Assembly: GCA_947561715.1 (NCBI GenBank)
Contig: OX387197.1
Span: 3,663,001-3,727,000 of the forward strand
DNA from: Ascidia mentula
Taxonomy: Eukaryota; Chordata; Ascidiacea; Phlebobranchia; Ascidiidae
Length of the DNA: 64,000 nucleotides
Reading direction: 5' to 3'
The position numbers were made by a program, and so were the translations under genes. A model generated the notes under the pieces. The model did not search any database. It worked only from the letters and a program-made list of their open reading frames with translations, and was not told the origin of the DNA. Positions 1 through 64,000 of the stretch are shown here, piece after piece; positions within the stretch are counted from its first letter, which is position 1; every line of letters begins with the position of its first letter.

Positions 1-71
1 TCTGTGTATGTAATGATGTTTAGGGTTAACACAACAATGTCATAGAAGTATCACTAGATATCAATACTTAC

Positions 72-377
72 CACTATAGAACCTGAAGAAGGTTCACAAA
101 CTACATTCCCTGTAATTCTTCCATTGGGTTCAGATGTCCTTGTTATATTAATTCCAGATTTTACCAACATATTGGTTGAATTCATTTCAAAATAAGTTTC
201 TAAACCATCTGCAAGAGTCAGTTTTCCTCCATCAGAGTAGAAACCATAATCAACTTCAGTGCCAGCAGGAGCATATTCATAAACTGAGAGAGAAGCTGAA
301 TCTCCATTGTAATCTAAACACTCTGCTTGTGTTCCAGAGAAGCTCCAAGCCAGTACAACAATAATCAAATAATTCAT
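72..377 (-). CDS. Gene A, first exon of a cadherin-like receptor (partial)
   Basis: Only exon 1 (102 codons) lies in the window; the rest is off the left edge. It starts at an ATG at 377 with a hydrophobic signal peptide ending near GTQA, and closes with a GTAAGT donor just below 72, phase 0. The mature part has the cadherin-type opening V-x-E-x-AP-x-GT, a pair of Cys residues (near residues 20 and 93) and N-glycosylation sites (NST, NIT). Exon 1 of genes B and C is clearly homologous (the run SASLSVYEYAPAGTEV is identical in all three), so this is the next member of the same tandem family. The adhesion or recognition role is inferred from the fold signature; no partner can be read from the sequence. 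Confidence 0.8.
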
Positions 378-1869
378 GTTCTACTTACATGTCACTTGTC
401 TTAAAAAAAGGAAATACAAATCGATTTCTCAAAAATACAAGGCAACAAACAATTTTTGTAGACAAGTTACTCATTTGAAAGTTGCTTTAATTATTGCACA
501 TTTATAAAAGATTTCACTTAAAGAAGGCTTTGTCTTGTAAAGCAACTGAATATAACTATGATTACAGCAAACACCAGGCAGCAAATAATGTTTGCAATTT
601 TAACTGTGAATTTTTTTATAGTCCTATGGTGCACTCTAGTGATAGTTTTTTTTTTGTTAAAATATAAATTAAGTAAAAAATGGATAAATGATTCTAGAAA
701 TATTAATTTTTGCATTATTTTTTATACTAAAGTTCACAAAGTGTCAAAAACTACCTTAAAGTCACATAAGATTTGGAAACTTGGATATATGTGGAGGTGT
801 CATTAAGATAGCATGATCCGATGATGTGTTTTGCCATGCAAAATAAATATTGCACAGACTTTTCACTAACAAATCGAAATTTTTGGTTTCGCTCATGTAA
901 CTTTTTGTGTAAAAAGTTCCGTGAAGTTGCAGTAACTGCGTGTTACAAAAAATTATTTTCAATTGCAAATCATTAAAAATATTAGCTAACATTTGCTGGC
1001 TTCTGTTTTTCTGTTTTGGGTAAGTTTTGCCGGTGGGAAATACCCTTCCTGTAGGTCACAATTTTTGAAAGAGCGTTTGGATAGGCATGAGTGCGAATAG
1101 TACGCTTGACTGATCACATAATTTTGCTATTACTGTGCAAATTTATATTATAAATTAGGTGGTAAATTTTTGTAATGAAAGTATTAATTTTCTTTTGTCT
1201 GAGTTTTACAAACAAATTTTACAGTTGGTTTCCATTTATTTTTCTGAAACATAACATTTAGAAGAGATAGACGTTACACTTACTTCCGTTTAAGAACCTA
1301 TATGCTCTTGGTGCTGGTATTTTATGCATGCAAAATTTCAAATGCTTTGTCAGCAGGTTACTGCCGGATAATGTATATTTCCGGTTTAATAGAAAGTGGC
1401 CTACAGTCTTGCGTTTAAAAAACACATCAAAAATCAATACAATAGCATGGATTTGTCAATTCCAATGAAATCAAATTATGACCAACAAAATTTAGATATA
1501 TAAATAAGAATATGCACCATAACCAATAAACACCCATAAAAATATCCATTGATATAATCATTGGTGCTTGTTGAATATGTGAAAGAATTGCTTAGGAATC
1601 GCCTGAAGTACTCAAATAAGTCTGATATATCGAACTTGGAGCATGATGTCTGGAACAAAAGAGAAACAAATCTGCATGGTCTTGTAATAATACTCAGAAT
1701 GTACATTTCCAGTGTGAATTTATATTGGATGTTACCAGGTTAGGCTGCAGATTTGAAGTAAACTTTATTGGGTCAAAAAGAGTGTAATGAAATGTTCAGG
1801 GAGATTTTCAGTTAACCTTTTTTATATATAATTGACTAAATCAGTCAAAAGCTAGCCAACGGCACTTTT
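378..1869. other. Intergenic, 5' flank of gene A and 3' flank of gene B
   Basis: No gene is seen. About 605-690 resembles 5190-5265, which lies at the same distance upstream of gene B, so the upstream region was duplicated with the genes and may hold shared regulatory sequence. Gene B ends at the right border. Confidence 0.55.
1764..1769 (-). terminator. Candidate polyadenylation signal of gene B
   Basis: AATAAA on the minus strand, about 100 bases past the stop codon of gene B. It is the first such hexamer noticed downstream. Confidence 0.4.
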
Positions 1870-4800
1870 TTAAAAAATGAATCTTAAATCTTTGCCTCCG
1901 GATATAAATTTAAAGTTAAACTGAACAACTGCATAACACATGTAAAGATAACAATGAACATTTTCAACTTTATCTTCATCATACCTAGGTATATCTTCAT
2001 CATATTGGCCTTCAGGTACCATTTCGTAAATTGGGCCTTCATATTCATGGTTGTCAACTAAAAAAAAATATTTGATTAACTACTGACATAACAATAATAT
2101 AGTAACTCAGACAGAGAATATGTTACCTTAGATACATATATATTTTATGTCAAACCTTTTATGCTAAATTGTGGTTTCATTGAAGCCATTGGCATTGTGT
2201 AAAAAAACAGATAATTAACCTCCAGAGTTTACTAGAATTATTAATTTTGTGATAGATTGCAACGATTCACTGACTTGGGTTTGTTTCCATTTGACTTCGA
2301 ATTTCTGTATGATTTTGATTCCTTTCTGTCGTCTTGGTTGGTGACTGCGGTGTATTTTAAAAAAGGATTATTTTTTTAGGTACTGCCAATATATTTTCTT
2401 ACTTCTTGCATGGACACTTAACAAACCTGATTGACCTGCTTGGCAGGTTTAGTTGACTTTTGTCGGATTTTACGTATGTACAGAAAGATAAAACAAGTGG
2501 CCAAAACAAACAACACCACTATCCCTGCTATTAGGCCATTGACAACATGTGATGGATATGTTGAAGCGTCTGTTCATCGATAAAATAATATGTCACATCT
2601 TTCTAATGCAGTTCAGTTTACAAATTACATTTCAATAATAGTTTGGCGATTAAACCAATACATACCATTTTGAATGAAAGTCACATTAATGGCAAAGGGC
2701 ATTGATTCTCTGTTTGGCGATGAAGAAAGTGCGTTTAAGTTGATTGCCGTTATCTAAAAAGAGGCTACACTAAAAGTCAGTTTGACACTAAATGTCATTG
2801 GTGGATTACCTCAATTTCAGTGACACTCCCAATGGAAAATGTAGAATCGCTTGTAAATATATATCCATCTGTTGAAACTTGAAATGGGGAAGTTGCAAGA
2901 AAGGCAAAAGTGGCCTGCAAAGAATCCAAAACCGGTAATAAAAACAAACATATCATCATGATCAACGACTTAACCATTAAATCATCAGGATCAACGACTT
3001 GAAGTTTAAGTAGCGTCTTTCTACCAGGGTCTATGGTAACATACGCAAAGGAGTTAGGAATCTCTTGCAGATATCCCATTGTTTCACCTGCAGTTGTTAT
3101 TACAGGAGAGGTTGTATCATTTTGTTTTATTTCCACCTGCATTATTTAATTAAATTGTTTCTGCATATTGTTAAATATTATACTAATTATTTTCCAAAAT
3201 GACAATTATTTAAAATCAAAAATCAATTTTATCATTTTTTTCAATCATTTTTATTGGTCATTTTTATTGTGTTAGATATGGCATATGATTTGGAAATAAA
3301 TTTGCAACATGATCAGGGTTTTAACATTTAACTTACAACAAGGGAAGTAAAAGACTTTTTATGAGATTGGTTCTCCATGGCTTCAACCTGCATTGCAAAA
3401 ATTTGACCATTTACATTAGGTGGTTTAAGAACACTTAATTTTCCTGTGTAGGGATCAATGTTGAAGTAGTTGAAGTAATCAGTAGGTTGACCTACAAAAT
3501 AATAAAACGGTTCGAAAATGTTATAAAACTGAACACAAATGTGTTGAGATGCATCTATGTAGTTAACCTGATGCAATTTTGTAGGTAATGGCGTCATCAA
3601 TCTTTATATCACCATCTTTTGCTTCAATTTTGGTTATTGGAGCTCCATTAATTTCCAGAAAATCTACCTAAAATAATTCTGTTTGGAAGTTACTTTTAGA
3701 GTGGGAGGTTTCCACTGTGAACCTCATATTATCGATGAAAAATCAGCGTAACCAACATCAAATGAAACGGATTCAAATGAAAAACATAAATTATTAACAT
3801 CAAAATATGAAAATAGCTTTATAATACTTGAAGGAAAATATTTGTGAAATAAATAAATGATACATTTATGCTTCCAGGTGACACTGTTGCTTGATAGAAG
3901 GGTGGGGTGCAGTTTAAAATGTCATCACATGGCAAAAACACCGGTGGATTGTTGTCCACATCCTGCACATTAAATGTGACTTGTGTGTATGAGGTTTGTT
4001 GCCACGGATTTCCCAAACTGTCAAAGCCATCAGAACTGGCTGAACTGCAAAAAGCATTTTCTACACAATTAGCAAAGGATTTAATATTGCCAGAAGTAAA
4101 AATGTTTTGTTTCAGATTTATGCGAGAAAAAACTTTACTCATGAAAACATAAAAGTTATGATGTAAGTGCCAAAACCAGGATGATTTACACAGTCATTTT
4201 CTTTGCCCACAAACTATTGCAAAGTTAATTAGACTTTGGCGGTAATTGCTTTTGGTAGACACAATAATGATATAAGGTTGATAATTATTGTGGTAGGCAG
4301 CTTTTCACTCACATATTAATGACATAAGTTTGATGCCTATTGTAGTCCAATGAGATTTTCAGTTGAAAAACTCCAGAACTTGGGAATGCAAGTATAAAAG
4401 CAGGTTCTGGGCTTTGTGACACAATTGCATACACCAAATTTGATATACCATCTGGGTCAAATGCAGAGATGGATGATGGAATGTACACATTAAGTGGATA
4501 ATTCTGCACAGAAAAGCAGCGAAATTTATTTTGAGAACTGCAAGTTCTAAATGGAATTGAATAAATTATAATATGGTGCCTTTTTATTCTAAATTTTGCA
4601 TGTAAGATATTTATTCACAAACATACAATAGGTAAAATAACTATACATACATCGGCCAGGTCAAATAAGTTGTTGTTGGAGTTTGTGTAAAATTCTGGTG
4701 AATTCATGTTAATATTCTCAACTCTGACTGTGATTGGCTGATTCTGTGTATGTATTGATGTTTGGAATTTACAAATGCTAGAAGCATCAGACATTAATAC

Positions 4801-5107
4801 TTACTACTGTAGACCCTGAAGAAGATTGACATACTACATCCCCTGTAATTTTTCCATTGCTCCCAGATGTCCTAGTTATATTAACTCCAGATTTTACTAA
4901 CAGCTTTGCTGTTTTCATTTCAAAATAAATTTCCAAGTCATTTGCAATAGTCAGTGTTCCTACATCAGAGTAGAAACCATAATTAACTTCAGTTCCAGCA
5001 GGAGCATATTCATAAACTGAGAGAGAAGCTGAATCTCCATTGTAAGTACACTGTGCTTGCGTTCCAGAGAAGCTCCAAGCAAGTACAACAACAAGCAAGT
5101 ATTTCAT
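1870..5107 (-). CDS. Gene B, cadherin-like single-pass receptor, 592 aa
   Basis: Twelve exons fit in phase: 5107-4805, 4743-4651, 4503-4313, 4044-3864, 3667-3568, 3491-3337, 3136-2975, 2914-2810, 2753-2666, 2569-2427, 2344-2275, 2057-1870. Order: signal peptide (MKYLLVVVLAWSFSGTQA), ectodomain of about 430 residues with degenerate cadherin repeats, one helix (about residues 465-490) followed by basic residues, then a tail. Cadherin marks are the junction DVDNNPPVF, the stretch EAKDGDIKIDDAITY and the LDY-type strand. Classical DxNDNxP calcium motifs are mostly weakened, so calcium binding is uncertain. The tail has NHEYEGPIYE and YDEDIPRYDED, Tyr next to acidic residues, which could be phosphorylated. 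The donor after exon 11 is a slightly unusual GTCAGT, but gene C (GTCAGC) and gene S use the same site. Intron 7 is a multiple of three without a stop, so retention would be tolerated. Membrane topology is type I. Confidence 0.8.
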
Positions 5108-7170
5108 CTCTACATGCTATATGTCCTGATAAAAATGGTCATGAATTTTACAACAGAGAACATCACACAGCAGTTACCAAATAATAAACTTTTGGTTGTC
5201 TTGTGGTGTACTCTAGGAATCTCATTTTTGTGTTCAAAATATAATTTAATAAAAAAACATGAACATCTTTACAACTATAGTGCCAGATTTATTGTATGGA
5301 AATTTACAAGATACAAAAAATTACCATGACTTTGGAAACTTGTGGATAAAAGCAGATTTAAGGACGTGGATTTGTCAAGTGGCATCAAAACGATTTGCAC
5401 CATTTTGTTTACATTGCGGCAGAATATTTCAAAGTTTATCATTTTTAAGAAAATCGTTGTGAACGACATTTCGCAAAATTTTTTCATTTGCACTATGTTT
5501 CTTATGTCTATTAATTTGAATTTTGATGACGAAGAGGAGCGATAATAAGGTGTTGATGATGTTATTTGCTATCCCATGTGTTTGGCATATTTGTTTTATT
5601 GCATCGACTAAAATTTATTTCAAGCATTGAACATATTCGCTGATATACTGTCACTGTTAAACAAGCCGTTATTGTACACCTTGACATTCAGATAAGGTAA
5701 CACAAACGCTTGAGGGAAATTTAATCACGAAGTTTTTATTATATTTTGTCCCACCCATTAATCTCTTATCTGTCCTTACAAATATAACTGAACTGCGTTA
5801 CAGAATAAAACTGCTCACAAAACGTTTACAAAACTCCTTCTTTCCTGCATGTCCTTTATTGTTTTCTGTAATAGGAAATCTAACCCTGGTTAGAACATTC
5901 GTACAAAACGAGAGTCGTCGATGTTACATGAACACCTTTTGAAAAGCTTGTGCAAATACCTATTGCATTGTGAGAGAATTTTTGTCGCTTTCAGTCGCTT
6001 GAAACCACATATTTAACTTGTGCCACATTCACACTTGATTTACGGTATCACCTGTTCCGAAGTAACCTGGAGCATTGGGATCGCTACTAGTATTGAACAA
6101 GAATACCTTTGCCTGTATATGATAGCATACATGATTTTATTTTTACACATCACGGATATTAGACAAGAAAAGGAGATTAGTAAAATATATTATCCGGTGA
6201 CACGTAAAGTATTTATTTACAAGTAACATTTTGATGCCGGATATTTCTTAACGTTCACAACGCCTGTTGGTGTCACTCCTGTCAGAGTCGCTTTAAATGC
6301 CAGCAAACAGAAAATCACATCAATATCAGAACACAGATATAACTCCATACCCAAACATAGCGCCCACCAGCAAACAAGTTTCAGACAACTTTCAGACTTG
6401 TGTTTTCTCAGTCTTAATAAACAGTACAATGTACAAGTACGAAGTAAATCATTACGAATGAGCACAAAACGTACGTAAGCAAGTATATGCAAGTATGACG
6501 TACATCACAACGAAGGAGCACGAAAAGTACTAGAACAATAAACAGCAAACAAACCAAAAACGAGAATGAAATTGAATTTGAAACGTACCAATAGTTGATA
6601 ATGATAATGTTATAAGATATGTTTGCGTTTAGAATGCTCATAATAAAGGCTAGAAGCGATTGAAGAGTCTCGTATGACGGACTTGCGTACAAATAAGATT
6701 CCAGAAAATTACAAAACAAACAATTTCTGTGGTGTTTCACTGTGTGCAAATGCTTGTTTGTGCTTCTGCAAGTTCTAGAATGAAACGTTTCTCGGAAGTG
6801 ACCTAAACAAGTTAGGTAAATAAGTAAGATTAAAACCAGATATTACTCACTCTTAAAATAATTTATAACCGTTAAAGTTTGACGTGCTGTTTAACCGCTT
6901 TGCTTGAAAAAAATATTTGAGGAAGAAATATGAACCAAATATTGAAAAGGCCCCTTGACAGAAAATAATGTGCCGGTACGAGGACCTATAGGTGGCACCC
7001 AGCCAAGATCGAAACCCCGTAATTTCAAAGCAAACAATGGTGTTTGTCTGCCCCGTTTTCACATTTCCAGATGCGCCACATTTGGCTTCACCTCCCCTCT
7101 CATGGCCCTGTTCATGGCCCTTTGAAAGCTTTCGTTAATTCGCGCCTCGAACCAACAACAAAATTTAGGT
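5108..7170. other. Intergenic between genes B and C
   Basis: The first 200 bases upstream of gene B match the flank of gene A. The remainder shows no convincing exon on either strand: the open frames are short, AT-rich and lack homologous counterparts. Gene C ends at its right border. Confidence 0.5.
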
Positions 7171-10100
7171 TTAGCAGAGCATGCAACGGTACCTCGGTAT
7201 TTCTTCGTCATAACTTGGGACTTGATTAACATTCGGTATTTCTTCGTCATAACGTGGGATTTGATTAGCATTCGGTATTTCTTCGTCATAACTTGGGACT
7301 TGATTAGCATTCGGTATTTCTTCGTCATAACGTGGGACTTGATTAGCATTCGGTATTTCTTCGTCATAACGTGGGACTTGATTAGCATTCGGTATTTCTT
7401 CGTCATAACGTGGGACTTGATTAGCATTCGGTATTTCTTCGTCATAACGCGGGACTTGATTAGCATTCGGTATTTCTTCGTCATAACGTGGGACTTGATT
7501 AACATTCGGTATTTCTTCGTCATAACGTGGGACTTGATTAGCATTCGGTATTTCTTCGTCATAAGATGGGACTTGATTAGCATTCGGTATTTCTTCGTCA
7601 TAACGTGGAACTTGATTAGCATTCAGTATTTCTTCGTCGTAACATCGGACTTGATAAGCATTCGGCATTTCTTCGTCATAATATGGGACTTGATAAGCAT
7701 CCGGTATTTCATAGATAGGGTATTCATATTCATGGTTGTCTACTGAAAAAATATTAGGTTTGTGCTTTGAAAGAGAGTTGATTTATTGCCATTGTTAAAA
7801 TATGATACTGGCATCACCTGTAGGCGTCTGTCGATGATCAGCAACATTTGGCGACTGCATTGTTGAGTTTTTCAAAATATTTTGATCATCGTTTTCCTGA
7901 CAGGTTTTTGCTGACATATTTGTATCTCTTTCAGACGGTGTTGGCTGATTCACGGTCGCTATTGATTAAGCAGTTAAATTATGTATATATCTCTTCTTGC
8001 CTTTAAATCATTTCACATAAGAGGTTAAGTCTGATTTAAACGATGTTTATGAACCTTTAACACATTACGCGATAGAACTTGTAGGCCTATCTGCTATGTT
8101 CCAAATATAAGTTTTTGGCAGCAAACCAATGCAATTTTGTCATTGTCTGCCGTAACATCGTGTTGCTTATACTGAAATCGTTACAGTGGGATTAACTGTT
8201 TGTAGACTACACATTCACTCCTATAGAGCACAACATTTTGAAAAGCTTGGGACCAAAAGTGTGTTACTGTTCTGATTATGAGCCATTCTAGTTTACCATT
8301 GTCACAATTATCGTTACATTTATTTGATGTCAAAGCTTTGGTTAATTTAACATAAACCAATTACAAATTGCTGACTTGTATTTATTTTCGCTTGATTTCT
8401 GTTGTCTGCATGGTTTTGAATGATTATCGGCGCCTGTGGTTGTGGTTGGGTTTTCATCTGCAAAAAAGATGAACTATAAATAATTCCTTCAACTCTCCAA
8501 ACACACTTTCCAAACCTGTTCCACTTGCTTGGCATGTTTAGTTGAATTTTGTCGGATTTTACTTATCAGCAAAAAGATAAAAAAACACGACAAAACGAAC
8601 AATATAACAAACCCTGCTATCAGGCAGTTGACAACATACGATGGATATGTTGAATCTCCTGTTCATCCATAAATAACAACAACAAATATAACATTAATTT
8701 TGTATTAATTTGTTGTTCAACGTAATGTAGGTTAAACCAGATGAGGCAAATGACATAGCAGTTTAGACATACAAACCAACACACACCAACACGAATGATG
8801 GACACATTTGTATATAAGGGCATTGATTCTCTGTTTGGTGATGAAGGAAGTGCGTTTAAGTTGATTGCTGTTATCTAAAAATCAGATGTACTTAAAATCC
8901 GTTTGGCAGTAAATACTCTGTGGTTTACCTTAATTTGATGTAGATCCCCTACATTTAAAGTAGAATTACTTGTAAAAATATAACCGTCTGTTGAAACTTG
9001 AAATGGGGAAGTTGCCGAATATACGAAGACCGCCTTAAAAGCATCCGGATTCAATAATAGGAATAACTTTTAAATATTTAAAATTATGTGCATACAAGTG
9101 GATCATCATCAGCAGCTACTTGAAGTTTAAATGGTGTCTTTCCATTGGGATCTACAGAGACGTAAGGCAAGGTATTTGAATCTGCATGAATATATCCCAT
9201 TTCACCACTGGAAGAAGTAATCACTGGAGGTGTAGTGTCATTTTGTTTCACTTCCACCTGAAATGTGTTTACTTAAATCAGGGTTCTTACATCATGTAAA
9301 TGCTTAATGTTGATTGATCATGTTACAGTTCACAATAAAATGTTTACTACCTAGTAGACAAATCAAGGACAAAAAAGGTTATTTTTGTGACACAGAAACA
9401 ACACCAAACACACATGTTTTATTATTATTTTGTTTTATGTATATTTCTTGGAAGAAAGTTTTTGATTTCACCTACAATGAGAGATGTAAAAGATTTCTTG
9501 TGGGATATGACTTCCATTGCTTCAACTTGCATTGTGAAAGTTTGACCATTTACATCAGAAGGTTTCAGCATATTTAATATTCCTGAGTTTGGATCAAGTT
9601 CAAAGTAATCCACGTAGTCAGTTGGTTGACCTACAAAACAATAATTTGGGAATATTTTTACCCACTTTTCTTAAACAAAAGCTTACTCTAATGTTACCTG
9701 ATACAAATTTGTAAGTTATGGAGTCATTAATTATTATATCTCCATCTTTAGCTTCAATAGTGGTGATTGGAAGACCAGCAATCTCATCGAAATTTACCTA
9801 AACAAAAGAATTTATCTGCAGATTGCTTTTTGCATGTGAGTATATATACTTTAAATTCAATTAATTTTGAAGCCACAAACCTCTATTTTATGTCAGCAAA
9901 TTTATTTAATAAAATCGATTTCTCTTGTGTGCTATCAGCATCGTTGGTTTCTTATTTAAATTGAATAAAGAAACTGATGATGCTTACAGTTATTTATTAA
10001 TCCTAGTTAATATTTTTTTTAAAGCAAGTAAGATAAACCGAAAAAAGTTTTAAATTTTGCCCAAAATAGTCACCTAAAATCATTTACAAAACTAACAAAA

Positions 10101-11295
10101 TATTTTCTGCACAAACATCTGATAAAACAATATTTATACATCAGTTGATCCTGGTGCCACTGTTGCCTGGTATATGGGTGGGGAGCAAGTTAAAATGTCA
10201 TCACATGGCAAAAACACTGGTGGATTGTTGTCAGCATCCTGGATATTGAATGTAACTTGTGTGTATGAGGTTTGTATAGACTGGTTTCCCAAATTGTCAA
10301 AGCCATCGGAGCTGGCAGAGCTGCAAATGTTTTATACAAATTTAACAAGGTTCTCCACATTATCAATAAAAATTAAAAATTTATTACTTTTGTTATATGC
10401 GAGGAACAACTTGTCCTGTGAGTCATGTATTGCAGAGTAAATTTATTCACACAAAAATCAACATGGTAGTTATGATTTGAAGCAGTAACTTTTTTGGCAA
10501 ATATTTACTTACACATTGAGGATGTACATCTGATACTTATTGTAGTCCAATGACATTTTCAGGTGAAAAACTCCACAACTTTCGAATGCAAGCTTAAATG
10601 CAGATTCTGGGCTTTGCAACACAATTGCATACACCAAGAGTGATATACCATCGGGGTCCAATGCAGAGATAGTTGAAGGAATGTCCACATCAAGGGGATA
10701 ATTCTGCACAGTGATGCATTCAGAATTGCTAACATTGCATGAAAGAAAATAAATTAAAGTACTGCACTCTTTCACTCATAATTATGCAAGTAAGCTACTT
10801 AATCACAGACATAAATTGGGCAAAAAAGTTATACGTACATCATTCAAGTCAAATGTGTAGCTGTTTGTGCTAAATTCTGGTGGATTCATGTTAATATTCT
10901 CAACTCTAACTGTAATTTGCTGATTCTGTGTATGTAATGATGTTTAGGGTTAACACAACAATGTCGTAGAAGTATCACTAGATATCAATACTTACCTCTA
11001 TAGAACCTGAAGAAGGTTTACAAACTACATTCCCTGTAATTCTTCCATTCTCAGATGTCCTTGTTATATTAACTCCAGGCTTAACTAAAAGTTTTGTTGC
11101 ATTCATTTGAAAATAAACTTGCAGGGCATTTGAAATAGTCAGTGTTCCTCCATCAGAGTAGAAACCATAATTAACTTCAGTCCCAGCAGGAGCATATTCA
11201 TAAACTGAGAGAGAAGCTGATGTTCCAATGTAAGTACACTCTGCTTGTGTTCCACAGAAGCTCCAAGCAAGTACAATTACAATCAAAGGGATCAT
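7171..11295 (-). CDS. Gene C, cadherin-like receptor with repeat-expanded tail, 768 aa
   Basis: Thirteen exons fit in phase: 11295-10996, 10925-10839, 10703-10513, 10320-10140, 9797-9698, 9630-9476, 9257-9096, 9033-8929, 8874-8787, 8658-8516, 8457-8376, 7958-7818, 7742-7171. Exons 3-10 have the same lengths as in gene B, a clear tandem paralogue. Start chosen at the ATG at 11295 because it aligns with the starts of A and B; an upstream in-frame Met has no counterpart. The ectodomain repeats the cadherin marks (QDADNNPPVF); one helix follows VNCLIAG. The tail differs from B: an extra symmetric phase-1 exon (7958-7818) and a final exon that opens with VDNHEYEYPIYEI and then runs into about fourteen copies of PNANQVPRYDEEI. 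Adhesion or recognition receptor is inferred; signalling through the Tyr motifs is speculative. Confidence 0.8.
7192..7733 (-). repeat. 39-bp in-frame tandem repeat, about 14 units
   Basis: The unit is 39 bases (13 codons) and never breaks frame on the minus strand. The consensus peptide is PNANQVPRYDEEI. Central units are almost identical; units toward the 5' side of the exon (7620-7733) are diverged (for example PDAYQVPYYDEEM), as expected for an array that grows and homogenises from the middle. Gene B has a single ancestral-looking YDEDIPRYDED at the same place. Confidence 0.93.
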
Positions 11296-11870
11296 ATCGA
11301 TTTTAGATGAAATTGCTTGTAACAAAAAGGAATAAATTTGGTGATATAAAAAAAGTTCGAAGCAAGTACAATAAAAATCAAAGGAATCAGTTCTATTTCA
11401 GATCAAGTTGCCCACAAAAGAAAGGGATTAAAATTGGAAAATATAAAAATGTTTTTTTTTTGCTAAAATCTATCTTTGCACGTTCTGAAATGTCTAGTAT
11501 ACTTGTCAGCCACAGATCTTTCAATTCTGTGTTACTTGAAAAACAATGTCAATCTGTGGGTTACCAAACTAGGAAGGTGCAACTTATCTATCTTTACGTC
11601 TCGTATGTTCCTAAGTTGTATGGTTTGGGTCACATCCACAATTTGATAGTCTACCAATTTTGCTTGAAGAATAGGACCAATTTACTATGGTTCACTAAAG
11701 CGTCAGTCGTAACAAGTTAGTATAAATACACACATAACTGCTTTGTGTTGACAGTAAAACCGACATTACGCAACTGTCAGCAAATTATAATTTAGGGATA
11801 TATTCATTATACCACTGAAAATCAACATTATATGCATCTTTCATATGCAAAGTATGTGCTTTTTGGCGTA

Positions 11871-12197
11871 TCATTCGCCCAAACGATTAAGTTTGTTTAC
11901 AAAAACGAAACAACTCCAACTCGACACCCAGATAAAAACAACTGGCGAGATCATAACACTTTGAAACTGCAAATATTGGAAATGAGGCAGTAATTCGAGA
12001 TCTTTTACGACGCACTCATTTTCGATGTTTACAACTTTGGCATTACTGCGATTTAATGACGACGATAAATACTTTCTCCAGTATTTCGTAATAACGCCCG
12101 TAACTGTGATGCCCATTTTCGACGTTTGATTTTCATCCCACCGTGTTTTATTACCGTCGCAGAAAAATGTACAAATGTACTTCAAGCTGATGTACAC
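11871..12197 (-). other. Open frame of 108 codons in duplication copy 1, unknown
   Basis: Uninterrupted frame including the run ITVTGVITKYWRKYLSSSLN. The duplicated copy at 13694-13921 keeps nearly the same peptide (ITVTGAITKYWRKYLSSSLN) with several conservative changes, hinting at past coding constraint. No recognised domain, no clear signal peptide, no splice sites placed. It may be an exon or a relic. Confidence 0.3.
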
Positions 12198-13693
12198 ACC
12201 ATCTCTTAAAGTGTTGTTGGGAGAGTTTTAGGAGTTGTTCAAACACATTTCGCGATTGCCCATGCTAAACTGGATCAAAAAGTTTAAACAGAGCTATAAA
12301 TTTCTGTTCGGACAAGAATGTGTCGTTACCAGCAGGCCGGTTTGTAAGTTATTTACCGCTGCCGGTAACAAAAATGATTTCAACCGTTGTATCTGCCTCT
12401 AAACTTTTGGGGGTTTTTGAACAAAAACCTTTTATGAAATATGCCAAACGAATCATAGCAATTTCAGATCAAGTTGCCCACAAAAGAAAAGAAATGAAAT
12501 TTGAAAATATAAAAATGTTTTTTTTTTGACAAAAACTATCTTTGTACATTCTAGTAAACTAGTCAGGCACAGATCTTACAAATCAGTGGTACTTGAAAAA
12601 CAATGTCGATCTGTGGGCTACCAGACTAGGATGCTGCATCTTATCTGTCTTTACGTCTCGCATGTTTCTAAGTTGTATGGTTTGAGCCACATCCGCAATT
12701 CGATAGTCGTACTGCCGATGGTGTTGGCACTGTTCTCGCAGATCTTTTCAGGTATTGCGCTTGAGGTCTGTTAGCAGTCTTATCTGATATGATAGATTCA
12801 TTCGAAAATCGTTTAAAAAAACAGTAATATACGTTTACGACCAACTGTATTTACTCTTCGTTCATTTGCTTACGCGACTGTAAATTATTGCCATGAGAAT
12901 AATTGGACTTCGACAGACGACGACTTCGATTGAACTTGCATTGCATTTTGTTATATGCCTTTGCACGCATGAATAAAAATGGTGATGTAGAACTGAAAAA
13001 ACAAACACACGCAGTCCTCGTGTCATATAAAGCGATACGGAGTTCATCTGCCGAGAAGGTGTAATAAAGGTGGCACTTCAACATGTTTTTACCAACTTTT
13101 GCTTTTTGACGGTATAAAAAATGATATTTGTACGTGTTTATGGGATTTTAGTGGTTGGAAGATTGAAAAGCGATTACAGTCGCGAAACGCATCGACTACA
13201 TTATTTAAGCTTCCATAAACCTTATGTCAACCTCACGTACTGGACATATGTAGCTGTTTGTCATGCTGTTAATTGATGACGTTCAAAACAATTTACACAA
13301 ATACGGCCTATTGATACGTTGTTAATCATAACTAACAGTTTCCCAAATAAATTAACCAAACAAGTTGTAACACATTTGGTAAATCCGCTGTAACTCGTAT
13401 TAGGTTCTAGACAGCCAATAAAAAACTTCCAATTTTACTTGGACGAAAAATACGACCAATTCACTATGGTTCACTAAACTGTGCGTCTTCAGTAACAAGT
13501 ATAAATACACGCATAACTGCTTTGTGCTGACCGTAAAACCGGAATTACGCAACTGTCGGGAAATTCTAATTTAACAATATATTTACTGTACCATTAAAAT
13601 AATCTACATAATATGCATCTTTTATATGCATGAACCAAAGTATGTGTCTTTTGGTGTCTTATTTGTCTAAGCTTCTTCACAGAACGAAACAAC

Positions 13694-14051
13694 TCAAACT
13701 CGACGTACAATAAACACAACTGTCGAGTTCACAAAATTGCGAAACTGAAAATATCGGAAACGTGGCAGTAATTCAAGATCTGTTACGATGCACTTATGTT
13801 CGATGTTTACAACTTTGCCATCACGGCGATTTAATGACGAAGATAAATACTTTCTCCAGTATTTCGTAATTGCGCCCGTAACTGTGATGCTCGTATCCGT
13901 TGTTATTGATTTCCAACCCACTGTGTTTTATTACCGTCGCACAACAATGTACACAAACACTTAAAGCTGATTTACACTCCTGTGTTTCTTGGCGAAATTT
14001 TATGAGTTGCTCAAACACATTTCGCGATTGCACAAGATAAGCTTGATCCAA
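13694..14051 (-). pseudogene. Decayed copy of the 11871-12197 frame
   Basis: The duplicate aligns with copy 1 on DNA level, but its upstream half has stop codons (after the matching CDGNKT region) and the frame shifts before ITVTGAITKYW. One copy intact and one broken supports a pseudogene here. Confidence 0.4.
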
Positions 14052-14345
14052 AAAGTTTAAACGGAGCTATTAATTTCTGTTCGGACAAGATTCTGTCGTT
14101 ACCAGCAGCCCGCATTGCTTTTCAACCGTTGTAGTAACTTGTGTCTCTAAACTTTTAGGGGTTATTGAACAAAAATCTTTTATGAAAAATCCCGCGAAAA
14201 AATTTGTTCCACAACACAAGACTGTCAGTCAGCGTTCATTTAATCATCTGCAATTTGAACAACATATAAGCTAATATTTTGGCACAATAATAATTTAGAA
14301 CCGAGACCAGAAAACGTTTTCAGAAGCCCTAGGTTACTACCAGAG

Positions 14346-14602
14346 GGATGTTAGTTGACAAAAAAAATCGCCAGTTAACAAAACTTTGAACGCGCGTTAG
14401 TCGGCCACTTTACGAGGTAGCGACATGATATTTGTACACGATATAGTTCATAGGCTGAAGTAAAAAATATTCATATTCGGTTAAAAATATGATTTGCGTA
14501 TTATGACATAAGTTGCGAAAACAAGATTCGCTGGCAAAAATTTTAAAGCAGAGCATTCTACGCGCTTAAACCTTTAAAACGATATTAAAATATTTGAAAA
14601 AT
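14346..14602. repeat. Dispersed repeat, copy 1
   Basis: About 250 bases shared with 59513-59801, from GGATGTTAGTTGAC through the near-identical run GCCAGTTAACAAAACTTTGA to an AT-rich end. Similarity is strong at the left end and patchy on the right. No open frame: probably a non-autonomous transposable element. Confidence 0.75.
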
Positions 14603-14714
14603 TCGATAGGGGAAGTGTAAAAATATGAATTCATATTTTACAAACATGAAAAAACGGTGGTACGATGTACACTTTCGTCGATAAAACCTTGCACAAACTT
14701 TGGCCCAAGCTGTT

Positions 14715-14887
14715 CTTTTGCAAAAACAATCTTATACCCTCCTGCTATCGAATGAAATCAAAATTTAACATATTAAGCCAGGGTGGCTATGCGAAATTCA
14801 ACGATAACTTACTCCAACCCGACCGTCGCCCGCCGCTCGTTCAAGCCACCAAGATAGCAGGAGGGTATAAGATTGTTTTTGCAAAAG
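14715..14887. mobile_element. Foldback element with 35-bp perfect inverted repeats
   Basis: Bases 14715-14749 are the exact reverse complement of 14853-14887, with a 103-base spacer. Such a palindrome folds into a long hairpin and fits a small foldback/MITE-type element. No target duplication was identified, and no protein is encoded. Confidence 0.7.
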
Positions 14888-15115
14888 CACGTATGAAGGT
14901 GGTATATTTTAGTTAGAAGATTCACAAACTGCTGAAGTAACAACGAAACTATAACACAAATAATACATTTTGTTTGGCTGTTGCTGCCAATAACTTTTAT
15001 CATGGATATGTGATGTAAAAAGTCTTACAAGGAATAAAACAATTAAAAAACACTTATCTAGCCTTTTTGTAACGCTCTTTTCTTGCCATTAGGCCATTGT
15101 TTAATGCAACTAATT

Positions 15116-17461
15116 CTAAGGTATATTGAGAGCATAATGGTCTTCTTCTTTGTCAAAACGTGCCAAATTGCAAACGGGGTCTTCATACACATGATTGTTT
15201 CCTGAAAAACAATGCTCTTGTTATTGGCAATGGAGTAGATCCTGTACTTCGAAAGGTTTGAGTGAGTTCTGGTGTTATTTTGCAAGCCGTAACAAAAAAG
15301 CTAAAAGATGTTGGTTGTTATTATTTTCTAATTTGTTGGTAACTTCTAAAAATAATATCAAATATTACCACCATAAGTAGTTGAAAAAAATTTAGTATTT
15401 TACTTTTTTGTTAAATAACCAAAAAATTTTATACTTGGTTATGGGCAACAAAGGAACCAAATGTAACATTATAAAGAAGTAACTTGTAATTTTTGGCCTT
15501 AAAAGATTATGTGCTTGTAAATTTTGTTACTGTTGTAATGATTTAACCCTGGGCAAACATATTAGGTGATTAAAGCTATGAGAGTACACAAATACTTAAA
15601 TCCCAGTTTGTTGTCTCACAATACGTGGTTCATTGTCGAGTTCTGCAGGTTTTGTGAACATAATTTGGAATTGCACATTTCAAGCTTCAATCCATGTGAT
15701 TATTTGTTTCATAGTAAAATGACAACTTCATAGAAATTAAAAAAAGCCCAAAAATGTTTCCCAAATTCAATACAAAAAAGCACCATTTGGTAAATGTGCA
15801 TTCCACGTTGTAAACCACTGCAGTATAGTGGTCATTCCTTCATGCCTATCTATGTTAATATTATGGTGACTCATCAAGATACTTTATACTTGACCAACTT
15901 ATTTGTTACGGCATAAACCAATGTATACATTCACTGACTTGAGCTTGTCTGCATTTGCAGTCTGTCATCCATATGGTCCTTGCCAACCACCATTGCCTGA
16001 AAAATGTTATATTTCTGATATTGTTTGTTATATAAAACCCTAGACAGTTGTTACTGCAATGTCGAGACCAACTGGATAAAGTAAATTGAATCAAAGTTGC
16101 ACTTGCATTAACATTCCTTCAGTTTTTGACTGAGGTTTAGGGGACAATACCAGATCCATGTCAATGTTTTTGTCAAGTATTTTTCAGTACACTCCCAAAA
16201 GAAACAGAAATACAGTATAATTTTACAAACCTGTCCAGTCTGCTCAGAATATTTAGTTGGTTTCTGTTTGACTTTCCATATGAGAAACAGTATGAGACAT
16301 AAGGCCAACACAAACATCACAATCATTCCCAAAATCAGACTGTTGACAACATATTTTGGATATACCACTCCACCTGTAATGTGAACCTAAATATTTTAAG
16401 AGTTCTATTTGTATGAAACTGCATTCTTTTTTGGTAAGTTAAAACTACCTCAAAATGACAAAGTTGTCAAAGAAAATTGTCCAAATTTGGCTGCATGTCA
16501 GATTAAACTTTTCATTTGATTTACTGTACTTTTAATGGATTTGCTGAAATTAACTTAATACAAGAAACCAACATTACATCGTTAGTCATTAAAAACCTAA
16601 ATTACTATTAAATTTTTAAGTATAATAACCCTGGGTAGTTTCTGTGCATGGATGACAAGTTGGACATTGCAATGTTGTTGCTACAGATGCAAAAGTTGAA
16701 ACCTCTATTGTAGATTTGCCAACCTCAGATGTAGTGTTTTCTACAAAATTTAGATACATCAAGAAGACAAACTAGTGGTGGTCATTGTATGCATGTTATT
16801 AAGTAGCGTATAGCAAACAGAAAAGAAATGTGATTTTAAGCATAAAAGTGCGATTGTTTTTCTGCAGTCGTTTATATGCAATTAGTAATATCACAATACA
16901 TAAAAAAATCTTGGTTATATGTACCTTGTGTTATTGCTGTCAAAGGTGCTGAGACAATATCTGTAGTGCTAACAAAAGGTTTTTGTGTAGTAGCAGTATT
17001 GCCTGTTCAAAAGCAGTATATTTTCATTGTTATAACACAAACCAAAATGGGGTAGTAAGTAATTTTTTTACTTTTATTTGGTAACATAAACCAGAAATCG
17101 CAACAAGGGTATAAGGTTGTTTATTGGTCATTTAGATGCAATTAGTGACACCGCCAACCAAAAAGTAAAAAAAAATCTGATGGTCGTACCTTGTGGTATT
17201 TCTATCGAAGGTGTAGAGGTAACTTCTTTTTCACTAACAAAAGGTGTTTGTGTAGTAGCAGTATTGCCTGTACAGAAGCATAATATGTTCATTGTGAGTT
17301 ACAACACAAACCAAAGTGAGGTAGTATGTAATTTATTTTATGTTATATTTGACAACATAAAGCATAGAAAGTCTAATTACATCTTGTAACAAATGAACAC
17401 TAAAGATACCTTGAATTGAAACTAGACCAGCAAGATACAACACAATACCAAAGAGTTTCAT
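15116..17461 (-). CDS. Gene S, short Thr-rich single-pass protein, 201 aa
   Basis: Seven exons fit in phase: 17461-17410, 17267-17190, 17002-16925, 16740-16630, 16373-16231, 15996-15939, 15201-15116. Exon 1 is a signal peptide (MKLFGIVLYLAGLVSI). Exons 2 and 3 are 78-base phase-1 duplicates, each encoding GNTATTQxPFVS plus a Thr/Ser-rich run. Exon 4 holds a CPTCHPC cluster. Exon 5 is a membrane helix opening YPKYVVNSLILG, homologous to those of genes B, C and D, followed by a basic stop-transfer. The tail has NNHVYEDP, matching the NHEYE element of B and C. It is thus a family member without cadherin repeats; the stalk is probably O-glycosylated. It could be a co-receptor or decoy, but that is inference. 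If the odd GTCAG donor of exon 6 is not used, the tail ends four codons later at a stop at 15931. Confidence 0.65.
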
Positions 17462-20400
17462 TTTGATCACAGATTTTTGTACCTCTCTAGTATCACAAGT
17501 TTATTTTTTTCCTTTCATACTGTTTTTAATGTAATGCAGACAGTAAGTGGTGTTTCACAAGTAAGATAAAAATGCCAATCATTTAGTTTATGTACAACTT
17601 TCATTTTTTTCCTGATATAAAAATGTTTATACAAAGCATAGATCTTCCACTGACAACATAAAATCCCTGAAATTCTTGCAAAAACTGGCCTAGATTGCTG
17701 CTAAATCATCCAACCAAGATATTGCTTTTTTGAATATATATATTTCCCTATGCGACATCCTCAGTATTCTTATTTGAACAAAAATTCTGAGGATGCCATA
17801 TTTTTGTCGTAAGTTACTATCTGAGCAATGCTTGTGCCATATTAAGTGACAATTGAATGACATACAGTGGACTAAGACAGGCAATGTTTGATTTTAAACT
17901 CCATATGATGCAACATTGCACTCTGGTGGTCCACATTATTAAGTTTGTACATCATTGGACCTGTGAACATTTTTTTTGATTTTTTAAAGTTTAAATCATA
18001 CACCTTGTTTACACCAATTATCCATGAATACTTTCTCATCATGAAATGGTTACAGCCAAGTGGTTGGCAGGGATGCAGCAAGACTTGCATGGTTGATAAA
18101 AGAATATATAAACTTATGAGGAGGAAAAGAGAAAATGCAACCAACCAGAATCAAGACCAAGTTACACATTGCTTCAAAGCCTGCTTTAGCTGTTATTACC
18201 TGTATTTTGAGGTTTCAAGTGACTCGCATACTAGAACCAATGTGATTCCATGTGAATGATCAACCATTCTAAAGTAAGCCAAGACCATGTTTTTATGAAT
18301 ACAAACAAAGTTCAACCGGTATAGGCCGCATCTCTGTATTTCTATGGAAAAGACTTTCCCGGTTGGGAAATGCCCTTCTCGAACTCTGTCGTGCGTAACA
18401 GAGTAAAATTATGTGTAACAATGCAATGGGTCATGCATGGGCGCCAGTGTTTTGGTTGAATGAGCGCAGATGAACAGGCTGTTGCCAGGGCGATTTTCAG
18501 CGTGTTTTACTATGGTTTTCAGGGTTATTAGTCAGGCAGTAAATTGGTAGAAGGTGCTGTTGAACATGTAGCTGAAAAACTATCCAAATATTGAGGTTGA
18601 TTTTGTGAAAAAATGAATCACAGAAAGTATGGTCAATTTGTGATTTTCTGTTAGTGCCGACCCTTGCCTAGGAATTCTGGCCAAATCTATAATCAAAATA
18701 ATTACTTTAACTGCTCCCCCCGGGGCATTTTGACCCTCTGTTGGCCATCATTTTGGCCAAAAAAGCAGAAAAAAGTGTAGGTTTGTTTTGTGAAAAATTG
18801 AATCACAGAAAGTACCCTCCATTTGCGATTAAGTGAAGCCACCAACCCTCCTCTACACAATTCATTAAGAATTAGATGTCTTGGGGCCGCCCCGGGACTG
18901 TTTGTACACCCCCTAGGACTGACAATTTAGCAGTTAGCCTTTGCCCCCTGTCTTAATGCAGCTGCAATCAATTTTTTTTCTGTTCAGCAATAGTAGTCCC
19001 CCTTCATGAGTCATCAGACCCGGCAATTGTTTTTGGCAAACAAGAGAAACTGTAACCAGGTGCACAATGGCAAATGACTTCTAAAACTCAATTTTTAGGA
19101 TTTAATTGTGAGATGCGGCCTATAGGCCCCATATCAGTATTAAATGCCAAAAATCAAGTTCTGAAGGTTATCTGCATTGGTATAAACACAGAATCATTTT
19201 TAGCATGAAACAATTCCTGTGGCGTTTTACCAATGAAGGTCCACTAGTATTATTAGTGGATCTGAGGAGCCTTCAGGAGGATCTTATATCCTGTAGGATA
19301 GCAGAAACAGTCCCAGGAGGCTGCCAAAGCAAGTTTCCTGTGACAATTATTTTCGCCATTGCATAGAAAAGGATTGGGACCAACATTGAACAGCATATTG
19401 GATCAGGTTTTTGTGACTCATTTTTTCGCAAAACCAACTTACATTTTTTGCAGCTTTTTTGGCTAAAATAATGTCTGACCAAGGGAAGAAATGCCTCTTG
19501 GGGGGCGCTTTCAGCAACTATCCTCCAACTAATTTTGACCTGAATGTGTAAACAAGAGGGGGACTGACATAAAATGGCAAATGAAGGTATACTTCTGTAA
19601 TTAATTTTTTAGCTACATCCCCCAAGAAACAATGATTTGAAAACCAATCTATGTCATCATCACATAAATAACAACTGTAATGTAGAAAATTGATTTGCCC
19701 TGTACACTTTTTTAAGTAAAAAAATGATGGTTTATGAAAAAAAATCATGATTAAGTAATCTATTGCATGATCTGAATGTTTAGTCCAGCTCTGTACATAA
19801 CCTTGATGAATGGTTATTTTGGCAAATGTAAATCTTGCCTTTACATACTAAAAATGCATTAAATTTACGCACACTGAAACAGCTTCCATGTTTTTTAATA
19901 TATAATTATTACAGGAAATGAATTTGAAAATGAGCTAACACATGCTGGTAAGATTGGAAAGTAATCAGACAGATGCAACATAAACATTTTAGCTGTAAAT
20001 ACAATGTAAGTTTTGACAAATGCAACATGAGGAGTAACTGCATTTGTTTTGCTCTACTAGAAACAGTTGAGAAATGTATCTGCAGGTAGCAAACCAAAAT
20101 TATATATCCAAGGGCTAATAAAAGTACATAAAAAAAAAACAAATTCTGCAAACCCAATGACACTTGACATGTAAGTGCATAAAACAAACACACCAACTAA
20201 AATTTAATTTTAGGAAATTGCTCCTATTTTTACATGCTGTTAACATAAAATTTTTAGTACAAAAGAATATAAGCTTGAGAACACAAAGGGAAATATAACA
20301 AAATTTTTTTTCATTAAAACATGGTTAATAGAATAGAAAAATTATTTTTTGAAACTAAGGACAGGAAGTTAGAATAATGAAAATAAAACCAAACTGAAAA

Positions 20401-20466
20401 TTGTGTTTAAAAAATCGATTTCATATGCCGATATTGTTAGGAAGAGATTTTGTCACAGATGAACAA
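17462..20466. other. Intergenic between gene S and gene D
   Basis: No exon is supported. It holds a candidate inverted-repeat element (18320-19124) and, inside that, two related stretches (18594-18680 and 18779-18860, sharing GAATCACAGAAAGTA). The rest is AT-rich single-copy-looking DNA. Confidence 0.5.
18320..19124. mobile_element. Candidate DNA element with 15-bp terminal inverted repeats
   Basis: TATAGGCCGCATCTC at 18320-18334 is the exact reverse complement of 19110-19124. The outermost TA on each side could be a TA target duplication, as used by Tc1/mariner-like elements. The 805 bases are richer in G and C than the surroundings and have no long frame, so the element would be non-autonomous. 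A 15-bp pair could still arise by chance. Confidence 0.45.
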
Positions 20467-23400
20467 TTAATGCCGAGTGTTTTGATACGTCAACCCAGAT
20501 GGTGCTTCGTAAGTGTCATGGCTGAAACAAAAATGCAACTTATCACTCATAAAAATTCAAATGTTATTTTTGTTTTAAATTGTATGGAACAGAGAAATAA
20601 TTATTGGATTTTGACAAGTCAACTTGATGCATAAATTTTACTTAAGAAGTGAAACAGGATAGTTTACCTTGTTATATGTTCATTATACATGCCTTCAGTA
20701 TCAATGTCCACATCATTATACACACCAGCATCTGGAACAAATACATTTAATTTTTTATTTTAATAATTACCAGTTGTTGAAACTCCTAAATTGATCACAA
20801 ATGTTGTGCAAAATAAACAATCTTGAGAATATTAGCTAGAGTTCAAAAGTGGAAGATGTTTTGTTCACGCTTGTAAAAAGGTTTAGTTTGTGTAAATAAT
20901 CAATTTTTCAATCAAACATTTGCATGTTCAAAAAATATTACCAAACAGCAGCATTTGTCGTAGTTTGCAAATAAACATGCCTGAGAGATACTTACCGTCA
21001 TGCATGGGTGGTACGGATCTCGGCTGAGGATTGGTGGGGACTGGGTAATGGGTGCTTTTTTGGTTTCTGGTTATGTTTTGGTAACCATGTGCAGAAGGGT
21101 GTACAGGTGGTGGTGAAGAAGCTCTGTTGTGTATTTGCTTAGAACTTTGTTGTTCATATTGGTTTTTGGGCCTTTGGCGATTATGATTTTGAGATGGTTT
21201 ACACTGTGGTTGATTTGCCATCTATAAAGAGTAATTCTGTGTTACTACATTTTTAGAAATTAAACAAATAATCAAAAAAGCTATTTTTAAAATTTATTTC
21301 CAGTTGTTACCAGCACTTTATAAGTTAGAAAAAAATTTTGACACAGACCTGCACAGGATTCTCCACCTTCTTTATTGGTTTTTGTCTAAATTTCCATATA
21401 AGACACCATCCAAGTACAAATGCAATAAAAAAGCAAGCAACCAGTCCACCGATGAGGCCATTTACAACATAATATGGGTATGCTGCAAAAAGGTATAGCA
21501 TTTGGCACATGCAGGGGTCAATTTGCACAAGCAAAGTGAGAGTTGAAATTATCAAAATTTTCTGAAAGCTTTTTGGTTAACAAAGACCACACCATTTGGA
21601 CACAGTTGTATTTGAATACCCAATACTAATGGTGCATACAAGCATAGGCATTAATAATGACGCATTATATACATAAATGTTGAAAAGCTTGTGAAACAAA
21701 TAGCTTACAAGATTTATTACTGAATATGTTGAAATTATCTGCTACGAAGTCTTTGTCAACCAAAGGTAGACTTTCAAGTAGTTTGTTAAATATTCTTAAC
21801 TTCTTACCAAACTTTTTGAAAAACAATCACAAGAAAACAGTGTTTCTAAATCAACTTACTTTTGGGTTGAACAGTGACATCATGAGCTGTCACCTAAAAA
21901 AAAATAAAAAATATACAGTTGAACAAAATTTTAATCATCTAACACAAGCTATAAATAAACAAGAAAACAGACTGTGGTACAACGCCTTTTTCCACAAGTA
22001 GCAAGAAAATGAAACACATTGCATATTGTTCAAACAACCAAACACTTTCAGTTTAGTTTGTCAGCTATTATTGGTCAAACATATTACATTTGAAACCAGA
22101 ACCCATTGAAATAAACCATTTAATCAAGTTTACCACTTGGTGTCCTATTGGAAAATAAATAGTTTTTTTGTGTCGGTTCTAAAATCATGTTGTAGAAAGA
22201 GTATGGAGAACTTTTAATCTACCATATATTATGTTTATTGTCTTGCTCAAGCATTGTAGAATGCATATAAACAACCATTACAAAAAAACAATTTTTTGTA
22301 ATTGCTCATACAGAGAATGTGGTTGTTGAAGTTTTTCCAGTGCTTTCCTTAGCTTCCACATAAATATTAAACTCCCCCATCTCAGGTATTGCTTCGAGCA
22401 TGTAGACTAATCCTGTGGTCTCATTTATGGCCAGATAGTCAAAGTAGTTTTCAGGTTGACCTTTGAATATCACCATATTAGTTTAAAGTTATAATACCCA
22501 CTTACTAAACCTCACAGAGAATATCTTATGGAGGTTAGTTTTATATGCTGGTTTCACAATACAATATCTCACAAATGCATACTGGTACCTTAAAAAAGTA
22601 CTTTGGATGTTGTAATAAAGAGCTTTTGTATGGTAGTGCTTCAACATTGGCAATGGAATTGTGTTTTTAAAATAAAATAATAAAAGTGTACTATAACTGT
22701 ATTAAACCATCAGATGTAGAAGCCTGAACTTTATTTAAGGTAGAATTTAATTATTGGTTGTTAAAATTCTTTTTAGCACTATTTATTTGTTTTTGGCGAG
22801 ACGAATATTTCTACTAATAACAGCACTCACCCCAAACAAAACTGTAGGTAATACTTGCTTTGTTTGAGTCCAAATCGACTGCTGTGATGTTATTTGGTTT
22901 CACCATGACATCCTTAAAGAGAAAAAAACCTACTAGGTATTTGAAATGGTCGCATCTACTAATATTGCCAGTGTTTCAACAAATTAGCAAGGCTAATATT
23001 TTACTCATTTGTGGTGACAAAGTTTTTTTTCCAGCCACAGTAGCAATTTTTTTTGCTCAGTTACATTTTGGCCATCATATACCTGCATCTTTCCAGTTTC
23101 AATTTTAGAGGTGTAAATTCCGCAGGTGCCAGTGTTGTTTGCACATGATTCAAAACTGAATTTTGGGGGATTGTAGTCGGTATTCAGAACAGTAACAACA
23201 AAGCTGGTGTTTTTAGTTTGGTTGTAATCTACACCATTACGGTCAAATCCAATACTCATAACAATTCTGAAACAGTAACAAATACAAAAGTTTAATGTAG
23301 TACTCATGGCATCCAAATATTTTATTCCTAACATGACATGTATGCAATATTGAATGCAAAATTTATGCAATGCCAGGAGATATAAAATGTGCTATAATAC

Positions 23401-25183
23401 CAATACTCATCACGTAAAACTGATATAAACTATCATAAAGTGAACATTTCAATGGTAAAATTTATAGACAAAAGAAAACTAAAACAAAAGATTGTTGTAA
23501 GTTAACAACACAATACAATTAATTTGATTAGACTTTACAGAGACAAAAAACTTTGACTCCTAACTATGTACAAGTTTTATAAAGTAAAGGTATTGTGATG
23601 AAAGGCAAACTTACATATTCATAATATGTTGTTTACTTGCTCTATAGTCGAGATGTCCCAACTCGGATATTGATATTTTACCAGTGTTTTGGTTTATGGT
23701 AAAATTGTCATCACCAGACAAGTTATAGAAAATTGAGGTATCGGGAACATCTTCATCAGTAGCATTAACTGAATATATAATTTCCATTTCAGGTGTGGTC
23801 TGTTGAATAATGTAAAGCTTTTAAGAACACATAGTGTTATTTTGGTCCACAGTTACAATACCACAAGAAAAACCATACAACAAATATAGATATGTGAATT
23901 ACTTCTTGCCTAGAAGATTAAATAGTAGTAAACCAGGAACCATATGGACAGTCCCAAGCTTTCTAGAAACACAGCTAAAGAATTTACCGACTTTCTAAGT
24001 TTAATGAAAGCATTTCAAATTTGAACTGACTCACTTCGTTTACATCCACTGTGTATGGAAGACCATAGAACGTGATGTTATTGGCACTATTTATGTTGAG
24101 GACTGATATGACAGTAGTAATATTTGTAGTGCCCTGTTGAAGGAAAAGAGCTTGACCAGTTTTGCATGTTTTAGCAATGACAATCATAAGCTATAGATAC
24201 TCTTTCTTCCTCATGGAACAGTTTCAGCACGGAAATTGTATGAAGCTACATTTAATATTTAAATGCAAACTGTTGATAAAGCACTTAAAAAGATTGATTT
24301 TCCCTGTACATATATTATTGTAACAAATGTAAATAAAGTTTTTTTTTATTTATCAATGATGGTTTATTGTGTTCAACAGTTCAATCATAACAAAACTTAC
24401 ATTAAATTTATTAACTTACATTGCATACAATATACCCTGTTAAATTTGTGTGTCGGTCAATGGTAGTATCCGCGACGATAACAGTCCTGAGGGCAGAAAT
24501 ATTAAAAAAGTAGTCTAAGTTGTCACTGAGGGAGAGGGTTTCATTCACAAAATTGACCGACTGGTTTGCTTCATTCTGAAGAAGAACCACAGAACGAACC
24601 GGAGCATGTTCAAAAACACTTCCAGTCAATCTTGTGGAATTGACAGAACAACCTGAGACTGGTAAAAGAAACACAAACTTATATTTCAGGCCTGTTTTTT
24701 TGTTACACAGATAATATCGCATTGCAGAAAGAATTATAGTCTGCCTGGGTTAATCTGGCCATTACCAATTGTCAAATAAAAAAATATATACAGTATTACT
24801 GATTAATTATGTGAAAAAACAAATACACTTGATGGAATTACATAATAAACAGCAATAAATGACTGTTTGTTTAGTGTACATCGGTTAAGCCATGATATAA
24901 ATGACATCAGTGAAAATTCAGCGAAATAAATTTCATTGTTTAGTTTAGTGACAATAGCAGCAATAATAGCTAATGCGCTGCAGCAGGTTTTCAGATTGTT
25001 TTTATAAGTTTAGAAAAATTTTACTTTAATTAATTTTTATGTTACGGGATACACTGTTTCTATTTATGATACCATAATATTAAAATTCACTCCAACAAAA
25101 TAATGAACCATATAAAACAGTATTTATTTACCTGATTGAATGCATGTAATACAGCAAAACAATGTAAATACAAGCCAACTCAT
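20467..25183 (-). CDS. Gene D, divergent cadherin-like receptor, 498 aa
   Basis: Twelve exons fit in phase: 25183-25132, 24652-24420, 24133-24035, 23799-23615, 23266-23083, 22912-22831, 22460-22312, 21893-21860, 21482-21349, 21221-20996, 20731-20668, 20521-20467. Signal peptide MSWLVFTLFCCITCIQS is a separate exon. The ectodomain has the V-x-E-x-AP opening (SVFEHAPVRSVV), an EC-like stretch NATDEDVPDTSIFYNLSG with a following LDYRA strand, and the linker NTDYNPPKF. The helix after YPYYVVNGLIGG matches B, C and S. The tail is Pro/Gln/Asn-rich and basic, then has several Tyr residues (GVYNDVDIDTEGMYNEH, DTYEAP, LTYQN). It lacks some EC exons found in B and C. Membership of the same family is well supported; the ligand is unknown. 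Confidence 0.8.
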
Positions 25184-26825
25184 CTTTCAAAACTAGAGCT
25201 TTCAACATCTACGAAACTGATAGAGATGGAGGAGAGCTACTACATTATGACAGACTGGTAAGATATACCTCACATTTAAAGTGAAAGTAGTTTGAACAAA
25301 CAGACCAGACATAAGACCATCATCTAAAGACCGCCTTCATGTTTTATGAGGGCCAGTGAAGGTATGAAAAAATGGGTGAGCGTGTAACTTCTGTGTGTTT
25401 GCCATTTCTCCAGCCAGACAACGTCAATATTTGGTGCAGTTAGGAAGGGTGATTGACGATTAAAGTCCAAGCTATTATTGGGTGAGTGCGGTACTTTCCG
25501 TTACATCTAAAAACAAAACACAATTCAATGTGAACCTCAGAGCAAACAAAAAAACTCACAAAAGGTTATGATGTATATTATGTATTGTAACAAAAAATAC
25601 ATTACTTTTAGTCATACATGCAACAGTAATTTTTGTGAATTTGCACATCTATTGACATTATTTCTTCTATCTGCAAGTTGCATTAATAAACCTGAGTTCT
25701 CGTCACCTTTTGTGAGAAGTTAAGAAACCATGGATAGTATCCATCTCAATATATGTGGTAAATCTCATTACAGAAAATTTTAAAGCTGTGATGTGTTTTA
25801 TTCCTAAATTAATCCCTTAACTTCCAAGTAAATGCAAAATCATTGTATGTTACACCAAAGCTGCACAAATTAGACCTACTAGATTGAAACAGTGGCCCTG
25901 ACAGCAGTTCATTATAAAAAAAAAACATTATTGGCTGTTTGGTTTATACATCTTCAAATCATTTTATGTCATAAACCTATTACTTACAAACAAGCTTGTT
26001 CATCATCTTGGGAAAATGGGGCAGTGCCTATGCTTCGCCACAAAATTGAACTGCAGTTTATCCATACCACACTTGCTTACCAAACTGGAGGCCAGCTTCA
26101 TTGATATTAAAACCAAAAATCAATCCAAATAATTGTCCAAGTTTAGGTTCACAACAAGCTTGAAAAAAATTATGGCCTGCCGATGCATAACTCATCGTAT
26201 GTGTTCGGGAAATACCTTATCACTATAAAGTGAACATTTTTTGTCAAAAAAATCTGGTTCTGTATTTAGCGCTCAGATATATGTTAAAAAATGGGATACG
26301 GTAACTACACATGAAATATTCATTTCACCCATGTAAATTGCGACCCTGTGATAGTGTAGCAAATGAATTGATGACAAACATTAAAATTCGCAACGACGCC
26401 ATTAAAAAGAAAAAAACAAAACAAATAAACGCTCTGTCAAAAGGGAAATTCCCGCTTGTGCGAGAATAGACAATGTTTCATGCACAAAATAGAATTGTTG
26501 CAATGTTTTTGTTGAAAAGTTATTATTAAATGAAATATTTTTAGAATTGCAAATGTATTTTTTGAAATAAAACTTTCGTGTTATCTGTTATTTACCAGTG
26601 CAAAATATTGTTGATAAAATTGTATCATATCGAGAATATAAAGTGTTTTATGACTTTTACATAAACTGACAAAAATTGGCGACTACGTGCGAAAAGCTTT
26701 TTTTCATCCAAACCTGTGTTTGCGCTGGCAAAATATACGGCCCATATCGTGACCACGTCGCAGCCATAAAACGAAAGTGATCTAGAAGCAAATTGGGAAA
26801 AGCAAACACGACTTTTGTATCGCTA
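25184..26825. other. Upstream region of gene D
   Basis: No gene is seen. It contains the promoter side of gene D and AT-rich DNA. Open frames here lack splice context and coding-like composition. Confidence 0.4.
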
Positions 26826-27080
26826 CGTTTCTGTCGCTTTAATTAAATCTTTGGGAACTCCATTTTCTACATTATCCAACCATTTCCAGATCAACATTTC
26901 ATCGCCAACGCCAAAGTCTCCTTCCTGTGATTCTGTAAGCGATTCGTGTTTCCAAACTGATTGTCTTGTCAGCACGGCAGTCGACGCGTAGGGCAAATCG
27001 TTATCAGCAGTTCCACTGTCTGTTTCCTCTGTTAGTTTCGACGCCGGTGGCATCTTTTCAGGTGGACCAGGTTTCCTGCA
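26826..27080 (-). other. Exon-like open frame, Pro/Glu/Thr-rich, unassigned
   Basis: After a plausible acceptor (CCCTTGCAG near 27080) the frame reads KPGPPEKMPPASKLTEETDS and continues to a stop at about 26826, ending in DEMLIWKWLDNVENG and a basic tail. Its Pro-Pro-x-Ala-Ser flavour resembles exons at 27195-27595, but the phase does not join to them. It may be an alternative last exon of that gene or belong to a transcript not resolved here. Confidence 0.35.
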
Positions 27081-27194
27081 AGGGTTTATCGGCCGCGTCA
27101 CAAGGGTATTGTTTTGTAACAAGCAGGTGATTGTTTCCACGGATGTCATCGGCTTGTTGGCCGTCCGTTTGAACTTCGACGGCCGGGCTGATTG

Positions 27195-28833
27195 TCATAT
27201 GAAGTTGTCTTCAGCTTTTTCGGGCGATGCAGGTCGTGGTTTACCTACGTATAATATGACTATGAAATACCATAGTACGACATGCACGAAGAAGTGAAAT
27301 TTTCATTCAACAAGTCTTCATGAAGAGATATCAGATTTTAAATTTGGCCACGCAAACCTGCTTTTTCAATTACAAATAAAAAAAAAACACTTACCCCACG
27401 CTTCAGAAGGTTTGAAAGTTGGTTTTAAAATCTGCTTGGAAGGCGTGACTGCCCTGTGGATGTGGTTGGGCTTGGCGTTTTCTTGGAAGATTTTTGTTTC
27501 GTTTGCACTGCTTCTGCGAGTGGATGCGATTGCGGGGTCACAACTCTTTGAAACAATTTTGTTGGCTGAAGACGGTCTTGACTTTGGAGGTCGCGCTGCA
27601 AAATCATGCGTGTAATGCAACAAGCGTCTGATGCAGGATGTGTAACCTATGACACTATTCTAAAACTTGAAGCAATATCTCCCCAAATATCTATGGCACC
27701 GCGGTCGATATAAAATTGAAGGCGACAAGGAAGGCCAAAGTTTTTATAGCCTAATTCAATCATAGTTTCTTGCCTCTGTGGTTTTACATGATATCAACTT
27801 CTTCCAATTTCCAATGAAGTTTTTACATTTTAATACACTGGAACTATTAGAGGTTGATATACTCCGAGGTTCAATTGTAACTTTTTTTACGTTTTTTCGA
27901 AGTTGTGACGCGTTCGTAGCAAGTGCCGTGAAGCAGTTCGTCCGCCGCCACGTCGGAAGCAAGGTTAAGCGTGAGCGACACCCTGCGGATGGTGGGCATA
28001 GACCTTCTTGACGTCGTGGTGGCGTAGGTGCGCGCAGTGCTGGGTCGACTATCGGCGACGCAGCGGTGGTGACGTTTCCACACTTGGGCTGCTCTGTGAG
28101 CCTCGCAAGCCCCATCCGACGCCGACTTCGGTCGAGTTCTGTTAAGAATTTTTTGGTTGGGTTAAGTAATCAAAGATTTAATGGAAAAATTGGTGAAAAA
28201 GATTAAATCATACAGTCTCCAGTTTTTAATAGTTTCTGGTGCACCTTCAGTGACAGCCACAAGAAGCGGGTAAGTTGAATTAACCTTTGCCGAAAGCCGT
28301 AAGTTTCCCTCGATTCGACAACTGCACAGGTACATTTAAAGTATGCGTTTGTTTTGTTAGGTTAAAGATGAGAGAATATATAAAGTGTTCAATAAGACGC
28401 TGACGTAAACTGGTTTCCCATTTGCTATTTAGTTTACTAAAGAAAAATAAACATGTGGAGTATCATTCATAACGCAAATTTACAAATAATAACATCTCAA
28501 TCTGAAATATTTTTTGAAACTCACGAATTCAAATAAGTTATCATTGATACGAACTCACGGGTATCTATGCAAAATTGCCTGAGTTCCATAGGCAGCAATC
28601 ACCACATTGCGCTCATGATGACAAGCTGCTACAGAAGGCGTCGTCCCAACATCAGCGTTCATTAGAGTGGTCAGGAAGTTGTGGTTTAACCTCGACCCGA
28701 GAGTCTGGCCCCGGAATCCCGCTCTCTGCCATCTTGCCCTTGCTAGAAGCTGCTGACGAGCTGCCAATGCACGAGGCTGGACCACTCTACTACATGGTGC
28801 TGTATTGAGAAGTTGGGCGTCAGTGCATTCACC
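27195..28833 (-). CDS. Gene N, Arg/Pro/Ser-rich protein, tentative model
   Basis: Four exon candidates join in phase: about 28833-28559, 28138-27891, 27595-27395, 27244-27195. They are distinctly GC-richer than the flanks and use good GTGAGT/GTAAGT donors except the second (GTAAAA). Repeated RPKSA/RPSSA-like peptides occur in several exons (TRPKSASDG, RPPKSRPSSANK, KPRPASPEK). No catalytic domain, signal peptide or membrane helix is seen; such low-complexity basic sequence is common in cytoskeletal or ciliary proteins, but that is only a guess. The start is unresolved: the first exon is open from about 28847, and an ATG at 28662 is one possibility. The end in exon 4 is also uncertain. Confidence 0.4.
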
Positions 28834-30418
28834 TAATGATGGAGTGGTTTAGATTCTGACTTCTGCACTTTTGCATTTTCACCGCTTTATGTTACCTGGG
28901 CTCTCTAATAATTTTTCTCTACCCATTGTGTGGTATATATTATGCAGTAAATATTGTTTAGGTCTATATAACTTGCTATAAATGTAATTTAAAATTGAGA
29001 TATATATTGGTTTCAATGCCATATATCTAGTTCCAATTTAGTGAAGTTGCCGCTCCAAATAGTTACAGCGTGCTAAGGAATTATAAATAAGTCACGGAAA
29101 TTGTTGAATTATAGATTTCGGTTCTCGTATATGGGGCAAAATGAAACGGGACACAAAATACAATAACGGTATTTAAATGCAACTACGCAGTCACATTGCT
29201 TTGGTTTTCCAGAACCTTTGATCTTCAAGGAGAGAAGAATAAATTTATGGGTTATTTTATTTGCCGAACAGCAAGCAAACACATTTTTACTTTCTCACCC
29301 TTCTGTAATCCAAACGTTGGCATCAGTTCATTTTCACGTTAACATCAAATTTAGAAAATAAATTAACATCTGATAAAGCAAATAAATGCGCTATGTTATG
29401 TGGGCTACAGGCTACATATACATAAAAATGCAGCGTCCGTATCTTGGCGTATTTCGTTGACCTGACGTGCAAGTTGCAGTACGGCATTGGTGCTAACATG
29501 CAGTCACACGAAAACAGATGCAAGTTAAAAAGTTTTAAACGTTAAGAACTTCAACGACTTCCTGACACAGCCCTTACATGCTGGCACAGCTGCAACACTC
29601 ACAAATCATCCACGAACCGTTACTATGAATGTTGCAGCAAGAAAGTCCAATCATCAATCAATCAACAATCCTAAATCAACTCCACTTGACGACTTAATTT
29701 CGAGCACCCGAGGTAATTGATTAACGACTGCGCAGCTGCCCTCCCTTTTTCACTGTTTCGCTTTAGTTTCAGCTTTCCTTCGACAGCCTTTGCCAGAACT
29801 GGAGTAGAGGGCCAATATCAAACTTTCGCCCGCTACTCAATGCCGTCAAGCACCGTCTCAAGTGCTCTAAACCAATCCGGGCACCGCTTACGGTCACGTG
29901 GTATCGAGGGCATGTACTTGCAACCTCAATAACATGGAAAGTGGGAATGATGTTTACGTTAAACTTTAAGGCTTTATTTCCTGACGACTTGTTAATAAAC
30001 ACATCAGCTCGTTTTGCAATTGTTTATGTTCGCTTAAATTTAGGTGGATCGTTCGTTTTATTCAACAGTTTTATTCCGCATTGCAAAGCTTGTTATTATG
30101 AGATGTTTGCTTTGCATCCTTAGACGCACGTTGTTGGAATTTTTGTGGTGTTGTTTATTACCGAATGTAGCCAACGAGATTACATCCTTTGGAATTGCTC
30201 CAACACAGTTTCTAACACGTTTTATTTGCCCGGGTCTTGCAAAACATACGACATGTACAAGGAAAGATATCATTGCAGGAGCTGAAGTGAAGTTGACTTC
30301 TATTGGCAAAAATTATATTTTTCCGCTTTGTTTCTTGCACACAAGCTCCAAACACTTTAACCTCAACTTTTTTACTGCTGGCTTTACATAAACGCACAAT
30401 TCAAATGGAAAGTTTATG
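28834..30418. other. Intergenic between gene N and the reductase
   Basis: No supported gene. A GC-richer patch at 29700-29930 is open on both strands but has neither splice context nor a recognisable product. Confidence 0.4.
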
Positions 30419-30424
30419 TTTATT
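30419..30424 (-). terminator. Candidate polyadenylation signal of the reductase
   Basis: AATAAA on the minus strand, about 50 bases past the stop codon at 30475. Confidence 0.55.
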
Positions 30425-30474
30425 TACGCAACATGACGTAATGAGACCAGCTGGAGACATCTGGAAGTAGCAAA

Positions 30475-33400
30475 CTATTCCGAATAGTTTTCAGCGAACG
30501 GCCAATATTTGAAATAATTCACCCTAAAAAATACATGGTTGCATGATATGACTACGCCTACCGAATAAGCAAAAACATAATGCCTTTTTTTTCCAAAATG
30601 AGTAGTTGACCACTGATAGTCCCGAAAACGATACATACTTTTAACTTTACCAATGACTTGTGTCAGTTTTAAAATTCTTATTAGCTTTACAATGTGTGCC
30701 TTTTTTGTTTTGTGCGTAGCTATATGCAGGAGAGGCAGTCGAAAAAATATGTGTTATAAACTCTGGAAACTTCGACTCACGAATCCATGCCGCATGCTCT
30801 CCAATTTTTGTTCACCCCAGCTATTGTCTTCATGTCCTCGTCCGATAATTTAAAATCAAACACCTGCAAAATAAGTTCGTATCGAGTTGAATCAAAAACT
30901 CCTTGCCGACAGTGGGCATTGCGACAATGCTGAATTACGTTGAGAAACGGTAATACATAAATCGTAAACCATCTATTTTGCTGGGTTTAAACTACTGGTG
31001 ATAAATTTGAAATATTTCAATCAAAAACCACGTTCTTGTTGTTGGAGTATGTTTTAGAAACTCCAAGGAGAGATAATTCCGGTACTCTGCGGGAAACTTT
31101 ATATTCCCACTCAATTTATTGTTTAAGTAATAGGCGAGCAAACAACCCGCCCCGTTGCTCTGTTTGCTTGCCATGATTTAGCAACGTATATCCGATGTTT
31201 ACATAGATAAAATATATGCAGACTCGACAACTCCGCCTTGCCAAGACTACGTCTTATCTTTCCTGGTGTTTACCTGAGCGTTTTCCTTGATTCTCGCAGC
31301 TTTTATGCTTTTAGGTATCACAATCACTTTGCGCTGGACCTGGAATCTCAACATGATTTGCGCCACCGATTTTCCGTATTTTTTGGCCACGGTATTCAGT
31401 GTGGGATCCTCCATCACAACTGGCTCTTCCGGTTTGCCCCTAATAAATGGAAAAAAATATCTTTCTTACGATTAAGGTTGAAAATGGGACACATTGGCTT
31501 TCCTAAATTCACTTGATAATAGTTGGGGTGACATTTTTTCTCTGTATTGGTTCTAGTGCTCGCAGCAAACCAACTAAATTTGCACAAATTTCTGCAAACA
31601 CACATTTAAGTTTGTTGTTTTGCTAGGTTTGCAGTTATTTCTAATTGTATGAGAAGCGGGACGTGTCTCGGAAAGATTGTTGAAAAGCTATCGAGATACT
31701 GGGTTTTTATAAAAAACCCTATCAAAAGATTCTGTAACACTTTGCATGAAACGCACAAATTCCTACCAAGGACGTTGCGGTGAGCCAAGTGGACTATAGG
31801 CAGTGATCTCGATTCCTTTTGACTTGCAAAACGACACCATTTCATCCTCCTGAAGGTAGGGGTGGCATTCAATCTGATGAACTGTCGGTACAACCGAACC
31901 TTCCTTTATGATTCGGTTGATTTGAAACTGGTTGAAGTTGGAGAGGCCGATGTTCTTTGCAAGGCCTTCTTTGTAAACAGCCTCCATTGCCTTTATGCGA
32001 CAAAATCAAACGCAGTGTTTAAACGCAGGTAGCTCACGTGCGTGTGTTATAGAATTTGACCTTCAAAATGTAAATTTCGAAGTAGGAGATAAAACAATAC
32101 AGCATGAAAGAAACATGATTTTTTTCTTTTTGAGGTCGTGCTCGTTTCAGGTTTCAGACAAATATAGATATTTACATTACAAGGTAAGGCCCGATAATGA
32201 TGTAAATTGTAGCTTACGCTGCTCCATGACCACGTTATGTTTTATAGTATACACGTTTCCTGCACGGTTGTACGAAACTAAACGTAAAATGGGGTAATTG
32301 ATTGCTTTTTACATAGACAACACGCAGGGCAACAGCTGTATTACATACACAGGTTGTTATGATAAACCTACCTGTGAGGTAACAATATTTTTACATAAAA
32401 CTTTAAATGAAAACAACGTAGTTTTACCTTCCACGCGTCCATGTAATCAACTTCGTCGAACACGAAGTTGCCCTTGTCGTCTTTTGGCAAAATTTCTTTG
32501 TTTCTGTTCTGTTGTCAAAAACATGGATGTTTTAATACCATTACCAATCAAATAGGCATTTCAATGGTCTAAACAACCATACAACTGCGTAAAATCTGGT
32601 TAATATTTTAGTTTATTTAATTCTTTTTGACCCACCCAGTACAAATATGCGTATAGTATTAGTGTACTGCATGGACGTATTCTAAGCATTAAGGAAAATA
32701 ACCCTGAATACACTTACCGGTACAGACCATGGCCAGTGCATGAGGTAAAGATCCACGTAATCAGTCTTGAGAAAGCCCAAAGTTTCTTTTAGGGACTCTC
32801 TGACTTCACTTGGTTTGTGGAAGGCGCTCCACAACTAAAATATTAAATGTCTTGGATTACCTTTGTCTCATAATTCCAAACATGCAAGAGGTTGTATAGG
32901 TTTAGATTACCTTGCAAAGTAGTGAAATTCACAACAGTAAAATAAGTTACTGTCTAAATAAACAACATTTTAAAGAAAACCTTGATTGAACGTATAACTA
33001 AAAACGATTTTCAATCATTTTCTTATCTAAACAAAATGTACATTCTGAGAGTCTTAAACACACGCAATAAACACTTGATACAAACACAAATTACCTTGCT
33101 TGTAATAAAAATGTCTTCTCTCTTAATTTTTCCTTCTTTTATTTTCGCTTGAAGTGCGTTTCCGATTCCCTCCTCGTTTTGATAAACCCAGGCCCCGTCA
33201 ATATGTCGGTAACCGACGTCAATCGCAGTTTCAACGCACGCTTGAAGGTCTTCTTTGGGTGCCTGAAAAAACAGACGCCGAAAGTGACAAAAAAGTGATC
33301 AAAAAGTTCCTCAACTCCTTCATGACAAAAGTAGAGACGCACAAAACATGGCAGTACTACTCAGTAATAATACTTGTAATACCCTACTAACAAACGATTG

Positions 33401-33934
33401 AGCAACGGTCATTCATTTATTAAATCGAAAATGCGTTTACAAATCGTTTAACCATTATACAGACGTTACACAACCGTTTTTGAAAACATTACAGCGTTAG
33501 TCCTTTGCCTTTCCCAACGCTAGAACTCTTCCATATATGCAGACAGACCCGCACCCGTTTTAATGCCAGGTAAACCTTAAAAGTCTGCCACAACACTTTT
33601 TGCCAAATAAGCGTGTAATGACCTGTCACGGTGGATAACCGGTGAAATGGCAGTAAGTAAAAACCAACGTTTTCTTGTGCCATCAGAAGGTAGGATTCTT
33701 TAAAATTACAAGCATAATGTTGCCATATTGAAGTTTGCAAGCAAGTGAGTTATGGGACAGATATGTCGTCACTGCATTACATATTCGTCTTTAAGCTCCT
33801 TCGCAAAACATGCTTCTGTTATATCTGCCAAAATGTAAAAAGCACATAAAGGTATTTCTCACCTGCCAAGTTCCAAAACCCAGCAGAGGCATTTTCGATC
33901 CAGTGTTCAAAGTTACACTCTCTGTCAAAGCCAT
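30475..33934 (-). CDS. Aldo-keto reductase, AKR1-type, 319 aa
   Basis: Eight exons fit in phase: 33934-33863, 33262-33095, 32834-32718, 32508-32428, 31990-31767, 31439-31274, 30863-30781, 30523-30475. The product has the usual AKR1 length and order: N-terminal LGFGTWQ, then GYRHIDGAWVYQNE with Asp46 and Tyr51, ITSKLW with Lys80, LMHWP with His113: the complete catalytic tetrad. Further marks are GLSNFN, QIECHPYLQE, AYSPLG, the NADP(H)-binding VIPKS and a C-terminal DFKLSDEDM...NWR segment. The family consists of cytosolic (beta/alpha)8 barrels that use NADPH to reduce aldehydes and ketones. Substrate loops are short and do not tell the subfamily; an alcohol-dehydrogenase(NADP+)-like or AKR1E-like enzyme is likely. 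It stands alone, unrelated to its neighbours. Confidence 0.93.
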
Positions 33935-34996
33935 TTCGTCTTAAATATATTTCCAGTGTTCAAAGTTACACTGAAATATAATGTTACCGTTTGATTGCCC
34001 TTCACTGTGTATTGGTGCGACCAGATTTATTGTGTAACTTGTTAAGCGAGTTTTAATGAGCCACCCAATTACCCTCAATTTGTCACGGAATTATTGCATT
34101 AGCGAACGACCTGCCAATGTTGGTTATGATAAAACCCATAGCGTGTTTCGTGACACGTTTTACCTATTTAAATGACTGTATTAGTTCCGTTTCAGCAATG
34201 CAATGCATTTCAAAACACGACTGTCTAGCATGTAAGATTGGTCAGTCAGAAGTTAAACAGCTTGATCACGAGCTGCACACATCACTCATTTATCAACTGT
34301 TAAATCGCAGCGCAATTAAGAACAACTTTTTGCTGTATCACAGCCCAACTATTTTAACATCCTGTATAAACAAGTTGTACACAAAAGAAAGTGGCGCGGT
34401 TAAAACTGACAGGACTGCAGCACTTTTGCGCAAAGCAAAGTCTGTCACACGCACACGAGACACAACTCCCATACACGTGCTATAACACAGGTATTACATG
34501 CCAACGTGTTTGTTCGGCTTCGATAATCATTAACCTCCCTCCATCTAGCGAATGTTTACACAAGCGATATCCAAAAATAGCCATACATGGAGGTTATCTC
34601 CTGCCTGCACGCTGCAAATCTTATCTGAAAAAAGTTTTTTTCGCTTCTAAGCCTGCACCGATCGCTTGACAATAATGGAACACAATGGAGTTACAAATAT
34701 TAATAATAAGCGGTTCAGTGCCACTAGTAACACCACCATTACCTGCATTTAACAAGGAATTTTAATCCTCTAGCAAAAAATGTGTTGAGTTGCAGGCGGA
34801 GAATTTTAAGTACAAATGTAGTTTTGGGCAACGTGCCCAAACTCGGATTATGACGTCAGCATTTTCAACAAGGTTTTTATTTGATTTCCATTACATTCGT
34901 ATTAGGTTATGCGACAGTATGGAAATAAAAATATTATGTTGTTTCAGGGACAAAACATTAAAAATGCTTCTTGAGTGCAAATCGCAATAGAACAAA
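33935..34996. other. Upstream region of the reductase
   Basis: Probably holds the reductase promoter. The 20-base CCAGTGTTCAAAGTTACACT occurs at 33900-33919 (inside exon 1) and again at 33953-33972 upstream. A 122-codon plus-strand frame at 34117-34485 has no supporting features. Confidence 0.4.
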
Positions 34997-35002
34997 TTTA
35001 TT
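34997..35002 (-). terminator. Candidate polyadenylation signal of gene M
   Basis: AATAAA on the minus strand, about 60 bases beyond the stop codon at 35058. Confidence 0.55.
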
Positions 35003-35057
35003 AATTCGAAAAAAACGCCCATCGTGCAAGAAAGAATTTCCGGAAATACTGACAAGG

Positions 35058-38000
35058 TCACTTGTAAGTCCACTTGCGCTGTATCGGCAACCGGTGGAAT
35101 TTCCTCATATACTCGGTCAGGTAAGTGGAGTTGGTCCGCCTGTCAGGATAATACATTGCAATGAAGGGGTCGGAAGGCGCCGCATCGCCACCTGCCGGCT
35201 GCTTTGATGACTTTTCGTTCGCCTCTAGGTTTTCTGTAGTAAAATACAAACTCTCAGTGACTTGTGATGGGAAGAGGGCAATACACATTTTTCAAGCTTT
35301 ATGTTCATTTAGCAATACTAAAGGTTCTTTTCTTGAAATAAATTATTTTCCGACGCCACTTATTGTGCGTAACACGTTTTTTCGCAATTTATTTTATAAA
35401 CACATGTTATACTGAATATTTTTATTTGAAGAGGAACTGATGACGTTTTAGCGAAAACATGCTTTCTTGAAAAAAAATGCGTTTAGACAGGCCCTCGTTT
35501 ATTGTAAATTAAGGTACATTTAGTCAATTTTTGTAGGGCGTTGTTTTGTTTATGTAGGGCATAGATCCACTGACAACTTAGATTGGTGTTGGGATCGTGG
35601 CACTAAAAGTCTTGTACAAAGTTTACCAGGATTTTACGATTGTTTAGTTAATAGTTATGGTTTAGGTAATATTTTGCACAAAAAAAACTGATTTAAATCA
35701 AGCCAGTTTCATATTATTTTCGAAAAATAAACTGCGTTTAGACACAACGTATTTTTTCTTCTGCGTTTAAACGTGAAGTTTCCACTTGTGTTTCACGCAC
35801 AGCAAGTTTCGTATACAGTGTAAACATTGTACACAAGAAAAACATGTGACGCTAAAACACATTGTAAACATAGTAATTTAAAGTACGTTAAGTCGTACCG
35901 TCCTGTTTGCCGCTCACTCGTATCTTGTAAGCGGGACTTGCTCGGGTTTTTTCATTTCTCTGTTTTTCACTTTCACGTTTGCTGGTCGCCTCCGAACTCA
36001 ACTTCCAATCTTCGTTCTTGTTCAGTGGAAGATTCCAATGCCCGCTGCACAAAAACCCGCACAATGTTAGCCATAAAGGTGGTGTGAAACATGAAGAAAT
36101 ACACAGCAGGAATGCATTCAGCTTGAAGTTTTGACATCACTGCGTGATAATTAATGCTTGAGAATTTCAGGACTTTTTCCTACAGCGATAAAAGTGATGA
36201 GCAACATGAAAAAATACACAGTAAAGCATTCAGGTTAAAGGTTAAATACTTTTTCCAACATAGATTGCAAAGCTTAAGGACAATCTCGTCCGCCAAATTG
36301 TGGACCAGATTAGACCGGTTTTGTTACCGAACATCGAGACCACAATACAAAAATAAAGTGAGGAAAATTAATACTGTTACCAAACCTTCCGATTGAAACC
36401 ATTGTTTTGTTTCCCCATATCGGTGTTTCGGGTTTGTTAACTGGCCATGGTTTGAACGCACTCGACGAGGTGTAAGTTTCAAGCTTGGGCTTTCCGTCCA
36501 CACCGAAAAGCGATTCAAACTCCAATTCTTCCATTTTCGATGCCTCCTCGAGCTTCCTGAAAGCAGGAGAATTTTCCTTGGTGATGATATTGGGCCAAAT
36601 AGTGGACGCATGAGCTTATCTCTTGACAAATTTCGCGTGTATACGTGGTAAACGAAGTTGATCTGTTCGCCAGTAAATTGATGTTTTTCCACAAGTCAAT
36701 ACACATCAACAGTATCCCTGCCTATTTGGATCATCGCAAGAGGCAAAACCCCTAACGATGGGGTGTATTGGTTTTTGCAAAAGGCAACAACGTAGAAATC
36801 GTAATCGCAACTTTTATCAAAAGCATGCGCATAGAAATCGTAAACCTAACCATACTTTTCTTTTTCCAACTGCGCCGCGTTTTCGGGTGCGGGATCCTTC
36901 TCCTCCTCTCTTTCTTCTTCCTCTTCTTGTCTTTCCTCTGTCTCTTCTTCCTCTTTTCTTGCTGAAACAGCAGTCGGACCTAAATGTCTTATATCTTTTT
37001 TAATACGTTTGGGAGTTTTAGTGTCTTTTAAACTTTTCCTTCTTTTTTTAAAATTGACTTCAAACAAAACGAGAGTTAAATGTAGAACTGTGTTCTTCCG
37101 TACATAAAAAACGAATTTCTAATAATCATAAACAGCATACTTTTTGAAGTAGATTCGTCGCTTATATCTTCTGGTTTGTAATTTTCGCTTGTTTTAACTT
37201 TGGGCGTTGATTCCCTGCTCTCTTCGCCTTTTTGCACTGACCAGTATTTGTAGTCGGTCGAGTAACTCGTTTCCCAGTCTTTGAACGGGCGAGATCTACC
37301 GGTAGAGGACCTACGTAAAATATAACTGATGTTATATCTTTGATAGGTAAACGTTGGGGCTTTCGTTGTTTAGTAATACTTTTTTACAATAAAATGAGGT
37401 CAAAACTACCATAAAAATGGTACTTTCGTGGTGCTATGGTGTTCGAGGGTGAAGTAATGAAAATATACCCTTGAATTTGAACGCAATACCTCATCGCAGC
37501 CTGTCGAAACATTTTAAGGTCTTCGTCGTTGAGTTTAGTGGGACAGCGAGAGGCTCGGCCTGGACCTGTGGCGGATATAACAACACATTATACGATGCTA
37601 AAATAGTTCCATTACTGCTAGCAATAAATTTCATACATTGGTTTGGGTTGATTTGGGATAGAATGTACAACACGAAAAATACCCTATTTGATCTTATTAT
37701 ATATTTTTACTCGACCATTACTTTGCCAGACGAATGGTATATTCTGCACATACATATTAACTATTATTCTTCAATTTGTCGTATACGTCTCTGGTCTATA
37801 CCTATAATGCTTGCTGGTGCACTGCTTTTGTATGAGACTGACTAGTAAATGACCTTAGTAGCACGAGCTTTCGCGAGCTTGATCTCGCTTTTTCAGGTGC
37901 AGCAAATAGCGTGTCAAAAAATGCGGTAACGGCGCTAAAAACAAGAAGAAAACAGGAAAAACTTACTTACAAAGCACAGCAAGCATTATAGGCACGGTAC

Positions 38001-39754
38001 TATTTAACAGACATGTTCCACCTTAATTGAATTGGAGCAAGTAAGCTATTTTTACCTACCAATCAAACCTTTATACGACTCGTGCAATTGCTTCAAGTCC
38101 TTCGTGGATAAATTTTCATAAAGTTTTCGAAGGCTTGCTTCGTCTACTCCTCCCACAGTGTATGGACGACGCCGTCGGTAGTCGCCGTTCGGCTTCTTTT
38201 TCGTCAGTTTGCACGAACGTCTCGATTGCTTGGATTGTGACATCGGGGTGTGATCGAAGGGTTTCATTTGAATAATGGAGTCACTGGAAAAAAGCGTTGG
38301 TTTAGACCCAAGATTGTTTGTAATTTTGTTGTATTATGAGGAGCTGTCTGGGTTGCCGGAATCGTGCGCCAATTTTTTTTCTTGAAATGCTTGGCAAGTA
38401 CAGGGAGGGGGAATAGTAGATGAATGTCATGTAAAGTAACAACACAAACCTTGCAACGTTTTGCATAGAATCTTGTGACGGGAGGTTTTTTAAGTAATCC
38501 GCGCTTTCGGGTCGTTGTCTTTCCCATTCACCAGCCGTCACGTTCTCCAGCGCACAATAAAGATCCTTCAAACGCAAGTGGTCGCTGTCTTTCTTGTTGA
38601 TTTTGGTGCTGGAGGTGGAAGCATTGCTGTCCTTTCTCGTTAAATTTTCTCGTTTTGGTGACAATCCCCTCTCGCCATCGGGTGCCCACGCCTCCTTACA
38701 CCTTTGCGCATTAACTGATATTTCCCTGTCGACAGGTGTTTGCGACGGGCTTTCCTGCACATATTTTTCACGGTATCGCTCAAGAGGGCACCCTTTGCCC
38801 AGATTTGTACGTTCGTTTTTCTGCGAGAAGCTCCTTGTGCTTTTGGGGCCCGCAGGCCGATTTCTGTTAGCAGGCCGTGTGTGGAACTTTGCTTGCGTAG
38901 CACGGAGTGTGGACGCAAGGTCGTAATCTACAGCGAAAGCATCACCGGTGGTTGGAGGCTCAACGGACATGGAATCAGCTTTTGTGCAAGGCGCCTCATC
39001 GGGCAATTCACCCGAGTCTTTGCTCCCCTACGTTTGTTACAGAAAAACAGCAGAAGAGATTAATTTGTTGATACTAATTTTAAGAAGGCATTGTGTTTAT
39101 TTACACCTGACGAAGCGAGGGAAAATTGCGAAAGCTAGTGTACTTTTTACATTACAAAAGTCAGTCTTTTACAAAAGAGTGCCAATCAAGAGAATTTAGC
39201 TTGTACACATGTATAGACTGATACGGCACGTTTAATAATTTAATTTTGAAGATAAAGTAAACTTTTAGTCGTTCACAACGCAATTAAGATCAACCGGTAA
39301 ATCCGCCACAGCTGTAAAATATAATTAAATGGCATAACCTCTAATCTGGCAAACAGAAACAAGGGCAATCTACAACAACAAAAATCATTTCCGTGGTACT
39401 TTTTTAGAAAACGAAAAGTTACCGAAGCATCAGTGGAGGCTGGGTACCCGGTGCTGGAACTGTTGTTGGATATTTCCTTGTCATCGATCTTTAGTGGTTC
39501 TTCAACCTTTTTCTGACTGTTAATCACGCGAAATGTGTCGTAGGTGAACGGTGTCACGGTCCAGTTTTTGTACTGCAAGTTGTATTCCGTGGGGGCTTGT
39601 GGCCTGCTGGGTTTTATGAGCCTAAATAAAAAGTTGATTTTTTGTGATTTCCAATACTCTAATAAGGAAAACATGACCTGCCTAAGTGATTAGGTACATA
39701 GGTACATAGTTACACTCACCTAATTCGCTCCTTTATCATGGAAGGAAAATTCAT
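35058..39754 (-). CDS. Gene M, unknown ~634-aa protein with Tyr/Trp repeats
   Basis: Exons: 39754-39720, 39621-39423, 39027-38450, 38283-38060, 37565-37490, 37310-37141, 37057-36851, 36556-36386, 36044-35977, 35233-35058. All phases agree except the join 36851/36556, where a small exon is probably missed. No signal peptide or helix. A short motif recurs: TEYNLQYKNWTV, TSYSTDYKYWSV, SSSAFKPWPV, and at the C-terminus STYLTEYMRKF. Between these are basic Ser-rich linkers (exon 3) and a long Glu-rich run (exon 7). Regularly spaced Tyr-x(3)-Tyr/Phe-Lys-x-Trp modules are a feature of MAP6/SAXO- and MDM1-like microtubule proteins, so a microtubule or ciliary role is possible; I could not assign a family. 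It is head to head with the gene at 39941. Confidence 0.7.
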
Positions 39755-39940
39755 TCTGCTACCTTGGTTTCATGCTGTCGGCTTCAAATTGTTGTCAGCT
39801 GTAGTAACATCATTTATTTGTAGACCCGTCAAGAGTTAAATTGTATAAATATTGTTGTGTAAAAATGGCTATTGTGACGTACAAACCACATAAACACCTG
39901 ACTAAATTACTTGAAATAAAACTAAATTAAGGCAGTCAAA
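39755..39940. promoter_or_regulatory. Short divergent intergenic region, likely shared promoter
   Basis: Only 186 bases separate the start codons of gene M (minus) and the tetraspan protein (plus). Both transcripts must start within or beside this stretch, so a bidirectional promoter is likely. No clear TATA pair was assigned. Confidence 0.5.
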
Positions 39941-40666
39941 ATGTTTACTAAAACAGGTTCTGGTATAAAAGAGAATGTTGTAGTAGAACCAGTCATAGAG
40001 AAAAGGTACAAGTCACCACGAAGGACTAAAGAGTTCGATCCCTCTGAGCATGTCCTGTCTCCGGAAGACGTCCATGGCGTTGCTGTCAATATCCATCTTC
40101 TGCTGGCATTGACATGTTTTCTTTGTGGAATTTTAGCCACACTTGTGCAAGGTCAAATGACAGATGGGTGTCGATATTTTTTCCAGTTCGCCTGTGCAAC
40201 GCACGGCGCCCAGCCCATTGCAAGCGCGGCTTTCTTTTTGCTATTCGGTATACTGGGCCACATTCACAAGCGAACCGGACAAAATCTTACTGAGGACAGT
40301 TACAAAGTGGTGCAGCAGTTTCATAAAAAATTCGATGGCCCCTACGTGTTTCTGTGCTTCTTAAGTTTCGTTGTTGCAGCCATTCTATTCTTTGCCAGTT
40401 TTGTGTGGGCAATTGCCCTTCCAGAAATGTACAATTCTGACCCATATCTTGGAACAAGCAGCATTAACGGAATATACGAACTTATTGTAATCAGTCAAGT
40501 CGTTCTAATTTTCGCGTCATTTGCAGAATGTGCGGTCGCTGTGGCTGACTTCTACTTCTTTGTTATTTGGAAAGAACTGCCTGTACCTTTACCTCGCTTT
40601 CAGTGCCTTGAAAAGTTCGGAGAAGCAGCAATTGAGCCAGCAGACGAAGAAGCGGGCCCAGCCTGA
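39941..40666 (+). CDS. Intronless four-helix membrane protein, 241 aa
   Basis: Single uninterrupted frame, ATG at 39941, stop at 40664-40666, polyadenylation signal close behind. The N-terminal ~48 residues are polar and basic. Four hydrophobic segments follow at about residues 49-70, 83-105, 133-157 and 180-207, then a short acidic tail. Loop 1 contains QGQMTDGCRYFFQFACATHG, with two Cys. Four helices with cytosolic ends recall MARVEL/tetraspan-type proteins, but no family signature is decisive. The intronless structure is unusual in this window and could reflect an old retrocopy. Shares its upstream region with gene M. Confidence 0.8.
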   Translation: MFTKTGSGIKENVVVEPVIEKRYKSPRRTKEFDPSEHVLSPEDVHGVAVNIHLLLALTCFLCGILATLVQGQMTDGCRYFFQFACATHGAQPIASAAFFLLFGILGHIHKRTGQNLTEDSYKVVQQFHKKFDGPYVFLCFLSFVVAAILFFASFVWAIALPEMYNSDPYLGTSSINGIYELIVISQVVLIFASFAECAVAVADFYFFVIWKELPVPLPRFQCLEKFGEAAIEPADEEAGPA

Positions 40667-40679
40667 AAAGAATCAAAAG

Positions 40680-40685
40680 AATAAA
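40680..40685 (+). terminator. Polyadenylation signal of the tetraspan gene
   Basis: AATAAA 14 bases after the stop codon. Confidence 0.6.
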
Positions 40686-41863
40686 ACAGCATTGTAACGA
40701 AAGTAATACAAGCTACACAACAAATACACGTTTGGTTGTGGTTTGTCTAAGCTAAGTGGTGCAGAATATAAAAGAAAATGCAAAAATATTGGGCCACATA
40801 TGGACTAAGTTCTGACCAAACGCAATTACCACTTTGTGGTACCTTTCGGTCGAAACAGTGCGTGTATACACCCTGTCTGCAGCTCTCATTGATTATTATG
40901 GCTCTTTTGCGCATATACTTATGTTCTGATTATATTGGCTTCCATAGAAATTTTGTTGGTTAATAAGCTGAGTTTGCTCCAGTTGATAACTCCATATGTT
41001 AGCTGTAGCGAAGAGTTACGTTACAGAAAATGGTGTTGATTAAACCAAAAAGCTGCAGATATATGTGTTGGGCATTGGAATTGCACGGAATCGACGTCAG
41101 GAACCAACATTTGTAAACAAGTCGATAACATAGCCAACCTGTGAGGTTTGCTTAATTGGTTGACATGTCAACATATTTTTTTTGCTTTTACATTCCTCTG
41201 CAGATCTGAATGGGATTTCAGCAAACCTGTGAAATCTACACTTTACAGCGGGTAATTCTAATTTTATCGTCGTTGGGGTTTCAATTCTCTCTTGTTTGCA
41301 CAAATTGGTGTAAAACCACTTTCTTTGTCTGGACTTCAGTGAACAATGTAACTTGTTTGCAGACATTCCAACCGAGACGTTAGACCGCAGAGATGTTTCA
41401 GTCCGTAGGGCCAGTTGTGTAGAACAGATAGGAAAGCGGGACAACCCTGTGATCAGTTTTAGTCGACAGGTGCCCTAAAATCTCGGCGGGCAAAGTTTGT
41501 GTACAATGTACGCAAATTTATTTTTGCAGGTGAAATAAGACGTATGCAGATATAATTCATCATCGAAAGTCTCATGTATTTAACGATTTTTGTTAAGTCT
41601 AGCGCACGTTTTCTATGACCTAGATATCATAAACATTCATATGATATAATTTTGATAAAGCCGAATTCTCTACAAAAATGTGGTTTTTAACATATAGTTT
41701 AATGTCTGTTGTAGTCGTAACACGAGATGACCATGCCACGTGGGTTTAAATCGTTATCCACCCTATAAAGAGCTACTTATTTTGGAATACAAAATGATAA
41801 CTACTTTTATGTATTTTTTAAAAATAAAGTTAAAATTCAACTAATGGTCAAATAGTCGACTAC
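40686..41863. other. Intergenic before the PARP pair
   Basis: No gene is supported. Bases 40848-40922 belong to a small dispersed repeat found again at 50911-50976. The region just left of 41864 should hold the promoter of the first PARP gene. Confidence 0.45.
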
Positions 41864-44800
41864 ATGGAATACAAAGATGGGGTTACGCTTTATGTTTGTG
41901 ACATACCGGAAGGCATGGATCTCCAGTACGTTGAACAAAGAATTAATGAAGTTCAAAGGTGTTGGTCAATTCAAATTGCCACGGATTATGATGGACAGCA
42001 AATTCCAAGACTAGCAGTTATTACTGTGACGTGTGATTCAGGTATGTGTTCAGACTGTAATGACAGTGTACCAAGAAACGACTGATTATTACGATTCAGA
42101 TGTGAACCTTCTCATTCGTACCCACATCAGCACGGATTATCTTGGTCATAAACATTACTTACGTATTGCACCAGACATGGATACGGGTAAGTTGGTAATT
42201 TGTAATTAATCGGAATTGCTCTTCTGGCACTTAGTTTCTAAAGTGTTTATTTGAAACCAACGTTTCGTTCTGCCATCCGGCGAGACTTCTTCAGGGTTAT
42301 GGTAATTTGTAGTTGACCAAACATTTCGGTAAAAAGTTTTTGTTGGGTTGGGTTGTGTTTCTGTAGCCTGTTTCGAGCTCGGCATTGGAAATTCTTTTGC
42401 CAAAGCGACATCCTCCAGAAATACCGCAGCAAGCAGTTTTCAACAGACAAAGAAAATGATAAGTCGCAACAGGATTTATTGCGAGGTAAGTTTTACGTTC
42501 TATGAGTTTTTTTCACATTAAGTTTGTAACTTATTTGCAGATCGGAGAAGAAAGTGGTAACTTCCAAACTAAGAAAAGAATCAGAATATCTTCTGGCGAT
42601 ATCTGCTTCTATAAAGTAATGCTTTGGCATTTAGTAACATTACATTCTTACCTTCGTTGTGCACGCATGCCTCTCAGTTGGTCAATCAGTTCAAAAGATT
42701 AATATTTTACCATAGAAATATCCTGCTTTCAGGTAAATGTAGTTGTCACGTCAACCTCGAATGGAAACCTTGCCACTTGCCAAGGTTCTGGAGTATCCAA
42801 AGCTTTGTTAAGACGAGCTGGAACCGAGTTTCAGGTAGATCACAACAAAACTTTTGAAACGTGGAGTAGTATACATTACTTTTAGGCTATGTACTATAAG
42901 TTTCTACCAATATAACCCGCTGCAAAAATTATCCTCATATATCATTAATTGCTTTACATCGGCATACAACAACGAAATCTCAAAGTTTGAGGCTTTTCTC
43001 TTTTGACTGTTTAATTGTTACATAGTAGTTGTTGCTTTTTGGTTTTTTAACTTTACTGCACGTGGTATAGCTAATACGTGGTGGCTTTGTATGTTGCAGT
43101 ACAGTAAGTAAAATTGTAATAACAAGCATAAAAGATAATTACATGCCATTTTTAAGCCCAACCTGTTTGTATGAAAGCTTATTGGGGTAAACTGTATGTG
43201 GTGAATAACATTTACCAGTATTTTGTAGACACATATTATGCTGTTATAGTGTCGCGAGTTTTGTTAATTTCAGCACTTGCTATCTTTTTCTTACGACTCT
43301 CACTCGTCACGCCACGTGCTGGTCATTTGATTTACGAATAAAGAGCAAGCACGATATAACTTAAATGTTTTTACGCATTTACCTGTATGCATACATTTGT
43401 CTTTTTTAGAAAGCTTGTCAAACTGCCTACCGACCAGAACTCCAGTCAGGAGACGTGGTTGCGACCGGCGGATTCAACCTTGACTGCCAAGAAGTTTATC
43501 ACGTGATACTAGACCACTATACCCGTGGCGCGGACGACGTGACGTTGAAAAGTGCCATTACTATGTGCCTGTGTATGGCGGAAAGTGCAGGTTATTCATC
43601 GATCGGTTTTCCTTTGCTGGGAACCGGGGGGTTTGGGTACCCTCTGGAGATTGTGCTTCGAAACTTTGTCGACGCAATGAAAAGTTTTCACGGGGGAAAT
43701 TTACTTCAAATCGAACTTGTGACGTATCCCGGCGACGACTCCATTTTACAAGTTTGGTGTAAAATTTTTTTGAACTGGACTTGATTTCATTTTATAAGAA
43801 ATTGGAAATTACTTTTTAATGTGTGTGATTTGAGAAAACAGACATTTAGGTTGTATTTTGATGCTGTTGTCATTATCCGAACTTCTTTTCACAATCAAAA
43901 TAATGGCAGCAAAATTGATTGCTCCTATGCGGTTTTATGTGTTTGAGGTAAAATGCTACAAGTTTTGGCCTGTAAATGGCAAATGCAAAAACACACCTAT
44001 ATTTATTTGATTTGTATTACGGAGAAGGTTTATCTAAAAAAATCGAAACAACATATTCGGTTTTGTTTCAGATGATTCGGGAGTTTCTGTTTTCTGCTGA
44101 TGAACTTAATGAAGGTAATTGTGTTGCGAAAGATTAATTCTCCTCTCGATACTAATACCAATAACATGTTTTAAACAGTATTTTTTATTGAAACCAACCT
44201 CACGTTAGACTCGCCGTCATCATCGACAAATACTAAAGACGAAGCTTCCCCTACAGCTTTGCGTCAGGTGTTGATTTTAAGCATTATTATGGGTCAAAAA
44301 CGCAAATAGGTTTTAATAGGGAACCATAGAATAATTTTTCAATTTCGTTAAAATAAACTTTCGCTAAACCAGCACATCAAAAACCACGGTAGATGTGGAG
44401 TTAAACTAACAAGCTTAAAAAGTAAATTTGGTTCAATGACTACAAAATATTTACAAGTTAAAAATGTTAACGCTTAATTTCCAGAACTGCTTGCTCCAAG
44501 AACCGCTGATGCCCAAACAGAAAACAAGAAATAAACTCTGCATTTTAGTAAAGCAGAGCGCTATACCTTTGACATCTTGCGATGCGATTGTGAACTGCGC
44601 AGTAATGAAAACGCCTGATCAAGTAGTTTTCTCAAGTAGGTTGTATTTGGAAATATTTAAAAACAGTAGTAAATTAATGGTGTTTTGCCAATATATATAA
44701 ACTCCCGTATCGGCTACAATTTTACTTTTATGTAATATTTTTGAGTAAAATACGTTTCATATTCTCTTTCAAGGACAAATCAACAAAGGCTTACTACTTT

Positions 44801-47800
44801 CCCGCAAAAAAGTTGTCGTAGAGTACAAAAATTCGATCAGTTTTACAAACATCATAGTGACGACAGGTGGAAATTTGTGCCAATATATGTTGCACCTACA
44901 GACACCCAGCGAAGATTTTGTATTGGAAAATCTACTTTTAGAATGCATGATTGAAGCTGACAAACGTGGGGCACGCGTATTGGCACTTCCCCAAATTGAT
45001 ACAGGTATCCACAGATTTTGAATGTTAAAAAGTCCTTGTTTGGAAACCTTATTTGGCTACACAACGTTACAGTGGTAGCTAACACACGTTACAAAATCAC
45101 CAGAAAGGTTGGTTTCAGATAAAACAAGTTTGTCAGATGCACAAGCAGCAAAATGTCTTGCTGTGGCAATTGAAAAATTTAACAAAACCACATCAAAGGG
45201 TTTGGAAACCCTTGAAGTTTTGGTGCCTCAAACAAAAATGTTACATCTTTATCAAATGGAACTGTTTGGCGACATAGTGCATGACTGTACAACAGAATCA
45301 GGTTGGTGAATAAATCAGAGGCAAAGTGAGGCAAAGTTTTGTAGACCATAGAAAAAGACTTGTATGTTTCAAGCTACCGATGGTATTTCTGCACCAACTG
45401 CATCAAAGATGTTCGGCTTATCCAAATTCAAACCCGATATCGTTCCCAATATACCAGCATTTGTAAACCCATTTCGGAGCAACAGTAAGTCAACACCTAC
45501 CAAATTTGATTATAAAACTGTAGAAATAAAACTATTGACGGTACAGATAAAGTGACGAAGGCATATGAAAGAGCAGCTGATGCAAACACAAACCCAATAT
45601 ACGGCGAATCAAAATTTGCAGGAGAAGCCGATTCTATTTGGGGTACTATTGCTTTTGAAACGAATGAAGAAAACAGCAAGAAGGAAACGGATTCCATATA
45701 CGCCAAAATCAATTTAAAAGGCCAGAAGTCGAAAACCACAAATGAAGCAACTGCTAGGATGAACACAGTTGGCTTTAAATCTACAACAGCCACTGCAATA
45801 AAAGATGAAGGCAACAGCAAACCTGACGTTACTGGAACATTGACGAATCAAGTTGGCATCGGTTCTACATATATATTTTTTAAATTCATTTTATTATGCA
45901 TGCAAGGTTACGTACACTCATGAATTCAGGCACCCATATTTATCTCTAGAAACAAGAGACTGATGACGAAAAATACGTTTCGAAAACAGTCAGCGACAAG
46001 GCAATAAAGTATTTGAGACTAGAGGAAGAACCTGAACTTCTGGAAATAAACAAAAACACAAGCGTCACCGTTAAAAAGATATCAAACAGGTAAAAATAAT
46101 CGAAATCAGCCATTGTCCTAATCAGGAATATTTAATGTCCATTAGTTTTACAGGCATTTGTAAGATTACTAACTAGTTTACTTAGCAAATGCAAGCATTT
46201 TTATAGGCTAAATATTTAAAAATACTTTGCTTGTTTCCAAATCAGTATGGTTTTGGGCAAAACTATTTTGAATAAGTCCTCCATACTTATCATGCAATAG
46301 GAGAGATTAGAACAGTCTGAAAACTATCCGTCTTTGCATTGTTCAATGTGCGCGTTGGTTAAATAGTTCTATGCCGGCGAATCTACACCATTTCTCACCG
46401 AAAAATTTGCAAATATTATAGTGAGGTGATAGTGAAAGGTAAACCCGGGGAGTTTGTGGATGCCTACACCAAAACGGTTGATGCTGTTAATCGCTTTAAG
46501 GAAGCTCTAAAATTATCAGAAACCGTAACGTGGAAGCTCACTGAACCCAAAACTGATGAAACACAGAGTTTTTCCATCATCGCCAACTGTGAACTCGAAA
46601 TGTTTTACAAGGTAATTTATGAAGCGCTTATTATAAGTGACGTGAGGAAGTGACTTTCGGGATGAAAATTGTTTAGAAGAATTGTTCTTCTTGCAAAAAA
46701 TTTTTTTAGATTTTACAATAAACATTCTTGTAAATTAATAATCCTTGGCGACGACAGTCTCACTGAAAACAGTGTGATATCCGTTACGAGTAGTAAGTAA
46801 ACATAAACGTAGTAAAATATGAAAGCTGGTAAAATACTCTTTGCCTAAACCGACAGCGAATTGTTTTGCAGAAAGATGAAAACGGAAAAGCAAGCGTATT
46901 GACGCAAATACGTGGAAGGCGCATTCAACTTGTAATTGACTTTTCAACAATGGAGGCCTCGGCAAATAGCACCTTATACAAATTAAGCCGAACAGAAAAA
47001 CCGATATGTAAGTGGAATGTAGCAAATCAAACCTTTTTGCTATATTTTGTTTTAATGTGACACAAATTTATGGGGAATTCGCCTTACACATCATACAACT
47101 TCATCAATTACAGTTCTCGCCCAATACATATTTCGATATGTAAAAGAGTTGGCAGTAACAAAAAAATCTCTTAAATATAACAATAAATATCTCAAATTAA
47201 ATGAACAAACTTTTCAGATAAACTTCCTTTGACTTGGATTGATATGCAAGGAGAAACTTTAATTAAATTCTTGGTGTCTGAAAATTCGTTTGAATATCAA
47301 AATATTCTTGACAAATTTACGAAAACCCTGAACCTCATACCAATCAAAGTAAGTTTTTTTTGTATGTGTTTAATTTTCCTACCGCTGAGAACATATGCTC
47401 ATTATAGCCGTTTCATGAGCTCATTGGCAAACAAATAGTTTATCCGCAAATAACAAAAAATTTTAAATAAACTTTGCTTTAGTTGCAACGAATACAGAAT
47501 CAAACGCTGTGGAATCAATATCAAGCTCAGAAACAAAAGGTTCAGGCTAAGTTTCCGAAACAACAAATTTCACGAGTGCTTTTTCATGGGACTCATGAAG
47601 GCGCATGCGACAAAATCCTTAAAGATGGATTCGACAGGAGTCACGCTGGAAGGAACGGTCAGTTTATATTTAAATATGCGTGCTTTATTTTGAAGATGTA
47701 TGGAAATGCAATGTTTGGATTCAGCTCGTTTGGCTCGGTTTTCCTCGATCTGTATTTGTTTCAAGAATTATCTTAAATCCTAACTACGGTTTTTGTCTAA

Positions 47801-48448
47801 AATATTATTCACAAACATCTTATTCGGACAAATCGCACATATTACTTCTGTCGCCGCCTTTTGACAGGCAGAAATAAGAGAAAACCAGATTTGGCGACAG
47901 ATTGCTTTTCGGTTATGAATTCGTCAGGGATCAAACAAACAAAAGTTATCTTAGTTCAAATAACTTCGAACCACAATTTCTTTATACAAGCAACACAAAG
48001 ACATAAATGCAAAAGAACCATATTAATCGTTAGGAGCTAACAGACAGTTGCTTTTTGAACACTATTGTGCAAACGTTCAAACGTTGTCGTTTTTCCACAA
48101 ACAACCATCAGAACGCGCCGATTTTTCCATGTTGTTGTTGTATTTTTCACAGGGACAGTATTCGGAAAAGGTGTGTATTTTTCTACCACCGCAAAGTACT
48201 CAACCAGTTACACCATGAAAAATGAAGATGGCCACAGACACATGTTTCTGGCTGATGTTGTGACCGGGAATTTCTGCGAAGGAAATTCTTCAATCCAAGC
48301 TGCTCCAATGCAAGAGGACGGGTCGCCATATGATAGCGCTGTTAACGATCTAAAAAATCCCAGTGTATTTGTCGTATTCCGTGACGCGAGCGTTTATCCG
48401 ACCTATTTGTTGACTTACAGCGACGTGTTTTGTGCAACTCCCTTGTGA
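41864..48448 (+). CDS. PARP14-like ADP-ribosyltransferase 1, two macrodomains, 1027 aa
   Basis: Nineteen exons fit in phase: 41864-42041, 42100-42186, 42367-42485, 42541-42615, 42733-42834, 43410-43751, 44072-44114, 44179-44267, 44485-44635, 44774-45004, 45119-45301, 45374-45484, 45547-45851, 45950-46089, 46422-46611, 46872-47007, 47218-47348, 47483-47657, 48153-48448. Order: N-terminal region possibly RRM-like; macrodomain 1 (about 135-300, ending FPLLGTGGFGYP); macrodomain 2 (about 350-530, TTGGNLCQYMLHL); Ser/Thr/Lys linker (540-675); WWE-like (725-825, VTWKLTEP, VIDFSTMEASANSTLY); catalytic domain (830-1027). The catalytic core has LFHGT (His906) and GKGVYFSTTAKYS (Tyr938). The third triad position before FVVF is Val1001, not Glu, so mono-ADP-ribosylation or weak activity is expected. 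Family members act in antiviral and stress responses by modifying or reading ADP-ribose. Confidence 0.85.
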
Positions 48449-49131
48449 TTTGCTTTTTGCATTGAAGTAAACGAAAATGGCACAGATTTAATTTCGCATG
48501 GTCTTCGTGCTTTTATGAATTTACGTTAACTGCTGTCAATTTGTCTTGCAAAGAAACATGTTTGTGAAGTCATCAAAATTTATAATTTATGCAGGATCTG
48601 CCAACGCTTTTAGGATGTATATCCGCATACATGTTGTCCCATTCAGCGTTACAACAAAAGAGTAAACGAAGCGTTGCGCTTTTCTTGTACCTGTGCAGAA
48701 GATATTCCATGTGCTTTGCTTCAACAAGAGTTTTGTTTTGTTCCAATATTCACCAAGCTTTGTTAATAAAACCGACAGCCGTTGAGTATAGTTTCCACTT
48801 TTACAGATTGTTAGTGCAAATAAGTTATCAAAAAGCAAACAGTGCGTGTGGACACGATTCGCGTGCATTGGAAGATAGGAAAAAAGTTTTGTGAACGCTG
48901 AGCTGAAAGGTTGGTCGGTGTGTTTAGCAAGTAAGCGGCACATTGTTTCCGAATTTGATGAACTGGTTTATGCGCTATCAGAAAATCTTCTGACACTGCA
49001 AGTAGAAAATCCACAAATACATACTTTTTGACAGGAAAATTAAATCTAGCATACTAGTGGTGAGAAGGCACCACTTGCCACAACCGTCTTGTCAGCATCA
49101 TTTAGTAAACGTGTCGAACCAACCACAGCTC
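48449..49131. other. Gap between the two PARP genes
   Basis: No gene. An AATAAA at 48765-48770 could end the first PARP transcript. The remainder should hold the promoter of the second. Confidence 0.4.
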
Positions 49132-52100
49132 ATGGGCAAACCTGAAATGAGTATACACGATAAATACATTGCAACGGTGGAAGAACAAATAAAAAGGTAT
49201 GCAGAACTATATTGTGTAAATATTTAGTGTCAGTCGTGCCAGCAGTTCATAGGTAAACGGCTAATGTTTGACTATTGTCGTAACAGTATCTCTGCACGTT
49301 GTCAGTTCTGCTTTTAGGCTAATTCAGTTTGGCTGTAATTGTGAGCATATAGCCAAGTTGCCATACCGTGTTAATTTCTTAGCTTACCTTGTTGCGAGAT
49401 CTCACTTAATCGTGCTTATTTAATATTATACACTGACTGTTAGCCAAATTGAGATTTTAGACGGACAAGTCAGGCAAAAAATGAAATTTAGATAAATCAT
49501 CGCTTCTCGTCTACGAGGAAAGGTTGTCATTCTGACTCCGTAATTCACACTCTGTTCTCCGAATACAGGCACAATTTCAGTATTCCAGCATAATAAAATA
49601 TATGCCTAATCTTAATTTTAATGATTTGCTTTTACCAGAAACGTTAGCCCAATTTTTCGTGCAAACCATGAGTGATTCTTCATCCGGAGATGAATTTCCT
49701 TTTTCTACTGACGATGAAATCGATACAAAATCCATCCGGGAAAGTCCCGTAGTCATCCGCTACCTTAAAACCTACTTGAGGCGAGAGAAGGATGCTTACG
49801 ACAGACTGGAAGACGTAGAGTTGGATTTTAAAGATGGCGAAATAGAAATATCAGGAAATACCCGTGATGTTTCAAGAGGTAAGCTGATGTTTGTCTATTC
49901 ATAAAGTGACGATTTTTTGTCATCTGTGAACAACCACCCTTTTCATTGTACCTTGATCGAACGTATCGCATAGCTTCGCGCTATCGTTTGAACAAACACA
50001 AGGCGTAATAGGAACTGTACAATTTGCAAACAATTGCAGGGCCCATTTGCGTGAAAGTAGTGAGTTAGTATCCATCAATAGATTGCTATTTCCAAGTTAC
50101 CTATGGTGTCGGGCTGGTTGGTTAAAGTTTAAGTTAGTCATTCCTTGTGTAAATATAATTTTGTGTCGTTTGCGAAAAAGTAATAGTGCATGGTTGTTTT
50201 CAACGTTGGCAGCGTTCTACTGGATTCGAAATATTATTAGCGATTTGAGCAGAAAAAAGAAGTCAATCCAAGTTCCCGGAATTGCGAAATATCTCGCGGA
50301 CAAAAATGGTATTAACTTACTGCAAAAAATCGCGAAATCCTGCTCATGCTCCCAGGAAATAAAGCAACCAAACCAACCAAAACTTGTACAAAATACAAGA
50401 TATCTTTCAAGTTTCCAGGTACGTCCACACACCAACTTGCTGCTGGTTTAATCCTCCAGCAGACTCCAGTCATTGTTATTTTGTCATGCCATTCACGCTA
50501 ATGTCTTCGTTACGTCGTATGTTGCCACCAGCTGAACCTATAGTTTTGTGGTATAACACATCGTGCTCTCTTTTTTAGCTCACATCAACCGAGAAGAGAT
50601 CGACGACGCTGAAAATTACGTTTGGAGATATTACAAAGTTTCAGGTGCAATTCTTACACTGAATTAAACGCATGAACTGCAAAATGTTTTAAAACCGCAC
50701 AAAGTATTATGGCTCTTTTGCGCATATAATATGATTTGGGTGAAAGCCGAGCCGACAGCGCTATTAGATCCCAAACAGTTGTTTTGGCCGTAGGTTCGTC
50801 TATGTTGATTGGTACATATCGACGGTGTACCACAAAGTGAAAATCTGTGTGCCTGCTAGTCTATCAGCTGGCATGTGCCACGATCACCAGCTGCACTGAT
50901 GAGACCTTACAGTCGAAACAGTGTGTACACCTGTCTGCAGCTCTCATTGACTATTACGGCTCTTTTGCGCATATCATACAGAGTATGTTTTTTTTAGGCT
51001 GATGTCATTGTCACTTCGTCATCTGCTCAAAATATATCAAGTTGTGCAGGTTCTGTGATATCCCGAGCTCTACTTAAACAAGCTGGTGGTGAACTACAGG
51101 TATAAAGATATGTTCTATCATAATATAAGTCACGGTATCACGGTATGTTTGATTCATTTTACAATGCCACAATAATAGCTTGAACATAAATATGACCACA
51201 AATATAAACCTCACAACACTTTTTTGATGTTTTTTTGTAAAGAGTAAACAAATAAATTGCTAACGGTCCCCGGTTTCAGTTAATAATGGAATGAATTTGC
51301 TATGTCCCGACAGTCTTAAATCAAGGAAATACGTAGATATTTTAGGGATATTTTGACACTACTTTCGGTTTGGTGACTTCAGCAAACAATCCAGTTTTGT
51401 CCGCCTTACCCAAAGCACTCAAGCGTCAACTTTATATATAAGTGTTTACTCAACCAACATGACATTTGCATTCTAATTATCAGGAGGCATGTAAAAAAGC
51501 AAACAGAGGGAATCACAGCGTCGGTGACGTAATTAAAACACCTGGGTTCAAACTCTACTGTCAGGAAGTTTATCACGTGGTTCTGGATAACTTCGACCCC
51601 AGCAGCGGCGAACAAGTTTTGAAGAAAACTATCACGAATTGCCTAAACATGGCTGAGAAGTCAGGATATCGATCTATGGCGTTTCCTGCCCTCGGTGCAG
51701 GTGGTTTCCAGTTTCCACCGGAATTGGTTGTGAGGTGTTTTGACGAAGTGGTAAAAAACTACAATGGAAGCAGTTTACATGATATCTACTTGGCCGTATT
51801 CCCCAGTGACATGAATGTTAGAAAGGTATACAACATGTAGCAGATACCGGTTTTTGTAGAAGTTTTGAGTCTGAAGATTTGTGTGTCTGTGGGCATATAG
51901 AAGATAATTATTGTCCTTATTTAGTCATATATATATTTATTTATATATATAATTTTGATGCTGCAAGGTTTCAAAACGGAAAGCAAGTTAATATTAACAT
52001 TTAATGAATTGTACTCTTGCTTATCAGGCAGCAGAAAATGTTTTGTCCATGAATGTCTCGCAAACTACTTTAAGCATTTCAAATGAAAAAAAAGTCGTGG

Positions 52101-55100
52101 TGTTTGTGAAGCAAGGAGATATTACTACAACCACCTGTGACGTCATTGTCAACTCTACCAATCGGTTTGATCTTTCTGGTGAGTTGGTATTGGTTCTGGA
52201 TGTAGATTTTGCTCTTTATGAGTAGTTTGAAATTATTAGCGAGTATGATCAGCGAATGCTAACTAGAAACTGCTTCAGGTCAGGTAGGGAGAGCTTTGGT
52301 GGCAAAAGCTGGGAAGTCGATTGAAGATGAATGCAATAGCAATCCTTTAAAATCAACAACCAATATGCGGGTTACTTCTGGAGGAAACTTGTGTAAATAT
52401 ATCTTACACATCGACACTCCAACAGACACCGACGAACTGGAAAAGCTTCTCTATGAATGCTTCTGTGAAGCTGATGCATTAGGAGTCGACAGTTTAGCGA
52501 TGCCACCTGTTGGTACAGGTAAAATTATTTATGTTCTAATATCGTCACATAGCAAGCATTTGAAATGCGTTACAAAAGTTTACCATTGAAGGCAACAATA
52601 TATCCAACTAAACATACAGAATCACGCAATGAAATTTGTTCAGTTGAATGCGAGACTGAGCAAAAGTAAGCAAAAGTAAGAAGTTACTTTTCTTTGATTG
52701 TAGGTGGAATTGGTTTGGCCAGTGGTGTAGTGGCGAAATGCATGTCATCCGCTATTGACAAATTCAACGGAAGCAACCCGAAAAATGTCAAAAAGATCGA
52801 AGTATTCGTGTTTATGCGAAACATGGTACCTGACTTTCAAGGTCTTACCCAGGTGGGTGATAGGAAGAGAGTTGATTCTAGTTTCATTGTGCTGTTTTTT
52901 GAACTGGGAAGAATTGGATTACAACACGTTGTGTTTTGAATAGGAAAATTCTTCTTGCTTGCAGAATATTTCAAAATTTGCAAGCAAGAGCCTTAATTTT
53001 CTCAGTGTCTCTGTACGCCCAGGAGACATCACTTCTTCAACATGTGAAGCGCTTGTTAATTCAACCAGGCAGTTTAATTTGTCGAGTAAGTCAGTCACTA
53101 TTTTCATTCTGCATTTTCCTGCCAGTGTGTAATTCTAGTTTTTAAAATTTAATTAGTTATAACCAAAGAAATTGGTAATATTTACCACTATTCATTTTAC
53201 CGTGGTGATTTGCTGAACAAATCTACGGTAAATTATTTGATATTGATAATGCTCTTTATATGTTTGAAAAATTTCCAAAAGTACAATTAATTTGATGAAA
53301 GATTGGATGGCGTCAAAGATAATACCAAACATGGAATACAATACTATTTTGTGTTATTGATGGCATCTAGTTGGTTTTTACAAACATTTCTTGTCGAAAA
53401 GACAAATCGACTGAGTTTGGGTTGGGTTTAGATTTTAGCTGGCCATGATGTCAATGGACTGAATACCAAGTGAAATACAGAAAAAAAATGTCTAATGAGA
53501 GATTTTTTTGCCTTGCTTTAAAAGGTCAAGTAAGCAATGCGTTGATTGCTAAAGCAGGACAAGCCGTAGCACAAGAATGCTCAAACAATCCTATCAGCTC
53601 AACAAATAACATGCGGGTGACGTCGGGCGGAAATTTGTGCAAATACATCTTGCATCTAGCGACACCTAACGACACCAGTCAGATGGAGCAAGTGCTATTT
53701 GAGTGTTTTGTTGAAGCTGACAGACTGGGAGTTCAATCATTGGCCGTTCCTCCTGCAGGCACTGGTAAGTTGAAGATTTGTAACGTTGTTATGTGCAATA
53801 CTACGCAGGGTGCTCAGCCTTATTTCAACTGCACTGTTTGCTGCCGTATTACAACAGTATTCCAGTAGAAACAACTAAATAAACTGTTTGTGTAAATGAT
53901 TTCCATTACCATGATTAAAAAACACACATAAAATACCTTTATCTGTGCCTTATTTTATTTTTGGTTTGTAATGGGTAATGGAAAAAATCATGTTATGGGT
54001 GAACTTCCTACATGTCTGTGGGTTCAAATTATTGATTGTTCAGGTGCTATTGGATTATCAAGTGGTAAGGTGGCAAAGGGTCTTGCATCAGCCATCAACA
54101 AGTTTGATCAAAGAAAACCTAATAATTTGAAAGAAATTACCGTCTACGTTTATCAAATCGCCATGTTGAACGACTTTCAAAGAGAGGTGGCCAATATCCC
54201 AACGAAAGCATTGAGGTCATTCAAGCAACTCACAAGATCAGGTATTTGAAGGCAAATCACTACAAATCCAGTTATTCATTCTTAGATATGCTTTTTTTAC
54301 ATTTTCATTGGCACTTTTGTCATGAATAAATCACATATCTGTAATAAATTATATAAAACATATCAATGAACACTTTTACTATTGTACATTCAAATACTTA
54401 CTCTCCGGTTCTTTGAAACACACTCAGGTTTTAAGCCAACAGATACTTCAACAGTTTGTGTCGAGTTCTGTTCCCGAAGCAAACACAACCTCGACAAGGT
54501 ATGTGAATTGTTGTAAAATAATAAAAAAAACACCTTGGAATATTCCATCACGCCACACAGGCAATTGCAAAACTTGAAAAAGCAATCAATGAACTGAGTT
54601 TTACACAAATCATCAAAGACGAGGCAATAAAGAATTTCACACCCGGCGAAGAACAGGAACTGCAGAATCTCATGTCAAGCGAAAATATTTTGATCGAACA
54701 AGTTTCCAGGACGTGAGTCAATTGCTTTAGTGTTTTTAAACCAATGGTCTGTTCCTAAATTATTCCGTTGATTCCCAGTGAGTTGAAGATTCAGGGCTTA
54801 AAAACGAACGAGTCATCGGCATTCTCAAAAGTTAATCAAATCATAAGCGAATTCAAGCAAGCTTTACAGATATCGGATTACGTTGAATGGTGGTATTTAC
54901 ACCCGACCGACAACAAACTGAGAAAATTTCCTGTTCGGGCAAGCTTTGAACTTGAAAACTCATACAAGGTGAGCTAAAGATTGTATCTAGTTTTTTGCAT
55001 AGATTTTAGTTGGACGCATTAGTTCCATCAAACTAAAAAAGTGACTAGACTAAGATATTGCAATCAAATTCCAGAGAAAGAGTAAGGAAAATTTTTTGTA

Positions 55101-56594
55101 AAACAAGATTGAATTAAATGTGAAGCAAGATTATCGTTTTTTTTATTTTAGAAAAACAACCAAGGTCAAATAGGTGTTACTGTTAACGACACGACTCCAA
55201 ATATCTATCTTGCTGTTGACTTCTCAAAGATGGAATCGGGACTTTCCACCTACAGTGTTGAAAGAAGATTAGTCTCAGAAAGTGAGTGAATCTTATGTGT
55301 AATCATTATGCTTTATAACTAAATGAATAAGTACACGTTTATGTTTAGGACCTACTTGTTGGTGTGACATGGGAGATGAGACTGTGATGAAAGTTCCTGT
55401 AGCAGCAAATTCTTTAGAATTTACAAATGTTCTTCGGAAATTTCAAAAAACTTTACCTTTGACTGCAGTTTCGGTAAAATTAAAAAGGTTCTTATATATT
55501 TATTTTAACATTTAAATCAAGTTAGTTTTACGGGAACTGATTTTATTGTGTGCACACAAAATTATAGGAATGTCACATAGAAGAGATTTTTTTTCAAGAA
55601 TTCGAAGTATTGTAGAATTCGAAGGTATTTTTTTGTTTATTTTGTAGTGATGTTATATTGCTGTTATTGTAGTGGTTTTGTATTACTTGTCAACTTGTCA
55701 AAGGCAATAGTATGTAAATGCTCCTTGAAAGATTCCAAGTTGTTACAATCGCGGATACTATAAGCTTGCATAAATCCAAAGCACTGTTCGTTTATTCTAC
55801 TTAGCCATGTCAATGAATGTAAAAAATCAAATTTTTGACTTCTTCAGCTATACAGGATTCAGAACATTACTCAGTGGAAGCAGTTTCAGGCACAGAAAAA
55901 GAAGATTGAGAAGAAAATGCCAAAACAAACTGTAACCCGTGAGCTCTTCCATGGAACAGATTTTGCATCGAGTGAAATAATTTGGAAAGATATTTTCGAT
56001 CGAAGTCATGCAGGAAAAAATGGTTTGTTGACTTTCATCATCCTTACACTATTAATTAAATGCTGAATTTTCATTTTTGCATGAATGTAATTTTGAAAAG
56101 GACGTTACGCTTTAAATTAAAATACTAATCAGCTTCGGGTCGGGACCTATGTTTTGCTGACAAACAGGCAAAACCAACTGTTCAGTATGGATTTATGTAG
56201 TGTGTTTTTGTACTTGTACAATCATCTATTATTTGCTACATAGAACCAATTTAACATTATTTTACCTAGGATTTCCCTATTTTTTGTGACATTTTTTATT
56301 TATACAGCAACCTTCTACGGGAAGGGAGTTTACTTTGCCACGACTGCCCTGTATTCTCAAACTTTTACGAGCGAAGATTCACAAGGGAATAGATGCATGT
56401 TCTTGGCTGAAGTAATTACTGGGACCTACTGCGTTGGCAGCGAAAAGACAATCAAAATACCGATGCAAGCCAACGGTATCCCATTCGACAGTGTGGTGGA
56501 CAATGTTAAACACCCACAAAAGTTTGTGATTTTTCGTGACACGAGTGTGTATCCATTATATGTGCTCACTTATAAAAGTAGTATGAATTGTTAA
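49132..56594 (+). CDS. PARP14-like ADP-ribosyltransferase 2, three macrodomains, 1099 aa
   Basis: Nineteen exons fit in phase: 49132-49196, 49589-49878, 50213-50418, 50579-50644, 50998-51099, 51484-51825, 52028-52178, 52279-52518, 52704-52852, 52965-53085, 53525-53764, 54044-54241, 54428-54498, 54561-54712, 54779-54968, 55152-55281, 55349-55473, 55848-56022, 56308-56594. Order: acidic N-terminus (DSSSGDEFPFSTDDE); macrodomain 1 (about 190-357); macrodomain 2 (370-535, RVTSGGNLCKYILHI); macrodomain 3 (540-715, RVTSGGNLCKYILHL); WWE-like (800-905); catalytic domain (905-1099) with LFHGT (His981) and GKGVYFATTALYS (Tyr1013). The third triad position is Lys1076. Exons 5, 6 and 18 equal those of the first gene in length (102, 342, 175), showing tandem duplication. 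Macrodomains 2 and 3 are closely similar and arose by internal duplication. Likely binds ADP-ribosylated targets and may mono-ADP-ribosylate. Confidence 0.87.
50704..50976. repeat. Dispersed short repeat within a PARP intron
   Basis: TATTATGGCTCTTTTGCGCATATA at 50704-50728 recurs as TATTACGGCTCTTTTGCGCATAT at the right end, after a segment 50911-50976 that also matches 40848-40922. It looks like an inserted element, possibly a small DNA transposon relic. Confidence 0.5.
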
Positions 56595-57398
56595 CTGACA
56601 TTTTTACTCCATATGGGCGCAGATATTTTCTTTACAATCAAAGTCATACCACATAAAAAACCCACAACAATTTGGTCAAATCATCTGGCAAAAATAGCCA
56701 TGATTAGCATTTTATTCATTTAAATTGATTGATGCTGGGCCAGGGGACTGTACTGCTAAACTTTTGTTTTCGTTTAAAGTTTTTGCAGTTAAATGCTTGT
56801 GTCGAGTATTTTATTTGTTCCTATGCATGTTTTGTGCAATATCTTGAGCTGAATTTTTACTTAGCACTTGGTTTCATCATGATATTTTTTGCAAATTTAA
56901 TACAAAAGTTCAGTCAGTATTATTGGCAATTTTTAGCGCAGTGAAAATGCTTACTAATGTGCGTTGACTAGGTCTTACAAAGGTTAATATTAAGTGTAAA
57001 CAGTGCCACAAGCTACTGAAAATCATAAAAAAACATCGTGGCTTTTTGCGTTAAACGAATAGAAACACCCGTATTTTTCAATGACACCAAAACCGACGGC
57101 ATTTCAGAACATTACAAACACCAGCGAAGGGAATCGTTTTGACAACCTTTATTTTAAAGACTTGTGTCATCAACCTTGACGATTGGTGCGTACCTTTGGC
57201 AGGTTTGAAACAAGCAATGATGCAAAACGTAACTCAGTTGTGCTTTATCACAAAATCATGTTTGTACGAACACAGCAAATATTGGTGAACGTGATATCGA
57301 CTCCTGGCTTAAATAGGTTGGTACGAAAGTCGAAGTTTTCGTAACGACGTCATGATTTCATTAAAAATACGCACCCAAAAAGTAACAATCAACCGCAA
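56595..57398. other. Intergenic after the second PARP gene
   Basis: AT-rich, no gene seen. No AATAAA was found close to the stop of the second PARP gene. Confidence 0.4.
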
Positions 57399-57558
57399 CG
57401 CCACACACATGGAAGATTAACGGCCAGTGACACGGCTTTAAGGTTCACAAGAAGCAATTACGGTTAGATACTTGTGCCCTGTATTTTTTGCCTTTTTTCT
57501 AAGTTTGTAACGTGTAATCAGCCGTGTCACTGGCCGTTAATCTTCCATGTGTGTGGCG
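57399..57558. repeat. 39-bp perfect inverted repeat
   Basis: 57399-57437 is the exact reverse complement of 57520-57558, with 82 bases between. The right arm sits about 45 bases downstream (minus sense) of the tRNA-like sequence, so the arms may be body parts of two SINE copies in opposite orientation or a foldback element. Confidence 0.85.
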
Positions 57559-57604
57559 TATCAGCCATTTTCCCGACAAGTCGGAGCGAGATCTGAAAAA
57601 TCAA

Positions 57605-57677
57605 GCTCCCGGTGAGGTTTGAACTCACGACCCTGGGCTAACCAGGCCCAGCGCTCTACCAACTGAGCTACAGGAGC
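57605..57677 (-). tRNA. tRNA-like sequence, anticodon GGT (Thr) by fold, probably SINE head
   Basis: 73 bases fold as a cloverleaf on the minus strand: acceptor GCTCCTG/CGGGAGC, D arm GCTC...GAGC, T arm GTGAG-TTCAAAC-CTCAC, and A and B box-like sequences. The anticodon stem pairs over six rather than five bases, with loop CTGGTTA. Eukaryotes normally read Thr ACN with AGT, CGT and TGT, so GGT argues against a working tRNA-Thr. With the adjacent inverted repeat it is more likely a tRNA-derived SINE head. Confidence 0.6.
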
Positions 57678-58229
57678 TCAGTGGTTTCACGGGGTATACT
57701 GTGGCCAAGGTACACGGGTGCGCAAGCGCACAACTTGTCATGCGACCTTCACATGCGTAGAGGATCTCCACCACCGTAATCAGGCAACCCAGAAGTAATG
57801 CCATGCTTTCGCATAGCAAGGCAGGATCGCTACACTGCGCAGGCGGTCTGATCATAAGATTTACAGGTTTCGCAGCCAAGGTATTTCCAGATTTTAATGT
57901 TTAGTTTGAAGCGATTTAAGCCTTAATATAGAGCTCTAAACACGCACAAACAGCAGTTTTAAAAGGCGAGAAATCGAAAAAAATGCTCACTGCACGCTTT
58001 GGTGAACACTCTTTACGGCCCTCTAATGAGGTCGCCACAAGTTTGTAAATGTTCTGTAGTTTCGTTAGCGCAAGCCACATTGCAAACACTTCATTTACAC
58101 TGAGAACATAAAAAACCCTTTTGTTGGGTTTACTGTACAAAAAAACGATACAAGTACACAACAAAAATAGTAGAAACGTATCGGTATACATTTGCTATGT
58201 GAGTGATTGGAAAGTTTGTGAAATGCCAA
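57678..58229. other. Intergenic, 3' flank of gene T
   Basis: Nothing else recognised. Confidence 0.4.
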
Positions 58230-61200
58230 CTAATGTAACATTGCTTTTGCCCGACGCAAACCTTTTTCACTCCTTTCAATCTCCTCTTTTCTGTCCTCTT
58301 CAACTATATCTGTTGCAACCCTGTAAGCTTGAATCGCTCTTTTGTAACAATCTATGCTTTCATTCAGTCGGTTTGTTTTCCTGCTAGCAAAACCAAGGTT
58401 GTGTAACAAATATCCGTACACTCGATGCTTTGCTGAGTTTGATCCAAACTGTTTCCCCATTTTTCGAAGTCCAAGTTTAATAGTTTCTCTCGACGAATAA
58501 TCTTCGATTAAAAGGCGACTCCAACCAATCCCGTGCAAACATCGCACTTGACATAAACATGCAACTTCTTTCTGCACGTTTCTTACATTTTCGATTCGGA
58601 GTTTCATCTTTTCCATAAGTGGAATCACGTAGTCACAAACTATTCGTTTGTTTTTTTGGTTTTGAACGGGATCAGCAGTTTTCAGCAAATCCTTGTTGGC
58701 AAGTCCCAGTCCACCCTCCACGCAACTCATCACACCATCGACTCGTTTTCTTCCATTTGGATGCCTGCCGTACAGTTCCGACGAAAGATCATAAAATAAT
58801 ATCGATTTCAAACAATTTCCCTCTTCTCTTTTTGTATCTGCAATAGTTTTCAACTGATCTGCCGTTTTTCGGTTTTCCTTTAAAAGTTTGTTTCTTTCTT
58901 TATTTGCTTCGGAATACATTTGCCTTTTCAAGAAATTTACGTAGCGTCGAAGAAGTGAATTTAGATTTTTGTCTTCCTCTGGAACAGAAAAAATCACGAA
59001 ATTAAACCACATTTAACATCAAACTTTTCGCGTGTACTATGCCGCTGATTTCAAAGTGTCAATGTCTCGGAACTTTTATGACGTAAATTATGACATTTTC
59101 TATCGTAAATTCCGCTTATCATCGATATTAGACATTAAGAAAACTTTGAAACTTCTTCCAATTATTTAACGTTATAATTCAAAGGTTGTTCCTTTTAAGT
59201 GAATACACAGCCAGTAAATAATGGGACAATATATTAGGTTACTTGTTAGCTGCAAGGATTTCCGCACGTTCCCTGGATTTTCTGTTTTCACACTCGATGA
59301 TCGAGTTACATCACATGTGGTCGCAAGCTCTTCATTGCTTTGAGATTCTATTGCAAAAAAGTTAAATTTTAGGGACTTAAACAAGGTCCACATATCACAT
59401 ATAAATAGACGGGGATGAAAAGCACAACTTTATGCATTAGATAATTTTTCCACGCTGTCAACTCCTTTGGCATAGAAATTGTGTGACATTTTTGGCTGGT
59501 TCGAGACAAGATGGATGTTAGTTGACAAAAAAAAATCGCCAGTTAACAAAACTTTGAACGCGGGTTACTCGGCCGCCTTACGAGGTAGCAGCATGATTTT
59601 TTAACACGTTTAAGATCATAGGCTGACCTTTTTAACGATACCAAAATTACGAAAAAAAAACATATTCATAATCGGTTATGAATATCATATGCGTATTATG
59701 TCATAAATTGCGAAAGAGAGATTCGCCCAGTTAAATGTTAACGCAAATCATTCTACGCGCGTAACTCTTTCAAATGATGTTAAAATATTCAAAAAAACAA
59801 TAAAACTTTTTGTGTGGCCCAGGTGCAACCATGTCCGATGGTATTGACTACGGTCAAATATAGCAGTAGTAGTATTAGGTAACTCAAAATAGGTATACAC
59901 AGGATACCTGGTAGATCAGATGTTTTCTGTCCAACATCTGATTGCTGTTTTGAGGTGCTGGGAGAGGATTGTAAGTTAGCGCCCTCTTCACATGCGGAAC
60001 TTGCTGCTTCATGAATCTCACCTTTTGGAATTAAAATAAACATATCAAATTTGACATTAAAGTGCTTTCAGGATTTTTTCATTTGGTACAGAAGACTAGC
60101 TCCTGAAAATACTTAAACATGTATAACATATTTATTGCAGCACTGTGTCTCAAAGAAGCTGAACATATTTTGGCATGCATATCATTACCTGGTGAGGTTG
60201 CGATTTTTTAATGCTTTGCTAAAACTTATTGTGGAGTGTTGTGTGGCCAAGGTACAACCATGTCTCATGGTGTCGACTACGGTCAAATATAGCAGTAGTA
60301 GTACTAGGTAACCCAAAATAGGTATACACATATTACCTTGTGGATCAGTTGTTTTCTGTCCAACATCTGATTGCTGTTTTGAGGTGCTTGGCATGAATGG
60401 CAAGTTAGCGCCCTCTTCACATGTGGAACTTGATGCTTCATGAATCTTACCTTTTGGAATTAAAATAAACATATCGAAATTTGACATTGAAGTGCTTTCA
60501 GGTTATTTTTTCAAACGGTACAGAAGACTAGCTCCTGAGAATAGGAATACATTTTACTAAGTGCATTCACAAGATGGTGCTGTGGAGCAGCATTTTTATC
60601 CGGAGAAAATGTAAGACACTTGGGTACATGCACAAAAAAAGAAAATTGGTAAATGGACAGATCTCATAACATTAGGTAAACAAATTTGGATAAAAAGGAA
60701 ACATCTTGCAACTTATTGCGGAGTTTTGTGTGGCCAAGGTGCAACCATGTCCGATGGTATTGACTATGGTCAAATATAGCAGTAGTAGTATTAGGTAACC
60801 CAAAATAGGTATACACAGGATACCTTGTAGATCAGATGTTTTCTGTCCAACATCTGATTGCTGTCCTGTGGTGCTGGGTGAGGATTGTAAGTTAGCGCCC
60901 TCTTCACATGCAGAACTTGCTGTCTTATCAATCTGACCTTTTGGAATCAAAATAAACATATCAAAATTAAACATTGAAGTGCTTTCAGGATATTTTTATG
61001 GTACAGAATATTAAAACATGTAAAACATAGTATTTGCAGCACTGTGTCTCAAAGAAACTGGACATATTTTGGCATGTATATCAATATCTGGTGCTGTTGC
61101 AATTTTCTAATGCTTGCTGCAAGGATTTAGCCCATGAGCTAACAGTTTGTCACACTGGAAATGGATTCTTACCACTTAGCTGTGAAGTAACTTTTTGGTT

Positions 61201-63929
61201 TGATGGGGATTTAGTTGTTGTTTGATTGTCAGTGTCTTCACTTAGTGGAGGAGTTTCATTACCTAAGACAGATTATTGGGCAATTTCTTAAAATAGGAAA
61301 AACACCTTTAATGTTAATTCAATGAATCATGAGGTATCAAGGGGCCAAACTGTCGGCATTTTACAAAGTGAAGTTTTTTTGATTGCATTCACAAGATGGT
61401 GCTGTGGAGCAGCATCTTTATCCGAAGAGAATGTAAGACACTTGTCGGTACATGCATAAATAAAGATCTTTGGTAAATGGACAGATTTCATAACATTAAA
61501 TATACAAATTTGGTTGAACAAAAAACATCTTGCAACTTATTGTGGAGTGTTGTGTGGCTCAGTTGCAACCATGTCTGATGGTGTTGACTACGGTCAAATA
61601 TAGCAGTAGTAGTATTAGGTAACTCAAAATAGGTATACACAGGATACTTTGTAGATCAGATGTTTTCTGTCCAACATCTGATTGCTGTTCTGTGGTGCTG
61701 GATGAGGATTGTAAGTTAGCGCCCGCTTCACATGTGGAACTTGCTGTCTTATCAATCTCACCTTTTGGAATCAAAATAAACATATCAAAATTAAACATTG
61801 AAGTGATTTCAGGATATTTTTATGGTACAGAATATTAAAACATGCATAACATATTATTTGCAGCACTGTGTCTCAAAGAAACTGGACATATTTTGGCATG
61901 TATATCAATATCTGGTGCTGTTGCAATTTTATAATGCTGGCTGGAAGGATTTAGCCCATGAGCTAACAGTTTGTCACACTGGAAATGGATTCTTACCACT
62001 TTGTTGTGGAGTAACTTTTTGGTTTGATGAGGATTTAGTTGTTGTTTGATTGTCAGTGTCTTCACTTAGTGCAGGAGTTTCATTACCTAAGACAGATTAT
62101 TGGGCAATTTCTTAAAATAGGAAAAACACCTTTTATGTTAATTCAATGAATCATGAGGTATCAAGGAGCCAAGCTGTCTGCATTTTACTAAGTGAACTTT
62201 TTATTGCATACACAAGATGGTGCTGTGGAGCAGCCTGTTTATTCAGAGAGAATGTAAGACACTTCATGGGGGAAATTGCACAAATAAAGAACATTGGTAA
62301 ATGGACAGATCTCATAACATTAAATATACAAATTTGGATAAAAAAGAAACATCTTGCAAATTATTGTGGAGTTTTGTGTGGCCAAGGTACAACCATGTCT
62401 GATGGTGTCGACTGCGGTCAAATATAGCAGTAGTAGTATTAGGTAACTCAAAATAGGTACACACAGATTACCTTGCGGATCAGTTGTTTTCTGTCCAACA
62501 TCTGATTGCTGTTTTAAGGTGCTGGGTGGGGATTGTAAGTTAGCGCCCTCTTCACATGTGGAACTTGCTGCTTCATGAATCTCACCTTAAGAATCAAGAT
62601 AAACATTTTAAAATATGACATTGAAGTGCTTTCAGCATTTTTTTCATGTGGAACAGAAGACTAGCTCTTGGGAATACTTTAAACAAGTACAGCTTGTGAA
62701 AGATGTTAACATTTAAAAAAACAATTTCACCATTTAATGCACTGCTAATGCTGTATTGTAAACAATTGATATAATAAGTATTGTCCCATTTCCAGAACAA
62801 ACAAAACCAATCTTGAGAGTATTCATTCAACCCATGATTTTGAATAGTATTTTGTATATTCATCAGGGACTTGTTGAATACACACCATTCGAGTAAAGAC
62901 CCTATCACAGTTGTATAACATTGTGTTACGAACACATTGAACATACCTTGCAATTCTTCCACTACTTCCTCGTCATGTGATCGTTGTTCTGCAGTGACAT
63001 CTAACACAAGTTCACTTTGAAACTCTTAACCAATACCAAGATTGTAATTTTTTTAATTTGAAATGAATTTTGCACATAAGGCAGGGCTTGTCATGCAAAA
63101 TCTTTTTCAGTTTTAAATATTACCCCACCAGGGTGTCAAACTTATTCCGTCCTCTTTAGCTACATACCTAGAGTGGATTTAGTTTTTGTTTGATTGTCAG
63201 TGTCTTCACCTAGTGCAGGAATTCCATGGCTTAAGATGGATTCTGGGGCAGTTTCTTAAAATAATGTTAGCTTAGTTATATCTTAAATTAACAAGATGCT
63301 TTATAAGTAATGTATATATTGAAAAGGTTCCAATTATTCTCGGGAAACTTCCAGTAGTTTTAGGATTCCTCATAATACATATATATATATACCTGTATTT
63401 TGATTAGTATGTGTTTGTTGTGGCATGACATCAGAGGTTGTTTGCTTGTCAGAACCTTTACCTTGTGCATGGGATCCACTAATTAGGCAAGTGTCGGCTG
63501 TTTCTTTAATACAAAACACAGTTGATAGAACCAAGCATGTACTGTCTCTGCCTTAGTTTGAACAGACTAACCCAGGGGTCAGAAACTTATTGAAAGCAGC
63601 ATGCCAGTTTACGAATTTTGTCCAGATGTAAATGCCTCATTCTCAAACATTTATGAAATGATACAGTGCACAAAATAATGTTGACCTTTTTTACGTACCT
63701 GCTCCACAATGGCTTATAGTATATATTATATACATATTTTTTGCTGTTTATCATTGCGAACATTTGGCCACAGGTTGCTAACCTTCTATAATAAATTACG
63801 GTATTTTACTTGTTTCCTGCTGTGAACAATGTGACAAGTTTCTTTCATGCTGCACTTGGTCACCAGAAGTCATTGTTGATAATTCATCAGCAACTGTTGG
63901 AGTTCCATTCTCTCCACTTGTAATCATCT
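58230..63929 (-). CDS. Gene T, Ser/Thr repeat stalk plus TPR-like C-terminus (5' part missing)
   Basis: Thirteen exons join in phase 1: 63929-63810, 63503-63393, 63254-63168, 63024-62947, 62585-62472, 62086-61997, 61761-61648, 61262-61173, 60937-60824, 60450-60337, 60021-59908, 59347-59243, 58978-58230. Upstream exons are beyond the right edge. The first twelve encode a polar Ser/Thr/Glu/Gln-rich chain with no Cys pattern of a fold. The large last exon (about 249 residues) is all-helical, starts EDKNLNSLLRRYVNFL, and has TPR-like helix pairs such as YGYLLHNLGFASRKTNRLNE followed by SIDCYKRAIQAYRVA. Such repeats usually mediate protein binding. No catalytic motif, signal peptide or helix is visible in this part. 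I do not recognise the family. Confidence 0.7.
59513..59801. repeat. Dispersed repeat, copy 2, in a gene T intron
   Basis: Second copy of the element at 14346-14602. It lies between the exons 59908-60021 and 59243-59347 of gene T, so it was inserted without disturbing coding sequence. Confidence 0.75.
59908..62585 (-). repeat. Tandemly duplicated exons: five of 114 bp and two of 90 bp
   Basis: Type X (62585-62472, 61761-61648, 60937-60824, 60450-60337, 60021-59908) always has 114 bases and phase 1-1, encoding 38 residues such as CEEGANLQSSPSTSKQQSDV. Type Y (62086-61997, 61262-61173) has 90 bases, encoding NETPxLSEDTDNQTTTKS. X4+Y1 repeats Y2+X4 surroundings at a spacing of about 822 bases, introns included, so whole exon-intron blocks were duplicated recently. 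Confidence 0.9.
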
Positions 63930-64000
63930 CTAAAAGTTAAGAATATTAATCGTCTTTCGCAAATTAAAAGTCACTTTGTAAAAAATTAAATATATGTATA

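Follow-up and report, generated by a model that had tools for sequence, protein, structure and literature searches.

PCDH15, a tip-link cadherin of eleven EC repeats, belongs like CDHR5 to the Cr-3 group, and an EC1 cysteine pair has been described for both. In the clustered protocadherins, variable ectodomain exons are spliced onto shared constant tail exons. The intermicrovillar cadherin CDHR5 has been described as a single-pass protein of four EC repeats and a mucin-like domain ahead of the membrane, with PCDH15 as the most similar protein; a crystal structure of its EC1-2 has been reported, the disulfide C5-C73 joins strands A and F of EC1, and some human isoforms are stated to be without the mucin stalk (PMC8691648). 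Among receptor tyrosine kinases, the Ret family has been named as the only one with cadherin extracellular domains (PMC8662651). In ascidians, the recognition locus fuhc of Botryllus is described as holding families of receptors (fester) and co-receptors (PMC12065747), and the diversity of these families is known.

The locus that is compared here lies in a window of 64,000 nucleotides, the whole stretch of Ascidia mentula DNA that was analysed (C1:3663001-3727000), in which five genes, A, S, B, C and D, were modelled on the minus strand. On contig C79 of the same genome, COX1 gives a sensible reading under the ascidian mitochondrial code, in which AGA/AGG is glycine. Exons were placed from splice sites and phase after a tblastn comparison of all reading frames with the region, in which B, C and D appeared as three close copies, A as a distant copy and S as an extra membrane exon. 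AG/GT borders flank the modelled internal exons, and each of the five reading frames is open up to the stop, which bears out the tandem cluster on one strand that an earlier note on this DNA had proposed. The features within the window, other than two that are given further below, are:

25183-20467, minus strand: gene A, with a signal peptide exon, three EC-like repeats and a tyrosine-containing tail; 12 exons, 498 aa (in-frame spliced model, alignment, Pfam Cadherin)
21349-21482, minus strand: membrane exon of gene A (spliced model)
20467-21221, minus strand: tail of gene A, 3 exons (spliced model)
17461-15116, minus strand: gene S, with a signal peptide, a Thr-rich stalk and a short tail; 7 exons, 201 aa (spliced model)
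16630-16740, minus strand: stalk exon of gene S that carries one copy of CPTCHPCTETTQ (spliced model)
16231-16373, minus strand: membrane exon of gene S, of the A/B/C type (matches the membrane exons of A, B and C)
11295-7171, minus strand: gene B, with EC1-EC4 and a tail with a tyrosine array; 13 exons, 768 aa (spliced model)
8516-8658, minus strand: membrane exon of gene B (spliced model)
5107-1870, minus strand: gene C, with EC1-EC4 and a short tail; 12 exons, 592 aa (spliced model)
2427-2569, minus strand: membrane exon of gene C (spliced model)
1-377, minus strand: start of gene D, with exon 1 at 377-72 and exon 2 represented by its first base, at 1 (spliced model)

The low end of the cluster, which the earlier note had set at position 72, falls on an exon border close to the edge of the window, and gene D runs on into the flank: the remainder of exon 2 and exons 3-32 lie outside the window, and the gene, with 32 exons and 1245 aa, ends at -14174 (about contig C1:3648826), ~14 kb past the window. 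The equal sizes claimed for exons 3-10 of B and C are found again in the rebuilt models, where all eight lengths agree (191, 181, 100, 155, 162, 105, 88 and 143 nt); D has kept 191, 181, 100, 155 and 88 nt (exons 3-6 and 9) and deviates in exons 7 and 8, by 3 nt. With all five proteins as queries, tblastn found nothing beyond the modelled exons at E 0.05 in the window and 50 kb of flank. Tail exons are separate for every modelled gene, and the ectodomains are spread over several exons; an organisation like that of the clustered protocadherins has therefore been rejected.

The cadherin signature that had been seen in the ectodomains holds in a profile search of the spliced sequences: Pfam Cadherin (PF00028) exceeds its curated cut-off in all four genes with an ectodomain, with E values of 2.1e-15 (A), 6.2e-10 (B, run as a copy with a shortened array), 5e-12 (C, exons 1-10) and 7e-15 (D), which is well beyond chance; S, which has no ectodomain, was left out. 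Two stretches per gene are matched, the better one being in EC2 for A, B and D and in EC3 for C. EC1 and EC4 were assigned by colinear alignment of a four-gene profile with PCDH15 and its presumed repeat borders, and in the alignment of the four genes EC4 is missing from A. PCDH15 is the longest single colinear match of the profile among the best 60 of 95 PDB matches (profile 52-410, chain 53-437, 89 bits), and EC3 alone is matched nearly end to end (32.8 bits over 4-118 of 122 residues). CELSR1 reaches 32.9 bits over 18-114 of EC3, has the higher whole-profile score, summed over many separate repeats (124 bits vs 119 for PCDH15, among the best 60 of 95), stands at the top of the 59 matches of the B ectodomain, ahead of PCDH15 and other cadherins, and also leads a further PDB search (best 60 of 66). 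CDHR5 is absent from all 59 matches of the B ectodomain, from all 39 of EC3, and from the best 60 of 95 and the best 60 of 66 in the two other searches, and this counts against the label CDHR5. With CELSR1 ahead in score, the case for a Cr-3 kinship comes from colinearity and the cysteines, and not from a tree.

The cysteines in question form a pair in EC1 that is invariant in 4 of 4 genes, at positions 2 and 74 of mature B when the signal cleavage is placed by eye. They correspond to the C5-C73 pair of CDHR5, and may form a bond here as well. Like CDHR5 as described (PMC8691648), the proteins of A, B, C and D would be single-pass proteins with a cysteine pair between strands A and F of EC1, B, C and D share its four EC repeats, and D in addition has a mucin-like stalk ahead of the membrane. 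Unlike CDHR5, the genes here form a tandem family with a tyrosine array (B) or a pseudokinase (D) as tails, A has only three EC repeats, and A, B and C have no mucin stalk. PCDH15 differs in that the cluster genes have just 3-4 EC repeats and different tails. Judged by colinearity, by the cysteines of EC1 and by the D stalk, the closest relatives among known proteins appear to be the intermicrovillar and tip-link cadherins CDHR5 and PCDH15, which are adhesion proteins. Of the B linkers as read by eye, that between EC2 and EC3 is near-canonical (DADNNPPVF), and those between EC1 and EC2 (ENINMNPPEF) and between EC3 and EC4 (KQNDTTPPV) are degenerate, with several canonical acidic residues missing. 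EC1 of the four genes, translated at exon level, gave no usable fold in AlphaFold2 (pLDDT 35).

With a rough probability of 0.6, the cluster arose when CDHR5/PCDH15-like (Cr-3) cadherin receptors underwent a small, lineage-specific tandem expansion in which the intracellular outputs were swapped. The head, which all four ectodomain genes share as EC1-EC3 and which in B, C and D also includes EC4, has been kept alike, partly through exchange between the copies, while the modules that follow it (stalk, membrane segment, cytoplasmic tail) have been swapped. The exchange, which had been suspected before, is seen best between B and D:

10842-11062, minus strand: segment of gene B (end of exon 1, intron 1, exon 2) that is nearly identical to D, likely a gene-conversion tract (identity and shuffles)

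Intron 1 of B and D is 99% identical over 70 aligned bases, and Ks between the two genes is 0.07 in exon 2 (~16 synonymous sites), >1 in exons 5 and 7 and saturated in exon 8. In a three-way alignment of B, C and D with 2156 ungapped columns, 873 of them variable, the longest B-D run comprises 19 shared variable sites, which was reached in 0 of 5000 shuffles. The corresponding p value is 0.0018 for C-D and 0.19 for B-C, where the best segment was again reached in 0 of 5000 shuffles. As the shuffles take no account of rate differences between exons and introns, the B-D tract, which crosses an intron, is the firm case. Sequence exchange between the copies is thus supported, and gene conversion is likely in this tract.

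Tandem copies, exchange between them and differing tails with tyrosines are also what would be expected of a recognition locus for allorecognition or pathogen sensing, with polymorphic cadherin-like heads, activating and inhibitory tails, and diversity maintained by gene conversion, and for the ascidian Botryllus a recognition locus with receptor and co-receptor families has been described (PMC12065747). This reading is nevertheless rather unlikely. The dN/dS averaged over the ectodomain is ~0.35-0.39 for B-C, B-D and C-D, so that an arms race is not indicated at this resolution, there are just four ectodomain copies, a number to which a search of the window and its 50 kb of flank added no other (E 0.05), and Ascidia mentula has been called solitary (PMC11109543). 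The Botryllus families resemble the cluster as an ascidian receptor gene family at one locus (PMC12065747), but fester and uncle fester are built of Ig and sushi domains, and diversity is known there, whereas the cluster was read from one assembly. A recognition role of the Cr-3-like expansion is possible; nothing in the analysis requires it.

The tails differ in exon number, repeats and tyrosine motifs, just as the earlier note had it. Past the membrane exon there are 3 exons in A, 3 in B, 2 in C, 2 in S and 11 in D, and past the predicted membrane segment the tyrosines number 7 in A, 20 in B, 7 in C, 3 in S and 17 in D, the kinase-like domain being counted. In the claim of a "fast-changing inside", the diversification of the tails stands, and the change is better described as a replacement of modules, namely the kinase-like domain of D and the tyrosine array of B:

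7194-7710, minus strand: 39-bp tandem array in the last exon of gene B, the commonest 13-aa unit being YDEEIPNANQVPR (TRF, 13.3 copies, 94% matches)

The array comprises 13 YDEE units with YDEE(I/M) tyrosine sites, the YDEEI of which may resemble an acidic SH2-binding site. Other tyrosine motifs are found in A, C and S. The tail of C carries a single motif of the B type (QYDEDIPRYDEDK), and common to both tails are the lead DNHEYE.PIYE and the unit YDE(E/D)IP. Differences between the units of the B array are spread over the codon positions as 11, 10 and 10, and with this even spread the array looks recent and gives no sign of selection on the tyrosines. The heads would engage another cadherin, or one another, in trans on microvilli or neighbouring cells, and the receptors of the cluster may mix in cis. 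Upon contact, the tails of A, B, C and S would become substrates of a separate tyrosine kinase and, once phosphorylated, dock SH2 proteins.

In gene D, nine B-like exons are followed by stalk exons 10-20, a membrane exon (21) unlike the one found in the other four genes, three linker exons, the kinase-like exons 25-31 and a last exon. The stalk consists of eleven phase-1/phase-1 exons, is Thr/Cys-rich and mucin-like, and has an ECPTC unit in 7 of these exons (14-20). D thus combines the four EC repeats and the mucin-like domain, B and C have four EC repeats without a mucin stalk, and A has three. D is also the only cluster gene with a tyrosine-kinase-type domain after a single membrane segment: residues 938-1188 match Pfam PK_Tyr_Ser-Thr over its full length (E 1.1e-44). 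In this domain, the lysine at the VAVK position is retained, and according to the alignment with Mer and the gene model the catalytic loop reads HCHLQAKC in place of HRDLAARN, and DYE stands in place of DFG. D therefore appears to be a receptor with a cadherin head and a predicted pseudokinase, apparently a disabled tyrosine kinase, and its kinase-like part would act as a scaffold or allosteric partner, not as an enzyme. Among the other genome matches to the kinase that span the catalytic loop, HRD and DFG are retained in 7 of 8 (L038, L040, L042, L047, L048, L049, L051), and the eighth (L046) lacks HRD as well, so that the loss of HRD is not unique to D in the Ascidia mentula genome.

With its cadherin repeats, single membrane segment and tyrosine-kinase-type domain, D recalls RET, and Ret kinase chains are indeed among the PDB matches of the D kinase (94 bits, best 60 of 1464). 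Within the same 60 matches, however, Mer (107 bits), UFO (Axl, 105) and Tyro3 (104) score higher, followed by FGFR3 and Tie2 (~101), MST1R (96), CSK (95) and MET (94); an EGFR tandem construct is at the top only through two copies of 57 bits each. By score the kinase-like domain of D is thus putatively TAM-like. Unlike RET, D has lost the HRD, Asn and DFG motifs. The RET ectodomain includes a cysteine-rich domain, and in its place the stalk of D has CPTC units. The ectodomain of D, moreover, is common to neighbours without a kinase, and RET chains are absent from the 59 matches that the B ectodomain gave at E up to 1, in a search that distant kin could escape. That D is a divergent RET orthologue is thus very improbable. 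There is about an even chance that cadherin-headed receptor tyrosine kinases arose a second time, independently, in D, as a pseudokinase composed of a CDHR5-like tip, a mucin-like stalk and a receptor kinase, and that D forms one adhesion system with its kinase-less neighbours, in which the same head leads to scaffold-type or SH2-docking outputs. In the open PMC literature on cadherins, receptor kinases and tunicates (titles and starts of abstracts), no cadherin-headed receptor of the D type was found.

A cadherin-headed receptor pseudokinase unlike RET is the most interesting point of the locus. If true, a CDHR5-like head on such a receptor beside relatives with changed tails would show how, through exon shuffling at a single locus, adhesion receptors acquire and exchange signalling outputs, and one type of adhesion head may serve more than one such output. 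Ascidians are a chordate group open to experiment.

All this presupposes that D is one gene, and that it is a single message we infer from exon order and phase. A cadherin gene that ends near exon 9 could instead be followed by a separate gene for a mucin-stalk receptor pseudokinase that starts near exon 10. D has no membrane exon of the A/B/C type, and its stalk is similar to that of gene S, a gene with a signal exon of its own. Within the D stalk there are, in addition, two weak candidates for a hydrophobic ATG exon, which overlap (-4187, -4166). On the other hand, all 32 exons are in frame on one strand, with AG/GT borders, consistent phases and no stop, exon 9 ends in phase 1 and fits the phase-1 stalk exons, and the cadherin part would be left without a membrane segment unless joined. 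A scan for short signal exons (ATG, hydrophobic stretch, phase-1 end, five donor types, <=130 nt), which recovers the known signal exons of S and A and is blind to long first exons like that of B, found no signal-peptide exon in the stretch from exon 9 to the first stalk exon; with the phase limit lifted, none was found from the membrane exon to the kinase either. Two separate genes are thus rather unlikely.

The single-gene reading of D leaves the question of where else its parts occur, for which the genome was searched (195.8 Mb, 79 contigs). For the ectodomain of D, 27 of 34 matches at E up to 1 are within the cluster, and the other 7, none with an E better than 4e-5, are on contigs C52 and C72 (29 of 29 candidates scored), in regions where PF00028 cadherin repeats are found too; a second copy of the ectodomain was not found outside the cluster in this search. 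At C72:6427683, a candidate for PCDH15 was considered and rejected, with a weak match to the EC2-EC3 linker and the cysteine motif missing in the 361-base piece. For the kinase, tblastn gave no match outside D better than E 0.8 in the window and flank. In the genome outside the cluster, the longest matches to the kinase region are less than ~31% identical and short exons reach up to 55% over 42 positions; the closest short stretch outside D is a kinase exon at C69:4180397 (L057; 60.5% over 38 aa), and on this contig the ectodomain search found no D-like ectodomain. The CPTC-x-PCT pattern of the stalk occurs five times genome-wide, 4 times in D and once in S, and the reversed pattern 0 times. 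Searched for more loosely at the protein level, the stalk gave 92 matches at E up to 1 (150 of 203 candidates scored). Of these, 8 are in the cluster; the other 84 have 18-30% identity, with C2:15226704 as the best (E 2.7e-8), and distant relatives of the stalk may be present elsewhere in the genome.

In gene S, the stalk-only member of the cadherin cluster, exons 2 and 3 are each 78 nt long and resemble one another, and the resemblance includes the flanking intron sequence (16896-17298, - strand of the window); judged from the sequence, this likeness is an exon duplication. Repeated sequence is also found at the start of the receptor gene B, where a 95-bp unit occurs twice at 11258-11449, overlapping the gene start, and the upstream copy is similar to part of the stretch that codes for the signal peptide of gene B. 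The interval between S and B contains the duplicated blocks 11396-12850 and 13403-14271, with likeness in translated frames on both strands.

Another pair is formed by the adjoining reading frames 60185-60502 and 60672-60995 (- strand), the sequences of which are clearly alike and have a hydrophobic stretch; the first of the two, when scanned, had no Pfam match at E 0.01. Among the reading frames scanned with Pfam, the following domains were found:

43410, + strand, Macro domain
48059, + strand, PARP catalytic domain
53449, + strand, Macro domain
56244, + strand, PARP catalytic domain

The order Macro, then PARP catalytic, repeats among these frames across 43410-56594 on the + strand, and it resembles that of tandem PARP14-like genes.

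Elsewhere in the genome, five kinase-exon matches lie on both strands within about 50 kb (contig C69, 4180397-4230705), which suggests a cluster of tyrosine-kinase-like genes. A kinase-like match on another contig (L046, C52:599268-599849) lacks the HRD motif and may be a pseudokinase of the integrin-linked-kinase type.
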